Part shown: one piece after another, positions 1 to 64,000 of the stretch | How positions within the stretch are numbered: position 1 is the first letter of the stretch | Layout of the letters: every line of letters starts with the position of its first letter | Source: Candidatus Aegiribacteria sp. MLS_C | Lineage (GTDB): Bacteria; Fermentibacterota; Fermentibacteria; Fermentibacterales; JCC-6 | DNA: 64,000 nucleotides | Assembly: GCA_002030045.1 (NCBI GenBank) | Contig: LQBI01000024.1 | Span: 248,001-312,000, forward strand | Direction: 5' to 3' | The notes under the pieces: model-generated | The model's input: the letters and a program-made list of their open reading frames with translations, nothing else | Told to the model about the DNA's origin: nothing | Databases searched by the model: none | Made by a program: the position numbers and the translations under genes

Positions 1-200
1 AACCTGCCGCTCAGGGGGAGGAGTTCCCAGAGTTCCAGGGGATCGGTCTCCAGGCTGTGGATGAACACATCTCCCCTGTCACCGTGCATCTCCCTCAACC
101 GTGCCGCAGCAACGTTCCCCGCGCCGTCGTCACCGGCAAGTGTATTGCCTACTCCAACGATGCAGAGGTCGTACCTCCCCTCCCGGGCACGCGGACCCAT
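1..200 (-). CDS. [NiFe]-hydrogenase maturation protease, 3' part cut by window edge
   Basis: The first 66 codons of a HyaD/HoxW/HycI-family endopeptidase are visible. This family removes the C-terminal tail of the [NiFe] large subunit once nickel is inserted. The family signature GVGNTLAGDDGAG lies at residues 16-28 and includes the acidic residues that probe the Ni site. The ATG overlaps the TAA of the upstream ferredoxin gene (TAATG), so it is translationally coupled as the last visible gene of the group 3 hydrogenase operon. The presumed substrate is the large subunit at 919-2328, which has a 27-residue tail after its last metal-binding motif. The remaining part of about 90 residues lies outside the window. 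Confidence 0.85.
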   Translation of the reverse strand, partial: MGPRAREGRYDLCIVGVGNTLAGDDGAGNVAAARLREMHGDRGDVFIHSLETDPLELWELLPLSGR

Positions 201-922
201 TATTTCGTGTACACCTCGACCTTGTAGGTACACTGGCTGTCGCCCGGAATCGACTCCTTGAGCTTCAGACGAGCGCTGCCCATCTTTCCCAGGTATCCGG
301 CCAGGTAGTTGTAGAAGAGTACGCACAGGTCTCCGCCCAGCTCTATGCCCTCCTCCTTGCAGAGTTCCCTTATGAAACACGTCCCGACCTTGATGTCCAG
401 TCCCGATGAACCGTCATAGTCCGGTTTCAGGTCCCATGCGGGAGCGAACTGCTTCACCGCCATGTCCAGGGCTTCCTGGAAATCCTCGGGGACCCTGTAC
501 CTCGGAAGCTGCGTCGCCAGTGTCATTCCGGCCATGGTGCCCACAGCCGGAAGACTGCCACCCAGTGTCTGCCTGAAGACGGACGCCACGGAAAGGAGCC
601 TAATTCCCAGGTCCTCCAGTGCGGCTTTCCTGTGCTCGTCGTCCGATGGAGCGTGAAGCAGCGGGATATCAATCCCCAGCCTGGAGGCCAGGCGTATGTT
701 CTCCTCGTCATGGTAGTGGTCCTCGGAGTGGACGATGTCCTCGTGGGTTATGGCCGATGCCGGGCAGATCTGGCTGCAGCTCAGACATCCGAAGCACTCC
801 TTCTCCCTCACGACCCTGGGGATACGTTTCTCCTCGTCGAACTCGAAGACGTCGGTGGGACATTCGTCGACGCAGAGAGAGCATCCGACGCAAGCTTCCT
901 CGTCGATCGCTATCCTGATCAT
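200..922 (-). CDS. Two-[4Fe-4S] ferredoxin fused to a V4R-like domain
   Basis: This 240-residue protein has two classic [4Fe-4S] motifs at the N-terminus (C11, C14, C17, C21 and C43, C46, C49, C53), so it should carry electrons to or from the adjacent hydrogenase. Residues about 85-235 form a second domain resembling V4R/ATC-hydrolase-like ligand-binding folds, with C182, C200 and C231. That domain is a diverged paralogue of the protein encoded at 3274-3762. I chose the ATG at 922 because it overlaps the large-subunit stop (ATGA) and starts just before the first cluster; a longer reading frame upstream has no family support. It probably docks on the small subunit, taking the place of a diaphorase. 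The function of the second domain is unknown. Confidence 0.8.
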   Translation of the reverse strand: MIRIAIDEEACVGCSLCVDECPTDVFEFDEEKRIPRVVREKECFGCLSCSQICPASAITHEDIVHSEDHYHDEENIRLASRLGIDIPLLHAPSDDEHRKAALEDLGIRLLSVASVFRQTLGGSLPAVGTMAGMTLATQLPRYRVPEDFQEALDMAVKQFAPAWDLKPDYDGSSGLDIKVGTCFIRELCKEEGIELGGDLCVLFYNYLAGYLGKMGSARLKLKESIPGDSQCTYKVEVYTK

Positions 923-2328
923 CCCTCTGCCCCCCTTCTCACGGTACTGAAGACCTTCCCGTCCTTTCTGAACTCCAGCTCCATCGGCATGCAGCCGGCG
1001 GCGTGGGTGGCGCAGGCAAGACAGGGATCGAAACACCTGAGGGCGAACTCCGCACTGTTCATGATGAGGTTCTCGTCCCCGGTCGGTTTGTAGTGCTTCG
1101 CAAGCGCCGTGATGGCATGATCGATTGCGTCGTAGTTGTTCTGAGTGGCGACGATGAGGTTGGCAGACAGTATCTTTCCATTGTCGTCAGCCTCGTAGTC
1201 GTGTATCAGGACTCCCCTGGGCGCTTCGATCATTCCGGTGAAACGGCCTCCTCCGGGCCCGGCTTCCACCCTTATGGGGCCGTCGCCGAGTTCGCTTCCG
1301 CAGATATCGGCGATTCTCTCTGCACAGTACATCATCTCTATCAGCCTCGCCCTGAGGTAGTCTATCGCCGAGAGCCTCGGGCTTCCGCCGGCCTTGAACT
1401 CCTCCAGGAGCCTGTCCGCTTCGGGCGTCGAGAAGTGTTCGTTGACGTTGAGCCTGGCCAGCGGACCAACGAAGTACTTCTTCTCCTCGCTCCCCGCCTT
1501 CAGCCTGACGGAGCGCATGTAGGAGCCCTGCATGGGGTGCTCGACCAGGTTGTCCGCGTACTCCACTGCGGTGAAGGTCCTCTCCTCTTTCCCGGAGGGA
1601 TCCACCACCCTGCAGACGTTCTCCATGAAGGTCACCCTGCCTCCGTCGGTGAGGGCCATGGAATGGAAGGGTACCTCGGCGACCTCGTTTATTTCAGCGA
1701 TGTTCTCCAGTTTCTTCAGCAGGACGTCGGACAGCTCCTTGATCAGACCGGCAGCCTCTACGCCCCACTGGCCCATCTTCACAACCTCTTCCGACTCCGG
1801 TCTGGAAGCCTGTCCCCCAGGGACCGAGGTGACCGGGTGCACACCCCTGCCGCCAACTATCTCAACGGTCTTCTGGCCGATGCTCCTGAGGCGCAGGATC
1901 TTCTTGACTATCTCCGGTGCCATTTTCAGAAGGGCAAGAACGTTGCGGTCCTGGGGTTTCGCCCCGATGCCCACCAGCACGTCGGGTCCAGTCAGAACGA
2001 AGGTGCTCAGCGAGTGGGAATGGAGTATGTGACCCATGTACATAAGCTCCCGCAGAAGTTTTGCATCGGCGGGGACCTTCACTCCCAGACCGTTCTCGAT
2101 GGAGGTCACCGAGACAAGGTGGTGGGCGGCGGGACAGACTCCGCAGATTCGGCCGGTTATCAGGGGGAGTTTGAACAGTTCCATACCCTCCAGGAGCTTC
2201 TCGAACCCGCGGATCTCAAGCACCTGCAGGTGGCCGCTCGTGATACCGCCGGAATCGTTCACGTCCAGCACTATCTTCGCGTGACCCTCTATCCTGGTCA
2301 CCGGATCCACGTAGATCTTCTCTTTCAT
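919..2328 (-). CDS. [NiFe]-hydrogenase large subunit, group 3 (MvhA/HydA-like)
   Basis: This is the catalytic subunit (469 aa) of a cytosolic group 3 [NiFe] hydrogenase, which interconverts H2 with protons and electrons. The nickel ligands are intact: RICGVC near the N-terminus (C62, C65) and DPCLACATH near the C-terminus (C436, C439, H442). A 27-residue tail follows His442 and would be removed by the maturation protease at 1-200. Three starts are stacked (TTG 2334, ATG 2331, ATG 2328). I prefer 2328 because AAGAGG lies six bases upstream. The small-subunit gene ends 37 bp upstream, and the stop overlaps the ferredoxin start. No HoxFU, HydBG or HdrABC partner gene is visible next to it, so the electron acceptor is uncertain. 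Confidence 0.93.
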   Translation of the reverse strand: MKEKIYVDPVTRIEGHAKIVLDVNDSGGITSGHLQVLEIRGFEKLLEGMELFKLPLITGRICGVCPAAHHLVSVTSIENGLGVKVPADAKLLRELMYMGHILHSHSLSTFVLTGPDVLVGIGAKPQDRNVLALLKMAPEIVKKILRLRSIGQKTVEIVGGRGVHPVTSVPGGQASRPESEEVVKMGQWGVEAAGLIKELSDVLLKKLENIAEINEVAEVPFHSMALTDGGRVTFMENVCRVVDPSGKEERTFTAVEYADNLVEHPMQGSYMRSVRLKAGSEEKKYFVGPLARLNVNEHFSTPEADRLLEEFKAGGSPRLSAIDYLRARLIEMMYCAERIADICGSELGDGPIRVEAGPGGGRFTGMIEAPRGVLIHDYEADDNGKILSANLIVATQNNYDAIDHAITALAKHYKPTGDENLIMNSAEFALRCFDPCLACATHAAGCMPMELEFRKDGKVFSTVRRGAEG

Positions 2329-2365
2329 CATCAACCTCTTAATCCAAACCCCGTTGTCAGACGGT

Positions 2366-3277
2366 TCACTTCCCGGCCCATTCCCTCATCTCCACGGTAG
2401 GCTTCTTGTAGATGACGGGAGACGATAGAGCATAGGCGTAGAAAGTCTTTGCTTCGCTCTCCATGTAGTCGATGATCTCCTGCTGGTCTATTCCGGTGAG
2501 CAGGTTCATCCTCCTGGCGATCATCGTCCTTATATCCAGATGGGGTTCGGTTATCAGGTCGACCGATGGGCCCGCACAGCCGGCGCAGGCCACTCCCTTG
2601 TTGGGACACTGGGCCTGGCAGCGGTCGAGTGTCACGGAACCCAGGCAGACCACACCCTGGCTCAGAAGGCATACATCCTCTTCGAGCGCCACGGAGACGC
2701 CTCTCTGGAGTTTGACACCCTCCCTCTTCTCCATTCTCCGCCTGCACGCGGAGCAGACGGTCCTGGCCTTCAACTCCGGTGCCTTGGCTCCGATCAGCGT
2801 CTTGAGAGCAAGCGCTATATAGTAGGGATGAGGGGGACAGCCGGGTACGTAGAAATCGACGTCCACCGCCTCGTCGATGGGGATGACGCTCTGCTCGAGT
2901 TCCGGGGCTCCCTCGGGCATGGCGCCGTCCCTGGAGGCTGTGACGGTGCCCTTGTAGATCTTGTCCAGAATCACACCCTTGCGGTAGAGCCAGCCGATCC
3001 CCGACGGGCCTCCATAGACCGCACAGGTTCCGAAGGCCACCAGCTTCTTGCAGCTCTCCCTCATCTTCATCAGACAGTGCCTGTCGTGTTCGCTCCTTAC
3101 GGCGCCCTCGACTATTCCCACGTCGGCTTCGGGATAACCCTTCTCGTCCATCAGGACGGGTATTCTGACGAACTCGACATCCTCCACGAGATTGAGGAGT
3201 TTCTCATGCAGGTCCACCATGGCAACATGGCAGCCCGAGCACCCCGACAGCCACTCGGTCGATATCCTGGTTTTCAT
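2366..3277 (-). CDS. [NiFe]-hydrogenase small subunit, group 3 (MvhG/HydD-like)
   Basis: This 303-residue electron-transfer subunit pairs with the large subunit downstream. The proximal cluster ligands are seen as WLSGCSGCH (C13, C16), GTCAVYGG and PGCPPHP. The C-terminal third is unusually Cys-rich (CSAC, then CLLSQGVVC, CQAQC and CAGCAG), which suggests additional medial and distal [4Fe-4S] clusters as in MvhG-type subunits. There is no Tat signal or membrane anchor, so it is cytosolic. The ATG at 3277 forms an ATGA overlap with the upstream V4R-like gene and lies immediately before the cluster motif; the frame is open far upstream but that part has no homologous look. Confidence 0.9.
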   Translation of the reverse strand: MKTRISTEWLSGCSGCHVAMVDLHEKLLNLVEDVEFVRIPVLMDEKGYPEADVGIVEGAVRSEHDRHCLMKMRESCKKLVAFGTCAVYGGPSGIGWLYRKGVILDKIYKGTVTASRDGAMPEGAPELEQSVIPIDEAVDVDFYVPGCPPHPYYIALALKTLIGAKAPELKARTVCSACRRRMEKREGVKLQRGVSVALEEDVCLLSQGVVCLGSVTLDRCQAQCPNKGVACAGCAGPSVDLITEPHLDIRTMIARRMNLLTGIDQQEIIDYMESEAKTFYAYALSSPVIYKKPTVEMREWAGK

Positions 3278-3762
3278 CCTTTGTCCTCCAGTATCATTTC
3301 CTTCAGGCATGCGTTGGGTCCGGCATGAAGGATCTCCAGATGGACTTTCTTGTCGGGCATGACCTTCTCCATGGCGCCCGCGAAGACGCCGTGGGCCATG
3401 TAGCAGAGTGATTCCTTCTGTTCGTGGGCGTAGCGGAACAGAGCGTTCCTGACCATGCAGGTATTGAATGTGAGGCGCATCACCTCTGTCCCGTCCCTGT
3501 TCTCGATCAGCTGGTCCCGCTCGCCCTTGAACGGCCGGAAGTCCCAGACTATGCCCCGCTTCTCCAGCGCCTGCCTCAGCAGCTCGACCGCCTTGACCGG
3601 ATCGTCGGTATGCTGAACGTCCTGCACCGCCTCCCGGCCGAACTTCTTGCCGGCCAGCATGCATATTGAATGGCTGCTCTGGCCCAGGTTCTTCTCCGAA
3701 GCGTGCGCCAGCGCACCCAGCAGATATGCCACTCCGTGAAGCCGATCCAGCATTTCTGCCAT
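3274..3762 (-). CDS. V4R-like accessory protein of the hydrogenase operon
   Basis: I do not recognise a named family, but this 162-residue protein has the layout of V4R/ATC-hydrolase-like domains: an N-terminal helical part, then a Cys-rich alpha/beta end. Three cysteines (C102, C120, C152) have spacings of 18 and 32. The domain at the C-terminus of the ferredoxin at 200-922 has cysteines spaced 18 and 31, plus matching WDFRP/WDLKP and AG dipeptides, so the two are paralogues. It starts with a strong AGGAGG site and overlaps the small-subunit start. It is the first gene of the hydrogenase block and follows the DnaA-like gene by 38 bp. Possible roles are ligand or redox sensing, or acting as a hydrogenase-specific chaperone; neither is shown. 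Confidence 0.65.
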   Translation of the reverse strand: MAEMLDRLHGVAYLLGALAHASEKNLGQSSHSICMLAGKKFGREAVQDVQHTDDPVKAVELLRQALEKRGIVWDFRPFKGERDQLIENRDGTEVMRLTFNTCMVRNALFRYAHEQKESLCYMAHGVFAGAMEKVMPDKKVHLEILHAGPNACLKEMILEDKG

Positions 3763-3800
3763 GTCGCCCTCCTAATCTGTTGTCCCTGAAAGGACGCCCG

Positions 3801-5300
3801 TCAAGGCCGAAGAGCCTTCATGGCCGATTCGAGCTTTCCCTGGTTCAGGAAATCCAGGGCGTTCCTCAGTTTTTCTATCTCCTTCGAATCGGTCCTCTTC
3901 TGCTGCAGCTGCTCTATCCGGTCGGCGACTGCCAGCTTCAGGGTCTCTATCTGGTTCTCCACCGACTGGGCGGACTCCACCATGGAACGGTACTTCTGGG
4001 TACCGGCCGCCGCCCCTCCCCCCCCTGTCTGTCCTGTCTCCTCCTCGAAGATGTGTTCGTCCGGTATCTCCGGAGGTTCCCGGCGGTCCTCGAGGTCCAT
4101 GGCCGGCATGCGAGCATCTGTCCGGTCCCGCTGCGTCTCAGCGACGTCCTCGGTTCCCGGTTCCGCAGTTACGGTTTCCTCGGGTTCCTGCGGCGAAGCA
4201 TCCGGCAGAACGGTTACGACCGGCTCCTCGGGTATAACCGCGGCATCCTCCTCATAACCCCCGGATGCTCCCCCGCGGTTCTCCTCGTCTATGTCGACAA
4301 CGATGTAAGGCGTGTGTGTGACGGAGGCGTGCTCGATCTCGGGAGCCTCGTGCACGTTAAGCTCCGAGGCTTTGGGCCGCGGCTGGTCCCTCCTGCTCAC
4401 CTGCATGAAGTTAAGTATATCCTTCACTATCTCGAGAGTTACTTCGTGGCCGGGTCCCAGCATCTGGGCCAGGACCATCCTTCCCGCAGCCTTCAGCTGC
4501 CTGACGTTCAGCTTCACGTTGGTCGCGATGTATTCGATTATCTCATCGTCAGTCTTTATCCCCGTCTGACTGAAAAGATTGCTCAGTATCTCCTTCCTGC
4601 CCTCCAGGTTCACTGTCTCCAGCTTGATCACCAGACCCGAAGTGAGCCTCGAGTAGAAAGAGGCGTCTATGTCCAGCAGTTCGCCGGGATGGACGTCGGA
4701 CGAGGTGATGATGCCGTGTTTCCCCCTGGGCATCCTGTTGATCACGGAAATGATGAACTTCTGGAACATCATGTCTCCCTGGGAGAACTGGATGTCATCG
4801 AGAAGAAGCAGGTCGAAGGTGGTTATCCAGTCCCGGAGTTCCCTTTCTATGCCGGCTTTCAGGCACTGCTGGTACTCGATGTGCAGGTCGACGGTGTTGA
4901 GGATGAGGGTACGTTTGTGCGTAGCCCTGGAGATAGCGGCCAGGAGATGCGTCTTCCCCTGCCCGGTATTCGCGTGCAGCATGACCGGAGTAATACTCTT
5001 CCAGACCCTGGGAATAAGTGCGATGGTGCGTGCTATCTCGGTGGCGTAGTAGTTCTCTTCGGTGGTCACGTAGTTGTTGAAGGTCATGTCCTCGGGGTAG
5101 GTGCTGACCAGGGTGGCCGCGAAGTCGTCGGTGCTGTGGAGCTGCTTTCCGGTCAGCCTTGGTACCGCCCCCACACCGCCTATTGCCTTGGCGAAGTTTA
5201 TGATCTCCCTGGCCACCTCCTCCCCTACGAGTCCCGAATCCGAACAGATCTCCAGGAATTCCTCGAAGTGCAATTCACTGAGGTGGTCCAGTTCCTTCAT
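3801..5300 (-). CDS. DnaA-like AAA+ ATPase lacking the DNA-binding domain
   Basis: This 499-residue protein matches DnaA domain III from about residue 71 (MTFNNYV) to about 290. Walker A is NTGQGKTHLL (111-120), Walker B is LLLLDDIQF (164-172), sensor 1 is TSSD (199-202), the box VII Arg-finger region is SRLTSGLV (217-224) and the sensor 2 region is NVRQLKAAGR (265-274). Instead of the helix-turn-helix domain IV there is a Pro/Glu-rich acidic linker (about 300-430) and a C-terminal coiled coil (about 440-499). The first 70 residues are a short helical region unlike DnaA domain I. It is therefore not the replication initiator, and more likely an ATP-driven oligomer acting with the roadblock/MglA proteins encoded 14 bp upstream. 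It probably reads through into the hydrogenase operon. Confidence 0.8.
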   Translation of the reverse strand: MKELDHLSELHFEEFLEICSDSGLVGEEVAREIINFAKAIGGVGAVPRLTGKQLHSTDDFAATLVSTYPEDMTFNNYVTTEENYYATEIARTIALIPRVWKSITPVMLHANTGQGKTHLLAAISRATHKRTLILNTVDLHIEYQQCLKAGIERELRDWITTFDLLLLDDIQFSQGDMMFQKFIISVINRMPRGKHGIITSSDVHPGELLDIDASFYSRLTSGLVIKLETVNLEGRKEILSNLFSQTGIKTDDEIIEYIATNVKLNVRQLKAAGRMVLAQMLGPGHEVTLEIVKDILNFMQVSRRDQPRPKASELNVHEAPEIEHASVTHTPYIVVDIDEENRGGASGGYEEDAAVIPEEPVVTVLPDASPQEPEETVTAEPGTEDVAETQRDRTDARMPAMDLEDRREPPEIPDEHIFEEETGQTGGGGAAAGTQKYRSMVESAQSVENQIETLKLAVADRIEQLQQKRTDSKEIEKLRNALDFLNQGKLESAMKALRP

Positions 5301-5314
5301 AGCCTCTACATCCG

Positions 5315-6007
5315 TTACTCTCCGCCAAGTTCACGTGTTATCCTGCCCAGCACCATGGAAAGTCTTCCCAGCTTGATCTCGGGTCCGGTGGCGATCACCA
5401 CGGTCTTCTCCGTATCGATCCCGGCTATGGCGAGGGAGACGCTGTCACCCTCGATGAAAGCCTTGCCCGTAAGACCTCCCGGATACTCCGCCACGAATCC
5501 CTTTACGGAGCCCATGAAAGGCTCCAGCATCTGCATGAATCTCTCATCGACCCCGGACCTGGCAAGGAGCTGTCCTTCAGGGGTCATCATGCATATGTAA
5601 CCTATGCCGGGAATGGTTCCCAGGAGCTGGTCCAGTTTCGAGGACAGCACCCTGTCGATCTCGACGGAGAGACCGGCAGAGCTTGCAACGCCATCCTTCT
5701 TCCTCTCGTCGCGTTCCTTCAGGGCCCACATCAGTATATGGTGGAGGTCCTCCTGAATACTTGTCTCATCGGGTTCTATACCGGATTCGAAACTGAACTG
5801 GCCCTCGCTCCAGTCGACTATGTCCACCAGCACGTCACGGCCCTTCTTCTTGCCGTAACGGGCATGGATGAGTTCGCCCTTTCGGTAGAAGAACTCGGCC
5901 TTGCCATCGATGGATATGACCGTGAGCAACCCCGTCTTGCGGCTGGAATTGGGGAACTGCAGGAGGGAGACGAAGCCGATGTCGCTCAGTGTCCCGTTAA
6001 TGGGCAT
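5315..6007 (-). CDS. PATAN (DUF4388) domain protein with roadblock/LC7-like C-terminus
   Basis: The 230-residue product starts with a PATAN/DUF4388 domain (about residues 5-80), recognisable by the 'G.L..I.F.SLLQ...SRKTG.L' opening and the later 'G.L.HA' and 'W.EG.F.F' segments. Residues about 113-225 look like a roadblock/LC7 fold, the type of domain that binds small GTPases and forms dimers. In Myxococcus and relatives such proteins act with MglA-like GTPases in polarity and signalling. The start has GAGGAA five bases upstream and sits 10 bp after the MglA-like gene, so it belongs to the same operon. A GTPase effector or GAP-like role is inferred from context. Confidence 0.75.
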   Translation of the reverse strand: MPINGTLSDIGFVSLLQFPNSSRKTGLLTVISIDGKAEFFYRKGELIHARYGKKKGRDVLVDIVDWSEGQFSFESGIEPDETSIQEDLHHILMWALKERDERKKDGVASSAGLSVEIDRVLSSKLDQLLGTIPGIGYICMMTPEGQLLARSGVDERFMQMLEPFMGSVKGFVAEYPGGLTGKAFIEGDSVSLAIAGIDTEKTVVIATGPEIKLGRLSMVLGRITRELGGE

Positions 6008-6017
6008 TCAGTTCCTC

Positions 6018-6602
6018 TCAAAGTATTCGAAAACGGTTGATTATCTCCTTGCTTATCAGCTGAAGGGTCCTCATTACGCCTCTGCCCTCGGTGGCTATGG
6101 ACTCAGTGACCGGTATGCCCTCGATGCCGAGTTCCTTCTCGAGGATCCCCAGTCTAAGCCTGGGATTGCAGTCCCTCTTGTTGTACTGCAGCACTACCGG
6201 GAAACCGTCGGGGTCGATTCCGTGGCTTACCAGGTTCTCGTTCATCAGCCTGTACATCTGGATGTTATCCTCGAGGCACTCGACCCTGGAATCGGCCACG
6301 AAGACGATGCCATCGGCTCCCTCGAGGATGATCCTCCTGCTGGCCTCGTAGTATATCTGCCCGGGTATGGTGTACAGGTGGAACTTGAGGGAGTAGCCCT
6401 GAACCGTCCCGAGGGATACCGGAAAGAAATCAAAGAAGAGCGTCCTTTCCTTCTCTGTGTCCAGCACCAGCATATCACCCTTGTACCTGTCCGTCAGCGT
6501 CCTGTGTATGAACAGAAGGTTCGTCGTCTTGCCGCTCATGCCCGGACCGAAGTACACTATCTTGAAGACGATCTGCTTCTCAGCCGGATCCAGATGAGGC
6601 AT
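6018..6602 (-). CDS. MglA-like small Ras-family GTPase
   Basis: This 194-residue GTPase has the P-loop GPGMSGKTTN near residues 19-28, the MglA-type TIPGQ in place of the usual DTAGQ at about 78-82, and NKRD for guanine specificity. The TxPGQ signature is diagnostic of the bacterial MglA family, which controls cell polarity and motility with a roadblock GAP (MglB). I chose the ATG at 6602 because the protein then aligns with MglA N-termini; TTG at 6617 and GTG at 6614 are possible. It overlaps the upstream roadblock gene by 23 bp and lies between two roadblock-containing genes, which are its likely regulators. Confidence 0.88.
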   Translation of the reverse strand: MPHLDPAEKQIVFKIVYFGPGMSGKTTNLLFIHRTLTDRYKGDMLVLDTEKERTLFFDFFPVSLGTVQGYSLKFHLYTIPGQIYYEASRRIILEGADGIVFVADSRVECLEDNIQMYRLMNENLVSHGIDPDGFPVVLQYNKRDCNPRLRLGILEKELGIEGIPVTESIATEGRGVMRTLQLISKEIINRFRIL

Positions 6603-7092
6603 CGTCCTCTTCACCAACCACGAAGATCCTGTCGATCAGGTTGAGAGCGTACTCCCGGAACTCGGGCACCGAAAGATCCTCCGCGTCCTCCTTCCTGGTC
6701 CTTTCCCTGTTCTCCAGTATCCTCAACAGGTCCGGTACTATGGACCTGGCCTCGTGTCTCACCCTGCCGATCCTTGTGTAGTCCTCGAAGACCACCACCA
6801 TCATGTACCTCTGGCCGATGAGGGAGATGTGAATGTGCCTCTTCTCGCCCTGCTGAAGAAGTATCGAGAACTGCTCCTCGCCTACTATGTTAGCCACTTC
6901 CCGGGTTGCAGCGAACATCCCAGCCACCAGGGCGGCCAGGGCGGTGGAGTTGAGGCTCTCGGTGCTTCCGGCCTTGCCAACGCACATGCCTTCCCTGCTG
7001 ATGAGAAGCGCCGTGACTGCCTCGGACCGCTCCACCAGACTGGACAGCAGTGTCGTGAGAGCCTGTGCATTACCGCTTCCGGGTAACTGCAT
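6580..7092 (-). CDS. Roadblock/LC7 domain protein (MglB-like)
   Basis: The 170-residue product has a roadblock/LC7 domain over about residues 5-120 (ALLISREGMCVGKAG, then a helix with AALVAGMFAATREV, then ILLQQGEKRHIHISLIG). A charged tail of about 50 residues follows. Roadblock proteins dimerise and bind Ras-like GTPases; MglB of this family stimulates MglA. The gene overlaps the MglA-like gene directly downstream, which supports a GTPase/GAP pair. The start has GAGAGGAT at suitable distance. The specific GAP activity is inferred. Confidence 0.82.
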   Translation of the reverse strand: MQLPGSGNAQALTTLLSSLVERSEAVTALLISREGMCVGKAGSTESLNSTALAALVAGMFAATREVANIVGEEQFSILLQQGEKRHIHISLIGQRYMMVVVFEDYTRIGRVRHEARSIVPDLLRILENRERTRKEDAEDLSVPEFREYALNLIDRIFVVGEEDDASSGSG

Positions 7093-7115
7093 TCGATCCT
7101 CTCTCGTTCTTTCGA

Positions 7116-7469
7116 TCAGAGGGCGGCTTCGAGCTTGGGTACGCTTCTCCTGACCTGAAGACGGATACCGCCGAGGTTCGCGTCCTTGACGGCCACGATG
7201 GCCAGCAGTGCGTCCCGGCCGAGTGCCGTCATCATGACTATTCCACCCTTGTACTCCATCATGGCCTGGTCCATCTCCTCCAGACCCAGTTCACGTCCCA
7301 CGCTCTCGGCGGAACCCATGCCGGTGGACACCATAGCGCCGATAGCCTCGGTGTCGGAGGATCCCGCGGAGGCCGCATCGATGACAAATCCATCACGGCC
7401 GACGCATACGGCCACATCTATGCCGCTCACCTCGACGAGTCCTTCAAGGATCTTGTGGAGTTCTTCCAT
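7116..7469 (-). CDS. Roadblock/LC7 domain protein, compact form
   Basis: This 117-residue protein is a stand-alone roadblock domain: VCVGRDGFVIDAAS opening strand pair, central helix AIGAMVSTGMGSAESVGREL, then MMEYKGGIVMMTAL and IVAVKDANLGGIR strands. The reading frame extends 22 codons upstream, but ATG 7469 has an AGGAA site six bases before it and begins exactly at the expected first helix (MEELHKILEG). It is the first gene of the roadblock-MglA-PATAN-DnaA-like operon and stands 23 bp from the second roadblock gene. Two different roadblock proteins suggest either a heterodimer or separate partners for one GTPase. Confidence 0.82.
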   Translation of the reverse strand: MEELHKILEGLVEVSGIDVAVCVGRDGFVIDAASAGSSDTEAIGAMVSTGMGSAESVGRELGLEEMDQAMMEYKGGIVMMTALGRDALLAIVAVKDANLGGIRLQVRRSVPKLEAAL

Positions 7470-7858
7470 TTTGCTTCCTTTCCGTAGTTGTACCGAGCAA
7501 GCCTGCTCTGTAAGAGAACCTTTCGTACATTCCACAATTCAGTGTACATATTCTTCACAGCCGGGGGTTGAATGTCCAGTGCCTCCAGCAGCCCGATTGA
7601 AGCGCCCGGGCAGTCGGTGTACCCAATTCGGGGTCTAGCCTTCTCCCTTTTCCTGAGTATAGTAATGAAAGCTGAGAATGAATCTCGAAGCAGCGCTGAA
7701 ACGACAGGAGGCTTATTTACGTACAAATTCCCGAACAGCAGTATGATGCGCTTTTCAGGGAGTTTGCGCCGGAATAATCGATTCATGTTGTTTGAAGAGC
7801 AGGCAAGCGCCTGCGCAGGACCGTTCCCGGTACACCAGCTGAATATGGAGGTTGCAGC
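7470..7858. other. Intergenic region of lower GC, divergent leader
   Basis: About 390 bp between the divergent roadblock operon and the outer-membrane protein gene, visibly less GC-rich than its neighbours. A 119-codon frame on the minus strand (7427-7786) fills much of it but overlaps the roadblock start by 43 bp, has mixed codon use and no recognisable family, so I do not call it a gene with confidence. A TATACT (minus strand, about 7656-7661) could be a -10 box, but no matching -35 was found. The promoters of both flanking genes should lie here. Confidence 0.5.
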
Positions 7859-8299
7859 ATGGCTCTTACCATTATACTCGCGTTACTGGTCTCCTCTCCC
7901 GGTGAGGGAACCTTTGAACTCGGCGGAATACTGGGTGAACCCTCCGGCATCTCGCTGAAGTACTGGCTGGGAAGCCACACCGCATTCGACGGCGCCGTTT
8001 CCTGGTCCCTCAGGGATGACCGCGGCGACGACTTATATCTGCACGGTGACTTCCTGTGGCACGATTTCGGTATCATCGAGGACGAGAGCGGCGACGTGCC
8101 TCTCTTCTACGGGATCGGCGGAAGGGTAATACTCGATGAGGACGATACCAGGCTGGGAGCCCGTTTCCCGGTGGGGTTCTCCTGGCTTCTGGGAGGAGCG
8201 CCGCTGGACTTCTTCGTGGAGATAGCCGGGGTCATCGATCTGGTACCCGACATGGATTTCGACGTTAACGGCGGCATAGGGATCAGGTACGTCTTCTGA
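7859..8299 (+). CDS. Small outer-membrane beta-barrel-like protein
   Basis: The 146-residue product begins with a short hydrophobic segment (MALTIILALLVSS) that may be a signal peptide. It then shows alternating amphipathic strands rich in Gly and aromatics and ends in IRYVF, the terminal aromatic typical of proteins inserted by BamA. This pattern suggests a small eight-stranded barrel with acidic loops. The start has GGAGG seven bases upstream. It stands alone on the plus strand and ends close to the convergent membrane-protein gene. The ligand or function cannot be read from the sequence. Confidence 0.6.
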   Translation: MALTIILALLVSSPGEGTFELGGILGEPSGISLKYWLGSHTAFDGAVSWSLRDDRGDDLYLHGDFLWHDFGIIEDESGDVPLFYGIGGRVILDEDDTRLGARFPVGFSWLLGGAPLDFFVEIAGVIDLVPDMDFDVNGGIGIRYVF

Positions 8300-8318
8300 G
8301 ACCGGCTGGCCGATGCGG

Positions 8319-8834
8319 TCAGGTTAGGTCCCTGAGACCCACGCTCAGAATCGAGGCCAGTTCCTCCGCCACCCGAAGTGCCTCCTCCCTGCTTCCAAGA
8401 CGGGCGACGCTGAGGGTGGAGGCGGGAGAAACCGCCAGGATCCGGTAGACTATCCCGGCGAACGAGCCCGATGCGGCAGGGGAGCCGGGACCGTGCAGTT
8501 CCAGCCGCTCAACATCGGCGGTGCTGAGTTCGCCTTCACTCGATCTCAGGGTCCCCCCCATGTAATCAACGCTCACGGTGCCTGACCCGGAGAACCTCTT
8601 CCTGAGCAGGACTATCAGAAGAACGTCCATCGGCAGGACCATGAAGAGGATCACGGGTACGATGTATATCTGTTCGGTGTTCCCGGACCTTCTCATCAGA
8701 AGATAGATCACCGCCGCTATGGCGATGGTGATGAAGGCGGAGAACACCAGTGCGAAGGTTACGATCCTGCCAGTCCTGGAGGCAGAGGCCGGTCTGTAGA
8801 CATATTGTCCGCCGTTTTCGGCGAAATACCTCAT
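8319..8834 (-). CDS. Hypothetical membrane protein with two transmembrane helices
   Basis: The 171-residue protein has a short N-terminal stretch, two hydrophobic helices (about residues 24-46 and 57-76) separated by a short polar loop, then a soluble domain of about 90 residues. The soluble part has the strand-rich start and single C-terminal helix (EEALRVAEELASIL) seen in PH-like domains, but that is only a resemblance. It follows the SatP-like transporter by 64 bp on the same strand and may be the end of the acetate operon. I do not recognise a family. Confidence 0.55.
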   Translation of the reverse strand: MRYFAENGGQYVYRPASASRTGRIVTFALVFSAFITIAIAAVIYLLMRRSGNTEQIYIVPVILFMVLPMDVLLIVLLRKRFSGSGTVSVDYMGGTLRSSEGELSTADVERLELHGPGSPAASGSFAGIVYRILAVSPASTLSVARLGSREEALRVAEELASILSVGLRDLT

Positions 8835-8898
8835 GATTCGCCTTTCAGATGGATGGGAATCCCGGGGGCGCCTGAGCCCGCGGGATTCCCACGGGCTC

Positions 8899-9462
8899 TC
8901 AGCCCCTGGGGCAGACGGGAAGCACAGTCCTGCCCCTGGAGCCGTTGATGACCTCTGCTGCCGCCAGGTATATGGCCGACGTTCCGCAGATGATACCCTC
9001 CAGGCCCGTCATTACGGTGAACCACCCGGGCATGGGGAACCAGTGCCCCAGCGCGAGCAGCCAGAACAGGACCGTGAGACTCAGGAAGACGAACTGAAGG
9101 GCCACATTGGTCTTCCACGATGCGAACCACATGTAGAATGTGAATACACCCCACATGAACAGGTACCATCCCAGAAAGACGGGATCGTAGTCGAACCAGC
9201 CAAAGCGGGCGCCCAGGAATATGAACACCAGGGACAGCCAGAAGAGGCCATAGCTGGTGAAGGCTGTGGTACCGAAGGTATTGCCCCTCCTGAACTCCAT
9301 GATCCCCGCGAAGACCTGCGCCAGTCCGCCGTAGAAGATCCCCATGGCGAGTATCATGATGTCGTTGCCGAAGAAGCCGGCATTGTGGATGTTGAGCAGC
9401 ACGGTGGTCATACCGAATCCCATGAGGCCCAGGGGGGCCGGATTGGCCAGTCTTTCGCTCAT
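8899..9462 (-). CDS. satP: Acetate/succinate transporter, GPR1/FUN34/YaaH family
   Basis: This 187-residue protein carries the family signature NPAPLGLMGFGMTT near the N-terminus and six hydrophobic helices spread over the whole length. SatP-type proteins move acetate (and often succinate) across the inner membrane. A GGAGGTAAT site precedes the ATG. It lies 79 bp downstream of the KBL-like gene and in the same direction as the acetyl-CoA synthetase, ACP and KBL genes, which supports a joint role in acetate uptake or export. Direction of transport in vivo is not evident. Confidence 0.85.
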   Translation of the reverse strand: MSERLANPAPLGLMGFGMTTVLLNIHNAGFFGNDIMILAMGIFYGGLAQVFAGIMEFRRGNTFGTTAFTSYGLFWLSLVFIFLGARFGWFDYDPVFLGWYLFMWGVFTFYMWFASWKTNVALQFVFLSLTVLFWLLALGHWFPMPGWFTVMTGLEGIICGTSAIYLAAAEVINGSRGRTVLPVCPRG

Positions 9463-9541
9463 ATTACCTCCATTCGACCTGTCACAGGAGTGCCCGGCGC
9501 GGCACGCCAGGTACTGCGCCGGGCTTTCCTGATCGTATCCG

Positions 9542-10789
9542 CTAGGTGCCGTACCTGGCTATTATCTCGTCCTTGCCCAGTCCGAGTATGCCGTACTTCT
9601 CCCCTACCTTGCGGAAGGCGTCCACGCACTTGTCTATGTGTTCCTTCTCGTGGGCCGCGGAGAGCTGTACCCTGATGCGGGCCTTCCCGGCGGGCACCAC
9701 AGGGAAGAAGAAGCCTATGACGTAGATTCCCTCGGCGTACATGTCCCTGGCCATGTCATTGGCCAGTCTGGCGTTGTAGAGCATCACGGGTACAATGGGA
9801 GTCTCGCCCGGCCTCATGTCCAGTCCCGCCTCCCCCATCCTCTTCCTGAAGTACCCTGTGTTCCATTCCAGCTTGTCCCTGCGCTCGGTACTCTTAGAGA
9901 TAAGGTCGATGACCTTTATGGAGGCGCTCACGATGGGGGGCGCCAGGGAATTGCTGAAGAGATAGGGCCTGGCTTTCTGCCTGCACAGCTCCACCAGCTC
10001 GCTTCTTCCGGAGACGCAGCCACCTGAGGCTCCGCCGAGACCCTTGCCGAAGGTGGTGGTGATCAGGTCGACTCCGTCCATCACGCCGAAGTGCTCATGG
10101 GTTCCCCTTCCGGTTTTCCCTATGAAGCCCGAGGCATGCGAATCGTCCACCAGGAGCATGGCGTCGTACTCGTTGCATAGGGCCACCATCTCGTCGAGGG
10201 GTGCCAGATCGCCGTCCATGGAGAAGACACCGTCCGTGACCACCATTCTGGTCCGCTTGTCCTGGTGGTGCTCCAGCTTCTTTCTGAGGTGGTCCGTGTT
10301 CATGTGCTTGAAGGTGTCGTACTCAGCGGAACAGAGCCTTATTCCGTCCACGAGGGATGCGTGTATGAGCCTGTCGGCGATGATCACGTCCTCCTGCCCC
10401 AGTACCGCCTCGAAGACGCCGGAGTTGGCGTCCATGCAGGATGGGAACAGCAGGGTGTCCTCCATTCCAAGGAACTCGGAAACCCTGTTCTGGAGTTCCC
10501 TGTGAATATCCTGCGTACCGCAGATGAACCTCACCGAACTCATGCCGTAACCCCTGGTGTCCAGCCCCTCGTGAGCCGCCTTTATCACCTCGGGATGGCT
10601 GGAGAGCCCGAGGTAGTTGTTGGCGCAGAAGTTGAGCACCCGCTTGTGCGGAGCGCCCTCGGGGTATTCCACCTCGATCTCGGCGTCCTGCTGGGAGCAG
10701 ATGAACCTCTTCTCCTTATAGAGACCGTCGTCCCGAATACGCTGAATCTCATCGGTGAAAATGGACCTCGTCTTTTCGGTGAACGCCAT
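9542..10789 (-). CDS. kbl: Glycine C-acetyltransferase-like PLP enzyme (KBL type)
   Basis: The 415-residue product belongs to the alpha-oxoamine synthase family. Segments such as NNYLGLSSHP, SSVRFICGTQ, VTDGVFSMDGD, VDDSHASGFIG and TTFGKGLGGASGG (PLP lysine K249) are those of 2-amino-3-ketobutyrate CoA ligase, which joins glycine and acetyl-CoA or runs in reverse in threonine breakdown. No threonine dehydrogenase gene is adjacent. Instead the gene is 14 bp after an acyl carrier protein and beyond that an acetyl-CoA synthetase, so an acyl-ACP donor, as in serine palmitoyltransferase systems, is an alternative. The double Gly after the lysine motif favours KBL over SPT. AAGGAGG precedes the start. 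Confidence 0.85.
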   Translation of the reverse strand: MAFTEKTRSIFTDEIQRIRDDGLYKEKRFICSQQDAEIEVEYPEGAPHKRVLNFCANNYLGLSSHPEVIKAAHEGLDTRGYGMSSVRFICGTQDIHRELQNRVSEFLGMEDTLLFPSCMDANSGVFEAVLGQEDVIIADRLIHASLVDGIRLCSAEYDTFKHMNTDHLRKKLEHHQDKRTRMVVTDGVFSMDGDLAPLDEMVALCNEYDAMLLVDDSHASGFIGKTGRGTHEHFGVMDGVDLITTTFGKGLGGASGGCVSGRSELVELCRQKARPYLFSNSLAPPIVSASIKVIDLISKSTERRDKLEWNTGYFRKRMGEAGLDMRPGETPIVPVMLYNARLANDMARDMYAEGIYVIGFFFPVVPAGKARIRVQLSAAHEKEHIDKCVDAFRKVGEKYGILGLGKDEIIARYGT

Positions 10790-10803
10790 GGATCCTCCTT
10801 CCT

Positions 10804-11052
10804 TCAGCCCAGGTGCTTCTGAACGAGCCTGCAGATGGAGTTCACGGTATCAAAGGCCTCAGGCGTGGCTTCCTCGTCGGGAAGGGTGATCCTGTACTTG
10901 CTCTCCAGGAATCTCTTCAGGGATACCATGGAGAAACTGTCCACTATACCCGATGATATCAGCGGGGAGTCGTAGGAGACCTCATCCCCCTCGTCCTCGT
11001 CGAGGTACTCGTCGACTATGTACTCCAGCACGATCTCCTTCATCTCGTCCAT
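10804..11052 (-). CDS. Acyl carrier protein
   Basis: This 82-residue acidic protein has the four-helix ACP pattern and a phosphopantetheine attachment Ser in the motif VDSFS (S39). I start at ATG 11052, preceded by AGGAG, although the frame is open for 24 more codons upstream with no ACP-like content. It lies between the acetyl-CoA synthetase and the KBL-like gene, and a holo-ACP synthase is encoded upstream in the same run. It is therefore probably a dedicated carrier rather than the fatty-acid ACP, which normally neighbours fab genes; none are here. Confidence 0.85.
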   Translation of the reverse strand: MDEMKEIVLEYIVDEYLDEDEGDEVSYDSPLISSGIVDSFSMVSLKRFLESKYRITLPDEEATPEAFDTVNSICRLVQKHLG

Positions 11053-11136
11053 TCCGGCTCCTTTCATCCTCTGCCTGTGGAAGAGTATCCATTTCCCGAT
11101 ACTCGTCGGTGTTCTCTGGTCCAACAGCTCCAGTGC

Positions 11137-12882
11137 TCATTCATCCGAAAGGGTCGACAGGTCGCCGACCTCCTCGCCCCATTCGAGAGCCTTCAGGTAC
11201 CTGCGGACGATCTTTCCCGAACGGGTCTTTGGAAGCCTGTCACGGTACTCTATCTCCTGCGGCATGGCCAGCGGAGACAGTCTCTTGCGTATGAAGTTCA
11301 TGATGTCCAGCTCAAGCTCATCGGAGGGTTCGTAGCCCGGCTTTAAAGTGACGAAGGCCTTGACGACCTCCATGTTCACCTCGTCGGGCTTGCCCACTGC
11401 GGCAGCTTCCGCGATGGCCTCGTGTTCTACCAGTGCCGATTCGATCTCGAAGGGACCCACCAGGTGTCCGCCGGTGTTGATCACATCATCATCCCTTCCC
11501 ACGAACCAGAAGTAACCGTCGGCGTCTATGCTGGCCCTGTCCCCCGATACGTACCAGAGGTCGCCGCCGGTCCTGAGTTCCTCGGGCATGGCGTCATCGG
11601 GGGCTCCGACGAACTTGCTCCTGTAGACATCCGGCTTCTTCCAGTACTCCCTGAACATGGACGGCCAGCCGGGACGGAACGCTATCAGACCCACCTTGCC
11701 GGGATCCTGCAGGGGCTCATGGGTGGCCAGGTCCAGGACGGTGGCCTCAATGCCGGGGAAGGGTTTCCCCATGGAACCAGGCTTTATCTCCATGCCCGGG
11801 TAGTTGCAGATCATCATGGCACCGGTCTCGGTCTGCCAGAAGGTATCGTGGAACTTGAGCCCGAAGACCTCGCCGCTCCAGATAACCGCTTCCGGGTTGA
11901 GGGGCTCACCCACCGATGCCAGGTGCCTGAGGGAGGAGAGGTCGTAGTTCCTGACCACCTCGTCCCCGTCCTTCATGAGGGCCCTTATTGCGGTAGGAGC
12001 CGAGTACCACACCGTGACCCTGTTGTCCTGTATGAACCGGTACCACCTGCTGGTGGTGAAACCTGAATCCAGCACGCACTGGGTGATGCCCAGGGACCAT
12101 GGTCCTATTATTCCGTAGCTGGTGCCGGTAACCCATCCCGGGTCTGCTGTGCACCAGTAGACGTCATCGTCGCGCAGGTCCAGGACCCAGCTGGCGGTCA
12201 GGGCCTGTCCCCAGACCGAGTTGTGTACGTGAAGGGCGCCCTTGGGCTGGCCCGTGGTCCCGGAAGTGTAGTGCAGTACGGACGGGGTTTCCGGACCGGA
12301 CGGATAGACCTCGAAGGTGTCCACCCTGGGACCGGCCTCAACATCGAAGAAAACCTCGTCCTCCCTGACCCTGTCCGGATTCCCCTCCACGACCACCACG
12401 GTCTTCAGTTCGGGAAGGCGCTCCCTGACCTTGCGCACCTTCTTCACGTGCTTTGAGGTGGTGAGTATGGCCTTCGTTCCCGCGCTGGCAAGCCTCACTT
12501 CCAGCGACTCGTCACCGAACGCGGAGAAGAGAGGCTGGGCGATGGCGCCCATCTTGAGTATTCCGAGGAATGAGAAGTACAGGCTGGGGATCTTGTCCAT
12601 GAAGATGCATACCCTGTCCCCGGGCTGAATGCCCAGATCCTTCAGGAATCTGGCGAAACCGTTGGAGTATGCCCTGAGATCCTCGAAAGTGTAAACGGAC
12701 CTGCGGTCACCGAAACCTTCCCATATGAGTGCTGGTTTGTCGCCCCTGCCCATCCTGCATATCCTGTCGGAACAGATAGCCCCGATGTTAAGCAGCTCGC
12801 CTTCCTTCCAGTTCAGGATCTCCCTGGCAGTGTCCCAGCTGAAATCCTCCACCCGCTTCTCGTAGGATCCGATGTTGCTCAA
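11137..12882 (-). CDS. Acetyl-CoA synthetase-like AMP-forming ligase
   Basis: The 581-residue enzyme is an ANL-superfamily ligase: P-loop TSGTTGQPKGALH, DPGWVTGTSYG, FWQTETGAM and the C-terminal catalytic lysine region LPKTRSGKIVRR. The overall pattern is that of acetyl-CoA synthetases of the AcsA type (ATP + acetate + CoA). It starts with TTG at 12882 with GGAGGAG eight bases upstream. Immediate neighbours are AcpS upstream and an ACP downstream, so loading of acetate or a short acyl group onto ACP should be considered as well. Together with the SatP-like transporter it indicates acetate handling. Confidence 0.85.
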   Translation of the reverse strand: MSNIGSYEKRVEDFSWDTAREILNWKEGELLNIGAICSDRICRMGRGDKPALIWEGFGDRRSVYTFEDLRAYSNGFARFLKDLGIQPGDRVCIFMDKIPSLYFSFLGILKMGAIAQPLFSAFGDESLEVRLASAGTKAILTTSKHVKKVRKVRERLPELKTVVVVEGNPDRVREDEVFFDVEAGPRVDTFEVYPSGPETPSVLHYTSGTTGQPKGALHVHNSVWGQALTASWVLDLRDDDVYWCTADPGWVTGTSYGIIGPWSLGITQCVLDSGFTTSRWYRFIQDNRVTVWYSAPTAIRALMKDGDEVVRNYDLSSLRHLASVGEPLNPEAVIWSGEVFGLKFHDTFWQTETGAMMICNYPGMEIKPGSMGKPFPGIEATVLDLATHEPLQDPGKVGLIAFRPGWPSMFREYWKKPDVYRSKFVGAPDDAMPEELRTGGDLWYVSGDRASIDADGYFWFVGRDDDVINTGGHLVGPFEIESALVEHEAIAEAAAVGKPDEVNMEVVKAFVTLKPGYEPSDELELDIMNFIRKRLSPLAMPQEIEYRDRLPKTRSGKIVRRYLKALEWGEEVGDLSTLSDE

Positions 12883-12915
12883 AGGTTCTCCTCCGTTCCC
12901 CGGCAGAGCCGGCGC

Positions 12916-13287
12916 TCAGCCGGATGCTGTTGCGATGGCTATTGCATTATCCCTTGTATGGCTGATGGATATCTCCATTCGTCCGACTCCCATCGTGCGG
13001 GCCCTGTCCAGAACGGCCCCACTGAGTTCCACCGTTACCCGTCCGGAAACCTCTCTCAGTATCTCCACGCATTTCCAGCCCATGCCCTGGGACAAACCCG
13101 CTCCCAGGGCCTTGAAGACGGCTTCCTTGGCCGCGAACCGGGCTGCATAGCTCTCCCAGGGCCTTGCTCTGGAGTCGCAGTACTCGATCTCCCCCGGCAG
13201 GAACAGCTCGTCGATCATAGCGGCGTCAAGCCGTTTTCTGAAAGTCTTCAGATCGACGATATCGACCCCGACACCGATGAGTCTCAA
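12916..13287 (-). CDS. acpS: Holo-[acyl-carrier-protein] synthase
   Basis: AcpS transfers 4'-phosphopantetheine from CoA to the Ser of ACP. The family motifs GVGVDIVDL at the N-terminus (Mg-binding Asp), RFAAKEAVFKALG in the middle and ISISHTRDNAIA near the end are all present. I place the start at TTG 13287, eight bases after GGGAG, which gives 123 residues, close to the usual size; a GTG at 13329 in the same frame lacks a ribosome site. It is the first gene of the acetate/ACP run and would activate the ACP encoded at 10804-11052. Confidence 0.88.
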   Translation of the reverse strand: MRLIGVGVDIVDLKTFRKRLDAAMIDELFLPGEIEYCDSRARPWESYAARFAAKEAVFKALGAGLSQGMGWKCVEILREVSGRVTVELSGAVLDRARTMGVGRMEISISHTRDNAIAIATASG

Positions 13288-13437
13288 ACAGGCAGTCTCC
13301 CGGGATGAACGATATAGGGTCAAATACACGGCTTAACCTTAATACCATGCAGGGTCCATGTCCACATCCACTCCCGGAGCATCCCCGCTGCTGACCGGTC
13401 ACTTGACGGGAAGACACCGGAGGAGAATAGAATCCCC

Positions 13438-14817
13438 ATGACAAGAGACTCATTCTCCCGTATCCGAAGGCGGATCGCGGCACCGGCCATGCTCCTGGCC
13501 GCCACGACGGTCCTCGCTGCAGCAGGCGGCAGCGTCATGACCGTTCCGCCCATGGATGATACATACATCCATCTCGTGTACGGAGAAAGCCTGATTTCCG
13601 GAGAACCCATGGTATACAGCGGAAGCGAACCATCCTCAGGCCTGACCAGCCCGCTATGGCTGCTCCCCTCGGCCCTCTCCGCTCTTGCAGGCAGGTCAGC
13701 GGGGCCCCTGATCCTCATGGGCTGTTCACTGGTCCTCTCCCTGCTGCTCCTGTACTCAATGGGAACGCTTTCCGCAATGGTGATGGTCCTTGCAGGTCCT
13801 TTCCTGTTCCATTCCGGAAGCGGTATGGAGACATCCCTTTCCTGCCTGCTTGTCTTCCTCGTCTGGAAGTGGATAGATGAAGGCAGAGGCAGAACGGGCC
13901 CCGGAGGTCTGCTGCTGGCCGCGGCATTCCTCACCAGACCCGAACTGATCCTTCTGGTCATTCCCATGACACTCTCGATGGACCGGCGCACGCCCGGAAG
14001 CATCGCGGCCCTGGCTGCTCCCTCGATTGCAGCCGGTCTGATCTGGGCAGCATGGAACATGTGGTCCACGGGCCTTCCGCTTCCATCGACCTTCTACGCA
14101 AAGCTGTCGGTATCCTGGTTCACTTCGCTGAGGAACGGGCTTCCCGGGCTGGCCTACTCCCTCCTGATCACATCCCCCCTTCTGCTCTTTTCCACCGTCT
14201 CCGGCGTTCTCATGCTGTTCTCCAGGAGGAGGACGGACAGGAGGTCCCTGGCCCTGGGACTGACGGTGGTCCTCCTGTTCCTGGTGACCTTCGCCCTGCA
14301 ACCGAACAGTTATTTCCAGATGAGATACTACCTTCCGGCACTGACGGCCTCGGTCATGTCATCATCCGTCTGGCTCTCCGGACTTGGAGGACGGAAGCGG
14401 CTCAATACCGCTCTGCTGGTGCTTTCGATGCTGCCGGGCCTGATCGTCTACGGGGAAAGGAGGACAGGGGCGTCCCGGGACGTCATGTGCATCGACGTCG
14501 CCCCTGCGAGGTACCTGGAGGAGATAGCCCTGGCGGGTGAGAAGGTGGCGGCGGCGGACATTGGAGCGGTCGGGTGGATATCCGGCCTGGAGATCGTCGA
14601 CCTCGACGGACTGGTCACTCCTGAAAGGCTTCCGGGTCCTGGCCGGCAGGGCTGGGAATGGATCGGTAACAGTGCGGACTATCTTCTGGCGTTCCCCCGC
14701 CAGTACTCGGGACTCATTCAGGAGGCAGGGGACGACATAAGCTTCCTGAGGGGGTTCGGCACTCAGTCCAGCGTGATCTGCGGAGAGGACTCGGTGGCTC
14801 TCTGGCGCATAGAATAG
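13438..14817 (+). CDS. Polytopic GT-C-type glycosyltransferase-like membrane protein
   Basis: The 459-residue protein has about ten hydrophobic helices. After the first helix a loop reads MDDTYIHLVYGESL and then SGLTSPLWL; a double acidic pair followed by Tyr/Ile and a later TSPLW is typical of GT-C sugar transferases that use lipid-linked donors. The C-terminal 120 residues are soluble and contain IGAVGWISGLEIVDLDGLV. It stands alone between divergent acpS and the histidine kinase downstream. The acceptor and sugar cannot be predicted. A GGAGGAG site lies about 12 bases before the ATG. Confidence 0.65.
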   Translation: MTRDSFSRIRRRIAAPAMLLAATTVLAAAGGSVMTVPPMDDTYIHLVYGESLISGEPMVYSGSEPSSGLTSPLWLLPSALSALAGRSAGPLILMGCSLVLSLLLLYSMGTLSAMVMVLAGPFLFHSGSGMETSLSCLLVFLVWKWIDEGRGRTGPGGLLLAAAFLTRPELILLVIPMTLSMDRRTPGSIAALAAPSIAAGLIWAAWNMWSTGLPLPSTFYAKLSVSWFTSLRNGLPGLAYSLLITSPLLLFSTVSGVLMLFSRRRTDRRSLALGLTVVLLFLVTFALQPNSYFQMRYYLPALTASVMSSSVWLSGLGGRKRLNTALLVLSMLPGLIVYGERRTGASRDVMCIDVAPARYLEEIALAGEKVAAADIGAVGWISGLEIVDLDGLVTPERLPGPGRQGWEWIGNSADYLLAFPRQYSGLIQEAGDDISFLRGFGTQSSVICGEDSVALWRIE

Positions 14818-14886
14818 CTGGACGCGGACGCTTCGTGCCGATATTGTATAAAATTCCGCGGGTCGGCGGCATCGGAAGGCGAGGCT

Positions 14887-16095
14887 ATGACGGAGCAGGA
14901 TAACAGGTCCCATAATCCCGGAATGATCCAGGACAGCATTCCCAGCGCGGCTAACAGGTTCGTCATCATCTGTGTTCTCGTTGCCGTGTTCGTGCTCCTT
15001 TCGGCCTATTTCAATCTCGACCGCAGGCAGTCGATAAGCTACGCCCATTTCGCATACATACCGATAATATTCGCCGGCTTCTGGTGGGGCAGGAAAGCCA
15101 TACTCGTGGCACTGGTTCTCGGTGCTGACGTGCTTGCCTTCAGCATATTCAGCAGCGTGGGCGGGCCTGTCTGGGCAGACATCATAAGGGTGGTCGCGTT
15201 CCTCATAGTCGCATTCGTCATAGGTGAGCTGAGCACGGAGCTGACCAATACCCACAGGGCGCTCCGCGAGAGGGAGGAAAGGCTCAGGAAGACCAACGCC
15301 GCCCTGAGGAAGTTCTCGAAACTGAGGAAGGCCTTCCTTCACATAGCCATACATGACATGAAATCTCCGGTGTCCGCCACCACAATGCTCCTTCACAGCC
15401 TTCAGACCCTCCTGGGCGACAGCATTAACGAACAGCAGGAGCACATCATCGAGAGGATGCACGCAAGACTCGAGGAAGCGGTATCCTTCCTCAGGGACTT
15501 CCAGCTCTTCGCCCAGCTGGAGGATACCTCGCAGATACGCAAACAGGCCTCCGAGCTTGACCTGAACAGAGTAATAAGTGATGCGGTCTCGGCGAACATG
15601 GACCTTGCGGGCGAGAAGAAGCAGCTCATGGACACGGACCTTGACCCCGACCTGCCGATCGTCGCCGGAGTGGAGAGACTCATCCGGGAGGTGATAGGCA
15701 ACCTGATCACCAACGCCATCAAGTACACTCCCGAGGGAGGCCACGTGACGGTCAGGAGCATGACCAAGGGGAAATCGGTCGTTACCGTCGAGGTGGAGGA
15801 CAACGGAATAGGCATATCCCCGAAGAACCAGAAGAAGCTCTTCAGGGAGTTCGTAAGGATAAAGGACAACGATGTCAACGGTCAGAAGGTCGGCGGTATA
15901 GGTCTCGGTCTCTCCATAGTCAAGCGGATAATTGACATGCACGGAGGAAGGGTATACGTGATAAGCGCACCCGGCAGGGGCAGCATCTTCGGTTTCGACC
16001 TCAGAGTGCTCCCCCCGGATGAGGACCCGCTAATAAGACCGGCCAGGAGAGTCTCTCCGGAGCAGGTCCCGAGGGAAGGCTACGTCCCGGAGTAA
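14887..16095 (+). CDS. Orphan membrane sensor histidine kinase
   Basis: The 402-residue kinase starts with three or four membrane helices (about residues 24-115) in the arrangement of DUF4118/KdpD-type sensor modules. A coiled linker follows, then a HisKA domain with phospho-acceptor H156 in IHDMKSP, and an HATPase domain with N box NLITNAIKYT (272-281), G1 EDNGIGIS and G2 GGIGLGLSIV. No response regulator is encoded in the window, so the partner is unknown. A TATAAA at 14847-14852 might be a -10 box, 35 bp before the ATG. It is followed by a convergent gene. Confidence 0.88.
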   Translation: MTEQDNRSHNPGMIQDSIPSAANRFVIICVLVAVFVLLSAYFNLDRRQSISYAHFAYIPIIFAGFWWGRKAILVALVLGADVLAFSIFSSVGGPVWADIIRVVAFLIVAFVIGELSTELTNTHRALREREERLRKTNAALRKFSKLRKAFLHIAIHDMKSPVSATTMLLHSLQTLLGDSINEQQEHIIERMHARLEEAVSFLRDFQLFAQLEDTSQIRKQASELDLNRVISDAVSANMDLAGEKKQLMDTDLDPDLPIVAGVERLIREVIGNLITNAIKYTPEGGHVTVRSMTKGKSVVTVEVEDNGIGISPKNQKKLFREFVRIKDNDVNGQKVGGIGLGLSIVKRIIDMHGGRVYVISAPGRGSIFGFDLRVLPPDEDPLIRPARRVSPEQVPREGYVPE

Positions 16096-16130
16096 GAGGC
16101 AGGCTGCCGGTAATACCCCCGACACAATCC

Positions 16131-17594
16131 TTACGGTCCGGACCTCTGCGTTGTCATGTCGCAGTTCTGGAAAGTCCTCTGCACTCTCCATGTCCTTCCG
16201 TCGTACACGTAGAGAGCGGGCGATGTCTTCGGCCCGACGAGCATCCTGTCACCTGTACGGACCATTCCGGGGAAAGGCTGGCACTGTACCAGGTTCCCGT
16301 CGAAGTACATCCTGTTGTAGCTCTCTATTCTCTGGGGTCTGAAACCAAAGGCTCCGATGTACAGCGTACCGCTGCCGTCCCAGCATTCCAGGGCCGCATC
16401 AACGAGGCACCTGTCCGTCGATGCGCCCTCCTGCATAGGCTTCACGGCCTCCCTTGTCCAGATGACACCTCCTGTCCCCAGAGCCGCGAACAGGATACAG
16501 GCAGCTGCCCACGAAGCGGTCCTGCCGATCCTGTCACGCATCATCATCACGAACCCGGCCATGACGAATGCCGCGCCTATCGACGGCAGGTTGAAATACC
16601 TCGAGGGTATGTCGCAAAGCCCGGGAAAGAATCCCTGGAAACCCATGGTCCATGGAAGGAAGGGGAGAGAAACCGTTGCGATCCAGAGGAACCCCTGCAG
16701 CACCAGCCTCCTTGCGTCCCTGGACCCCAGGAACAGCGTCGACAGCCAGAGAAGAGGGTAGAGGACCATCTTCAGTACGGTGTACTCACCGGTGTCCGGG
16801 GGCATGGAAGCGACGAGGGGGTAGACCACGAAGTGCAGAAGGTTCCTGGGTATCATCCAGCTGAGACCGTACCTGGTGAAATTGGCGTCGTCCGGATAGG
16901 AAAGCTGCACCATCACGACATTCAGTACGAAGAATCCGGTCAGGATATAGAACGGCAGGAGCCTTTTGAGCCTGCCCTCTCTTCCCCTGTCGACGGTGAA
17001 GTCCAGTACCGTCAGCAGGATCGGAAGGGACAGCGCCGACTCCTTGGAACCCATCGCCAGAAGTGCGGCAACCAGCGCTAGTATTCTGACGCGAAGGCTG
17101 GAAGCGTATTCATGTCGCGTGTAGAGGTCTGCGGTGAGGAGCACGAGGAACCCGGAGAGGAAACCGGTCGCCCCGGCGGCCACCCAGTACAGGTTGTCGG
17201 TGGCGCAGGGAGAAAGCAGGTAGAAGAGAGCGGCCGCAGCACCGACTGTCATCCTTCCCGTCAGGTTTTCCACAAGCCTCAGGACCAGCACCGCGGATCC
17301 AGCATAGAGGAGCAGGTTCGCAAGGAAATACGGCCAGGGGGTCGGACCCGAGAAGACGGAGAGGACCCAGAAGTACAGATGGGTTACAGGTCTCGGGAAC
17401 ATCTGCACATAGTAACTCCGGTCGAATATATATGTAGGGGCATCGTGATCGACCGCGACCGAAACGTAGGTGAAGTCGTCCTCGTCCCAGAAGGAATGGG
17501 AGAGTATGGAACCGTAGGACAGCAGCAGGAAAACGGCGGCGAACAGGAATCCGGCCACCTGCCGGGTAACGCCGGTTCGATCGATGAGTCTCAT
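16131..17594 (-). CDS. Polytopic membrane protein, GT-C glycosyltransferase-like
   Basis: The 487-residue product has about eleven hydrophobic helices and, after the first one, the acidic loop SFWDEDDFTYV, resembling the catalytic first loop of GT-C enzymes. The last 100 residues are soluble. Its ATG follows the hypE stop by 12 bp with AAGGAG between, so it appears to be the last gene of the hypFCDE operon although no hydrogenase role is obvious. The donor and acceptor are unknown. It ends convergent with the histidine kinase. Confidence 0.6.
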   Translation of the reverse strand: MRLIDRTGVTRQVAGFLFAAVFLLLSYGSILSHSFWDEDDFTYVSVAVDHDAPTYIFDRSYYVQMFPRPVTHLYFWVLSVFSGPTPWPYFLANLLLYAGSAVLVLRLVENLTGRMTVGAAAALFYLLSPCATDNLYWVAAGATGFLSGFLVLLTADLYTRHEYASSLRVRILALVAALLAMGSKESALSLPILLTVLDFTVDRGREGRLKRLLPFYILTGFFVLNVVMVQLSYPDDANFTRYGLSWMIPRNLLHFVVYPLVASMPPDTGEYTVLKMVLYPLLWLSTLFLGSRDARRLVLQGFLWIATVSLPFLPWTMGFQGFFPGLCDIPSRYFNLPSIGAAFVMAGFVMMMRDRIGRTASWAAACILFAALGTGGVIWTREAVKPMQEGASTDRCLVDAALECWDGSGTLYIGAFGFRPQRIESYNRMYFDGNLVQCQPFPGMVRTGDRMLVGPKTSPALYVYDGRTWRVQRTFQNCDMTTQRSGP

Positions 17595-17606
17595 TCAATC
17601 TCCTTG

Positions 17607-18656
17607 TCAGCAGATCCTCGGAAGCTGCTCCCCGCTTATCATGTCCACGATCCTGTCCGATCCTATGAGGCTCCTCATGATGACTCCGGAGCCGGTCCGG
17701 GGTCCGACGCTGCCTATCCTGCAGGCCCCCTTCCCGTCATCGTGGTTCTTCAGGATCTCGACGGCCCTGTCAGCATGCTCCTGCGGAAGGAAGGTCACGA
17801 ATCGGCCCTCGTTGGGCACGTAGAGTGGATCGAACCCCAGCAGCTCGCAGGCCCCCGCAACCTGTTCGGTGACCGGAATGGAGGCCTCGTCAATGAACAC
17901 GGTCAGGCCCGCCTGATCGGCGATCTCGTTCAGTCCGCTGGCAAGTCCGCCCCTGGTCAGGTCCCTCATGCAGTGGATATCCAGGCCTTCCCGAAGGAGT
18001 CCCGACACCATGCCCGAAAGGGGAGCAAGGTCGCTGTTCACCGGTATTTCCAGACCTATCCCTTCCCTGGCGGCCATTATGGCCATGCCGTGCCTTCCGA
18101 TGTCCCCGCTGAGTATCACCGCATCCCCGTCCCTCAAGGAGGATGGATGGATGCTGAGCCCTTCCGGCACTATCCCCACGCCAGAGGTGTTGATGAAGAT
18201 TCCGTCGCCCTTTCCTCTGTCCACGACCTTCGTATCGCCGGTCACGATCTGAACGCCCGCGCGTGCGGCAGCTTCGGCCATGGAGCGGATCACACGCCAG
18301 AGGTCCTCCATTGAGAAACCTTCCTCTATTATCAGACCTGCGGAAAGCCAGAGGGGTCTGGCCCCGCACATTGCGAGGTCGTTCACGGTGCCGTACACGG
18401 AAAGGGAACCGATGTCGCCGCCGGGAAAGAACAGGGGCGTGACCACATGGGAATCAGTGGCGAAGGCCAGGGTGCCTCCGTCAAGCTCCATGACCGCTCC
18501 GTCGTGCCTCCGGTCCAGAAAGCTGTTGGAAAACGTACCGATGATCATGCGGTCGATCAGCTGGTTCATGAGCCTTCCGCCGCCTCCGTGCGCCATGGTT
18601 ACCTTCGGATAATCGGAGATCGGTATCGGACATGCCATATCGTTCAATTCAGTCAT
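17607..18656 (-). CDS. hypE: Hydrogenase maturation factor HypE
   Basis: HypE dehydrates the thiocarboxamide on its C-terminal Cys to a thiocyanate, the source of the cyanide ligands of the NiFe centre. The protein (349 aa) shows the AIR-synthase-like AHGGGGR near the N-terminus, GDTKVVDRG in the middle and the essential C-terminal PRIC ending. I choose ATG 18656, preceded by GGAGG and GGAAAG, which overlaps the hypD end by 8 bp; a TTG/ATG farther upstream is less likely. It works with HypF (carbamoyl supply) and the HypC-HypD complex encoded upstream. Confidence 0.95.
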
Positions 18657-19749
18657 CTTTCCAACCTCCAGGTCTGTACCGGTAGTAGGCTGCACAGGCC
18701 CCCTCCGAGGAGACCATCGGCGCTCCGAGCGGATGCTCCGGTGTACACTCCGTACCGAAAGCGGGACACTGATCGGGTTTTATTACACCTCTCAGGACCT
18801 TGCCGGAAAGACACCTGCCGGATTCCTCGACCCTCATGTGGTCGACACTGAACCGCCGTCCCGCGTCGAACTCGCTGTACTCCGGCCGCAGTTCGAGACC
18901 GCTGGAAGGTATCTCGCCCAGCCCTCGCCAGCGCCTGTCAGTCACCTGAAAAACCTTTTCCATCAAGCCCATGGCCGAGATGTTGCCCGGCCTGGTGACG
19001 ACCCTGAGGTACTGGTTCTCCACCCTGTTCGTCCCCTTCTCCAGCTGCGCCACGCACATGTGTATCCCCTCCAGCAGGTCCAGCGGTTCAAAACCTGTCA
19101 CGACAATGGGCACTCCGTACCTTTCCGTTATGGGTTCGTACTCCCTGTAACCCATCACGGCACAGACGTGGCCCGCCGCCAGAAAACCGTCGACATTGCA
19201 CTCAGGGCTCGCAAGGATGGCCTCCATCGCCGGCGGAACCAGAACATGTGACACGAGAAGCGTGAAATTCCGCAGGCCCAGGCTCCTGGCCTGCAGGACG
19301 GCGGCGGCCGTAACCGGAGCCGTCGTCTCAAAACCCACGGCGAAGAAAACCACCTGTTTCCCGGGATCGGAAGCGGCCAGTGTGACGGCGTCCATGGGGG
19401 AATAGACCATGCGTACGTCCCCTCCGCCTGCTTTCACGCTGAGCAGGTCGACCTCGCTCCCCGGGACCCTCAGCATATCCCCGAAAGAGCAGAGGGTCAC
19501 TCCTTCTGTTCCGGCGATGGCGATGGCCTGATCGACCAGTTCGACGGGAGTCACGCAGACCGGGCATCCGGGTCCGTGTATGAGGTTCAGGCCGTCGGGC
19601 AGCAGCCGGTCGATACCGTACCTGACTATGGTATGTGTCTGCCCGCCGCATACCTCCATGATGTTCCAGTCACGGGTCACCTTTTCCCTGATCAGACGGG
19701 AGAACCGCTCCGCGGCACTGCCGTCGCGGTACTCGGATACGAACTTCAA
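18649..19749 (-). CDS. hypD: Hydrogenase maturation factor HypD
   Basis: HypD is the [4Fe-4S] scaffold on which Fe(CN)2CO is built together with HypC. The 366-residue protein has the conserved [18 protein letters not shown] and [10 protein letters not shown] segments and the Cys-rich end ([15 protein letters not shown]). The start is TTG 19749, overlapping the hypC stop (TTGA) with GGAGGGGG in front. Gene order hypF-hypC-hypD-hypE is intact, with no gaps above 13 bp. Confidence 0.95.
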
Positions 19750-20015
19750 ACCCCCTCCGGTCCTTCCCCCAGTTCCTCCATTCCCATTCGGGATATGGTC
19801 TCGAGGTAATCGAAAACCTCGAAGGCCTCCTCCTCGTTAAGCCTGCTGAGGGCAAAACCGGCATGGACTATCACCCAGTCGCCAACCGCCGGATCCCTTA
19901 TTCCAGCCAGGTTCACCTCTCTCACAACTCCGCCGAAGCTGACCTTTCCCGTCGTGAAAAGGGGGTCCTCGTCGGCCGTTATCTCCTCGATCCTTCCCGG
20001 AACACCAAGACACAT
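19746..20015 (-). CDS. hypC: Hydrogenase maturation chaperone HypC
   Basis: HypC carries the Fe(CN)2CO unit between HypD and the large-subunit precursor. The 89-residue protein begins MCLGVPGRI, the family signature with the essential Cys2, and has the OB-fold strands [16 protein letters not shown]. Only one HypC is seen for two hydrogenases, so it probably serves both. GGAGTGG precedes the ATG; the stop is shared with the TTG of hypD. Confidence 0.95.
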
Positions 20016-20028
20016 GGGTCCACTCCGT

Positions 20029-22281
20029 TCAGTTATCGCTCGAAGAGCGAAGGGCGGCCATGACCTGGCCGGGGGCCACTCCCCCGTCGTTTGCGGGGAG
20101 CCTCGAATGGAAAACCGGAACGAAGCCCTTCCTCTCCAGCGCGCTGCAGCAGTTCTCCAGCAGCAGGTCGTTCTGGAAGCATCCTCCAGTCAGGGCGACC
20201 TTCTCCTCCCCGGCCCGCTGGGCCACTGCCACCACCACCGCAGCAAGGGCACTGTGAAACTTAGCCGATATCGTGCCCGGTCTCAAGCCCCCGTGTATAT
20301 CGTCCAGAATTCCCAGGACCGCAGGTTCCCAGTCCACCACAAGGAGTTCGCCGTCCTCGGCCAGGCGGAAGGGGTAGGCTTCCTCCGGACAGTCTTTCTC
20401 CGCGCAGTGCTGGAGCGCCATGGCCGCCTGGGCCTCGAACTCCGTCTTCTGGTGAAGGTCGAGAAGGGAAGCCACCGCGTCGAAAAGCCGGCCGGCACTG
20501 GAGGTCAGCGGGGAGTTCAGACCTTTCTCCAGCATTGTTTCCAGGATCCCGACCTCCTCGGGGGTGAACGCTCCCTCGGGCATGGAACCGGCCGGGTCAC
20601 GGAGTAGCACCGACAGCAGGCCCAGGGCGGACCTCCTCGGCTCCCTTGCCGCCGCATCCCCTCCCGGAAGCGGGAAATGCCTGAAACGGGCGAACCTGGA
20701 GGGCTGCTGCCCGTTGAAGATGAAGAATTCCCCTCCCCATACCGTTCCGTCGCCGCCGTAACCTGTGCCATCCCAGGCCACCCCTGTGAGTGGAGGCTCC
20801 ACTTCCCTGTCTAGCATGCACGAGTAGACATGCGCGATGTGGTGCTGTACCCTTACGATCTTCAAACCGGATTCCACGGCCCTCCCGGTGGAGAGGTAGT
20901 CGGGGTGCATATCGCATGCGACCGCCCGGGGGGCTGCCCTGTAAAGGTCCTCGATACCGCTCCTGACATCGTCGAAGGCCGCCATGGCCTGAGGGGTCTC
21001 CAGATCCCCTATATGCTGACTTACAAATACGTTGTCCCCCACGGAAAGGGCCAGCGTGTTCTTCAGGTGCGCACCCGTGGCCAGCACTGATGCGCCTCCC
21101 CTGGTCCGAAGAGGGAGGGGTGCGTACCCTCTTGCCCTCCTGAGCATCATCGGCTCTCCCCTGAACAGCCTCACTATGGAATCGTCCACATGGCGAAGGA
21201 TGGGCCGGTCGTGCACCAGGAAGAGGTCGGCGATGCCGCGAAGCCTTACCAGCGCCTCCCTTTCGTCTGTGCAAATGGGCTCATCGGAGATGTTGCCGCT
21301 GGTGGCGACGACCGGAAGGCCTATCTCACTCATGAGGAGGAAATGCAGGGGCGTGTAGGGCAGCATGACTCCGAACTCCGGATTCCCCGGTGCCACCAGT
21401 TCCGATATGCCGGATTCGGTCTCCCTCCTTTCAAGCAGCACTATGGGCGCCTGGGGGGACCGCAGGAGGGCTTCCTCCCCGGAGGACAGCCTGCATGCCG
21501 ATCTGACCGAAGGAAGGTCCGGGAACATCATCGCGAAGGGTTTCTTCATCCTTCCCTTGCGCTTCCTGAGCCGAAGAAGGGGAGGTTCCATGTCGGACCT
21601 GGCCATCAGGTGAAAGCCCCCGAGACCCTTCACGGCCACTATGCTGCCTTCAAGGATTGCGTGGGCCGCGCACAGGAGGGCATCGTCCCTCTCTGCCAGG
21701 ATCTCTCCGTCAGCGTCCCATAACTCCAGCTGAGGCCCGCACTCAGGGCACGCGTTGGGCTGGGCGTGGAAACGCCTGTCCATCGGGTCCTCGTATTCCC
21801 TTCTGCATTCCGGGCACATTCTGAAACGGGCCATTGTGGTGGAGGGTCTGTCGTAGGGTACGGAGCGGATGATGGAATACCTCGGGCCGCAGTTGGTGCA
21901 GTTGGTGAAGGGATATCTGAATCTCCTGTCATCGGGGTCCAGCACTTCCCTCATGCATTCGTCGCATGTGGCGATGTCAGGCAGGACCAGGGTCTCGACC
22001 TTGCCCCGGGAGCTGGTCCTTATCTCGAACCCCGAGCCTCCTTCCAGCGGCAGCTCACGTTCTTCGATCCCGTGGATGATGGACATTGGAGGCTTTCCGG
22101 TCCTAAGGCCCAGAAGGAACCTCTCCAGGAAGCTGTCGGAACCTTCTACCTCGACCTCCACACCGCCGGAGGTGTTAGAGACCCAGCCGGCGAGGCCCAG
22201 TCCCGTCGCGAGACGGTACACAAAGGGACGGAAGCCCACACCCTGGACAGCTCCGACTATCTCCAGCCTTACTCTGCGCAT
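20029..22281 (-). CDS. hypF: Carbamoyltransferase HypF
   Basis: HypF uses carbamoyl phosphate and ATP to make the carbamoyl adenylate transferred to HypE. The 750-residue protein has all domains in order: acylphosphatase-like (GAVQGVGFRPFVYR, residues about 8-22), two zinc-finger pairs (CDECMREVL, CTNCG, then CPECRREYE, CPECG), a YrdC-like domain (about 190-380) and a Kae1/HypF-C domain with VQHHIAHVYSC and WDGTGYGGDGTVWGGE. It is the first gene of hypFCDE, divergent from hypAB. Confidence 0.95.
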   Translation of the reverse strand: MRRVRLEIVGAVQGVGFRPFVYRLATGLGLAGWVSNTSGGVEVEVEGSDSFLERFLLGLRTGKPPMSIIHGIEERELPLEGGSGFEIRTSSRGKVETLVLPDIATCDECMREVLDPDDRRFRYPFTNCTNCGPRYSIIRSVPYDRPSTTMARFRMCPECRREYEDPMDRRFHAQPNACPECGPQLELWDADGEILAERDDALLCAAHAILEGSIVAVKGLGGFHLMARSDMEPPLLRLRKRKGRMKKPFAMMFPDLPSVRSACRLSSGEEALLRSPQAPIVLLERRETESGISELVAPGNPEFGVMLPYTPLHFLLMSEIGLPVVATSGNISDEPICTDEREALVRLRGIADLFLVHDRPILRHVDDSIVRLFRGEPMMLRRARGYAPLPLRTRGGASVLATGAHLKNTLALSVGDNVFVSQHIGDLETPQAMAAFDDVRSGIEDLYRAAPRAVACDMHPDYLSTGRAVESGLKIVRVQHHIAHVYSCMLDREVEPPLTGVAWDGTGYGGDGTVWGGEFFIFNGQQPSRFARFRHFPLPGGDAAAREPRRSALGLLSVLLRDPAGSMPEGAFTPEEVGILETMLEKGLNSPLTSSAGRLFDAVASLLDLHQKTEFEAQAAMALQHCAEKDCPEEAYPFRLAEDGELLVVDWEPAVLGILDDIHGGLRPGTISAKFHSALAAVVVAVAQRAGEEKVALTGGCFQNDLLLENCCSALERKGFVPVFHSRLPANDGGVAPGQVMAALRSSSDN

Positions 22282-22312
22282 CTTCGTCTCTCCGGAACCG
22301 GAAGTACCGTTA

Positions 22313-22340
22313 TTGACATAGTTTTCGAAGGTTATATTCT
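22313..22340 (+). promoter_or_regulatory. Candidate sigma-70-type promoter of hypAB
   Basis: A perfect -35 box TTGACA (22313-22318) is followed after 16 bp by TATTCT (22335-22340) in the spacer between divergent hypF and hypA. The start codon of hypA lies about 57 bp beyond. The match is good but the -10 is imperfect and no experimental support exists. Confidence 0.5.
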
Positions 22341-22397
22341 ACCACTCTGAACTCCACGGGACCACATTCGTTCCCGCCGGTGAAAGGACGGCTCCCA

Positions 22398-22745
22398 GTG
22401 CACGAGATGTCGATGGCAAAGGACATGACCAGAATAATAGGCAGGACCCTGGGCAGGAAGGTGAACCTGGAGAGGGTCAACGTAACCGTCGGACCGCTGT
22501 CCGGCATCAGCCCCGAATCTCTGCGCTTCTGCTTCACGGAGATAGCCCGCATGGAGGGGTTCGGAGAACCGGAACTGGTGATAACCACCACGGAGGCCAG
22601 AATGGTATGTCTCGAATGCGGCCACGAGTACAGCGCGTCGGACTTCTACCAGTGCTGTCCCGTGTGCGGTTCCATCAGCAGGCGGATACTGTCGGGCAGG
22701 GAGTTAACGGTCGACAGCGTGGAGATAGAGGATTCCGCGGAATAA
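22398..22745 (+). CDS. hypA: Nickel chaperone HypA
   Basis: HypA delivers Ni to the large-subunit precursor with HypB. An ATG at 22380 is in frame, but the family requires Met-His-Glu at the very N-terminus for Ni binding. The GTG at 22398 gives MHEMSMAKDM, preceded by AAAGGA about 9 bases upstream, so I start there (115 aa). The zinc site is CLECGHEY...CCPVCG in the C-terminal half. It is followed by hypB after 17 bp and has a promoter candidate upstream. Confidence 0.94.
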   Translation: MHEMSMAKDMTRIIGRTLGRKVNLERVNVTVGPLSGISPESLRFCFTEIARMEGFGEPELVITTTEARMVCLECGHEYSASDFYQCCPVCGSISRRILSGRELTVDSVEIEDSAE

Positions 22746-22762
22746 CCGATTGGACGGCGAAT

Positions 22763-23428
22763 ATGTACGATAATGATGCCGACAGGAGGATAGACATCTC
22801 CGAACCGGTGATGAGCAGGAACGATCGATTCGCGGCAGAAAACAGGAAGTTCCTCACGGACAGGAACATATACACACTGAACCTGATAAGTTCACCCGGA
22901 GCGGGAAAGACGACGGTGCTGGAGGTAATGGCACGTTTCTTCGGCCCCGGAATGGCGGTGATAGAGGGTGACGTGCAGACCAGGCGTGATGCCGAGAGGA
23001 TCGAAAGGGCGGGATGCAGGGCCTGGCAGATAGAGACGGGAGGCGCATGCCACCTTGACGCACAGGCGGTCGGAAATGCCCTTGAACACATGGAAATGGA
23101 AGACGGGACCGTCAGGCTGCTGGCCATCGAGAACGTGGGCAACCTCATATGCCCCTCCGGCTACTTCCTGGGAGAGGACATGAGGATAGGTCTCCTCTCC
23201 ATTCCCGAGGGTGACGACAAGGTGCTCAAGTACCCTAGCCTCTTCAGCACGGTGGACGTCCTGCTGATCAACAAGATGGACCTCGTACCTCATCTCGACT
23301 TCGACGTGGACAGGGTCGTGGAGGAGTGCAGGAGCCTCAATCCGGACGTGACCGTGTTCACGGTCTCCGCAAGGACCGGAGAGGGAATGGAGGAGTTCTG
23401 CGGCTTCGTGGAGTCGAACATTTCCTGA
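22763..23428 (+). CDS. hypB: Nickel-insertion GTPase HypB
   Basis: HypB is a SIMIBI-class GTPase that drives Ni transfer. The 221-residue protein has the P-loop SSPGAGKTT (43-51), GDVQTRRDAERI switch region, CxxxH-type metal-site segment TGGACHLDA and the NKMDL specificity motif. It lacks both the N-terminal CxxCGC nickel site and a His-rich stretch, so it is not a nickel-storage form. The frame is open 52 codons upstream inside hypA, but ATG 22763 gives the usual size. Confidence 0.94.
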   Translation: MYDNDADRRIDISEPVMSRNDRFAAENRKFLTDRNIYTLNLISSPGAGKTTVLEVMARFFGPGMAVIEGDVQTRRDAERIERAGCRAWQIETGGACHLDAQAVGNALEHMEMEDGTVRLLAIENVGNLICPSGYFLGEDMRIGLLSIPEGDDKVLKYPSLFSTVDVLLINKMDLVPHLDFDVDRVVEECRSLNPDVTVFTVSARTGEGMEEFCGFVESNIS

Positions 23429-23464
23429 GGACCCTTCCCGCGAACCGATCGACCCTGTGCGTGG

Positions 23465-25819
23465 TCAGCCGCCGTGGGCGGTCCTCCTCATTATCTCGTC
23501 CTGAAGCTCCCTGGTGAGATCGCAGAAGTAGTCGCTGTAACCGGCGACTCTCACTATCAGGCTGCCGTAATCCTCCGGGGCGTTCTGTGCTGCGAGGAGG
23601 GTCTCCCTGTCCACGACGTTGAGCTGGACATGGTGACCGCCCAGCCTGAAGTAGGTCCTGATCAGGGCCGCCAGCTTCGATCGCTCCTCATCGGTCTCCA
23701 GCATTCCCGGAAGGAACTTCTGATTGAGAAGGGTCCCGCCGGTCCTGGAATGGTCAAGCCTGGAGGCGGAGAGCAGGACCGCCGTAGGACCGTTCCTGTC
23801 GGTTCCCTGCACGGGGGATATGCCTTCAGAGAGCGGTCTTCCCGCCCTCCTTCCATCGGGAGTGGCTCCGGTCACGCTTCCGAAGTACACATGGACGGTA
23901 GTCGGAAGGAAGTTGATATGGTATTCCCCTCCCCTTCCGTTGGGTCTTCCGTCGACGGCGGCCAGACAGATGTCCTGTACGGGGCGGATGAAACGGTCCA
24001 CCCCGGGATCGTCGTTACCGTACCTCGGAGTCCTGTTCCAGAGCATCTGCCTGGTGGCCTCCCTTCCCCGGAAATCACATGAGATGCTTTCCAGGAGCTG
24101 CTTCATGGTCATTGTGCCGCCCGGGGCGAACACATGATGCTCCACTGCCGATATGCTGTCCAGAAGAGTTCCCAGACCTACGAACTGTATATATGTGGTG
24201 TTGTACCTGGCCCCTCCCTGGTGATAGTCCAGCCCCCTGTCGATGCAGTCTTCTATCAGCAGCGACAGGAATGGAGCCGGCATCTCCGCAGCGTAGAGGT
24301 TCTCGATGTAGTCGTTCCCCTTCATCTTTATGTCCGCAAAATGCCTGACCTGTTCCTCGAAAGCCTTCAGGAGACCATCAACGCTCGCAAATCCAACGGG
24401 ATCGGCAGTGGGTTTCCCCAGCATTCTTCCAGTGGAAGGGTCCCTTCCGGAATCAAGTGTGATCTCCAGTATCTTCACGAGGTTGAAATAGCCCGACAGG
24501 TTGTAGTTCTCCATGCCGAAGACCCCCACCTCCACGCATCCGCTGGATCCCCCCAGGAGAGCGTCGGAGAGGCTCTTGCCCTGGTTCAGGAGTTCCTTCA
24601 GTATCATGTCCGCGTTGAATATGGAGGGCTGTCCGAAACCCGCCTTCACCATCTCCAGGGCCCTGTCCAGGAAGGCCGGTTCCGTAGCCTCCCCTATCTG
24701 CACCGAGAGGCTGGGCTGCAGAAGGCGCATCTCCTGTGCCACGTCCACTATCAGGTAGGACAGCTCGCTGACTCCGCTGGAACCGTCGGGCGCCAGGCCT
24801 CCGGTGTTTATCTGGGCGAAATCCGTGTAGGTGCTGCTTTCCATTGCCGTGACACCGACCTTGGGCGGGGCCGGCTGGTTGTTGAACTTGATCCAGAGGC
24901 ACTGCAGGAGTTCCCTTGCCGTTTCCGGAGTAAGGATGCCCTTCTGCAGGTCCCTGAGGTAAAAGGGCAGGAGATGCTGGTCCAGCTTTCCCGGACTGAA
25001 GGAATCCCAGGGATTCAGCTCGGTGGTCACTCCCAGGTGGACGAACCAGTAGTACTGTACGGCTTCCCGGAAGGTGGATGGTGCGTTCCTGGGCACCCTG
25101 GAGCAGACCGAGGAGATCTGCAGGAGTTCCAGCCTCCGTGCGGGATCGGGTTCCGAGTGGGAGAGCTGGAGGGCTTTCAGGGAGTACCTTTCGGCGAACA
25201 GCATCAGGCTCTCGGCGCACATGTCCATGGCCGTCAGCTGAAGCCTTCTCTTCCTGTCGCCGCCTGCCTCCTCCATGGCTCGGGCTATGCTCCTCCTGAT
25301 ATCCTCCATGCCCATGCTGTATATGCTGCCGCCGAGGACGGTATGACCGGGGGACCTCTGCTCCATGAACTCCGTGAAGACACCGGCTCCGTAGCATTCG
25401 AGCCATTCGCTGCTCATGCCTTCGAAGATCCTGTCCCGCATGGAGATTCCCTTCCAGAAGGGAATGATCCTGTCCCTGAATACTTCCATCGTCTCCCGGC
25501 TTACCCGGTACGGTATCTTCTTCCTCGTGTCCAGGAGTTCCAGGTCGGCCATGGAGTGACAGCAGAGTTCCGGATAAGTTGGCACGGACTTGGGACATAT
25601 GCCCTTCTCCCCCACGATCAGTTCATGGTCCCCGATGTAGAGAAACCTGCTGTCCAGGAGGTGGTGGAAGACCTTCGCCCTGGCCAGCGGAGGAGGGAGA
25701 TCACGGGCGCACGGCTTGCGGTAGAAGTCGGTGACCAGCACCGCCCTCTCCGGAGATATGAAGGCTGATGTCTCTATACTCTCATCCCTGAGCCTCTTCA
25801 CTCGATCCGACATCGGCAT
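23465..25819 (-). CDS. Glycyl radical enzyme, trans-4-hydroxyproline dehydratase-like
   Basis: The 784-residue enzyme ends with the glycyl radical loop VRVAGYSDYF (G760). The thiyl site is GGSSGCVEVG (C428, with E430), one Cys followed by V-E. This excludes pyruvate formate-lyase, which has two adjacent Cys, and fits the dehydratase/lyase branch (hydroxyproline, glycerol or related substrates). The run from GCVE through LDYHQGGARYNTTYIQ is closest to what I recall of trans-4-hydroxy-L-proline dehydratase, but no P5C reductase gene is nearby to confirm. Its activase gene ends one base upstream (TGAATG). It is the last gene of the long minus-strand run that begins with the membrane hydrogenase. 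Confidence 0.8.
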   Translation of the reverse strand: MPMSDRVKRLRDESIETSAFISPERAVLVTDFYRKPCARDLPPPLARAKVFHHLLDSRFLYIGDHELIVGEKGICPKSVPTYPELCCHSMADLELLDTRKKIPYRVSRETMEVFRDRIIPFWKGISMRDRIFEGMSSEWLECYGAGVFTEFMEQRSPGHTVLGGSIYSMGMEDIRRSIARAMEEAGGDRKRRLQLTAMDMCAESLMLFAERYSLKALQLSHSEPDPARRLELLQISSVCSRVPRNAPSTFREAVQYYWFVHLGVTTELNPWDSFSPGKLDQHLLPFYLRDLQKGILTPETARELLQCLWIKFNNQPAPPKVGVTAMESSTYTDFAQINTGGLAPDGSSGVSELSYLIVDVAQEMRLLQPSLSVQIGEATEPAFLDRALEMVKAGFGQPSIFNADMILKELLNQGKSLSDALLGGSSGCVEVGVFGMENYNLSGYFNLVKILEITLDSGRDPSTGRMLGKPTADPVGFASVDGLLKAFEEQVRHFADIKMKGNDYIENLYAAEMPAPFLSLLIEDCIDRGLDYHQGGARYNTTYIQFVGLGTLLDSISAVEHHVFAPGGTMTMKQLLESISCDFRGREATRQMLWNRTPRYGNDDPGVDRFIRPVQDICLAAVDGRPNGRGGEYHINFLPTTVHVYFGSVTGATPDGRRAGRPLSEGISPVQGTDRNGPTAVLLSASRLDHSRTGGTLLNQKFLPGMLETDEERSKLAALIRTYFRLGGHHVQLNVVDRETLLAAQNAPEDYGSLIVRVAGYSDYFCDLTRELQDEIMRRTAHGG

Positions 25820-26737
25820 TCAGTTCCCCCTGGCCGTGAGGACTCCGGCTTCCCTCAGGAAATCCAGGGCACGAATGATGCCAAGTCCCTCATCCGGATC
25901 AGGTCCTTCCGGAGGTGGGAGGCCCAGACGGGAATACTTGTCCCTCCATGACGAATGGTAGGGCAGAAGCTGCAGGTCCGGCATCAGCGGAAGTCCAAGA
26001 AGGAATTCCGCAACCAGCTGCAGGTTCCTTTCGGTATCGGTAATTCCTGGAATCACGGGCATTCTCAGTATGAATGCCGAGCCGCTTCCGGCCAGCAGGC
26101 GGATGTTGTCGAGCACCCTCGACGCATCCCCGCCGGTATAGTGCAGCATCTCCCCGTCGTCGACCAGCTTGATGTCACAGAGCATCAGGTCCGCCAGGCG
26201 TGACACCCTCATGAACACTTCCTCGGGCGCGCAGCAGGACGTATCCACCGCCGTGTGTATGCCCCTGTCCCTGCATTCGACCAGTATTTCCTCCAGGAAG
26301 TCGGCCTGCAGTAGAGGCTCCCCTCCCGAGAAGGTCACGCCCCCTCCTGAGGTTCCGTAGAACGGAATATCCCTTTCGACCAGGTCCATCACTTCGGTCG
26401 GAGTGGCGTCCATGCCTGCGATCTCCCTTGCGGCAGCCGGGCAGCCTTCCACGCAGATGCCGCAGAGATCACACCTTTCCATGCATATCCTGGACGGATC
26501 CTTCGGATCTATGGCTCCGGATGGACAGACGGAAGCGCAGTTCCCGCACCCTATGCACCTGGAAGCCATGAACACCATCTGGGGAACTGAGAGAATACCC
26601 TCAGGGTTGTGACACCAGTGGCACGAAAGCGGGCAGCCCTTGAGGAAGACCGTGGTCCTGATCCCGGGACCGTCGTGTACGGAGTACCTCTTGAACTGGA
26701 AGACTCTAGCTTTCATCGAGCCGGTAGATTTCCTCAA
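25820..26737 (-). CDS. Glycyl radical enzyme activating enzyme (radical SAM)
   Basis: This 305-residue activase has the radical-SAM motif CPLSCHWC after a PGIRTTVFLKG loop, a two-[4Fe-4S] ferredoxin insert (CIGCGNCASVCP and CDLCGICVEGCP) and the later FSGGEPLLQ motif that binds SAM. It abstracts the Gly hydrogen of its partner enzyme. TTG 26737 is preceded by a perfect AGGAGG five bases upstream. ATG 26716 in the same frame has no comparable site, so the TTG is preferred. It is directly coupled to the glycyl radical enzyme gene. Confidence 0.93.
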   Translation of the reverse strand: MRKSTGSMKARVFQFKRYSVHDGPGIRTTVFLKGCPLSCHWCHNPEGILSVPQMVFMASRCIGCGNCASVCPSGAIDPKDPSRICMERCDLCGICVEGCPAAAREIAGMDATPTEVMDLVERDIPFYGTSGGGVTFSGGEPLLQADFLEEILVECRDRGIHTAVDTSCCAPEEVFMRVSRLADLMLCDIKLVDDGEMLHYTGGDASRVLDNIRLLAGSGSAFILRMPVIPGITDTERNLQLVAEFLLGLPLMPDLQLLPYHSSWRDKYSRLGLPPPEGPDPDEGLGIIRALDFLREAGVLTARGN

Positions 26738-26770
26738 ATGATCCTCCTGAACGAAGATTTAGAGGGAATA

Positions 26771-27316
26771 CTATTCGGAACTCTTCCCGGGCCTGGTCCT
26801 CTCCATGCGACAGAGCGAGGCGAGCCTTTCGGAAACTGTATCCAGCAGTCCCTCGAGCTTCGGTGACAGCGGCGCTCCCAGATCGAGGCAGGCGGGTTGG
26901 ACGGCCAGCAGGAAGACCTCCGCTCCTGTCTCCTGTCGTATCCTGTCCATGACTAGAGCGGGTGAGAGCGTGTGCGTAGTAAAACCCGTGCTTTCCAGGA
27001 GGTCCTGCCTGCGAAGGAGTTCCAGGGTTCCGATATCCCTGTCGAGGTGCACCGCGTCGATGATGACCACCGTGTCCGGCTGCAACCTCGATACCTTTCC
27101 TATGTAGTTCTCCGGGACCGTACCGGCATCCACGGCATCAAGTCCGAAGCCCGCGAGCCTTTCCGCCAGACAGGGTCCGATACCGTCATCACCCCGGAGA
27201 ACGTTGCCTACCCCCATGAAAACGATCCTGCCGCGCAGGGCATCGGTCAGCAGTTCCTCAAATTCCCCGGGGGGACCGCTTTCGGTTATCTGGTCCAATG
27301 TAACCGCTTCAGACAA
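26771..27316 (-). CDS. [NiFe]-hydrogenase maturation protease (HycI-like)
   Basis: The 181-residue protein has the peptidase family A31/M52 signature FMGVGNVLRGDDGIG after an N-terminal extension of about 30 residues, then IIDAVHLDRDIG and FTTHTLSP, matching HycI-type enzymes that process group 4 large subunits. Its substrate should be the large subunit at 33803-34987, which has a 35-residue tail after its last metal motif. The apparent start is TTG 27316 with only a fair ribosome site, so the true N-terminus may be shorter. It follows the ferredoxin gene by 76 bp. Confidence 0.9.
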   Translation of the reverse strand: MSEAVTLDQITESGPPGEFEELLTDALRGRIVFMGVGNVLRGDDGIGPCLAERLAGFGLDAVDAGTVPENYIGKVSRLQPDTVVIIDAVHLDRDIGTLELLRRQDLLESTGFTTHTLSPALVMDRIRQETGAEVFLLAVQPACLDLGAPLSPKLEGLLDTVSERLASLCRMERTRPGKSSE

Positions 27317-27392
27317 TTCCGCCTGCGGGGCACTGAATCACTGTGACCCGGACCCTGCTTCATCTTAAAAGGTGAAGATGGCTGTATCCGGC

Positions 27393-28007
27393 CTATTCCT
27401 CGTAGGTGGCGGTCTTGCGGCGGCATTCTGCGCAGAGGATCTTGACCCTGTCCGACCGGCCTTTGTCGGCGAGGACAGCCTGGATGTTGTCGTCCGCCAG
27501 TCCCAGTTCCCTGAGCCTGGTCAAGTAGAGCGTGGGATTCGAGAAGGAAAGCTCGCCAAGCTTCTCGGCGATCCAGATAAGATGATCCCTGGTGGCGATG
27601 ACATCGCCGCATACCTCACAGAGCTGAAGCTCCTTCTCTATGGTTTCGAAGGCCTTGCTCCTGTCGAAGTAGGAGAGTTCCCACTTGTTGCCGAGGACTA
27701 TGGCCTTGTCCCCCGGGTCCCTTATGCAGGAATCCTGGCAGACTCCGCAGAAAATGCAGTCGTCCGTGTAGTGGATCATGACCCTCATGGGGACATCACC
27801 ATCCAGCCTGTCCTCGTGCGCGATGGCGCCAGAAGGACATGCCTCCTCGCATGCGAGACAGCCCAGGCATTTGTCCTGGTCGAACTCCGGCTGGCCCCGG
27901 AAGTTGGGGTGAGGAACGTGGGGTTCGGCGGGGAAACTAGATGTGTACGGCCCTTTTACGAGGGCCTTTATCGCTTCTGCAAGTTCTCTTACCTTTGGAT
28001 ACTTCAT
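27393..28007 (-). CDS. mbhN: Two-[4Fe-4S] ferredoxin subunit of the membrane hydrogenase with zinc-ribbon-like tail
   Basis: The 204-residue protein has two [4Fe-4S] motifs (CLGCLACEEACP and CIFCGVCQDSCI), as in the MbhN/EchF/NuoI subunit that receives electrons for the membrane hydrogenase. Unlike the usual short subunit it continues about 100 residues with a CEVC...CAEC pair that could form a zinc ribbon. It starts 12 bp after the MrpG gene with GGATGGG in front. The tail might add a docking site for an electron donor. Confidence 0.85.
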   Translation of the reverse strand: MKYPKVRELAEAIKALVKGPYTSSFPAEPHVPHPNFRGQPEFDQDKCLGCLACEEACPSGAIAHEDRLDGDVPMRVMIHYTDDCIFCGVCQDSCIRDPGDKAIVLGNKWELSYFDRSKAFETIEKELQLCEVCGDVIATRDHLIWIAEKLGELSFSNPTLYLTRLRELGLADDNIQAVLADKGRSDRVKILCAECRRKTATYEE

Positions 28008-28019
28008 ATTCCCATCCGC

Positions 28020-28358
28020 CTAGGCTTCGCCCTCTTTGTCCTCAGCGTAGCTGTCCACGACGCTCCTGTCCCACAGCTTTATACCCGCTCTGTGGGCTCC
28101 GCGGGAAACGGCATGGGCAGCAACCGGAGAGGCCAGGACGAGGAAAACGATGGCTATCAGAGCCTTGAAACCCGTTTCAGTGAAACCTCCGGAAACCAGG
28201 AAGGTACCGAATAGAATACCGCAGGTACCCAGGGTAACGCATTTTGTTGCCGCCTGAAGACGGTTGTAGACATCGGGCAGCCTGACCAGTCCAAGGCAGC
28301 CGAGAACGTCGAAACCGAGCCCCAGTCCAATGAAGATCATACCTATTGTATCAATCAT
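28020..28358 (-). CDS. mrpG: Mrp-type antiporter subunit MrpG (MbhC)
   Basis: Small membrane protein (112 aa) with three helices and the MrpG pattern DVLGCLGLVRLPDVYNRLQA, common to Na+/H+ antiporter MrpG and hydrogenase subunit MbhC. I start at ATG 28358, which overlaps the end of the MrpF gene; a TTG three bases upstream is possible. The Mrp module gives the hydrogenase a route for Na+ or H+ translocation. Confidence 0.88.
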   Translation of the reverse strand: MIDTIGMIFIGLGLGFDVLGCLGLVRLPDVYNRLQAATKCVTLGTCGILFGTFLVSGGFTETGFKALIAIVFLVLASPVAAHAVSRGAHRAGIKLWDRSVVDSYAEDKEGEA

Positions 28359-28722
28359 CAAAGCTTCTTCCTTCCAGGTACTTGGAAAGCGCCAGCGTTC
28401 CGATGAAGCTCTGAAGTCCCCAGGCTATACCTATGTCTATATACCAGGAACGTCCGGTGGCGATGCTCAGCACCGCACACAGACCGACTATCAGTATTCC
28501 GAAGATGTCTATCGCAACTATCCTGTCCGCTGCAGTGGGGCCCCTCAGCACACGGAAGAGGACCAGGAGCGAGGAGAGTATCAGGATGTAGACGACCCTT
28601 CCCACGAATCCTATGTGCTCCGGGTTCTGCCGGAAGAAGATACTCCTGAAGGGAAGTACGATTATGAGGATTATCAGTCCCAGAAGCACCACTGCGCCGG
28701 CGATCCATCTGAGTCGTTTCAT
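28351..28722 (-). CDS. mrpF: Mrp-type antiporter subunit MrpF (MbhB)
   Basis: The 123-residue protein has three helices and the conserved RVLRGPTAADRIVAID loop of MrpF/MnhF subunits. An N-terminal helix of about 30 residues precedes the usual family length. It overlaps MrpE at the start (ATGA) and MrpG at the end. It should form part of the ion-translocating arm of the complex. Confidence 0.88.
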   Translation of the reverse strand: MKRLRWIAGAVVLLGLIILIIVLPFRSIFFRQNPEHIGFVGRVVYILILSSLLVLFRVLRGPTAADRIVAIDIFGILIVGLCAVLSIATGRSWYIDIGIAWGLQSFIGTLALSKYLEGRSFDD

Positions 28723-29234
28723 TGTTCTACCGCGTCTTCTTCGAATATCTTCCTGAGCATCGGTTCGAACCTGCTCCCTATCTCCCTGTAGGTGGTCTCC
28801 GGATCGGTCCCGACAACGTTGATCCAGTGGATGTAGAGAACTCCGTCGTCCCTGTTGATGTCAACGGTAAGGGTTCCAGGAGTGAGGGTTATCGAGTTGG
28901 CCAGGAAGGTCAGGCCGGTATCAGACCTGAGCCTGGTCCTGAGCCTGACTATGCCCGGTCTGATAGGCATTTCCGGATGTATGACCCTGTAGGCAACGTC
29001 GAAGTTGGCCTTGATGAGCTCCCATGCAAAGACCGGCACGTACCAGAACACGAAGTAGAATATCCGTATCGGATTGAAGAGCATGTGCGGCCTGGTCAGG
29101 AACATGGATCCCATCACCAGCGCCACCACCATCGACACCGCAGCTCCCGCTATGAGATGCTGTATGTCCGGTACCCATGTCAGTATGCACCAGACAACGA
29201 AGGAGAAGATGAACATCAGTCCTCTGCTCTTCAT
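28719..29234 (-). CDS. mrpE: Mrp-type antiporter subunit MrpE (MbhA)
   Basis: The 171-residue protein has two N-terminal helices, an amphipathic stretch and the MrpE/MnhE C-terminal segment (ANSITLTPGTLTVDI, then LYIHWINV). ATG 29234 has GGAGGG seven bases upstream and starts one base after the stop of the MrpD gene (TGACATG), so I prefer it to the start eight codons earlier. It links the Mrp arm to the rest of the complex. Confidence 0.88.
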   Translation of the reverse strand: MKSRGLMFIFSFVVWCILTWVPDIQHLIAGAAVSMVVALVMGSMFLTRPHMLFNPIRIFYFVFWYVPVFAWELIKANFDVAYRVIHPEMPIRPGIVRLRTRLRSDTGLTFLANSITLTPGTLTVDINRDDGVLYIHWINVVGTDPETTYREIGSRFEPMLRKIFEEDAVEQ

Positions 29235-29235
29235 G

Positions 29236-30735
29236 TCACATCCCTCCATTTTCGGCAAGCACCCTCACCGCAGGCGATAACAGCACGTCCCTGACCTGGG
29301 GTACCAGCAGCAGGCCGCCGAATATGCACATGAGGGCCAGGATTATCAGCGGTATCCGCATCAGGGCGGGCACTTCCCTGATGTCCCTGAACTTCTCCCT
29401 CAACTCCCCGAGGAACGCGAAACGGGTTACCTTCAGGACGTAGGCGATGGTCACGATGCTCATCAGGACTGCCCATGCCGCCAGCTTCATGTGATGGGCC
29501 TGTACAGCGGCCACTATAATGACGAGCTTGCTCCAGAAACCGGCGAAGGGGGGTATTCCGGCAAGGGACATGGCCCCGGCAAGCGTGGATCCGCTGGTCA
29601 CGGGCATCTTCCTGGCGAGACCGCCCATCTCCTTCATGTTCCTGGTCCCGGTGGCGTATTCGACCGCTCCCGAATCCAGGAACAGCAGCGACTTGAACAT
29701 CGAATGGTTGAACAGGTGGAAAAGGGCTCCCATGATACCGAGAGGGGTCCCTATTCCGAAGCCCAGCATGATGTATCCAACCTGGCTTATGGAACTGTAC
29801 GCGAGAAGACGCTTCATATCCCACTGCCGAAGGGCGACCAGCGCTCCCACTCCCATGGATATCGCCGCCAGGACCAGCAGGATGATCGAAACCTGGCGGG
29901 GAAACCCGAATACGGTGATGAAAACCCGTGCTATGGCGTAAACCCCGAGTGCCTTGATAAGGACTCCCGAGAGCATGGCGGAGATCGGTGCGGGGGCTGA
30001 TGGGTGGGCATCAGGCAGCCAGGCATGGAACGGCACAATCGCCGCCTTGAGCCCGAATCCGGCCAGGAACAGACCGAAGACGAGGTATATCAGCGCCGGC
30101 TGGACGGACCATTCAGACAGGACGGTTTTCATGTCCCCCATGTTGAGCGTACCCGTGGCGCTGTAGAGGAAGATGATACCGAGGAGGATCAGCAGGGAGG
30201 CGACCCCTCCCATCACGGCGTACTTGAATGACGCCTCCAGCTCCCTCTTGCCCGTACCGAAGCCTACCAGGGCATAGCTAGCTATGGAGGCGACCTCCAC
30301 GAAGACGAAGAGGTTGAACATGTCTCCCGTCACCAGTACGCCGTTCATTCCGGCCAGCATAAGCAGGAACAGGGTGTGGAACTGCCACTTGTCCGTGTAG
30401 CGGGTCATGTAACTTACGGAGTAGACCGCCACCAGGAAGGCTACGAAGTTGACTATGAGCAGCATGAAGATGGTGAAACCGTCCACCACCATCTGTATGC
30501 CGACGATCCTTCCCATCACCTCCTGGAATCCGCCCCAGTTGCCCACGTTGAGCACCAGCACGGTCCTTTCCGCCTGCATCCTTACGAGAAAGAAGACGGA
30601 GAGGACGAAACCGGAAAAGGATGACATCACTCCAAGGATGTCGGGAATACCCCTGACCCTCTTCAGAAGGGCGGTAAGGAATGCGCCGGCCAGTGGGACG
30701 GCAACAAAGAGAGGTACTATGCTTTCACTGATCAT
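29236..30735 (-). CDS. mbhH: Antiporter-like subunit MrpD/MbhH of the membrane hydrogenase
   Basis: The 499-residue NuoN/MrpD-type subunit has about 14 helices. The key residues for ion transfer are present: E147 in the TM5 segment FVFVEVAS and K230 in the TM7 segment GLKAAIVPFHAWLPDAHP. The broken-helix loop with HPSAPAPISAML follows. It lies between MrpE and MrpC, as in archaeal MBH. It should be the working ion-pumping subunit. Confidence 0.9.
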   Translation of the reverse strand: MISESIVPLFVAVPLAGAFLTALLKRVRGIPDILGVMSSFSGFVLSVFFLVRMQAERTVLVLNVGNWGGFQEVMGRIVGIQMVVDGFTIFMLLIVNFVAFLVAVYSVSYMTRYTDKWQFHTLFLLMLAGMNGVLVTGDMFNLFVFVEVASIASYALVGFGTGKRELEASFKYAVMGGVASLLILLGIIFLYSATGTLNMGDMKTVLSEWSVQPALIYLVFGLFLAGFGLKAAIVPFHAWLPDAHPSAPAPISAMLSGVLIKALGVYAIARVFITVFGFPRQVSIILLVLAAISMGVGALVALRQWDMKRLLAYSSISQVGYIMLGFGIGTPLGIMGALFHLFNHSMFKSLLFLDSGAVEYATGTRNMKEMGGLARKMPVTSGSTLAGAMSLAGIPPFAGFWSKLVIIVAAVQAHHMKLAAWAVLMSIVTIAYVLKVTRFAFLGELREKFRDIREVPALMRIPLIILALMCIFGGLLLVPQVRDVLLSPAVRVLAENGGM

Positions 30736-30751
30736 AATGCTATAAACCCCG

Positions 30752-31105
30752 TCATCCTCTTAATTCCCGCATCCTGGTTATGTCGAAGGTCCCGTACTTC
30801 CCGTAGAGCCTGATGGCCAGAGCTATCATGAATGCGGTGGTTGCCAGTCCGATGACTATCGACGTCAGCACCAGGGCATGGGGGAGCGGGTCCACCATGG
30901 ACTGGGGAGCTATATGCTCGGTGGTCGAGAAGATGGCCGCCCTCCCTCCGGCCTTGTAGGCCACCAGGATGAGGAACAGGTTGACCGCGTACTCGGCTAT
31001 CACGACACCCAGTATTATCTTGATGATGTTCCTCTTGGAGAGGACCGCATAGATACCGATGCAGAACAGTATCAGGCAGAGTATGTACGGCATGTGCGCG
31101 TTCAT
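30752..31105 (-). CDS. mrpC: Mrp-type antiporter subunit MrpC (MbhG, NuoK-like)
   Basis: The 117-residue three-helix protein has the NuoK/MrpC pattern: helix with ISxxNIIKIILGVVIAEYAVNLFL and a loop ending DPLPHALVLTSIVIGLA. It overlaps MrpB upstream by an ATGA. It forms part of the lateral channel near the antiporter subunit. Confidence 0.9.
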   Translation of the reverse strand: MNAHMPYILCLILFCIGIYAVLSKRNIIKIILGVVIAEYAVNLFLILVAYKAGGRAAIFSTTEHIAPQSMVDPLPHALVLTSIVIGLATTAFMIALAIRLYGKYGTFDITRMRELRG

Positions 31106-31560
31106 TGCTTACTCTCCGATTCGAACTTCTGCAGCACTATGAGAGTGAGGAAGATACCGAAGAGGCCGGCGCCCACCTTCAGGCTGATGGCGATGTTCTC
31201 CAGCGGGATGATGCCAGCACTGACCAGCCCACCGGGCTCACCGTCGGGATGAAGGAAGTTGTCGAAGAACCCTCCGTACTGCAGACCGATAAGGGCGAGG
31301 GCCAGGAACATCAAGGCGCCCAGCGCTTCCACTACCCCTGTGCTCTCCTTCGAGAATATCCCTGCGGAAACCTTTCCGCCGAATGCAAGGTCAAGGTTGA
31401 TGAACGAAAGGGCGATTATGACCCCTCCGGCGAACCCTCCGCCGGGAGTGAGGTGTCCATGCAGTATGATGTATATTCCGTATAGGAATATCAGGCCGAC
31501 GGTCAGTCTGGTGACCGTCTTGACGATCAGGGACATTCCGTGCTCGTGTTCTTTACTCAT
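31102..31560 (-). CDS. mrpB: Mrp-type antiporter subunit MrpB (MbhF)
   Basis: The 152-residue, four-helix protein carries the MrpB signature GHLTPGGGFAGGVIIAL. It overlaps the MbhDE gene upstream by 8 bp and the MrpC gene downstream by 4 bp. GGAGAACC precedes the ATG. Confidence 0.9.
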   Translation of the reverse strand: MSKEHEHGMSLIVKTVTRLTVGLIFLYGIYIILHGHLTPGGGFAGGVIIALSFINLDLAFGGKVSAGIFSKESTGVVEALGALMFLALALIGLQYGGFFDNFLHPDGEPGGLVSAGIIPLENIAISLKVGAGLFGIFLTLIVLQKFESESKQ

Positions 31561-32101
31561 GGTTCTCCTGTAGATCTTCCTCTTTTGTCCTGCCCCTGCT
31601 TCTCATGACCGTTAGCACTCCTACGACCGCGGTGAAGAGCACCGTGGCCTCTCCGAGTGTGTCGTAAGCCCTGTAGTCGAGTATGACGGATGTCACCACG
31701 TTCGTGGCTCCCGTGCCGGCAACTGCGTTCAGGGGATAGAACTCGGAAACCGTCATGAGAGGCTCACCGAAGGGATTGAGCCCTCCGTCGAAGGTCAGTA
31801 TGCCCGCGACAACGGCCAAACCGAGGAACAGCACTGCCATGAAACCTCCGAAGGGCCTGCTGCTGCAGGGTTTCGTCGCGATGTCCCTGTGAAGGGTCGC
31901 CCTGATAAGCAGGATGACCGCGGCTATTTCGACCACTATCTGCGTTATCGCCACGTCCGGGGCCTTCAGGAGTAGGAAGATGATGGAAAGCCCAAGGCCG
32001 ACTATGCCCACCGCCACGACGGCGGAAAGAAGATTCCTGACCTCTATCGCAATTATCGCTCCGGCGATCATCAGCCCCAGAAGCACGTATAGTTCTATCA
32101 T
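31553..32101 (-). CDS. Fused MbhD-MbhE subunit (MrpA C-terminal part)
   Basis: The 182-residue protein holds two units that are separate genes (mbhD, mbhE) in archaeal MBH. Residues about 1-70 match DUF4040/MbhD (LLKAPDVAITQIVVEIAAVILLI), and residues about 85-170 match the MbhE/MrpB-like N-terminal part of MrpA (SVILDYRAYDTLGEATVLF). The fusion has the same order as the C-terminal part of MrpA. It has about five helices and sits between the NuoL-like gene and MrpB. The start has TTAGGA five bases upstream. Confidence 0.85.
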   Translation of the reverse strand: MIELYVLLGLMIAGAIIAIEVRNLLSAVVAVGIVGLGLSIIFLLLKAPDVAITQIVVEIAAVILLIRATLHRDIATKPCSSRPFGGFMAVLFLGLAVVAGILTFDGGLNPFGEPLMTVSEFYPLNAVAGTGATNVVTSVILDYRAYDTLGEATVLFTAVVGVLTVMRSRGRTKEEDLQENHE

Positions 32102-32114
32102 ATTCCTAACCCAA

Positions 32115-33806
32115 TCAGATCAGAACGATGCACAGCACCGCCAGGCCTATCACGAACCAAAGGAGGTACCTGGACAGTATACCGTTGTGCATGAAGGAGA
32201 AAACGATCCCGAAACCGGCCGCTATCTTCTGCAGGACCTCGTAGAGGTCGAACAGCTTCTTCTCCGCCAGCCGGTATATGACCTTCAGGATGCCGATTTC
32301 CCTTATCGTCCTGTAGAAGTCCACTCCCGAGACCCTCATGTCCGGGTTCTTCTCCAGGGTTTCCCCTCCGATGAAAGGTGCCACGATCCTGGCTTTTCTG
32401 ATGGAGCCCGAGAGGTATATGAGGTATCCTATCACCAGACCTGCCAGCAGCACCAGTGTCGCCGGTCCCGACTGCCATATGCCCGGCATGTGGAGCTCTC
32501 CTCCGACGCCGGGTCTGAAGTAATCGGCGAAGGGGATCTTCCATGCGATCACGCCGAGGCCGATGCAGAGAAGTGAAAGGACGGCCAGTGGAAGGATCGT
32601 GAAGAAGCCGGTCTTCTCCCTGCTTTCGATCACCTCCCTTGATATCTGCGAGGGCTGCCCGAGGAAGACGCTGTGCACGAGTTTCATGAAACTCGCCAGT
32701 GTGAGGGCGCTACCCAGCATGGCGGCTACCAGCCACACCACCCACAGAGTACCTCCTCCGGATATCACTCCCTGGTACAGCATCCATTTTGATGCGAAAC
32801 CGTTGAAGGGCGGTACTCCGGATATGGAGAGCGAGGCTATCAGGAACGCGGCGAACACCATGGGCATGGCCTTCACGAGACCGCCAAGCCTGGCAAGGTC
32901 GGAGGTACCCGTCCTTCTCTCAACCTCCCCGCCGGCCAGGAACAGGCTGGACTTGTATATGGTGTTGTTGAACATGTGGAACAGCGCACCCGCGATGCCC
33001 ACCGGGTTCCCGGTCCCGATGCCCAGTACCATGTAACCGACCTGGCTCACGGCGTGGTAACCGAGGAGGCGCTTGAGATCGTGCTGGACCAGCGCCATCA
33101 TCACCGCCGCCATGATCGTTACGCTTCCCAGCGCCATGAGTACGGTGTTCATGGCAGGCGTCATCACGAAAACCTCGAGGGTCACCCTGGCCAGGAAGTA
33201 GATCCCCAGCAGCTTGTCGAGGGATGCCGGAAGGAATGCGGTTACCGGAACAGGTGCATCCCTTGCGGTATCCGGAAGCCATGTATGGAACGGCATCGCC
33301 CCTGCCTTCGCGAAGGCCGCGGACGCCAGGCACAGATAGGCTATTACCGAACCGGTGGTGTCGAGCTGGATGCCCATTCCGGCGAAGGGAAGCCTGAGGA
33401 AGCCGGGCAGTCCGGTGGAACCGTACCTGATGCTCCAGATAAGTACTATCCCCAGAAGCAGAAGCACGTCTGTTCCACCTATGATGGCAAGCGACTTCCT
33501 GGCTGACTCGGGAGTGCCCTCCTCCCTGCCGAATCCGATGAGGAGATAGAGCATGAGACCCAGGAATCCCCACAGTACAAGGAGCAGAAGGAAGTTGGCC
33601 GAGAACAGGATCCCGAGGGTGGCCAGGAAGGTGGCCAGGATGTAGATGTAATACCTCCAGAGACCCTTCCTCCCGCTCATGTGCCTGAAGGAGTACACAA
33701 CCGTGAATACGAAGAACATTGCGGCGAAAACGGCGCAGACAACTGACAGAGGGGTGCTTGCGAAGTAGCCGCCGGGGTTCTTCAGAGCATCGATCAGGTA
33801 CTTCAT
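32115..33806 (-). CDS. Second antiporter-like (NuoL/MbsH'-like) subunit lacking the TM5 glutamate
   Basis: This 563-residue protein has the NuoL/MrpA/HyfB fold: about 14 helices, TM7 lysine K167 in AKAGAMPFHTWLPDT and a long C-terminal amphipathic region followed by a last helix. In the TM5 motif where NuoL has W-E-G it reads LWGFLGLMLYLLIGFG, so the conserved Glu is replaced by Gly80. It takes the position of MbhI in MBH or of the extra antiporter subunit of archaeal MBX/MBS, and its C-terminus resembles MbhI. It overlaps the large-subunit gene (ATGA). It may be a structural or altered ion channel. Confidence 0.85.
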   Translation of the reverse strand: MKYLIDALKNPGGYFASTPLSVVCAVFAAMFFVFTVVYSFRHMSGRKGLWRYYIYILATFLATLGILFSANFLLLLVLWGFLGLMLYLLIGFGREEGTPESARKSLAIIGGTDVLLLLGIVLIWSIRYGSTGLPGFLRLPFAGMGIQLDTTGSVIAYLCLASAAFAKAGAMPFHTWLPDTARDAPVPVTAFLPASLDKLLGIYFLARVTLEVFVMTPAMNTVLMALGSVTIMAAVMMALVQHDLKRLLGYHAVSQVGYMVLGIGTGNPVGIAGALFHMFNNTIYKSSLFLAGGEVERRTGTSDLARLGGLVKAMPMVFAAFLIASLSISGVPPFNGFASKWMLYQGVISGGGTLWVVWLVAAMLGSALTLASFMKLVHSVFLGQPSQISREVIESREKTGFFTILPLAVLSLLCIGLGVIAWKIPFADYFRPGVGGELHMPGIWQSGPATLVLLAGLVIGYLIYLSGSIRKARIVAPFIGGETLEKNPDMRVSGVDFYRTIREIGILKVIYRLAEKKLFDLYEVLQKIAAGFGIVFSFMHNGILSRYLLWFVIGLAVLCIVLI

Positions 33807-34987
33807 CTGACCCCCATCCTCCGTTTTATCCTATCGGTCTTCTCCCTGCTGAGCTGGATGAGGTCCTTGCCGCCGTAGAGAATCCTGCCCCCCGTGTCCT
33901 TGACCGCTATCCTCTCGGTGCAGCAGTAGCATGGATCAATGGCGGCCAGGATTATCGTGGCATCGGATATGGTCTCACCCTGTACCGTAGCCTTGTAAGT
34001 GGGGAGGTTCATGAAGGTCGGAGCCCTCACCTTGTGCCTGACCGGCCTGTTGGTCCCGTCGCTCTTGACGTAGTGGAAGGTCTCGCCCCTGGGGGCCTCT
34101 ATATGGCCTATGCCTTCGCCCGGAGGGACGTCCTTGATGTTGGCGTCTATCTCTCCTCCGGGAAGATGCTCGAGGCAGAACCTCATGATCTTCGCGGACT
34201 CGAACATCTCCAGGATCCTCACCACTGCCTTGTCGAAAACGTCACCGTTGCTGGTGACGATCATGTCCCACTCCATCTCCTGGTAGGCACCGTAGGGCGA
34301 ATCCTTCCTCACGTCACGGGCGACACCGGAAGCCCGGGAGGTGGGACCAAGGGCGCTGAAATCTATGGCTTCCTGGTAGGTCATCACGCCCACCCCCTTG
34401 AGCCTGGCGTGCAGCACCGGATCGTCAAGGACAGCTTTCTTCAGCATGTCCAGCGTGGGCAGGATGGATTCGATCTTCCTGATACATATGGGGATGTCCT
34501 CCGGCTTGATATCCCTTCTGACCCCCCCGGGCTTGAACATGGCGTAGTTGTTCCTGTTGCCGGACAGGATCTCCATCACGTCGAGGATCTCCTCCCTCAG
34601 CTTCCAGGCCCACATGTAAACCGTGTTGTAGCCCAGGAAATGCCCGGCCAGACCCAGCCAGAGCAGATGGGAATGGATCCGCTCGCCCTCGGCGATGATG
34701 GTTCTGATGTACTTGGCGCGAATGGGCACTTCCATGGGGAAGACGTCCTCGACCGCCCTGGTATACGCGAAGGGATGGCTTGTGGAACAGATGCCGCATA
34801 TCCTCTCGACGACGAACGTGCTGTTCTCGAATGTCTTCATCTCGGAGAGCTTCTCGATGCCCCTGTGGTTGTATCCTATTCGGACGTCTATGTCGACGAC
34901 GGTCTCACCCTCGACCGTCAGGGTGAAGAGCTCGGGTTCCTCCTGAAGAGGATGGTACGGGCCGATGGGAATTATCGTCCTGCCCAT
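33803..34987 (-). CDS. mbhL: Group 4 membrane-bound [NiFe]-hydrogenase large subunit
   Basis: The 394-residue catalytic subunit has both nickel motifs: ERICGICSTSH (C64, C67) and DPCYCCTER (C353, C356), the group 4 form with Arg at the end. All four Ni ligands are present, so it is a true hydrogenase and not an MBX/MBS or complex I relative. After R359 a 35-residue tail remains, as in HycE before HycI processing. ATG 34987 follows the stop of the NuoC-like gene (TGACATG) with GGGGAG in front; the frame extends 23 codons further upstream without homology. Confidence 0.95.
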   Translation of the reverse strand: MGRTIIPIGPYHPLQEEPELFTLTVEGETVVDIDVRIGYNHRGIEKLSEMKTFENSTFVVERICGICSTSHPFAYTRAVEDVFPMEVPIRAKYIRTIIAEGERIHSHLLWLGLAGHFLGYNTVYMWAWKLREEILDVMEILSGNRNNYAMFKPGGVRRDIKPEDIPICIRKIESILPTLDMLKKAVLDDPVLHARLKGVGVMTYQEAIDFSALGPTSRASGVARDVRKDSPYGAYQEMEWDMIVTSNGDVFDKAVVRILEMFESAKIMRFCLEHLPGGEIDANIKDVPPGEGIGHIEAPRGETFHYVKSDGTNRPVRHKVRAPTFMNLPTYKATVQGETISDATIILAAIDPCYCCTERIAVKDTGGRILYGGKDLIQLSREKTDRIKRRMGVR

Positions 34988-34988
34988 G

Positions 34989-35462
34989 TCAGACTCCCCT
35001 TGTCCTGTCGGCCTTCTCGTCCCACTCCTCATAGTCCTGACGGAGCGGATAGACACCTTCCGGCCAGTTGTCCGCCAGGAGCAGTCTCCTGGGGTCGGGA
35101 TGACCGGTGAAGGTGATCCCGAGAAGTTCGCTCATCTCCCTCTCGATCCAGTTGAGGGCCTCGATGTCCTTTCCCAGCGAATCCATTACCGGATGCTCCC
35201 TGTCGATCAGCACCCTCAGAGAGATGAGGAGGTTTATGTCCTCGACGATGAAATGGTAGAGGATCTCGATGTTGGGCGGCATGTCGGTCCCGGACGCTAT
35301 GTTGAACCTTGCGCCCAGGTTCCTGAACAGGTACGTTCCGATCCTTACCATCGATTCCGGCCTTACGGTGATGTAGACCCTGGAATGCGACTTGTCGTAG
35401 AGGTCCAGTATATCCTCGTGGAAACGGCTTGTGAAATCCAGAAGTACTTCTTCTCTTGTCAT
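34989..35462 (-). CDS. mbhK: NuoC-like 30-kDa subunit (MbhK/EchD)
   Basis: The 157-residue soluble protein shows the NuoC pattern in its second half: LISLRVLIDREHPVMDSL, then NWIEREMSELLGITFTGHPD and the closing LADNWPEGVYPLR. It holds the large and small subunits together. It overlaps the NuoB-like gene (ATGA) upstream and ends two bases before the large-subunit ATG. Confidence 0.92.
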   Translation of the reverse strand: MTREEVLLDFTSRFHEDILDLYDKSHSRVYITVRPESMVRIGTYLFRNLGARFNIASGTDMPPNIEILYHFIVEDINLLISLRVLIDREHPVMDSLGKDIEALNWIEREMSELLGITFTGHPDPRRLLLADNWPEGVYPLRQDYEEWDEKADRTRGV

Positions 35463-35884
35463 TGGGAGCCGCCCACCCTTTCGATAAGTTTCACGACGCC
35501 GGCAATTATCGCTTCGGGCTTTGGAGGACAGCCGGGAATGTAGACATCCACCGGAATTATCTGGTCAAGGGGCTGCGGGCAATTGTAACTGTCCTTGAAG
35601 ATCCCCCTGGACGCCGCGCAGGTGCCTATGGCGACCACGAGACAGGGTTTTGGAACCTGTTCCCACAGGGCCTTCAATCTCTCCACCGACATCCTGTTGC
35701 CGGAACCGGTTACCAGCAGTACGTCCGCATGCTTGATGCTCCCCGCAAGCAGCATGCCGAACCTTTCTATGTCGAACCTGGGGGTAAGACAGTCCAGCGT
35801 CTCGATATCGCAGTTGTTGCAGCTTCCCGTCGAGAGGTGGAAGACCCAGGGGGATTTCAGGAGCGCTTTAAGCTTCAGGCTCAT
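35459..35884 (-). CDS. mbhJ: NuoB-like small subunit (MbhJ/EchC) of group 4 hydrogenase
   Basis: The 141-residue subunit carries the proximal [4Fe-4S] cluster next to the NiFe site. The four ligands are C22 and C25 (TGSCNNC), C89 (IGTCAASRG) and C119 (IPGCPPKP). The short length and single cluster are typical of group 4, complex I-like enzymes. It lies between the membrane subunit M and subunit K. Confidence 0.93.
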   Translation of the reverse strand: MSLKLKALLKSPWVFHLSTGSCNNCDIETLDCLTPRFDIERFGMLLAGSIKHADVLLVTGSGNRMSVERLKALWEQVPKPCLVVAIGTCAASRGIFKDSYNCPQPLDQIIPVDVYIPGCPPKPEAIIAGVVKLIERVGGSQ

Positions 35885-35904
35885 GACGGTGCAGCCTTAC
35901 CCTT

Positions 35905-36816
35905 CTATATGCCATTCAACGCCAGCACGACGGCGGCTGTTGCCAGGACCGTCATCGGTCCCCAGAAGAACCTGACGGCCTGGTCGATACGGACCCTGGG
36001 ATTCGTGTTGCGTATAACCGTTATCAGGGCTACGATCCCGACGTATTCCAATAAGGTCCAGAGGATGTTGATCCCGTTCAGACGCATTCCACCGAAGAAC
36101 AGGATGATCAGGAAGAAAGGAAGCGTGAACAGGAGCATGTTCTTCATCAGCCTGAAGACTGCCAGGCCCGGTCCGGAGTATTCCACCAGCGGCCCTTCCA
36201 CTATCTCGGTCTCGGCCTCCGGTATGTCGAAGGGGACCAGGGCCAGTTTGGCCTGGACGCACAGCAGCGCGACTATCAGTGCGATTATACCTGACAGGTG
36301 GCCGGCAGTTATGCCGTCTGACTGATTCTCTATTATTCCACTGATGCTCAGGTCTCCCGCCCATATCACAGGTACCAGAGTAGCAAGGATGAACGGAAGC
36401 TCGTAGGCCATCACCAGCTTCATCTCCCTGGAGGCGCCCAGGCTCGCCAGCGGGTTCCTCGAGGCGAAGCCCCCCAGTATGATGCTCAGGGAAGGTACAG
36501 TGAGCAGGTAGATGGCAACGATCCAGTCACCCATGAAGCCGCCTTCGAAGAACTGGTTGACCCAGAAAAGAGTTGCCGCCGCCACGACTCCGGCGAGACC
36601 TATGACCGGTGCCATCAGGAAGGTCCCCCTGGATGCCCCCGCGGGGATTACCGTCTCCTTTCCAAGCAGCTTGACGATATCAATGAAGGGCTGAAGGAAC
36701 GGGGGGCCGACCCTGTACTGCACTCTGGCGGTAACCTTCCTGTCGATCCAGCTGGTGACCAGGCCCAGGGCCGCGGTGGCTGCGAAACCGAACACGATGA
36801 GGTATACGAAAGTCAT
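35905..36816 (-). CDS. mbhM: NuoH-like membrane subunit (MbhM/EchB)
   Basis: The 303-residue protein has eight helices and the NuoH signature segments: DRKVTARVQYRVGPPF near the first helix, SREMKLVMAYELPFI, and the loop FDIPEAETEIVEGPLVEYSG. It anchors the catalytic module in the membrane and starts the chain of charged residues that couples to the antiporter subunits. The correct start is ATG 36816, overlapping the upstream ferredoxin stop (ATGA); the longer frame upstream is out of register with any homologue. Confidence 0.93.
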   Translation of the reverse strand: MTFVYLIVFGFAATAALGLVTSWIDRKVTARVQYRVGPPFLQPFIDIVKLLGKETVIPAGASRGTFLMAPVIGLAGVVAAATLFWVNQFFEGGFMGDWIVAIYLLTVPSLSIILGGFASRNPLASLGASREMKLVMAYELPFILATLVPVIWAGDLSISGIIENQSDGITAGHLSGIIALIVALLCVQAKLALVPFDIPEAETEIVEGPLVEYSGPGLAVFRLMKNMLLFTLPFFLIILFFGGMRLNGINILWTLLEYVGIVALITVIRNTNPRVRIDQAVRFFWGPMTVLATAAVVLALNGI

Positions 36817-37355
36817 GCCCTGCTCCTGTCCCAGTGGGTCGAGTGGACCACGAGCCGGTTGCCCAGATGGAAGATGTTCTCTCCCTCCATGTCCTCGTCG
36901 GCGAGCGCCAGGGCTCCGTAGGGACAGGTGGGGATGCAGGTGTAGTCTCCGCGGTCCTGGCAGTAGTCGCATATGTTGGACATCCTGGGAAGTATCTCGG
37001 GGTATATCGTACCGTAGGGGCAGGCGTGGGAACAGGACCTGCACGCCACGCATCTGACCGTGTGCCTCACCAGGGTTCCGTCCTCCTTCTTCTCCAGGGC
37101 ATCCTTCGGACAGGCGTTGACGCAATGAGGTTCCTCGCACTGTCTGCATACGAGGGCGTAGGTGGCCAGCTCGATGAGAGAGATGACCCCGTTGTTCCAG
37201 GGATGGTAGAAGTAGCTGCACTTGATAACGCATTCCTCGCACACCTCTGAACTGCATATGTCCAGATCAATGAACAGCTTCTTTCCGCTCTCCTTCTTCC
37301 CCACTGCGTCGATGTCGCCGTGAAGCTGGTCGATGGTGGTCCTGTTCATTTCCAT
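36813..37355 (-). CDS. Four-cluster ferredoxin subunit (HycB/CooF-like)
   Basis: The 180-residue protein has Cys motifs for four [4Fe-4S] clusters: CSSEVCEECVIKC, CRQCEEPHCVNACP, CVACRSCSHACP and CDYCQDRGDYTCIPTCP. This HycB/CooF arrangement normally wires a dehydrogenase to a group 4 hydrogenase. Here no formate or CO dehydrogenase gene is adjacent, and the flavoprotein (37363-38178) and HydB-like protein (38179-39201) encoded upstream are the natural partners. It is separated from them by 7 bp. Confidence 0.9.
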   Translation of the reverse strand: MEMNRTTIDQLHGDIDAVGKKESGKKLFIDLDICSSEVCEECVIKCSYFYHPWNNGVISLIELATYALVCRQCEEPHCVNACPKDALEKKEDGTLVRHTVRCVACRSCSHACPYGTIYPEILPRMSNICDYCQDRGDYTCIPTCPYGALALADEDMEGENIFHLGNRLVVHSTHWDRSRA

Positions 37356-37362
37356 GGCAGCC

Positions 37363-38178
37363 CTATTCCCAGATGCCGGGATAATCCCGGATCATGTCGT
37401 ACGTGAAGACCGGTCCGTCCTTGCAGCAGTAGTAGGGGCCAATCCTGCAGTGTCCGCACTTGCCGAAACCGCAGGACATGTTCTTCTCCATCGAGAGATA
37501 AATGTTCCTGTCCTTGATCCCGAGTTCCTGAAGCTTGAAAGTGGCGAACTTCATCATTATGGGTGGGCCGCAGACGATAGCCCTGGCTCTCGAGAAATCC
37601 ACGTCGATGTCGTTCATTATGGTCGTCACGACTCCCACCGGGCCGTTCCAGGTATCGTCGCACTGGTCGACGGTGAGTTTCATGTCGAGGTCCTTACGGT
37701 CCATCCAGCTCTCCAGTTCCTTTCTGTAGAGCATCTCTTCGGGATTCCTGCAGCCTCCCCTGTAGACCAGCTTCGATATCTGGTCCCTCATATTGAAAAG
37801 ACCGTACATGAGCGTTCTTATCGGCGCCAGGCCGACGCCTCCGCCTACGACCACGATATCCTGACCGATGAACTTCGTAAGAGGGTAGCCCTTGCCGAGG
37901 GGACCCCTGAGACCCACTGTGTCACCGGGTTCCAGTTCGTGTATCGCATCGGTCACTCTGCCCACCCTGACTATGGTTATCTCCATGGTCTCGGTGTTCT
38001 GTGAATCCGAAGAGGGAGTGAACGGGGCCTCACCTACTCCCGGGACCGAGAACTCCATGAACTGTCCGGGTTTGAATGCTATCTTTTCTTTGGGCTTGAG
38101 AAGGAAAGTTTTGATGGTGGGCGTCTCTGTGGTAACTTTAAGGACCTCGGTTTCGATGGAACTGTACGGATTCTTCAT
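37363..38178 (-). CDS. FAD/NAD(P)-binding subunit, HydG/AsrB-like
   Basis: The 271-residue flavoprotein belongs to the ferredoxin-NADP reductase superfamily. The FAD part has GQFMEFSVPGVGEAPFTPSS, the NAD(P) part has VVVGGGVGLAPIRTLMYGL, and near the C-terminus CGFGKCGHCRIG with a later CC forms the [2Fe-2S] site. This is the pattern of sulfhydrogenase gamma (HydG), anaerobic sulfite reductase B and NfnA-type proteins. The ATG directly follows the HydB-like stop (TAGATG). It should exchange electrons with NAD(P)H for the membrane hydrogenase, or alternatively for the group 3 enzyme elsewhere in the window. Confidence 0.9.
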   Translation of the reverse strand: MKNPYSSIETEVLKVTTETPTIKTFLLKPKEKIAFKPGQFMEFSVPGVGEAPFTPSSDSQNTETMEITIVRVGRVTDAIHELEPGDTVGLRGPLGKGYPLTKFIGQDIVVVGGGVGLAPIRTLMYGLFNMRDQISKLVYRGGCRNPEEMLYRKELESWMDRKDLDMKLTVDQCDDTWNGPVGVVTTIMNDIDVDFSRARAIVCGPPIMMKFATFKLQELGIKDRNIYLSMEKNMSCGFGKCGHCRIGPYYCCKDGPVFTYDMIRDYPGIWE

Positions 38179-39201
38179 CTATACTTCCAGTCTTGCCAGG
38201 ACTTCCCTGATGTCGATCTTCCCGGGACAGGCGGCAATGCATCTCCCGCAACCGGTGCAGGCTATCTCGCTGGCCACTTCAGGGAAGTAGTTGAACTTCT
38301 TGTCGAACCTGTTTCGCAGCCTCATCCAAAGCCTGTCCCTGGGATTCTCGCCGCCCGCAACCCTGGCGAAGTCATTTATCATGCATGAATCCCATACCCT
38401 GTACCGAGCAAGCCTTCCGTCAGCCTTCTGATCGTAGAGCAGGAAGCAGTGGCAGGTGGGACATATGGTATTGCATGCGCCACACTCGACGCAGTCCCTG
38501 GAAGAATCCTTCCAGAGATCGGCCTCCTCGTAATTCTTCTGCATCACTCTCTTGAGCCTGTCGACCGAGGGTATCTGCTTCTCCTTGGCGTTCTTCGCTA
38601 CCCGCTTCCTTATATCGTTCCTGTTCTTCTTCGCTGAATCGGCCAGTGCCTTGTCCTCTGTCTCACCGAACATGTCCGAATGGCTCTCGACCAGTTTCCT
38701 CCCCTTCTCGCTTCCAACGGCCACGATGAAGCCGCCTTCCACGGGGGAAAGGTTGAGGTCAAACTCGGCCTCGGGCCACGGGTTCAGGTCAAGCGCGGTA
38801 CAGAAACAGGTATCGCCGACTCCTGTGCAGTCGGCGGATATGATGAGCCCTTCTTTCCTGTGCCTCATGTAGGTGGGGTCTCCGTACTCCTCGTCCATGA
38901 AGACGAAATCCAGGATCCTGAAACCCTTAAGGTCGCAGGCTTTCGCCCCGACTATGCAGGGCGGCTTGTCCTCATGCGGTACACGGGGGCTGAAACCCTC
39001 GGCCACCTTCTCCCTCCCCAGGAAGAAGAACGACTTCAGAGGATCGAAGGACCTTATCTCACCGATGACGTAATCGGTATCGCCCTCCCGGAGCAGGGAA
39101 TACCCCGTTCCCTTCCCCATGACCCTGGGAACGTATACGCGATAATCCGCCCTGAGGGATTCCAGAAGACGATCGAGATCGATTCGTTTTAGAAAAATCA
39201 T
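38179..39201 (-). CDS. Iron-sulfur subunit, sulfhydrogenase beta (HydB/AsrA)-like
   Basis: The 340-residue protein has a long N-terminal domain with GAKACDLKGFRILD, typical of HydB/AsrA proteins, and two [4Fe-4S] motifs near the C-terminus (CVECGACNTICP and CTGCGRCIAACP). Such subunits pass electrons between a HydG-type flavoprotein and a redox core. ATG 39201 begins exactly with the family N-terminus (MIFLKRIDLDRLL); the frame is open 67 codons upstream without homology. No Shine-Dalgarno is seen, and a promoter candidate lies so close that the mRNA may be leaderless. It is the first gene of the hydrogenase run. Confidence 0.88.
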   Translation of the reverse strand: MIFLKRIDLDRLLESLRADYRVYVPRVMGKGTGYSLLREGDTDYVIGEIRSFDPLKSFFFLGREKVAEGFSPRVPHEDKPPCIVGAKACDLKGFRILDFVFMDEEYGDPTYMRHRKEGLIISADCTGVGDTCFCTALDLNPWPEAEFDLNLSPVEGGFIVAVGSEKGRKLVESHSDMFGETEDKALADSAKKNRNDIRKRVAKNAKEKQIPSVDRLKRVMQKNYEEADLWKDSSRDCVECGACNTICPTCHCFLLYDQKADGRLARYRVWDSCMINDFARVAGGENPRDRLWMRLRNRFDKKFNYFPEVASEIACTGCGRCIAACPGKIDIREVLARLEV

Positions 39202-39811
39202 GGCAATGAAATAGACCGCGTGAAGACCTTTGTCAAGGGGCCTTCCAGACGTCATTTGATGGGTATTCACGTCGTTTTTCATGACCCTGGGAGCCAACCT
39301 GATAACATGTTCCGGAATGTCGCGTCCGGCCCCTTCAGTATTATTTCCAGGCGTTTCGGGAAAAATCCGGGCTTGCTGCACTGGAATGGTGCCGTCTGTC
39401 AAATTCGAGATGACCTGGTCCCGGTCTTTTTTAGTGAATCCCGAGGCCGCACGTATTCGGACCGGGACCGGTAACGAGCTTAATGGAACAGAAGGTATTC
39501 ACTCATGAGAGACATGGTTTGCTGAGCCGATCTGTCATTCATCCCTGCCATTCTCATGACAGTGACCGTCATGGGGAACTGATACGGGGAGTATCCTCCC
39601 AGGATAGCGTGGTCCCCGGTGGAGCAGGTCCTGCCGGTCTCCCTGGAAGACAGCCTTGTTTTGTGGCGTGAGCACGGGGGGCAGCATCAACCTGGCCAGG
39701 GGGAAGACCTCCTCTCCCGCCTTCTATCCGGATGGAAGTCATGCCGTGTCCCATCCTGGTGCCGGGCCTGGAAAAAGGGACATTCCCGGATTGAGATTCC
39801 TTGATGATGTC
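39202..39811. other. 610-bp intergenic region between hydrogenase operon and slt-like gene
   Basis: No convincing gene is present; the short frames on both strands have no family look. The region holds the promoter candidate at 39208-39236, an imperfect palindrome with 7-bp arms CTGTCAT/ATGACAG at 39532-39562 that could be an operator, and the large inverted repeat at 39757-39833. Its size is exceptional in this densely packed window, which suggests regulatory content for the hydrogenase operon. Confidence 0.5.
39208..39236 (-). promoter_or_regulatory. Candidate promoter of the membrane hydrogenase operon
   Basis: On the minus strand TTGACA (39231-39236) is followed after 17 bp by TATTTC (39208-39213). 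The -35 and spacing are ideal. Transcription would start about at the A of the ATG at 39201, so the message would be leaderless, which agrees with the absence of a ribosome site. Not proven. Confidence 0.45.
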
Positions 39812-39833
39812 TCATTTTCCAGGCCCGGCACCA
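39757..39833. repeat. Long inverted repeat at the 3' end of the slt-like gene
   Basis: The arms 39757-39775 and 39815-39833 are a perfect 19-bp inverted repeat (TGGTGCCGGGCCTGGAAAA). Pairing continues inward for eight more positions with one mismatch and one G-T pair, leaving a 23-nt loop (39784-39806). The right arm includes the last codons and borders the stop of the slt-like gene. There is no T-run on either side, so it is not a standard intrinsic terminator. Confidence 0.75.
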
Positions 39834-42013
39834 TAAAGAGACATGTAGATAACGTACGCGTGGTTGACGTTCTGGGTGTAGGCCCTTGTTTCATTGAAGG
39901 TTATCAGTGAGAAGAACTCTTCGGTCCCCATGTCCCCGGCGCCCCAGTGCAGAGCGTTGTGAGGTCCTCCGTTGTAAGCTGCGGCGGTGAACACAGGATC
40001 GCCTCCGAAACCCCTGCTTATGCCGGATATGTAGGTTATTCCGTAATGTATGGACATCTCGGGATCGTACAGCCTGTCCGGTGAGTAGTCGTCCCATCCG
40101 TTCTCTAGCGCCACATACTCCGAGGTGCTGGGGATCATCTGAATAAGACCCCTTGCACCAGCCACCGAGTAGGTCCACGGCTGGAACATGCTCTCGTTCC
40201 TTATGACCGCCCATGCGAAAAGAGGGTCCAGACCGCAGGTCTCGCCAGCCGGAACAACGAACTCCGGCCATGCCATCTGGTATCGCAGCATCCAGAGCTC
40301 CCTGGGCCTGTCGTTCTCGTCATCCGAGAGGTCCCACATGTTGTAGCCCGAGATAGGTCTCCGTTCCCAGACGCTGTTGTCAAGGTAGAAGGGAGCAAGG
40401 TACTGCGGTCCTCCCACCTTTTCCTCACCGGCCCTGAACTCAGCGTCGGCATAGCTCCTCAGACCTGCCTCCTGCAGGAATAGACCCCTCAGGGTCTCTT
40501 CCGGAGGTTCCACGGGAGAAAGACCGTGTCTCATCATCCAGTCCTCGAGAGGTTCCTCGGTAAAAACAGGTTCCCATGGGGGAATCCCAAGGAACTCCCT
40601 TGCGAAACGGGCGGGAAGACTGAAGGGAGCTGACACCGTGAGATCCTCGAGAATCCTTCTGCCATCCGGGTTGCCCTCAGAGTAGAGAAGCCTTCCCATC
40701 CAGTACCTTGCGGAGGAAAGGTAGACGCTTGCGGTCCATCTTGAGATGAAAGCCTCGAGTTCGGAGACCGCCGCGGAGATGTCACCCGATTTCATGAGCG
40801 AGAAACAGAGGTAGAAATGGGAATCGTCGGCGGTGACGTTCCCCGGATACTTCTCCAGGGTCATCCTGAACCATGGGACAGCCCTTTCCCATAGCCTGTT
40901 CTCGGCCAGCATGTTTCCTATGTACCAGGGTAGATTACCGATCCGTGCATGTTCCGGGAACCGCTCCCCGTACTCGAGCAGAGTCCCCAGTCCCTCCTCC
41001 GGTCTTCCGATGCGCCCCAGGTTCCTGCCGAGATTTATCAGTGCATCCGGGCAGTCCTCGCCCTCCGGCCACCTCGCGAGATACTCTCTCAGCATGTCAA
41101 CCGCCGTATCATAGAAACCGAGCCTGTCCCTGGTCCTGGCGGCAAGATACCACAGATGCGGGTCGGGGTTCTCGGAATTGACAGCGACATCGTAAAGCTC
41201 GTTCCAGAGACCTCCGGAATAGAAGTCGTCGGCGAGGGAAGCTCCCAGCCATGCGGTCTCGAGTATCTCTTCCCTCAGAATGTCGTAGGCTGCGGCATGG
41301 ACCGGGGCTGCAGGCCACAGGCCGAATGACCTGAGGAACTGGTCTCTGTATCCGGCGAGGCCATGCTGCATCATCCATGATGCACGGTAATGGCAGAGGA
41401 GCGACAACATTTCGTCGTTCCCGGATCCCTCCGCATTCCTGAACACCGAATCGGCGGCGTCAGCCATGCCCTCACCCAGAAGTGACCTGTACAGGAGGAT
41501 CGTTCTTCTGTCGGCCGCTTTGCCGGATAGAACGGAAGGCACCGGTTCCAGGGCCTCAAGCGCTCCCCGTGTATCGCCGGCGGCAAGCAGGGTGTCAGCC
41601 AGGACCAGATGGAGGTATTCCGGCAGAACGCAACCGTTCCTGGACAGGTACGACCTGAGAGCAGGTACGATCCGATATCCTCCGATCTCCAGGGCCCTGT
41701 ACGGAGCCAGTGAGTCGGGGGTCTCGAGCAGGAGCTGGGCTGTGACAAGGTTCATCTCTCGGGAAGCGTCAGCGGCTTTTCGGGCCAGCTCGCATCTGAT
41801 ACCGTCCTGCAGGGGTCTGAGGAGAGCGGCTCTGACGTATTCTTCCCGGGCTTCATTCCCTAGACCGCAGGCCAGGAGAGAATCGCCCCTGGCCTCCGCC
41901 AGAAGGCTCCTCTCGGTGGAGGAAAGCGTTTCGTCGGGCTGCACCGTCCTGCAGCCCGCAAGGGCCAGCAGAAGGAAAAGGGGCTTGAGCAGCCTACTTC
42001 CTGTACTTGGCAA
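39812..42013 (-). CDS. Slt-like lytic transglycosylase lipoprotein with TPR-type superhelix
   Basis: The mature part is an alpha-helical repeat region of more than 500 residues (several TPR-like units such as DALINLGRNLGRIGRPEEGL) followed by an SLT catalytic domain: AVIRNESMFQPWTYSVAGARGLIQMIPST (catalytic Glu in NES) and FTAAAYNGGP. This is the Slt70 architecture, which cleaves peptidoglycan to anhydro-muropeptides. The N-terminus has a lipoprotein signal ending LALAGC. The best start is TTG 42013, which yields a 20-residue signal and has AGGA nearby; the frame continues upstream inside the TPR gene, which it overlaps by 20 bp. It is the last gene of a four-gene envelope operon. Confidence 0.85.
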   Translation of the reverse strand: MPSTGSRLLKPLFLLLALAGCRTVQPDETLSSTERSLLAEARGDSLLACGLGNEAREEYVRAALLRPLQDGIRCELARKAADASREMNLVTAQLLLETPDSLAPYRALEIGGYRIVPALRSYLSRNGCVLPEYLHLVLADTLLAAGDTRGALEALEPVPSVLSGKAADRRTILLYRSLLGEGMADAADSVFRNAEGSGNDEMLSLLCHYRASWMMQHGLAGYRDQFLRSFGLWPAAPVHAAAYDILREEILETAWLGASLADDFYSGGLWNELYDVAVNSENPDPHLWYLAARTRDRLGFYDTAVDMLREYLARWPEGEDCPDALINLGRNLGRIGRPEEGLGTLLEYGERFPEHARIGNLPWYIGNMLAENRLWERAVPWFRMTLEKYPGNVTADDSHFYLCFSLMKSGDISAAVSELEAFISRWTASVYLSSARYWMGRLLYSEGNPDGRRILEDLTVSAPFSLPARFAREFLGIPPWEPVFTEEPLEDWMMRHGLSPVEPPEETLRGLFLQEAGLRSYADAEFRAGEEKVGGPQYLAPFYLDNSVWERRPISGYNMWDLSDDENDRPRELWMLRYQMAWPEFVVPAGETCGLDPLFAWAVIRNESMFQPWTYSVAGARGLIQMIPSTSEYVALENGWDDYSPDRLYDPEMSIHYGITYISGISRGFGGDPVFTAAAYNGGPHNALHWGAGDMGTEEFFSLITFNETRAYTQNVNHAYVIYMSLYGAGPGK

Positions 42014-43208
42014 GTTCCTGTTCCAGTTCGGGATGGCCCGGTGCGGTCTGCTGTGCCCTCTCCAGCAGCTCCAGGGCCTTTGCATGGTTTTCCTGTGCTG
42101 CGTATGCCCGGCTGAGGGCGATCATCACTCCCGTGGAAGACCCCGAACCCTCCTCGAGATAATTCTGCAGGAAGTCGATACCGTCCTCGGGCCGGCCGGT
42201 GATGACCATCAGGGTTCCGAGACCCGAGATCGCCGGTTCCAGTTTCGGATCCAACTCCAGGGCTTTCCTGAAGTGTTCCTCCGCCTCCTTCAGGTTGCCC
42301 CTGGAGGCCTCTATATGTGCCATGTTGGCCAGCAGTTCCGGACTTTCGGGACTCAGTTCCAGGGCTTCCCGGAGGTCTGACATGGCCTGACCGTACTCCG
42401 CGTTGTTGAAGTGAACGATGGCCCTGCGGTTAAGATCACGGACCCTGTTGTCCTGTACCTCCACCGAATGCAGTGCCAGGAGTTCCTTCATCTTCTCCAG
42501 TTCTCCCGTCTGGGAACTGGCCGTTTCGGCCACCTTCTCATGAATGGCCGAGACTTCCCTGGCGGTCTCGGTCTTTATCTCCTCAAGAGTGGATTCGATG
42601 GCTTCTCTGGCCTTGTCCATCTTTCCCGAAATATCCCTGAGATCGCCGGAGAGCGTTCCGATGCTGTCGGATATGGCCTTGCTTCGGTTTCCCTCGGTTT
42701 CGACCACGATGCGGGAGATGGTCTCCTCCAGTGACTTGGAGGACTCGGATACCATGACCGAGATGTCGCTGAGAGAGGAACTGAAGAGTTCTCTGCCCAC
42801 CGAGTCCTCGGGACCGTCCGCCAGAGCTTTCAGCAATTTGACCTCTGATTCGCCCAGGTCCTTCCGAAGACCCGCGAGTTCCTCCCTGAGTTCGTCCAGT
42901 TTGACGATCATCCCCTCTGTCTGATCCGAAACCCGCGGGGACACGGGAGATTCGGGACCAGCCTCGGCGGCGGCCTGGGGCAAGGGAGCTCCGGAGATAC
43001 TCGAAAGAAGCTCGTTCGACCTGGCCAGCTCGGAGGTTACGGCCTTGAAGTTACCTTCAAGAAGCTCCGACAGACCTTTCTCCAGGCTCTCCAAGCGCTT
43101 GTCGACCTTGAGCACCGATTCGTTGAGCTTGATGACCAACCGGCCTATTCCCTGTACAAGCTCCTGCATAGAGATATCACTAGTGCCATTCTCCGGCTTG
43201 TCGCTCAT
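41994..43208 (-). CDS. Coiled-coil protein with C-terminal TPR repeats
   Basis: The 404-residue protein has no signal peptide or membrane helix. Residues about 10-270 are mostly predicted coiled coil with Ser/Glu-rich heptads (for example LDELREELAGLRKDLGESEV). Residues about 275-400 contain TPR units (AIVHFNNAEYGQAMSDLREALELSPESPELLANMAHIE is split over two helices pairs). It overlaps the solenoid gene upstream (ATGA) and the slt-like gene downstream. A cytosolic scaffold role is likely; the partner is unknown. Confidence 0.75.
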   Translation of the reverse strand: MSDKPENGTSDISMQELVQGIGRLVIKLNESVLKVDKRLESLEKGLSELLEGNFKAVTSELARSNELLSSISGAPLPQAAAEAGPESPVSPRVSDQTEGMIVKLDELREELAGLRKDLGESEVKLLKALADGPEDSVGRELFSSSLSDISVMVSESSKSLEETISRIVVETEGNRSKAISDSIGTLSGDLRDISGKMDKAREAIESTLEEIKTETAREVSAIHEKVAETASSQTGELEKMKELLALHSVEVQDNRVRDLNRRAIVHFNNAEYGQAMSDLREALELSPESPELLANMAHIEASRGNLKEAEEHFRKALELDPKLEPAISGLGTLMVITGRPEDGIDFLQNYLEEGSGSSTGVMIALSRAYAAQENHAKALELLERAQQTAPGHPELEQELAKYRK

Positions 43209-46200
43209 TTCTCACCTTCTATTCCCATGTCGACGCTGAGCCCTGATATCGTGTCCAGCCTGTCGGGGTCATATTCCCTGGTGTCCCTGGAAAGAATTCC
43301 GGCTGTTTCCGGGTACCTTCCGGCCAGGAATCGTTTCAGAGCCGACCTCTCTAGCGAGGCCCCTGACTGTTCCAGTGCCCAGTACAGCCGCTTCAGGGAT
43401 TCCCCGCTGGAATTCTCCCTGAAATCGGCCATCCAGGTGTGGATCGCCTGCTGCCTGTAGCCCATGTTCCAGAGCGCCAGCGCCCTGGTATCGGAAACGG
43501 CATGCGACCTGTCCTTCCCGTCATTCAGGATCTCCAGCGCCTGCCCCGGTCTGCCTGTGATTATCAGGTCGAAGGCTGTTGACGGATCTCCCGATACTTC
43601 ATCCCTGTCAAAGGCGGCCGACCTGGTACGATGCAGTTCCTCCCTCACCATGGACAGAGCTTCATCGCTGCCGGAAACCCTGGCTATCTCGGAAGCTTCC
43701 ACCAGCATTCCCGCCGACAGCAGGACATCCACCATGCTCTTCATCTCGTCCGTCGACAGCTGGTCCTCCTCCTTCATCCCGCGATAGTTCTCGAGGAGCT
43801 TCACCGCAAGCTCCCTGCGAAGATCCATCTCGTCCCTGGGGAACAGCTGACCATCCTCCGCCAGCTGGAACAGTCTGCGTATACCCTGGCCTGAATGGAG
43901 GACAGCGGGTGCCATTGCCCTCAATTCATCCCTGTCGATATTGGAGTAGTCGTCGGGAAGCAGCCGTTCCATGGCCTCGGAGATGACCTTTTCGACCCTC
44001 ACGGAGTTCCAGAACCTTATCCTGTCGGCAGAACCCTTCTCCACCGAATCGAGGAGCTTCATGGATGCCCTTGTCCTCCAGGGCTCCTCACCCCCGGAAG
44101 CCAGCAGGCATAGAAGGTCCTCTCCCCTCCCGGCGAACGGGGTCTCGAGGACTTTCTCGGAAAGCAGTAGAAGCGGTTCGCCGTCAGACCCGGGCGACCA
44201 GGCCTCGATCCCCGACTCCAGCAGGGCCTCGTTCAGCGGCAGGGTGAGGTCGACGTTATCCTGGAGTATCCTGGCGAACTCTTCCCCGTCACCAGCTGCC
44301 AGTGCGCAGACCGCCCGCGAAGCCGGACCCATCCTGTGGAATTCCTGGAGGAGTCCCTCCTGAACCAGTTCAGGTTCCAGCAGGACAGCACTGGTAACGA
44401 GGCCGTCCGTATCAGCCTGTACACGGTGACGGGAAGCGATCCGGGCGGCGTAGATGTAGGCCTGTCCGGAGGATTTCTCGGCAGCCATGGCGGAGGCCAT
44501 TCCTACCACTTCCTCCGCAGCCTCGGCGTTTATCTCAAGCATCACCGCCGAGTACCTCTGGAATCTGTCGAAATCCCCCCTGAGACCCGCGGTCCTGGTC
44601 AGGGAATGGACCAGATGGTACTCTCCCGGGTTTTCTTCCACCATCTCCTCCAGGAGTTCCAGCACTCCATCCTCCTCGAGAACGGGATCCAGCACCGCCG
44701 ACACTTCCTCGAAGTTCTTCTCTGTCCTGTGGGAACGGGCTATGAGCTTCCTTATCTTCGTCCCGTTGGCCGGTGACTTGGGCAGTATGAACTCGAGAAC
44801 GTTCCTGGCCATTGCAGAGGACCAGGGCCGGACCACCGGCTTCTCCAGCAGTTCCAAAGCCATGCTGTAGTTGTCCCTGACGGTTTCGGCACAGGCTTCC
44901 GCAACGCTCTCGATGAGCGGTTCTCCTATGCTGCCGCTTTCGAACGAGGATCCCGCCAGCACGACCCTTTTCCTTGAAATGAGGTAACGGAACCTGAACT
45001 GGGCAACCTCAGCCGGCTTGTCCCATTTCAGTGAAGTGGCCAGAGCAACCTTCCATTCCTCGTCACCGCCGATCTTCTGCAATATGGAAGAGACGGTCTC
45101 GGCCGCGGGTCCCTCGGAAACCCTTGAAAGGATTGCCTTGAGGTCCAGCTGGGCCCTTTGTTCGACGGGCATGGTATCTATCCTGCGTACAATGTCGGCC
45201 TGGAGCTCCGGATCCTCCATCGCGAGAGCCATGTAGGAGTTCGCCTGCTCCGCGTTGTCCTCCCTGAGGCAGACCATGGCCACAATGAATGCCTGCCAGG
45301 GTGAGGATGGCGAGAAACCCGAGCCAACTATGTCAGCCACCGTGCCGATCTGCACGTCCTCCCTCGACAGCAGCTGCTGTCCCTCCGGAACAGGGGTCCT
45401 GCCCCTGAGAAGCAGCCTGAACCAGTCGTCAGCCGCCTCCATCTCCCTCTCCGACCTGAGCCTGAAGATAGCCCTGGCCTCCCTGAGGTCCGGATACTTC
45501 TCCACCTGCTTGTCCATAGCGTCCAGTACGGCGGAGGCATCGGCGCAGAACTTCCTGTCCCTCTTCCTGGAAAGCAGCTCCAGTGTAGCTATGGCCTTTG
45601 CCTGCTTGCCGGTCTCCAGGAGGACCGCCGCCAGCAGGGTCAGCACCTGCGCGTTGTTCCTGTCCCTGGAAATCAGCGTCTGAACATGCTCGAACACCCA
45701 GGAAGGGTCCGCGTCTATCACCGGCACCAGAGAGAAGACGGCGTCATCGATCTCGCCGTTCTCGGAAAGGAAATGCGCAAGCTTCATGGCTATGCTGCCG
45801 GCCGAGTCTCCGGTCTTCTCGATGATTCGACCGCATACCTCGAGGAGCCTGGAAGGCTCCGCATCACCGGCTTCGAAAGCCTTCTCCACTGCTTCTATGG
45901 CATCTTCCAGTCTGCCCTTCTCCAGGTTCATCTGCGCCGCCAGGAGCTGAGGCGCCGCACCGCTGTCCGGATGAGCCACCAGATCCTCGATGGCGGATTC
46001 CAGCTCCTCCCTGTCCAGGCTCTTGCTGTAGATGCTCTCCAGGGTCTTCGATGCGGCGTCGGTCTTGCCAGCAGCGGTGTACATCTCCGCCAGAAGGGCC
46101 GATGACCTGCCCGACCTGTCAACCGGTACCATGTACTTCTCTATTACACCGGCTGCGTCCGTTGCCTCGTCGGCCGAGGGTTCGGATTCGGAAAGCCTGG

Positions 46201-46885
46201 CGGCGAACTGGAGCGCCTGGTCCATCTTCCCCGTCACCGCCGCTATGCCCATAAGGGGTGTATAGTACAGACTGTCAAGGTCCTTCATCTGGTTGCTGAT
46301 CCAGAAGGCCAGAAGAGGTATATCCCTGTGGGGGTACTCGACCTCTTTGCATACCTTCCAGAGGAATTCTATCGCTTCTCCTGTCCTTCTTTCCCTGTGG
46401 AGATTGAGGGCCCATTCCACCAGGGACGACTGGTCGGCCTCCGGGTGGACCGTTCCGTCGAACCGCATGGAACTCTCCATCTTCTCCCTGATGATGTCGA
46501 AGAGGCTGTTGACCGTCAGCTCATCGGCCTTGCGAAGGACATCGAGAGCTCCCCTGAAATCGTGCATGTCCATGTAACTTCGCCATATGACCCTGAGAAG
46601 GTCCGTTGACCTGGAGAATTCGCCGAGCCTCCCGATGAGGATGTCCCTGATGTCCACAGCTACAGGACGATACCGCCTCATGACCTCCTCGGCTATGCTC
46701 GAGGCAAGGTTTGGATGCCCTATCTCGAGGAGCATCTCCACCAGCTCGACGGCGACATCGCTCTCTTCCAGGAGGATGTCCTTCTCCTCCTTGACGGTGG
46801 AGGAAACCTTGTTGACACTACCCTCTTCGGCGAACTTCCGGATCTTCTTCAGTGTCTTTCGCGGGCCGGATTCAAAAAGCGCCAT
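43205..46885 (-). CDS. Very large alpha-solenoid (TPR-like) protein, unknown function
   Basis: At 1226 residues this is the largest product in the window. It is almost wholly alpha-helical, with repeated 30-40-residue helix pairs (for example LLAEMYTAAGKTDAASKTLESIY and LLAAQMNLEKGRLEDAIEAVEKA, each only a part of a repeat), very acidic, and without signal, membrane helix or catalytic motif. I start at ATG 46885 with AGGTGAG eight bases upstream; a GTG at 46894 is possible. It is coupled to the coiled-coil TPR gene and preceded by the LysM transglycosylase gene. A cytosolic scaffold or regulator is the most one can say. Confidence 0.7.
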   Translation of the reverse strand: MALFESGPRKTLKKIRKFAEEGSVNKVSSTVKEEKDILLEESDVAVELVEMLLEIGHPNLASSIAEEVMRRYRPVAVDIRDILIGRLGEFSRSTDLLRVIWRSYMDMHDFRGALDVLRKADELTVNSLFDIIREKMESSMRFDGTVHPEADQSSLVEWALNLHRERRTGEAIEFLWKVCKEVEYPHRDIPLLAFWISNQMKDLDSLYYTPLMGIAAVTGKMDQALQFAARLSESEPSADEATDAAGVIEKYMVPVDRSGRSSALLAEMYTAAGKTDAASKTLESIYSKSLDREELESAIEDLVAHPDSGAAPQLLAAQMNLEKGRLEDAIEAVEKAFEAGDAEPSRLLEVCGRIIEKTGDSAGSIAMKLAHFLSENGEIDDAVFSLVPVIDADPSWVFEHVQTLISRDRNNAQVLTLLAAVLLETGKQAKAIATLELLSRKRDRKFCADASAVLDAMDKQVEKYPDLREARAIFRLRSEREMEAADDWFRLLLRGRTPVPEGQQLLSREDVQIGTVADIVGSGFSPSSPWQAFIVAMVCLREDNAEQANSYMALAMEDPELQADIVRRIDTMPVEQRAQLDLKAILSRVSEGPAAETVSSILQKIGGDEEWKVALATSLKWDKPAEVAQFRFRYLISRKRVVLAGSSFESGSIGEPLIESVAEACAETVRDNYSMALELLEKPVVRPWSSAMARNVLEFILPKSPANGTKIRKLIARSHRTEKNFEEVSAVLDPVLEEDGVLELLEEMVEENPGEYHLVHSLTRTAGLRGDFDRFQRYSAVMLEINAEAAEEVVGMASAMAAEKSSGQAYIYAARIASRHRVQADTDGLVTSAVLLEPELVQEGLLQEFHRMGPASRAVCALAAGDGEEFARILQDNVDLTLPLNEALLESGIEAWSPGSDGEPLLLLSEKVLETPFAGRGEDLLCLLASGGEEPWRTRASMKLLDSVEKGSADRIRFWNSVRVEKVISEAMERLLPDDYSNIDRDELRAMAPAVLHSGQGIRRLFQLAEDGQLFPRDEMDLRRELAVKLLENYRGMKEEDQLSTDEMKSMVDVLLSAGMLVEASEIARVSGSDEALSMVREELHRTRSAAFDRDEVSGDPSTAFDLIITGRPGQALEILNDGKDRSHAVSDTRALALWNMGYRQQAIHTWMADFRENSSGESLKRLYWALEQSGASLERSALKRFLAGRYPETAGILSRDTREYDPDRLDTISGLSVDMGIEGEK

Positions 46886-46898
46886 TGTGGTCACTCAC

Positions 46899-48311
46899 CT
46901 ACTCAGGAATGATTACCAGGACTTCACCGAGGGACAGGAAGCTGTTCTCGAGGGAATTCAGGTACATGATCTGCTCTATCGAGACCCCGTACCTCATAGC
47001 CAGGTCCCATAACGTATCACCCTCGACAACGGTATGCGTTATCCTTCCACCTCCGGATACTATATTTATTTCATTTTCCGTGGGAAGGGCCGGAGCCTCG
47101 GGTTCGATCGTCCCACCGCTCACCCCGGTCCGCCTGAGGAGCAGGACATCACCGGGGAAGATAGGTTCATCAGGTGACATCTCGTTCCACTGGGCCACCT
47201 CGCGGGAACTGGCCCCGACGGTGGCAGCGATCTCGCTCAGTGTATCCCCCATCCTTACCGTGTACCTCACGAACTGGGGGTTCTCCGCGTAACCCGCGTT
47301 CACCGGTTCCCTCTGGCTCTCAGGAATAGCGATATAGGTGCCCGGCTGGAGGGATCCCGCAGGATTCATGCCCATCAGAACCTGGGCAGAGACACCGAGC
47401 GCGGCGGCTATGCCCTCCCAGCTGTCGCCTTCCCTGACCAGGTATCTGCGGGGGTCCATTGACCATGCGGCGTTGAATGCCTCCCCCGCGTACTCTATCG
47501 GGACCACGACCTCCCAGGCGTCCTTCTCGGAAGGCGTCCTCTCCAGCAGGTAGGACCTGTTCAGTTCCATGAGGTGATCGATGTTCATTCCCGTCTCAAC
47601 CGCAAGCAGCCTGAGATCGAAATCCCCGGGGACCCAGATCACTGCAAGTCTCCCGGCATCCAGTTCAACCTGAACGTAGGCCTCGGCGGCGGAAGCGAAC
47701 CTGGGAACGAAGGCATCGGTCTCCCCGGGAAGCTCGATCTCGCCGAAAGTGTTGCCCCCCTGCCTGAGACCGGCCTGGACCCTGCCCGGACCGCAGTTGT
47801 AGGCGGCTATTGCAAGCGACCAGTCGTCGAAGATACTGTACAGATGTCTGAGATAGCGTGCCGCTGCCCTGGTGGAAGCGACCCATGAGTACCTCTCGTC
47901 CACCGTGTCGTTGATCTCCAGCCCCAGCTCCCTTCCGGTGGTCGGCATGAACTGCCAGGGTCCAGCGGCTCCCATTCGGGAATAGCATCCTACGCTGAAG
48001 TTGCTCTCGATCCAGACAAGGGCGGCGATTTCCATGGGTACGCCCTCGCTGCTGAGTATCTGCTCGACCAGGTCCTTTATCTCCCCGCTTCCGGGGAACT
48101 GTTCAGGCCGGTAACTGATATCACTGATCTGCGCCAGCGATGCCGGAATGTCAGTGGATGGAGCCTCGAAGGTTTCGGGGACGCTTCCCTGTATGACGGG
48201 CAATACCATCAGGTCCACGGACTCAGGCGTGTCCTCTCCGGCCTGGCGGTGGTCGAGGCTCGTCATCCTCGCTCCCGAACAGGCCGACAGGGTCAGACTT
48301 GACCAGAGCAC
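46899..48311 (-). CDS. MltD-like lytic transglycosylase with LysM repeats
   Basis: The SLT domain (ALVWIESNFSVGCYSRMGAAG, PWQFMPTTGRELGL, AIAAYNCGPGRV) has the catalytic Glu in IESNF. Two or three LysM domains follow (YLVREGDSWEGIAAALGV, YTVRMGDTLSEIAATVG, HTVVEGDTLWDLAMRYG), which bind peptidoglycan. The N-terminus has a lipobox LTLSAC, but from the only standard start, GTG 48311, the signal would be just 11 residues. In-frame codons back to ATA 48335 would give a proper 19-residue signal (TRYIFTAVLWSS core). The start is thus uncertain. It is the first gene of the four-gene envelope operon and divergent from asd by about 40 bp. Confidence 0.85.
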   Translation of the reverse strand: MLWSSLTLSACSGARMTSLDHRQAGEDTPESVDLMVLPVIQGSVPETFEAPSTDIPASLAQISDISYRPEQFPGSGEIKDLVEQILSSEGVPMEIAALVWIESNFSVGCYSRMGAAGPWQFMPTTGRELGLEINDTVDERYSWVASTRAAARYLRHLYSIFDDWSLAIAAYNCGPGRVQAGLRQGGNTFGEIELPGETDAFVPRFASAAEAYVQVELDAGRLAVIWVPGDFDLRLLAVETGMNIDHLMELNRSYLLERTPSEKDAWEVVVPIEYAGEAFNAAWSMDPRRYLVREGDSWEGIAAALGVSAQVLMGMNPAGSLQPGTYIAIPESQREPVNAGYAENPQFVRYTVRMGDTLSEIAATVGASSREVAQWNEMSPDEPIFPGDVLLLRRTGVSGGTIEPEAPALPTENEINIVSGGGRITHTVVEGDTLWDLAMRYGVSIEQIMYLNSLENSFLSLGEVLVIIPE

Positions 48312-48326
48312 GGCTGTAAATATGTA
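48299..48326 (+). promoter_or_regulatory. Weak candidate promoter of asd inside the divergent gene
   Basis: TTGACC (48299-48304) and TATGTA (48321-48326) are spaced 16 bp apart, about 28 bp before the asd start at 48354. The -10 is a poor match. If real it overlaps the 5' coding part of the transglycosylase gene on the other strand. Confidence 0.3.
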
Positions 48327-48353
48327 TCGGGTTATACGAACGGAGGTGTCCGC

Positions 48354-49337
48354 TTGGTTACCGCAGGTGTAGTTGGTGCCACCGGTCTCGTCGGCGAGAC
48401 AATGATAGAGATTATTCAGGATCGCTCCTTTCCCGTGAGCAGTTTCCGCGCGTTCGCCTCAGAAAGGTCGGAAGGGCAGAAGGTACGCTTCCTGGGCGCG
48501 GAGTACCCGGTTGAAATAATAACACCCGAGACTTTGTGCAAGGGAATGCTGCTCTTCGGAGCCACCTCGGCAGATGTGGCGAGGATGTGGGTCCCGGCAT
48601 GCAGACGGTCGGGTGCGATTATCATCGACAATTCCTCGGCGTTCCGAATGGACCCCTCGGTCCCCCTGGTGGTGCCGGAGGTCAACGGCCACCATCTCGA
48701 CGGTACGGAAGACCTGATCGCAAATCCCAACTGTTCGACGATACAGCTGGTCGTGACCCTCGGACCCCTTTCGGAAATGGGAAGGATGCAGTGGGTGAGC
48801 GTTGCGACCTACCAGGCGGTATCAGGTGCGGGAAGGGAAGCCCTTGACGAGCTTTCAATGCAGCAGAGAGGACACGTTGCCCCCGAGGGAAGTGTAAGGC
48901 TCCATGAAAACGTGGTCACCAGCATCGGCGATCCGGCTTCTGACGGGTACTGCGAAGAAGAGGTGAAGCTGATGAAGGAGACATGCAAGATCATGGGTAT
49001 TGAGATCCCGATCTACGCCTCCACGGCCAGGGTCCCCGTCAGGACCGGACACACCGAGGCGGTGACCGTCAGGTTCGATGAACCTGTGGATGCACGGAAG
49101 GCGGCGGATATTCTGAGGAGCGCTCCCGGTCTGACGCTTTCCGAACACGGGGCGGCCCCCCTGGATTCCGAGGGAACAGACTCCGTCATAGTGGACAGGC
49201 TGAGGGTCAATCCGGCTGACAGCCGGGCTCTCCAGTTCTGGGTCATAGCTGACAATCTCAGGAAGGGGGCGGCACTCAACGCTGTCCAGATAGCGGAGGT
49301 ATGGCTGGCGGCGGCGGAAAAAGGCGGCCGCCGGTAA
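48354..49337 (+). CDS. asd: Aspartate-semialdehyde dehydrogenase
   Basis: The enzyme (327 aa) reduces aspartyl phosphate to aspartate semialdehyde for lysine, diaminopimelate, threonine and methionine synthesis. The NADP-binding GVVGATGLVGETM, the active-site Cys127 in ANPNCST, the substrate loop YQAVSGAGREAL and the catalytic His in VRTGHTEAVTV are all present. The start is TTG 48354 with GGAGG exactly seven bases upstream; no ATG is available at the right place. It supplies precursors for peptidoglycan, the substrate of the neighbouring transglycosylases. Confidence 0.95.
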   Translation: MVTAGVVGATGLVGETMIEIIQDRSFPVSSFRAFASERSEGQKVRFLGAEYPVEIITPETLCKGMLLFGATSADVARMWVPACRRSGAIIIDNSSAFRMDPSVPLVVPEVNGHHLDGTEDLIANPNCSTIQLVVTLGPLSEMGRMQWVSVATYQAVSGAGREALDELSMQQRGHVAPEGSVRLHENVVTSIGDPASDGYCEEEVKLMKETCKIMGIEIPIYASTARVPVRTGHTEAVTVRFDEPVDARKAADILRSAPGLTLSEHGAAPLDSEGTDSVIVDRLRVNPADSRALQFWVIADNLRKGAALNAVQIAEVWLAAAEKGGRR

Positions 49338-49352
49338 TCCGTCAGCCGCCTT
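49318..49352 (-). terminator. Intrinsic terminator for the zinc-ribbon gene
   Basis: Read on the minus strand, AAGGCGGC and GCCGCCTT (49345-49352 and 49321-49328) pair as an 8-bp stem with a 16-nt loop, followed by Ts (49318-49322). It lies 23 bp after the stop of the gene at 49375-50112 and inside the last codons of convergent asd. Confidence 0.6.
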
Positions 49353-49374
49353 CGAGAAGCATGGCCCTCCTGTA

Positions 49375-50112
49375 CTAGATATCCACGTCCATATCGTCGA
49401 AATCGAACTCGTCGTCGAGGTCCTGGCTCAGGTCCTCCAGCTCTGCGTTGCATTCCTCACAGACCACGAGATGAGGCGGATTGATGTGTCCGCACTTGGG
49501 GCACCTGTTCACCTCTGTGTCCTCCCCGACGTCCTCGAGTTCCATATCAAGGCTCTCGGCCTGGGCGGCGGGTTCCTCCTCGATCAGTTCGGTCTCGTCT
49601 ATGTCCAGGACCTCGGCGGGTTCGGTATCGGCCATGGACCCGATCGATTCGTCCATGCCCGGCACTCCGGCTGAAGTTGCATGGTCTACGTCGCTCAGGA
49701 CTCCGTTCAGGTCGTTCAGCTCCTTCCGAAGCTTGTCCAGCTCGCTGGAGGTCTTGTCCCGCTCGGTCTCGGCAGTGTTCAGTTCTCTCTTGAACTCGTC
49801 ATTGTCGTGATTGAACTCTCCGAGCTTTGCCCTTATCTGGAGTTCGTCCACCTGGTCCGACTGCTGGGTGAAAGTTTTCTCCTTCTGGCTGATCTGCTGA
49901 GCCAGTTCCTTCGCCTTTGTCTCCAGAGAACCCCGCTGCTCGTTGATCTTCTCGAGTACCGACTGAAGCTTGGTGCTGTAGTCCTCGCGGATCTTCTTGT
50001 ACACCCTGGTGTTGGTATCTGGTTTCATGTTCTCGAGGTTGTTCAACCGGCCCACCAGTTCTTCCCTGCGGTCAAGCAGATCAAGAATCTTCTTCTCGAG
50101 TACCTCTGCCAT
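49375..50112 (-). CDS. Coiled-coil protein with C-terminal zinc ribbon
   Basis: The 245-residue protein has a long N-terminal coiled coil (about residues 1-135, e.g. TAETERDKTSSELDKLRKEL), an acidic linker, then a zinc ribbon CPKCGHINPPHLVVCEECN and an Asp-rich tail. The layout is reminiscent of CT398/DUF164-type coiled-coil zinc-ribbon proteins, but the order of parts differs. GGAGGAGAGC precedes the ATG. It lies downstream of holA, 67 bp away. Function not known. Confidence 0.7.
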   Translation of the reverse strand: MAEVLEKKILDLLDRREELVGRLNNLENMKPDTNTRVYKKIREDYSTKLQSVLEKINEQRGSLETKAKELAQQISQKEKTFTQQSDQVDELQIRAKLGEFNHDNDEFKRELNTAETERDKTSSELDKLRKELNDLNGVLSDVDHATSAGVPGMDESIGSMADTEPAEVLDIDETELIEEEPAAQAESLDMELEDVGEDTEVNRCPKCGHINPPHLVVCEECNAELEDLSQDLDDEFDFDDMDVDI

Positions 50113-50179
50113 GCTCTCCTCCTAGGCTTTGATTGCGGGTAGGTCGCATTCGGTTCTCTGATACAACCTCAATTGTCAT

Positions 50180-51178
50180 TTATCGAGAAGCACTTGTCAA
50201 GGCGAAGATGAGTCCAGCCATGACCACTGTCACATCGCCGCCGGTTTTCAGCTCGTAGTCCGCCCGGGCAAAGGCCTCCGCAGCTTCCGCGATACTGTTT
50301 CGACGCAGGCTGTCTGCATAACCGATCAGTCTGTCCAGCAGAGGGAATCTCGCTCCTGTTGCGGCGGTCACTTCCCTCTTGCCGCCCCCTCTGTCAAGTA
50401 CATCGGCAGCCGCTACTACCTTCTGCCAGGTGCTGTGGAGGTATCCGACGACGGCTATGGGTTCCTCTCCCTGTGATATCAGTCTGGCGGCGCAGTCAAG
50501 TGCGCCGTTCCTTATTCCTCCGAAGACCAGGTCTCCCAGCTGGAAGATGTCCGCCCCACCCCTGCCGGAGAGGACCTCTCTGACTCCCCTTCCGTTGACC
50601 ATACTGCCTCCGCCGTGGTAGATGGCAAGCCTGGTCAATGCATCTGCCAGCCTCTGAAGGCTTCTTCCGGAGTACTGTGCCAGAAGACCGGAGGCCTCCC
50701 TGTCCAGCCTTATTCCCTCCTCCGAGGAGATCCTGGAGATCCAGCCCGGGATCTCCTTCTCGAATGGCTCGTAGCATATGTAGAACGGTACCAGACTCTC
50801 CAGTTTCCTCAGAACGGAGGATTCCCTGGGAACGGCTCCGGAGGTCAGAAGAACGGCGGAATCCTGTATCCCCTTCCTGATGGACTCCATCAGTTCCTCC
50901 ATGGAGGCTTTCCCAAGCTTCTGCGCCTGGGATATCATCAGGAGATGTCCGCTGAAGAAGAGCGACCCCTCCTGCAGCATCCTCTTGAGGTCTCCCGTTT
51001 CCAGCTCGCCTGCGTCCCGTCTCAGAACGTCAAAGCCAAGGCCGCTCCTGTACCTTCCCACTGCAGCTTCCTGAAGACGGCCTGACTGGTAGAGATCCGG
51101 TCCTGCGGCAACCAGTACCGTGCCGGCTCCGGAGGAAGATATCAGATGTTCCATCTCGCGATAGCTGCGCACCTTCAT
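50180..51178 (-). CDS. holA: DNA polymerase III delta subunit
   Basis: HolA is the clamp-loader subunit that opens the sliding clamp. The 332-residue protein has the family outline: N-terminal domain with a degenerate nucleotide site, the segment REASGLLAQYSGRSLQRLADALTRLAIY in the middle (helical part that follows the AAA domain) and the C-terminal collar helices with EPIAVVGYLHSTWQKVV and RADYELKTGGDV. Sequence conservation in this family is low, hence the moderate score. It is divergent from the PpiD-like gene. Confidence 0.85.
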   Translation of the reverse strand: MKVRSYREMEHLISSSGAGTVLVAAGPDLYQSGRLQEAAVGRYRSGLGFDVLRRDAGELETGDLKRMLQEGSLFFSGHLLMISQAQKLGKASMEELMESIRKGIQDSAVLLTSGAVPRESSVLRKLESLVPFYICYEPFEKEIPGWISRISSEEGIRLDREASGLLAQYSGRSLQRLADALTRLAIYHGGGSMVNGRGVREVLSGRGGADIFQLGDLVFGGIRNGALDCAARLISQGEEPIAVVGYLHSTWQKVVAAADVLDRGGGKREVTAATGARFPLLDRLIGYADSLRRNSIAEAAEAFARADYELKTGGDVTVVMAGLIFALTSASR

Positions 51179-51273
51179 GGCCGGCTCACACCTGTGCCTT
51201 CAGACCTTGCATAATACCTTGGAGGTGAGTATTTTTGCCTCTCAAAATTCCAATCCAGTTCTGAGGGAGAAAC

Positions 51274-53148
51274 ATGCTAACCTGGCTAAGAGACAACGCA
51301 AAGATATTCCTTATCGCGACCATTGTCATATTCGTCGCCCTGATCTTCCTGCAGTGGGGAATGGGCGAGGAAGGGGGGCTGCCCCGGAACCCCTACCAGA
51401 GACCCGTGGCCACTGTGGACGGCAAGAAGATCATGCCCGACCAGTACCAGGAGGCTCTCCAGTCAATGGGGGACCGGTATCGCAGGGTCCTTGAGAGCAG
51501 CAACAACCCCGACCCGGAAGCAATGATGATGCTCATGGGTCAACGGCTCTCCGAGGAGGCGTTCCAGGAGCTCATCGATGCTGAGCTCCAGAGCATATAC
51601 CTGAGGAAGCACAATTGGGATCAGTTCACGCTGGAGCAGGCCGAGGAACTCCTGGTGGCACAGATCGGCATGCAGGACCTGGACGACATCGATCCTGCGG
51701 ACTACCTCGACATGATACGCGACGAACAGCCGGGAGTCTTCCAGCAGTACCTCTACCAATCCTACGTCAGCGGCAATTCAATGCTCTTCCCAATGGCCGT
51801 GGGAATGGTCAGCATGGCCAGTCTCAACGAGGTCAGGTACATGGAGATGGAGACGCAGGCCCTCATCACCGCAAGGTACATGATCATCGACTCCATCCCG
51901 CCGGAACCCGATGAGAACTACCTCAGGGAGTTCTTCCGGGAGCATCCGGAGGAATTCAGCAATACGGCCGGATCCATTCTGCGTTACGTAACCGTTCAGG
52001 TACCGCCCAGGCAGGAGGACATGCAGACGGCCCTCGAACGTCTCGATTCACTTGCATTCGCCTCTTCCGGGATCTCCTTCACTTCCACCAGGACCCAGCT
52101 GGCGCAGGCCTTCGGCGACACAATGGACCTCCAGCCGGGGCAGAGGACCGATCCATTCATGGGCATGTACTCCGGCAATCCATCCATAAGCGGATACCAT
52201 GTCATGATGCTTGACTCCGTTCATCATTACAGGGACACTCTCACAGGCGCGGAAGGTTCCTATATGCTGGATACGCTATTCCTTCGCGACTGGGAGGTAC
52301 CGGTCTTCCCCGGCTACTCCACAATAAGGAACATGAAATGGGACCTTGAGTCCGGCATGGAGGCAATGCTCTCAGAATCGATCCCGGAGATACCCGATAC
52401 CATGGTTATCCTGGATTTCGGGGATATGCTGGTTGGCGAGGACACTCCGACGGGAGAGGAGATACCTGAGGAGATGGTGGTCTTCGCCTCGGATACCATG
52501 TGGAACGATCAGTTCGGACCCGTCTTCTACCGGCCCTCCTTCCGGGGAGGGTATCCCGCATTCACAATAGTGAGACGACTGGAGTTCTTCGAGGCCGATA
52601 CGCTGGACTACGAAGAGGCACTGGCCTCGGGCCAGCTCATGGAGACCGCCTACCACCACCTCATGCGCGAAGCCGCGCTTGAAAGGGCCGAAGCGATGCT
52701 GGCCAGGATCAGGGATACAGGCATGAACCTTGCTGCATTCGCGGAGGCTGAATCCATAGAGGTCTATACCACTTCACCCTTCACCGCCTCGGAGATCAGG
52801 ACCAACGCAAGGACTGATCCTCGGGCCTCAGGCGGCATCATGCACTGCGAAGAATTCGCAATGGCCGCCATGACAGCGCCCGAGTTCCGGGTGATCGGTC
52901 CCTTCTTCACCGGACCCGACTGCATTCTGGCCGAAGTACTGTCCAAGCAGCTGTCCTCCGAGAACCCGGACATGCAGTCCATAGTCTACATCTCCACCCA
53001 GTACGGCCACCAGCAGCTGGCTTCGGAGCAGATACTCGAGAGACTGAGGAAGGATTACGAGGTCCGGGATCTGAGGGATGAGTGGACCGAGTACCTTGAG
53101 TCCATGGAAGACTCCATCAGGACGGAGCAGGAGCAGCTGGAGGAGTAG
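51274..53148 (+). CDS. PpiD/SurA-like membrane-anchored periplasmic chaperone
   Basis: The 624-residue protein starts like PpiD (MLTWLRDNAKIFLIATIVIFV, one anchor helix at about 10-28), then RPVATVDGKKIMPDQYQEAL, the SurA_N opening, and helical regions typical of these chaperones. I do not see a convincing parvulin domain: the Gly-rich signature with GG and the closing strand are missing, so isomerase activity is doubtful. It likely helps outer-membrane protein folding. GAGGGAG precedes the ATG. The stop is two bases from the convergent permease gene. Confidence 0.75.
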   Translation: MLTWLRDNAKIFLIATIVIFVALIFLQWGMGEEGGLPRNPYQRPVATVDGKKIMPDQYQEALQSMGDRYRRVLESSNNPDPEAMMMLMGQRLSEEAFQELIDAELQSIYLRKHNWDQFTLEQAEELLVAQIGMQDLDDIDPADYLDMIRDEQPGVFQQYLYQSYVSGNSMLFPMAVGMVSMASLNEVRYMEMETQALITARYMIIDSIPPEPDENYLREFFREHPEEFSNTAGSILRYVTVQVPPRQEDMQTALERLDSLAFASSGISFTSTRTQLAQAFGDTMDLQPGQRTDPFMGMYSGNPSISGYHVMMLDSVHHYRDTLTGAEGSYMLDTLFLRDWEVPVFPGYSTIRNMKWDLESGMEAMLSESIPEIPDTMVILDFGDMLVGEDTPTGEEIPEEMVVFASDTMWNDQFGPVFYRPSFRGGYPAFTIVRRLEFFEADTLDYEEALASGQLMETAYHHLMREAALERAEAMLARIRDTGMNLAAFAEAESIEVYTTSPFTASEIRTNARTDPRASGGIMHCEEFAMAAMTAPEFRVIGPFFTGPDCILAEVLSKQLSSENPDMQSIVYISTQYGHQQLASEQILERLRKDYEVRDLRDEWTEYLESMEDSIRTEQEQLEE

Positions 53149-53150
53149 GC

Positions 53151-54152
53151 TCAGCCATCCTCCACGTGTCGTCCTGATCTGAGGAGCAGGACCAGGAAGA
53201 AGGGGCCTCCCGTGAGGGACATCACTATACCGATCGGAAGCTCTGCGGGACTCGCCACGACCCTTGACATCGAATCGGCCAGCACCACCAGCAGCATACC
53301 CCCGAGTGCAGAGGCAGGAACCAGGTACCTGTAGTCCGAACCGGCGAACCTCCTCATGATATGGGGTACCATCAGTCCGACGAAGCCTATGGGACCGGCC
53401 GCGCCTACGGTCGAACCGGCCAGGACGGCGGCCGAAGCCAGCAGCAGGTTCCGCTCCCTGTAGACATGGACGCCCCTGGAGTGGGCTATGTCGTCGCCCT
53501 GGGATATCTGGTTCATGACTCCCGTCCTCAGTTCTACCGCAGCCACTCCGGCAAGGACCACCGGAAGCAGGAACAGGGGTTTGCTCCATCCTATCACGGA
53601 AAGATCCCCCATCATCCAACGCACGATCTCCAGTACTCTGGACGCATCGCTGAAATACTCGAAAAGGAGGAGTACCGAGGCACCCACCAGGTTCATCGTC
53701 ACTCCGGCTAGTATCAGGCTTGAACCCCGGTCATTCCGCCCCGCCCTGCTGGCCAGAGTGTAGACGAGCGTCACCGCGAGAAGAGCCCCCAGTGTCCCCA
53801 AGGCGACCATGCCAAGCACCGGCAGGACCAGACCTGAGACTATGACCGACCCGGCAACTACTCCGGCCCCGGCGGATATGCCCAGGGTATACGGCGTAGC
53901 GAGATCGTTCCTCAGGATGGACTGCAGAACGCAACCCGAGACAGAGAGAGCGGCCCCGGTCAGCAGTGCGAGTACCAGTCTCGGCAGTCGCAGCCCGGTG
54001 ACCACCCAGCCGGGAGGGTCGGACATCGGTCCCGACAGCAGCGATATGAAGGATGCGACAGCGATCATCGCCGCAAGAAGAGCCCAGAACCCGGCGGAAG
54101 GACCGCGCCCCGCCCTCCGTCTCATCCTCACGGTCCCGGCACCACGACCCAT
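53151..54152 (-). CDS. FecCD/BtuC-type ABC importer permease
   Basis: The 333-residue permease has about ten helices with the family motifs LRLPRLVLALLTGAALSVSG, LATPYTLGISAGAG and GPIGFVGLMVPHIMR. It imports iron complexes, cobalamin or heme with the ATPase and binding protein encoded upstream. The ATG at 54152 overlaps the ATPase gene by 25 bp; ATG 54125 in the same frame is equally possible. There is no TonB receptor gene in the window to fix the substrate. Confidence 0.9.
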   Translation of the reverse strand: MGRGAGTVRMRRRAGRGPSAGFWALLAAMIAVASFISLLSGPMSDPPGWVVTGLRLPRLVLALLTGAALSVSGCVLQSILRNDLATPYTLGISAGAGVVAGSVIVSGLVLPVLGMVALGTLGALLAVTLVYTLASRAGRNDRGSSLILAGVTMNLVGASVLLLFEYFSDASRVLEIVRWMMGDLSVIGWSKPLFLLPVVLAGVAAVELRTGVMNQISQGDDIAHSRGVHVYRERNLLLASAAVLAGSTVGAAGPIGFVGLMVPHIMRRFAGSDYRYLVPASALGGMLLVVLADSMSRVVASPAELPIGIVMSLTGGPFFLVLLLRSGRHVEDG

Positions 54153-54901
54153 GAATCGGTCATTCCGTCGTGAAGCACGGTCAGGTCAACCTGGAACACT
54201 TCCGACAGTATCCCGGCGGTGAAAACCTCCTTCGGGGATCCGAAGGCCGCGGACCTGCCTCCGGAGAGAAGCAGCACTGAATCCATGTACCTTCCGGCCA
54301 GTGCTACTTCATGCGTACTCACGACCACCGCTATACCGTTGCCCGATAATTTCCTGAGAAGCTTCCACATGCTCAGTTGATGCCTGAAGTCCAGGGAGGA
54401 CCCGGGTTCGTCCAGCAGCAGGAGCCTCGGTTCCTGCGCGAGAGCCGAAGCCAGCATCACCAGCCGCTTCTCTCCTCCCGACAGGTTCGAGAATGACCTT
54501 TCCCTAAGATGCCACGTATCGGTCTCCTCCATGCAGAGCCTGGCGGTTTCCAGGTCCTCCCGCGAGTCCATGGACCATCCCCTCCTGTAGGGGTGCCGTC
54601 CAAGGAGAACCGTCTCGAATACGGAGAGCCGAGAGGATGGATTGAAATTCTGGGGAAGGTAGGAGACCAGCCGGGCCATCCTGCTCCTGGGAATGGAAGC
54701 GATGTCCTCTCCGCAGAGGGTTATAGCTCCCTCCATCCTCACTCCCAGTCCGATGACGCTCCTGAGCAGCGTGCTCTTGCCTGCGCCGTTTGGACCTATC
54801 AGGCCGCATATCTCTCCGGGCATAACGGAAATATCGATCCCCCTCAGCACGTTGAGGTCATTGTATCCTGCCCTGACGCCGGTCATGCTCAGAGCAGACA
54901 T
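54128..54901 (-). CDS. BtuD/FecE-type ABC importer ATPase
   Basis: The 257-residue ATPase has Walker A GPNGAGKSTLL, a Q-loop in SYLPQNFNP, signature LSGGEKRLV, Walker B LLLLDEPGSSLD and the His switch STHEVALA. It energises the permease encoded downstream. It overlaps the binding-protein gene by 13 bp. GGAGGAT lies about 10 bases upstream of the ATG. Confidence 0.92.
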   Translation of the reverse strand: MSALSMTGVRAGYNDLNVLRGIDISVMPGEICGLIGPNGAGKSTLLRSVIGLGVRMEGAITLCGEDIASIPRSRMARLVSYLPQNFNPSSRLSVFETVLLGRHPYRRGWSMDSREDLETARLCMEETDTWHLRERSFSNLSGGEKRLVMLASALAQEPRLLLLDEPGSSLDFRHQLSMWKLLRKLSGNGIAVVVSTHEVALAGRYMDSVLLLSGGRSAAFGSPKEVFTAGILSEVFQVDLTVLHDGMTDSWVVVPGP

Positions 54902-55731
54902 GAACAGATATCCTCCGCTATGCTCTCCAGCCTTCCTCCGGGAACCATCATGTAAGGTTCGAATATGCAGTGTATCCTGCTCTCATGGAAACCGAGACCC
55001 TCCCAGAATGCCCTCTCGCGGTGCCTGGTACCCTCCGGGTCCCGTCCGCCGGGGAAGAGGAGTATGACATGGTCCGGACCGAGGCTGACCGCCCCCTCCG
55101 CCGAGACCATCGGCCATGCTCCGGATCCCGGAGCCGATATCCTGCACCCCAGTCTCTCCAGTATGTCGGCGAAATAGGTCCCTCCCCCGGCCACCGTCAT
55201 GCTGGATGATCCATACTCGTGGTAGATCACGACCAGGACATCAAGAGGAACCACTTCGGACAGTTCCAGTCTCAGTGAATCAAGGGTTGTTTCCAGATCG
55301 CTCCTGAACTCGGCCGCTCGCGCGCCGTACCTCGCGTCCAGGGAATCAAGCGCGGCAAAAACCCCTTCGAGGGAATCGAAACCGTAGCTGTAGCACGGGA
55401 TCCCCAGGTCCTCCGCCAGCTCCCTCAGTACGGGGCTGTCTCCGGACATGTGTATGGATGTGGGCGAAAGTGCCGCAATGCTCTCCAGCGAGGGATCGAG
55501 ATACCCTCCGACATTCGGGATCCCGGCCACCTCGGGAGGCCAGTCGGAGTACCTGTCAACACCTGCGATCCTCTCGCCCAGTCCGCACCGGAACATTATC
55601 TCTACCAGCGAGGGACCCAGGACCACGAACCTGCTGTCGAAGGTGGAGGCATCTCCTCCTCCGCAGCAGCACAGAATCATGATGCCCATTACCAGCAGCG
55701 GCGGTGCGGCCTTCGCCAGCCTCACTCCCAT
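54889..55731 (-). CDS. BtuF/FhuD-type substrate-binding lipoprotein
   Basis: The 280-residue protein begins with a lipoprotein signal (hydrophobic core then LCCCGGG) and has the class III binding-protein pattern: PSLVEIMFRCGLGERIAGVDRYSDWP, PNVGGYLDPSLESIAALSP and GTYFADILERLGC, like BtuF. It overlaps the sigma-factor stop by 10 bp, so the importer appears to be co-transcribed with dnaG-rpoD, which is unusual. Cobalamin or an iron complex is the likely cargo. Confidence 0.88.
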   Translation of the reverse strand: MGVRLAKAAPPLLVMGIMILCCCGGGDASTFDSRFVVLGPSLVEIMFRCGLGERIAGVDRYSDWPPEVAGIPNVGGYLDPSLESIAALSPTSIHMSGDSPVLRELAEDLGIPCYSYGFDSLEGVFAALDSLDARYGARAAEFRSDLETTLDSLRLELSEVVPLDVLVVIYHEYGSSSMTVAGGGTYFADILERLGCRISAPGSGAWPMVSAEGAVSLGPDHVILLFPGGRDPEGTRHRERAFWEGLGFHESRIHCIFEPYMMVPGGRLESIAEDICSCLL

Positions 55732-57041
55732 TCCCCCATCTCCGACAGCAGACCATGGTTCCTGAGCTTGATAAGCGCCCTCGCCTCTATCTGCCTGACC
55801 CTCTCCCTGCTTATTCCCATGGCCCTTCCCAGCTGTGCAAGGGTACAGGGCTCGTTGTCAAGCAGACCGAAACGGAGGGTTATTATTGTTTTCTCCCTGT
55901 CGGACAATGACTCCAGTGCCGTCTCTATCCTGGTCCTGAGGTCAAGGTCCGCAGCCAGACTGTCGGGAGGCTTGAGCCTGCCCTCCAGGTAATCCGCTAT
56001 CGTCGCGTCGCTGTCGGTCCCCGTGCGGTCAAGCGAGAGGGGAGGCGCCGTGGAGAGGTATATCTCCTCAATCTCCTCCCTTCCCATCCCCATGTATGAT
56101 GCCAGTTCCTCTATAGTGGGTTCCCTCCCGAATTCGGTGGCGTAGTCTCTAACGAACCTTCTGATTGCTGAGTTTTCGCTCTGCATTCGTACCGGAAGCC
56201 TCACCAGCCTTCCGTGGCGGATTATCGATTTCATTATGTGCTGCCGGATCCACCATACTGAGAAGGTGGATAGCTTGCATCCCCTTTCGGGATCGAAACG
56301 CCTCACCGCCTCCATGAGACCCTGGCATCCCTCCTGCACCAGGTCCATCTCCTCCATCACGTCGAAGGGGTTGAACCTCTTCACTATCGTCAGCACAAGC
56401 GCCAGATTGGCCTCCACGAACCTCTCCACCAGGTCCCTCATACTGAACAGGGCCTCATCGAACCTCTTCGCGGCGTCCGAGAGCTTCAGGAGACCGGTAC
56501 CGGCGGTGACCTCGATCAGGTCCAGCATATTGCTCACCGAGCTCACCCAGGGCTGCAGCATGAATGCCCTGTAGTTTCGTTCAGCCACTTTCGCGCCTAT
56601 GTCATCCAGTTCAGTGGCCAGGAGATCGAGGACCTCCGAATCGATGCCGGACTCGGAGAGCATCCGGTTCCTGACGGCGATAAGCTCCCTGCAGCGGTCG
56701 AGACAGGAGAAGAGGTCCCTTCCCATCTCCTCCACCATGTGCCACAGAAGGTGCAGTCCCCTGACGGCTTCCCTGTTCAGGTAAGGGCCGTCGAGAGAGC
56801 GGAGGAGTCCCGCGAGTTCGGATCTCCTGGACTCCGGCATCATGCCCCGGTCAAGGTTCCAGAAGCCACCGTCCAGCATCGTCCTTTCCGGTATGCCGCC
56901 ATCGGCCATCTCCTCCAGCGGTCCCATGATCATCCTGCGACCCTGCGGGACCGACATGATGGACTCCAGCATCACTGTCCTGAGCCTCCCGTACTCCTGA
57001 AGCAGTTCCTCCTCCTCCGCCGGCTCCATGGGTTGCACCAC
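55722..57041 (-). CDS. rpoD: Primary sigma-70 factor (RpoD/SigA)
   Basis: Regions 2-4 are typical of a housekeeping sigma: VQEGCQGLMEAVRRFD, KLSTFSVWWIRQHIM (region 2.3-2.4), IEELASYMGM (region 3) and ISRERVRQIEARAL (region 4.2). With the first standard start (GTG 57041, no ribosome site) the protein has 439 residues and lacks most of region 1.2. Codons continue in frame upstream to ATA 57104. That ATA has a perfect GGGAGG five bases before it, and the 21 extra residues include a stretch (FYRQLNVVQ) that aligns with region 1.2. The true start is therefore probably AUA. The gene follows dnaG as in the macromolecular synthesis operon. Confidence 0.93.
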   Translation of the reverse strand: MVQPMEPAEEEELLQEYGRLRTVMLESIMSVPQGRRMIMGPLEEMADGGIPERTMLDGGFWNLDRGMMPESRRSELAGLLRSLDGPYLNREAVRGLHLLWHMVEEMGRDLFSCLDRCRELIAVRNRMLSESGIDSEVLDLLATELDDIGAKVAERNYRAFMLQPWVSSVSNMLDLIEVTAGTGLLKLSDAAKRFDEALFSMRDLVERFVEANLALVLTIVKRFNPFDVMEEMDLVQEGCQGLMEAVRRFDPERGCKLSTFSVWWIRQHIMKSIIRHGRLVRLPVRMQSENSAIRRFVRDYATEFGREPTIEELASYMGMGREEIEEIYLSTAPPLSLDRTGTDSDATIADYLEGRLKPPDSLAADLDLRTRIETALESLSDREKTIITLRFGLLDNEPCTLAQLGRAMGISRERVRQIEARALIKLRNHGLLSEMGEWE

Positions 57042-57101
57042 ATTCAGCTGGCGGTAGAAGATAGTGCTGGAGGAGCAGTCCCTTCCGGATCCCTGTCCCG
57101 G

Positions 57102-57115
57102 TATGTCGACCTCCC
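57102..57115 (-). promoter_or_regulatory. Shine-Dalgarno with AUA as probable sigma-factor start
   Basis: On the minus strand GGGAGG (57110-57115) is followed by TCGAC and ATA (57102-57104). The ATA is in frame with rpoD. No ATG, GTG or TTG lies between the upstream in-frame stop and GTG 57041, which has no ribosome site. A base-calling error (ATA for ATG) is possible. Confidence 0.5.
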
Positions 57116-58845
57116 TACATGTTCAGCAGACGGCCTTCGATCTCAGCTATCCTTCTCCTGATATCCTCCGGGTTTTCGTCCTCGCCGGACCTCAGCAGTG
57201 ACCTGAGATGCTTCCTCTCCCTCTGCAACCTGAACTTATCCAGGGCTTTCATGATGCGGTCCCTGTCCTCCGACTCGGTCCGCTGGAAATGCACGGACAT
57301 GATCATCGCGCAGACCTTTTTCTCCTCGTCCTCGAGCGAAGATATGCTGAACTCGGAAAGACCCTCCTTCGACTGCCGTTTCATCTGCTCGAGGATGGAC
57401 GCCGCGACATCGCTTCGCAGGTCATCGGCCTGGACGTAATCTATCAGAGGATCGGCAAGACCGTCGGGAGACATGAGCAGTCCGGCCAGTAAGCTGCGGT
57501 CCCAGGGACTTATCAGCGTTCCTCCGTCACCCTGTACCGCTCGGCGCCTCTCCCCCGTGTTCTCCTCTTCCATCTCGCTGCGGATCGTCTCGATCGAGTA
57601 CCCCGTCTCCTCCGAAACGACCTTCATGAGTGTCTCTCTGATGACAGGCTCGGTAGCCTTCGAAGCCACGGAGGCAAGCCTCTGGACTACCCGCACCTTT
57701 CGCTGCGTACCCTGCACCGATGACCATCCACCGAGCAGACCCAGAGCGTACCTTATGGGGTCCCCGGCTGCAGAGACGAGTTCGAGGACCGCCTCATCCG
57801 GTCTGTCCCTGAGGTAGTCGTCAGGGTCCTGACGGTCCGGGAGGGCCATGATCCTGGGAAGGTAACCCTCTTCCAGCAGTACTTCCGCCGCCCTGACCGC
57901 CGCTCTCTGTCCCGCCGGGTCCCCGTCGTAGCAGATGTAGATCGAGGAGGCCATACCCCCTATCTGCCTTGCCTGGGAAGGCGTAAGAGCGGTACCGCAG
58001 GTGGCTACTGCGCAATCGAATCCCTTCTCGACGAACCTGGCGTGATCAAAGTAACCCTCCACGAGTATGACCATGTCCAGGTCACGAGAGGCGGAAGCAG
58101 CCTCCCTGTAGCCGTAGAGGTGGTTGCCCTTGCTGTATATCGGGGAATCCGGCCCGTTGAGGTACTTCGGTTTCCGGCTGTCAGCGCTTCCCAGCAGCCT
58201 TCCGCCGAAGCTTATCACCCTGCCGCGCCTGTCGCATATGGGGAACAGTATCCTGTTCCTGAACCTGTCGTAGACCCCGCTTCCCCGGGTGGACCTCAGG
58301 GACACGCCGGCCTCTATGAGCTGGCTGTCCGAATAGCCCCTGCCCTGAAGATACGGACTGAGTTCGCTTCCCTCAGGGGCCCATCCTACGCCCAGCTTTC
58401 TGATGGTCCCCTCGGAGATGGACCTGGAGGCCAGGTAGTCCAGCGCCCGCCGGCCCTCGCCGGCAGCGAGCCTTCCCCTGTAGAAGCCGTGGGATTCGGC
58501 AAGGATCTCCCTGAACACATCGGTCCTCGAGCCGTCCCTGCCCGTCTTCTCGAGAGGGACACCGGCCTCCGCCGCCAGCTCCTCCACCGCCTCGGTGAAG
58601 GAGAAGTTCAGGTAGTTCATAAGGAACGAGAAAACGTCTCCTCCTGCGCCGCAACCGAAGCAGTGGTACATCTGCCGGTCGGGAGATACGAAAAAGGAAG
58701 GGGTCTTCTCTTTGTGGAAAGGACATAGACCCTTGATGCTGCGGCCTGCCCTTCTGAGAATCACGTACCTCCCGATGACGGAGACAATATCGGTGGCGGC
58801 TCGCACCCTTTCTATGGACCTCTCCGAATAGCAGCCGCCGGCCAT
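57115..58845 (-). CDS. dnaG: DNA primase
   Basis: DnaG makes RNA primers at the fork. The 576-residue protein has the CHC2 zinc site (C41, H44, C62, C65), the RNA-polymerase domain with Toprim motifs VILVEGYFDHA and YDGDPAGQRAA, and a C-terminal helicase-binding region that is shorter and more divergent than in E. coli. The start overlaps the mutS2 stop by one base (TGATG). Confidence 0.95.
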   Translation of the reverse strand: MAGGCYSERSIERVRAATDIVSVIGRYVILRRAGRSIKGLCPFHKEKTPSFFVSPDRQMYHCFGCGAGGDVFSFLMNYLNFSFTEAVEELAAEAGVPLEKTGRDGSRTDVFREILAESHGFYRGRLAAGEGRRALDYLASRSISEGTIRKLGVGWAPEGSELSPYLQGRGYSDSQLIEAGVSLRSTRGSGVYDRFRNRILFPICDRRGRVISFGGRLLGSADSRKPKYLNGPDSPIYSKGNHLYGYREAASASRDLDMVILVEGYFDHARFVEKGFDCAVATCGTALTPSQARQIGGMASSIYICYDGDPAGQRAAVRAAEVLLEEGYLPRIMALPDRQDPDDYLRDRPDEAVLELVSAAGDPIRYALGLLGGWSSVQGTQRKVRVVQRLASVASKATEPVIRETLMKVVSEETGYSIETIRSEMEEENTGERRRAVQGDGGTLISPWDRSLLAGLLMSPDGLADPLIDYVQADDLRSDVAASILEQMKRQSKEGLSEFSISSLEDEEKKVCAMIMSVHFQRTESEDRDRIMKALDKFRLQRERKHLRSLLRSGEDENPEDIRRRIAEIEGRLLNM

Positions 58846-61178
58846 CAGACCTTGCCGCCCCCCCGTCCCGGATAGATTATTGTCACGCCGATCCCGCCCT
58901 CCGACGGGAGCCCCGGTCTGAAGCTCCCTATCCTTCTGTCACTGCGGACGCTGTCTATGACGGCTTTCATCAGGATGCCCTTGCCCTTCCCGTGTATCAC
59001 CCTGATGAAGGGTATTCCCGCTGCCAGACCTTCCTCGACGGCCCTGTCCAGCTCCACCAGTGCCTCGTCTGCCGAAAGCCCCCTCAGGTCCAGTTCAGTC
59101 TCGGCGTCCACGGGGCAGCTCCATCCCGCCGAAGGGGGCTTCTCATCAGGAGGCTCGACCCGGGTCACCTGGTCGGTGGATTTCCTCAACCTGAGATTGC
59201 CCATGGTTACGGTCACATGATCCTCGCCCACCTCTTCAATCCTCCCCGGGCCGCTCCATCCGATCACGCCCACCCAGTCACCCTCTCTAAGGCCTTCAGC
59301 TGACTCCTCGCCGCGGCACCCGTTCCAGCCGGGGGTTTCCATCCTTGCGGATATCTCCCTTATCTTCTCCCTCAGCTGCTTCCTCTCCTCGCGGGATTCC
59401 GTCCTGGCAAGCCGGCCGAGGAGTGAATCCGCCCTGGAGTTGATGTCCCTTCCCAGACCGGCCAGTTCTTCGATCATCCTGTCCCGGTTCTTCTGGAACT
59501 CCCTCTTCTCCTCCTCCAGTTCCCTTACCCTTCTCGCTACCTGTTCCCTGCTCCTCTCGGTCTCCTCCTGAAGCAGCTCAATCCCTTCGCAGAGTTCCTT
59601 CCTGGCGGATGTGACCTCCTCCAGCAACCTGTCGAGCCTGAAGGAGTCACCGGCGAGTTCCTGGGCTCTGGAGAGGACCTCCACCGGGAATTCCATCCTT
59701 CTCGCTATCTCAAGAGTGAAGGATGAACCGGGCATCCCTGCAACGAAGGTGTAGTCCGGCTCCAGCGTCTCCTTCCGGAAGTTCATGCTGCCGCTGTAGA
59801 ACCCTTCCCTGCCCTGGGCCAGGCTCTTCAGCTGTCCCTGGTGCGTGGTCACGATCACCCTGCACCCCGAACCTGCCAATCTCTCCAGCACTGATGCGGC
59901 CAGCGCAGCTCCTGTAAGCGGGTCAGTTCCAGCAGAAGGCTCGTCTATCAGGGCCAGGGAACCGTCGCCAGGAGCCCTCATCATCTCCAGCTGTTCCTGG
60001 AGCCTGGCGGAATAGGTGCTCTGGTGCTGGAAGATGGACTGCTGATCGCCTATCGAGACGTGTAGCCTCCCGAAGAACGGCATCGAGGAGCCGGGACCGG
60101 CCAGGCATCCCAATCCCGAATGGGCGCATGCGACGGAGAGCCCGACGGACTTCAGCAGAACGCTCTTCCCGCCGGCATTGGGTCCGCTGACGATAAGCAC
60201 TCTCCAATCCTCGGGGAGTTCTATTGTATTCCTCACCATCTCGTCGCTCCGTATCAGCGGATGCCCAAGGTCCCTCAGGCAGAGTCTGCCCTCCTCGGGG
60301 AACACCGAACCGGTCCGCTGATGGTAGACGGCGCGGGCGTATACGGCATCGAGCCCGGCAACCGCGTCGACGGATCCCAGAACCAAGGGCAGGACCCGCC
60401 TGAGGTCCATCGTGGCTTCCCTCAGTATCCTCCGTCTCTCGTAGTCCAGATCGAGGGAGGCTTCCCTGAGCGCATTACCGTCCTCGACAAGCTCCGCCGG
60501 TTCGATGAATACCGTCTCACCGCTCTCGGACCTGTCATGGACGATCCCCCGTACGTCGCCCTTCCTGGAGGAGACCACCGGGAGGACGTACCTTCCGTCC
60601 CTTATGGTAGGCGGCATGTCACGAAGGACACCGCCCCCGGAGAGCGATGAGGATATTCTGCCTATCCTGCTGGACAGCTTCCTCTTCAGGTCCTCCACCC
60701 GCCGCGTGAGACGTTCGTACTCCCTGGTGGCCGCGGGTGAGAGTTCCCCGTCGGGCGTCGTCAGGGATACCAGGTGCGTTCCGATGCCGGGAACCACGGA
60801 AACCCGCTCCAGGTATCCGGCCAGACCTGAAAGGTCTCCCGTCTCCTCTGATCTGGCCGCCAGCAGGTCAGCGAAGGAACGCTGCAGTGAGAGAGCTTCG
60901 CCGGCGTCACGCAGCTGACGGGGTTCCAGGACCAGCGCTCCGTCCTCCAGCTGGTCACATATTCCGATCAATTCGTCCAGACCCGCTGCGGGGACACCCA
61001 TGCCGAGGGATATCAGTGAAACGGCATCCAGGGTCTCCCGGGCCAGTTCAGAGGAGCGCTCACGGGTCCATCCCGGTTCCAGGGCCATGACCCTTGACCT
61101 TCCAGCGTGGCTATGGGTTCCGGCAGCCACGCTCTCCAGAACCTTCCCGAATTCCAGTCTGCCTGTGGACGAGTCCAT
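58845..61178 (-). CDS. mutS2: Endonuclease MutS2
   Basis: The 777-residue protein has the MutS core with ATPase motifs GPNAGGKSVLLKS (Walker A), STYSARLQEQLEMM, LALIDEPSAGTDP (Walker B) and VTTHQGQLK, a long coiled coil and the C-terminal Smr nuclease domain with LDLRGLSADEALVELDR and VIHGKGKGILM. There is no mismatch-recognition domain, as is normal for MutS2. MutS2 suppresses recombination or rescues collided ribosomes in other bacteria. It starts 21 bp after dnaJ with AAGGAT in front. Confidence 0.95.
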   Translation of the reverse strand: MDSSTGRLEFGKVLESVAAGTHSHAGRSRVMALEPGWTRERSSELARETLDAVSLISLGMGVPAAGLDELIGICDQLEDGALVLEPRQLRDAGEALSLQRSFADLLAARSEETGDLSGLAGYLERVSVVPGIGTHLVSLTTPDGELSPAATREYERLTRRVEDLKRKLSSRIGRISSSLSGGGVLRDMPPTIRDGRYVLPVVSSRKGDVRGIVHDRSESGETVFIEPAELVEDGNALREASLDLDYERRRILREATMDLRRVLPLVLGSVDAVAGLDAVYARAVYHQRTGSVFPEEGRLCLRDLGHPLIRSDEMVRNTIELPEDWRVLIVSGPNAGGKSVLLKSVGLSVACAHSGLGCLAGPGSSMPFFGRLHVSIGDQQSIFQHQSTYSARLQEQLEMMRAPGDGSLALIDEPSAGTDPLTGAALAASVLERLAGSGCRVIVTTHQGQLKSLAQGREGFYSGSMNFRKETLEPDYTFVAGMPGSSFTLEIARRMEFPVEVLSRAQELAGDSFRLDRLLEEVTSARKELCEGIELLQEETERSREQVARRVRELEEEKREFQKNRDRMIEELAGLGRDINSRADSLLGRLARTESREERKQLREKIREISARMETPGWNGCRGEESAEGLREGDWVGVIGWSGPGRIEEVGEDHVTVTMGNLRLRKSTDQVTRVEPPDEKPPSAGWSCPVDAETELDLRGLSADEALVELDRAVEEGLAAGIPFIRVIHGKGKGILMKAVIDSVRSDRRIGSFRPGLPSEGGIGVTIIYPGRGGGKV

Positions 61179-61199
61179 TGATTCCGATCCTTTGGAACG

Positions 61200-62261
61200 C
61201 TAGACGGGTTTGAAACTGTCCGAGTCTGCAAGTTCCTTCAGGATGGCCTTCTCCTTCCTGCTCAGCTTCTTCGGAACGTACACGTCGGCTATGACGACTA
61301 TGTCACCCCTGCCCAGCCCCTTTAGCTTCCGGATCCCCTTCCTCTTCATGACCAGTCTCTCTCCGGGCTGCACACCCGATGGCAGGTCAACGCCTATGGC
61401 TTCGTCCTCTACCGCGGGAACAGTGATGCTGGTCCCGAGAGCGGCCTCGGGAAAAGAGATCCTCGTCCTGTAGACGAGATCGTACCCGTCCCTCTGGAAA
61501 CCTCCGTAGTCGACCCTGGCGACCCTTATCAGCAGGTCGCCTGCGGGACCGTCGTCCGGAGGCAGGTTTCCCTGACCCCTGAGCCTTATGTAGTGTCCTT
61601 CGGATATCCCAGCGGGGAGGTCAACGGATATCCTTCTCTCCCTCGGTTCCAGTCTCGATCCTCCACAGACAGGGCATGGCTTCTCCGGAATGCTGCCCCT
61701 GCCGCCGCAATCGGGACATACCGTCACCGTCTGCATGGTTCCCAGCAGCGTCCTCCTGACAGTTCTGATCCTGCCCTGCCCGCCGCATCTCGCGCAGGTG
61801 GTGAGGCCGTGGTCGGGATGGGCTCCGGAACCTCCGCAGGTGCTGCAGTGCTCGAGCCTCCTGACCTTGATCTCCCGTGTGCTTCCTGCGACGATCTCCC
61901 GCAGTTCGAGTTCCACGTCGATGACTATGTCCTCTCCCACCGAAGAGAAGTTCTCCGACCTGCGAAAACCGAATATCTCCTGGAAAGCCCTCAGAGCATC
62001 ATCCATTCCGAACCCGCCGAAGAAATCGGACATGTCGGGCATGCCGTCGGCTGATCCGGTCATGTCGTAACGTCTTCTCTTGTCCGGATCGCTGAGAATC
62101 TCGTAAGCCTGGGTGATCTCCTTGAACTTCTCTTCCGCGTCCCTGTCGCCGGGATTGCGGTCCGGGTGGTACTGCAGCGCAAGCCGCCTGTAGGCGCTCT
62201 TTATCGCCGCATGGTCATCGTCCCTGCTAACGCCGAGGACCTGGTAGGGATCGTGGTTCAT
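61200..62261 (-). CDS. dnaJ: Co-chaperone DnaJ
   Basis: The 353-residue DnaJ has a J domain with HPD at 32-34, a Gly/Phe-poor linker with FFGGFGMDD, four zinc-binding repeats (CSTCGGSG, CARCGGQG, CPDCGGRG and CPVCGGSR, the last lacking the final Gly) and the C-terminal substrate domains. I start at ATG 62261 preceded by GGAG; TTG 62270 is possible. It stimulates the DnaK encoded 154 bp upstream. Confidence 0.95.
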   Translation of the reverse strand: MNHDPYQVLGVSRDDDHAAIKSAYRRLALQYHPDRNPGDRDAEEKFKEITQAYEILSDPDKRRRYDMTGSADGMPDMSDFFGGFGMDDALRAFQEIFGFRRSENFSSVGEDIVIDVELELREIVAGSTREIKVRRLEHCSTCGGSGAHPDHGLTTCARCGGQGRIRTVRRTLLGTMQTVTVCPDCGGRGSIPEKPCPVCGGSRLEPRERRISVDLPAGISEGHYIRLRGQGNLPPDDGPAGDLLIRVARVDYGGFQRDGYDLVYRTRISFPEAALGTSITVPAVEDEAIGVDLPSGVQPGERLVMKRKGIRKLKGLGRGDIVVIADVYVPKKLSRKEKAILKELADSDSFKPV

Positions 62262-62415
62262 CTTCTCCAATCAGGATACCTATCCATCATCGAACGATGT
62301 ATACGGTACTACGTCTGCGGCGTACCTTTTTCGGCCTCACCGCCGTTCCGAAGCAGGAATATAGCACACGCGGATATTGAGTGGGCATCGACGGGGATCG
62401 CGTCCGGGCTGGAGC

Positions 62416-64000
62416 CTATTCCTCGGAGACATCCAGGGTGGCAATGCCACCGCTGCTGTCCTCCTCTTCCATGGAGTCCACCATGTTGAGGATGTTCCTC
62501 ACGGTGTGCATCACCATCGATATTTCCTTCATGGCCCCTTCGACGGCGTCTATGCTGCTTCCGTCCCTGGCCGTCCTGAGTTCCTGGAGGGCGGCCTCCA
62601 GCTCTCCGGTGGAATCGGCATCCAGACGGTCCCGGCTCGAATTGAGGAGCTTTGACGCTTCATAGATGGACTGGTCGGCTATGTTGCGGACCTCTATGAG
62701 CTTGATCCTGTCACGATCGGTCTCCCTGTTCTGTCTCGCATCCTGAATGAGTCTTCTGATGTCCTCGTCGCTGAGGCCTCCGCTGGGGTTCACCTTCATC
62801 TCCTGATGCTTGCCCGTCACAGCATCTTTCGCGTTCACGAACAGAATGCCGTTTGCGTCTATTGAAAACGAGACCTCTATCCTTGGCACGCCCCTCGGCG
62901 CGGGACTGATACCCACAAGTTCGAAACGGGCCAGGCTCCTGTTCTCCTCGGCCAGCGTACGCTCTCCCTGGAGGACATGGATGCCTACCACCTGCTGGTT
63001 GTCCACCGCGGTGGTGAACATCTTGCTGCGCTTGATTGGAAGGGGACTGTTCTTCTCTATGATGGGAGCCATGATCCCCCCCAGTGTCTCCACTCCCAGC
63101 GTGAGGGAAGTCACGTCGAGAAGGACCAGGTCCTTCCTCTGTCCGGACACCACGGATCCTGCTATCGCAGCGCCCATTGCCACAACCTCGTCGGGATTGA
63201 CGCTGTGGACAGGTTCCTGGTGGAAGGTCTCCTCGACCAGCTTCCTGACAAGCGGTATCCTGGTGGAGCCTCCCACCAGGACTACGGTCTCCAGGTCGTC
63301 GTGAGTAAGACCGGCATCCTCCATGACCTGTTCGCAGAGAGGTTTCGTGCTCTCTACCAGGTCCCTTACGAGTCCTTCGAAGAGACCCCTGGTTATAGAC
63401 ATCTCCAGGTGTACCGGACCGATGTCGCTGGAGGCTATGAAGGGCAGGTTTATGGAGGTCTCCAGGGCCGTGGAAAGCTCACACTTGGCTCTCTCGGCAG
63501 CCTCCCTGACGCGCTGAGGGGCAACAGGGTCATCGGAGAGGTCTATACCTTTGGAACGTTTGAATTCGTTCATTATCCAATCCACGAGACGCGCATCGAA
63601 ATCGTCCCCGCCCAGCTGGGTGTTTCCGGTGGTGGCCTTCACCTCGAATATTCCGTTCACCACCTGGAGGATGCTTATGTCGAAAGTCCCTCCGCCGAAA
63701 TCGAATACGGCTATCTTCCGGCGCTCCACGGCGTCGGTGAATGCCAGCGCGGCTGCGGTGGGCTCGTTGAGCACCCTCTTGACGTTGAGACCGGCGATGG
63801 TGCATGCGGCCTTGGTCGCCTTGCGCTGTATCTCGTTGAAATGGGCCGGAACGGTCACGACTACGTCTGTCACCTCCTCGCCCAGGAACTCCTCTGCGCG
63901 ATACTTCATCTTCTGCAGGATCATCGAGGATATCTCCTGGGGGGTGAAGGTCCTCCCGTCGCTGATCCTGACCACCGCATCGCCCTTGTCGTTGGGGATT
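62416..64000 (-). CDS. dnaK: Chaperone DnaK, 5' end beyond window
   Basis: The visible 527 codons cover most of Hsp70. The nucleotide-binding part has VVVTVPAHFNEIQRKATK, LNEPTAAALAF, FDFGGGTFDIS and VVLVGGSTRIPLV, and the substrate domain has LTLGVETLGGIMAPII and RIEVSFSIDANGILFV. The C-terminal lid ends in an acidic tail. By comparison with DnaK about 100 N-terminal residues lie outside. No grpE or hrcA is visible on this side. The 154 bp to dnaJ show no clear promoter. Confidence 0.97.
   Translation of the reverse strand, partial: IPNDKGDAVVRISDGRTFTPQEISSMILQKMKYRAEEFLGEEVTDVVVTVPAHFNEIQRKATKAACTIAGLNVKRVLNEPTAAALAFTDAVERRKIAVFDFGGGTFDISILQVVNGIFEVKATTGNTQLGGDDFDARLVDWIMNEFKRSKGIDLSDDPVAPQRVREAAERAKCELSTALETSINLPFIASSDIGPVHLEMSITRGLFEGLVRDLVESTKPLCEQVMEDAGLTHDDLETVVLVGGSTRIPLVRKLVEETFHQEPVHSVNPDEVVAMGAAIAGSVVSGQRKDLVLLDVTSLTLGVETLGGIMAPIIEKNSPLPIKRSKMFTTAVDNQQVVGIHVLQGERTLAEENRSLARFELVGISPAPRGVPRIEVSFSIDANGILFVNAKDAVTGKHQEMKVNPSGGLSDEDIRRLIQDARQNRETDRDRIKLIEVRNIADQSIYEASKLLNSSRDRLDADSTGELEAALQELRTARDGSSIDAVEGAMKEISMVMHTVRNILNMVDSMEEEDSSGGIATLDVSEE

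Follow-up and report, generated by a model that had tools for sequence, protein, structure and literature searches.

Described Systems Closest to the Locus

The membrane-bound hydrogenase (MBH) of P. furiosus (6CFW; HydDB 4d) shares its NiFe core, its M, J, K, and L subunits, and an Mrp-like membrane arm with the Ca. Fermentibacterota operon described here. MBH takes ferredoxin at MbhN, whereas the present operon has an N subunit of the HycF type, additional CooF and HydBG proteins, and two antiporter-like subunits. E. coli FHL-1 (7Z0S; HydDB 4a) has in common with it an arm of the HycB-HycF-HycG-HycE type, the C-terminal Cys quartet of HycF, and a HycI protease, but the donor in FHL-1 is FdhF; here HydBG is the proposed donor, and the membrane arm gains Mrp subunits as well as a second antiporter. 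The HydB and HydG families, with their cofactor ligands, are shared with sulfhydrogenase I (SHI) of P. furiosus (9NEZ; group 3b), which is cytosolic and has a group 3 NiFe core; in contrast, the present core is assigned to group 4, its HydB and HydG fall in separate clades, and its FAD motif is GEAPFTPSS. The membrane arm with two antiporter-like subunits is shared with P. furiosus MBS (Mbx; 6U8Y); the second such subunit of the present operon, L5, aligns along its length to 6U8Y_X, the second antiporter subunit of MBS. MBS lacks the NiFe ligands and reduces sulfane sulfur.

The Mrp-Mbh-Codh system of Thermococcus onnurineus (PMC4731540) likewise carries a donor module and CooF on an Mrp-linked hydrogenase; its donor is CO dehydrogenase and its energy conservation has been shown experimentally. 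The Mbh-Bfu predicted in Dehalococcoides (PMC9304861) likewise joins a group 4 hydrogenase of the membrane to an NAD(H) module, but it has a bifurcating BfuABC core (NuoEF-like) and no HydBG. The same gene set as here is found in a group 4 locus of Saganbacteria RX5A that includes asrA, asrB, cooF, and Mrp genes, for which Matheus Carnevali (2019; PMC6349859) suggested a role like that of Mbh, with an "oxidoreductase module," and pointed to relatives in Omnitrophica; no other published report of this set was found in a literature search. In RX5A the locus was a single, enigmatic one that included a molybdopterin oxidoreductase and was given no donor, whereas most loci considered here are without a molybdopterin gene and HydBG appears, from sequence comparison, to be a dedicated, syntenic module of the NAD(P)H type in many phyla. 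A sequence-only reading of this DNA had suggested that the arrangement would be a new architecture, which was an overstatement because the gene set has been on record since 2019; its newness is lessened further by the prediction, in 2022, of Mbh-Bfu, in which a different module links a membrane group 4 hydrogenase to NAD(H).

Organization of the Operon

The operon is on the minus strand of the window (the whole stretch of 64,000 nucleotides that was analyzed) and runs from HydB at 39201 to N at 27393. Its 16 genes are tightly packed, with intergenic gaps of about 20 bp at most or overlaps between genes (by ORF coordinates), and the NiFe ligands are intact. The order on this strand is HydB, HydG, a CooF/HycB-like protein, M, J, K, L, two antiporter-like subunits, Mrp subunits, and N. 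Every gene named in the sequence-only reading (M, J, K, L, DE, F, G, H, A, B, C, and N after HydB, HydG, and a four-cluster ferredoxin) was found, with strong family matches. N is HycF-type and not MbhN-type, and the list of that reading lacked L5 (32115–33806). The interval originally proposed (23465–39201) was also too long, the system ending with a HycI-like hydrogenase maturation protease on the same strand (26771–27316; TIGR00142, 101 bits; TIGR00072, 97.5 bits) that has a match at 46 of the loci compared. Positions 23465–26737 encode a trans-4-hydroxyproline-dehydratase-type glycyl radical enzyme and its activase; the enzyme was rejected as a part of the system, as just one of the 80 loci (L036) keeps it next to the hydrogenase. 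Promoter and terminator scans of the window operon gave a signal no higher than that from shuffled sequence.

Catalytic Core and Membrane Arm

The NiFe large subunit L (33803–35056; PF00346/PF00374) has a NuoD-like fold and contains both CxxC NiFe motifs, RICGICSTSH and DPCYCCTER; its homologues start near residue 24, at about 34987. The best PDB matches are 6CFW_L of P. furiosus MBH (E 5.4e-89) and 7Z0S_E of E. coli FHL (E 4.3e-81). With its NuoH-like, NuoB-like, and NuoC-like partners M (35905–36816; PF00146, 232 bits), J (35459–35884; PF01058), and K (34989–35462; PF00329), L is by sequence a group 4 [NiFe] hydrogenase of the complex I superfamily. In a tree with few references and long branches, L forms its own clade (97/97) apart from P. 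furiosus MBH. Residues C22, C25, C89, and C119 of the small subunit J, the putative ligands of one [4Fe-4S] cluster, are conserved, as are acidic residues of the membrane anchor M, whose start was placed at 36816.

L5, a second antiporter-like subunit (NuoL/MbxH'-like; PF00361, 181 bits), matches the corresponding MBS subunit across residues 10–558. The Mrp-type membrane subunits (MbhD/E, MnhB, NuoK-like, MrpD, MNHE, MrpF, and MnhG) comprise DE, similar to the MrpA C terminus and MbhD-MbhE (31553–32101; PF13244 and PF20501); F, MrpB-like (31102–31560; PF04039); G, MrpC/NuoK-like (30752–31105; PF00420); H, an MrpD/MbhH-like antiporter subunit (29236–30735; PF00361, 246 bits; 6CFW_H, E 3.2e-87); A, MrpE-like (28719–29258; PF01899, 160 bits); B, MrpF-like (28351–28722; PF04066); and C, MrpG-like (28020–28361; PF03334).

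The CooF/HycB-like Protein and Subunit N

The CooF/HycB-like four-cluster ferredoxin (36813–37355; PF13247), a putative adaptor, has 16 cluster cysteines, of which 13 are kept in 63–64 of 64 loci and the other three in 55–59 of 64. Its profile matches include HycB of FHL (7Z0S_B, E 3.7e-15) and HycB4 of HDCR; the AlphaFold model of this subunit is poor (pLDDT 61). The two-cluster protein N (27393–28007; 204 aa) matches the FHL Fe-S subunit family NF009053 (91 bits) and HycF (7Z0S_F, E 1.5e-27). Its predicted fold superimposes on 7Z0S_F with a Z of 15.7 across 160 residues, as compared with a Z of about 10 for MbhN/NuoI, covering residues ∼33–124 only, and its C-terminal Cys quartet (C130, C133, C192, and C195) is present in 52/52 sequences. 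Sequence and model thus place N with HycF rather than with MbhN. The match takes in the C-terminal extension of HycF, which contacts HycB in E. coli FHL (PMC9474812). The extension is missing from N of four sister-type hydrogenases that are without cooF and hydBG.

The HydB/HydG Module

HydB, an AsrA-like Fe-S protein that would act as NAD(P)H module and electron bridge (38179–39201), matches ShyB (NF040829, 153 bits) and AsrA (TIGR02910, 125 bits), both under the family cut-offs, and its best PDB match is the β subunit of sulfhydrogenase I (9NEZ_B, E 3.8e-40). The ORF is open to 39402; its start was taken as the ATG at 39201, where the homologues begin. Fifteen cysteines are conserved in 56/56 sequences. 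HydG, an AsrB-like FAD, NAD(P), and [2Fe-2S] protein (37363–38178; TIGR02911, 223 bits), matches the γ subunit of sulfhydrogenase I (9NEZ_C, E 2.2e-54), keeps the [2Fe-2S] cysteines 236, 241, 244, and 252 in 61/61 sequences, and has GEAPFTPSS as its clade motif. It is the only flavoprotein in the operon and is of the single-FAD, non-bifurcating DHODB/NfnA type. The residues at its Rossmann strand end are mixed among sequences (YRGGCRNP, RYGARTP, and CYGAKTP), and a preference for NADH or NADPH therefore cannot be called from HydG.

In the HydB and HydG trees the proteins of this system form one clade each (100/99), to which neither the group 3b nor the Hdr-linked forms belong. The host genome has a single copy of HydB and, apart from this HydG, no HydG-type protein that exceeds 36% identity.

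Conservation of the Operon

The block hydB-hydG-cooF-M-J-K-L-…-N is syntenic in 80 loci from about 14 mostly uncultured bacterial phyla, in which L is 60–93% identical; this conservation of the whole block excludes a chance arrangement. All 20 loci in which hydB is absent begin <500 bp from the end of the available DNA. Among 193 Omnitrophota genomes, which contain at least two L clades, hydG lies 2.2–3.1 kb upstream of L on the same strand for 40 of the 48 L sequences of at least 60% identity, as against 0/29 for the other L type (39–46%). For the eight unlinked L sequences, hydG is on another contig in five, two are near a contig start, and one is a case of a masked stretch. The single apparent loss of hydBG (G070) was rejected, the stretch consisting of masked Ns. 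Both cooF and hydBG are thus present wherever the assembly permits checking. Spirochaetota have hydB-hydG-cooF with J-K-L-N, and their membrane genes are located apart. Conserved linkage does not by itself prove a single complex.

Molybdopterin proteins occur at a few of the loci: FdhA adjoins the operon in three of the Clostridia type (L085: TIGR01591, 868 bits), and at L160 a molybdopterin-binding protein is inside the operon. No molybdopterin enzyme that could serve as a formate dehydrogenase component is among the ORFs of the window operon.

Rex is a sensor of NADH. In relatives, rex is at the head of the operon, directly upstream, and Rex boxes of at least 12/14 were found in 5/15, against 0.03 expected; none was found upstream of the window operon itself.

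Proposed Mechanism and Alternatives

The operon probably encodes one membrane complex, an NAD(P)H:H+ oxidoreductase that works reversibly and without bifurcation and whose turnover is coupled to ion translocation. Electrons from NAD(P)H would pass to the FAD and [2Fe-2S] cluster of HydG and the clusters of HydB, then through the four CooF/HycB-like clusters, the two clusters of the HycF-type N, and the single cluster of J to the NiFe site of L. As elsewhere in the MBH/MBS/complex I superfamily, redox turnover at L/J would drive M, the antiporter-like subunits L5 and H, and the Mrp subunits. The step from NADH to H2 is near equilibrium at H2 around 10 Pa, and the ion gradient can therefore set its direction: during fermentation NAD(P)H would be disposed of as H2 at the expense of the gradient, and with abundant H2 ions would be exported. 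The sequences show the genes and their cofactor ligands, the conserved linkage, the dedicated HydBG clade, an N of the HycF type, and, in relatives, the link to Rex; the physical assembly, the order of electron flow and its direction, the ion species, and the use of NADH versus NADPH are inferred. NAD(P)H may not be the sole donor, because some relatives have FdhA or a molybdopterin protein next to the operon or within it.

An MBH-like hydrogenase driven by ferredoxin, with HydBG-CooF as a side branch that splits ferredoxin electrons between H2 and NAD(P)+, is unlikely. HydDB labels the uncharacterized group 4g "ferredoxin-coupled (putative)" (PMC5037454), and Mrp-linked Omnitrophota enzymes have been put in 4g with ferredoxin as donor (PMC8542988). 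CooF-type proteins are able to take electrons from ferredoxin or other donors, and the host genome has Rnf, so that reduced ferredoxin and NADH can already be exchanged at the membrane. Direct input of ferredoxin to the complex may occur, but N, the ferredoxin acceptor in MBH, is here of the HycF form, with the extension that docks HycB in FHL, and no locus that could be checked in its assembly is without HydBG. A confurcating enzyme similar to HydABC/Bfu, which would make H2 by oxidizing NAD(P)H jointly with reduced ferredoxin and to which the membrane arm would add ion coupling, is thermodynamically appealing and has a parallel in the predicted Mbh-Bfu with its group 4 hydrogenase (PMC9304861). 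It is nevertheless very unlikely in an operon whose HydG is a single-FAD protein of the DHODB/NfnA type and which has no BfuBC/NuoEF-like subunit and no second flavoprotein of the NfnB-like or HdrA-like kind; with one flavin site and neither partner, the bifurcating element suspected earlier is not supported.

A hydrogenlyase for formate or another C1 donor, in which the HycB/HycF-type arm receives electrons from a molybdopterin enzyme in trans and HydBG handles NAD(P), would fit FdhA beside the three Clostridia-type loci, the molybdopterin-binding protein within the L160 operon, and the molybdopterin oxidoreductase at the RX5A locus, but it is highly improbable, such an enzyme being in neither this operon nor those of most relatives. 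That HydBG shares only the operon and serves a group 3 hydrogenase or a sulfite/polysulfide reductase in trans is almost certainly wrong. HydBG-like pairs elsewhere do serve group 3b and Hdr-linked enzymes, but the host's own group 3 hydrogenase proteins (919–3277) are of the VhuA/VhuG type, and the single HydB, the strict linkage, and the separate clades also argue against such service. Service to the group 3 enzyme at 919–3277 was the outcome that the sequence-only reading had named as refuting its view, and the data go against it. The same linkage and clades uphold the earlier suggestion that HydBG, together with the HycB-like protein, is an electron module dedicated to the membrane hydrogenase.

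Implications

The gene set, noted once before and never explained, appears from its sequences to encode an NAD(P)H-linked, ion-pumping hydrogenase. On balance we lean toward the view that here, independently and for a second time, a module oxidizing NAD(P)H was joined to a complex I-type pump. The complex would end at NiFe and not at quinone, would combine sulfhydrogenase HydBG, an FHL-type arm, and an MBS/Mrp-type membrane arm, and would be widespread in anaerobic candidate phyla and tuned by Rex. If the proposed function is correct, it would tie the NAD(P)H pool to H2, with conservation of energy, in about fourteen phyla of anaerobes and would help to explain how fermenters without respiration balance NADH via an ion gradient at low H2. 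It would also cast doubt on the label "ferredoxin-coupled" that metagenome papers assign to such enzymes by default. In the evolution of complex I, a hydrogenase-like ion pump acquired an NADH module; the present complex would be a living counterpart of that step, differing in the NADH module used and in the retained hydrogenase function.

Organization of the hydrogenase operon

The operon (39201 to 27393, minus strand) encodes, in order, HydB/AsrA-like and HydG/AsrB-like proteins, a four-cluster CooF/HycB-like protein, and subunits M, J, K, L, L5 (a NuoL-like antiporter subunit), DE, F, G, H, A, B, C, and N, with an overlap or a gap of no more than ~20 bp between most gene pairs; a HycI-like protease gene follows N on the 3' side. 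Both NiFe motifs of the large subunit L (RICGICSTSH and DPCYCCTER) are intact, and L is 85–93% identical to L of Fermentibacteraceae, Fermentibacteria, or Aegiribacteria records, the host being a member of Candidatus Fermentibacterota. The sequence-only reading had placed the system at 23465–39201. The portion from 39201 down to the protease gene is retained, but 23465–26737, directly downstream of the operon, encodes a HypD-type (trans-4-hydroxyproline dehydratase type) glycyl radical enzyme and its activase (NF043068, 1078 bits; cut-off 1100), a pair rejected as part of the system because it lies beside the hydrogenase in only 1 of 80 loci (L036). Maturation genes near the operon encode HypF (20029–22281, minus strand), HypA (22380–22745, plus strand), and a HypB-like protein (22607–23428, plus strand); an AIRS-family protein, probably HypE, is encoded at 17607–18695 (minus strand).

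Predicted association of HydB and HydG with the membrane hydrogenase

When one genome was scanned for each species (nearly all of the relatives are metagenome-assembled genomes), 80 loci were obtained in which hydB-hydG-cooF stands ahead of M-J-K-L in the same order, with L identity down to 60%. The hydBG-bearing loci represent about fourteen phyla by record titles, in which bin labels may err, and all 20 loci without hydB begin <500 bp from the end of the DNA. An unbiased check of linkage covered 193 Omnitrophota genomes, 48 of which encode an L with identity of 60% or more. Forty of these 48 carry hydG 2.2–3.1 kb upstream of L on the same strand; among the other eight, hydG is on another contig in five, and the locus is near a contig start in two and a masked stretch of Ns in one. 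In the same genomes, hydG is linked to none of 29 matches to the other L type (39–46% identity), and the 29 other HydG matches that were compared (36–48% identity) all lack a linked L of any type. In four Spirochaetota loci (L061, L062, L066, and L069) the genes are divided into a hydB-hydG-cooF-J-K-L-N set and a membrane set, on opposite strands in L066, and therefore HydBG travels with the soluble arm.

The sequence-only reading had named in advance the alternative that HydBG serves the group 3 hydrogenase of the window in trans. The group 3 hydrogenases of this genome are of the VhuA type, the operon HydB is the only one in the genome, and no other HydG-type protein exceeds 36% identity. 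Operon HydB and HydG each form one clade (support 100/99), distinct from those of group 3b, P. furiosus sulfhydrogenase I (9NEZ) among them, and from Hdr-linked pairs, a separation present in 100% of 200 bootstrap trees. Because the in-group was collected via L, the trees show shared descent of the linked copies and do not bear on the number of other clades. Service in trans is thus contradicted, and four independent lines (synteny, the Omnitrophota check, phylogeny, and the genome's own content) say yes to HydBG as a predicted part of the operon's hydrogenase, upholding the proposed module.

The genome has two Vhu/Mvh-type (group 3c-like) large subunits, at 919–3664, where a VhuG-like small subunit adjoins, and at G000:C6:537–1802. 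Just upstream of the former genes, 3801–5300 encodes a DnaA-like AAA+ protein (TIGR00362, 154 bits, far below the cut-off of 344). A second L-like protein (G000:C7:26271–27347; 33% identity), with no NiFe-hydrogenase Pfam match, probably belongs to complex I or to an Ehr-type enzyme as a subunit.

Proposed electron path and membrane arm

Among complex I-type subunits, the two-cluster Fe-S subunit N is closest by profile to E. coli HycF (7Z0S_F, E 1.5e-27, versus 1.1e-18 for 6CFW_N). In fold comparison HycF aligns over 160 residues spanning 5–202 (Z 15.7), whereas MbhN/NuoI chains cover only ~33–124 (Z near 10). In FHL, the C-terminal extension of HycF binds HycB and holds a Cys quartet (PMC9474812); the extension is absent from N of four Omnitrophota hydrogenases that belong to the other L type and have neither cooF nor hydBG. 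N therefore looks shaped to receive the CooF/HycB-like subunit, which would in turn receive HydB. By homology at every step, electrons would pass along HydG-HydB-CooF-N-J-L.

The cofactor ligands are conserved: the HydG [2Fe-2S] ligands (Cys236, Cys241, Cys244, and Cys252) in 61 of 61 sequences, 15 HydB cysteines in 56 of 56, and the C-terminal quartet (Cys130, Cys133, Cys192, and Cys195) of N, which also has eight cluster cysteines, in 52 of 52. Of the 16 CooF cluster cysteines, 13 are present in 63–64 of the 64 sequences, and the three that remain, all in the first cluster, are present in 55–59. The HydG FAD motif, GEAPFTPSS, is clade-specific.

H matches MbhH (6CFW_H, E 3.2e-87), and L5 over its whole length matches 6U8Y_X, which is the second antiporter subunit in MBS; with two antiporter-like subunits and Mrp parts, the arm is closer to that of MBS than to that of MBH.

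Three Omnitrophota loci (L188, L189, and L191) carry another group 4 hydrogenase type, with L 40–46% identical, NiFe ligands intact, a short N, and no cooF or hydBG, near F-type ATP synthase genes.

Relation to known systems and proposed function

The same gene set was described in Saganbacteria RX5A and called enigmatic; asrA, asrB, and cooF were seen there as possibly forming an oxidoreductase module (Matheus Carnevali 2019; PMC6349859). The architecture is therefore not new as a gene set. HydDB group 4g is putatively ferredoxin-coupled, with its role undetermined (PMC5037454), and Mrp-linked Omnitrophota enzymes were placed in it (PMC8542988). A donor plus CooF on an Mrp-linked hydrogenase is proven in Thermococcus, the donor being CO (PMC4731540). 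The NAD(H)-linked membrane form predicted in Dehalococcoides has a Bfu module (PMC9304861), whereas this operon has HydBG and no Bfu core. With a single FAD protein and no NfnB-like partner in the operon, a bifurcating element is not supported. What is new is HydBG as an apparently dedicated, conserved part across many phyla, together with an N of the HycF type, a membrane arm with two antiporter-like subunits, the connection to Rex, and the NAD(P)H reading that follows from these.

In relatives, the operon is headed by rex, encoding an NADH/NAD+ sensor (Rex family, 265 bits). Before rex, 5 of 15 rex-bearing loci match 12–14 of the 14 positions of TTGTGAANNNNTTCACAA (0.033 expected); two boxes upstream of rex-hydB are perfect (L070, TTGTGAAAAATTTCACAA; L106, TTGTGAATAATTTCACAA). 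The same search found no Rex site ahead of the operon in the window, which leaves homology as the only basis for the link in this species.

FdhA genes lie a few kb upstream of hydB in L082, L085, and L092, and in L160 a molybdopterin-binding protein gene is inside the operon, between hydG and cooF. These few loci suggest that CooF may be a hub able to take other donor modules.

The operon product probably works as an NAD(P)H:H+ oxidoreductase that is reversible and couples its turnover to the movement of ions. NADH in cells is near -280 mV (PMC9304861) and H+/H2, by a Nernst estimate that starts from -414 mV, is ~-296 mV at 10 Pa H2; this places the redox step near equilibrium, and its direction could be set by the ion gradient. 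The genome also encodes Rnf (523 bits) and one [FeFe] hydrogenase, and thus reduced ferredoxin, NADH, H2, and the ion gradient would all be interconvertible.
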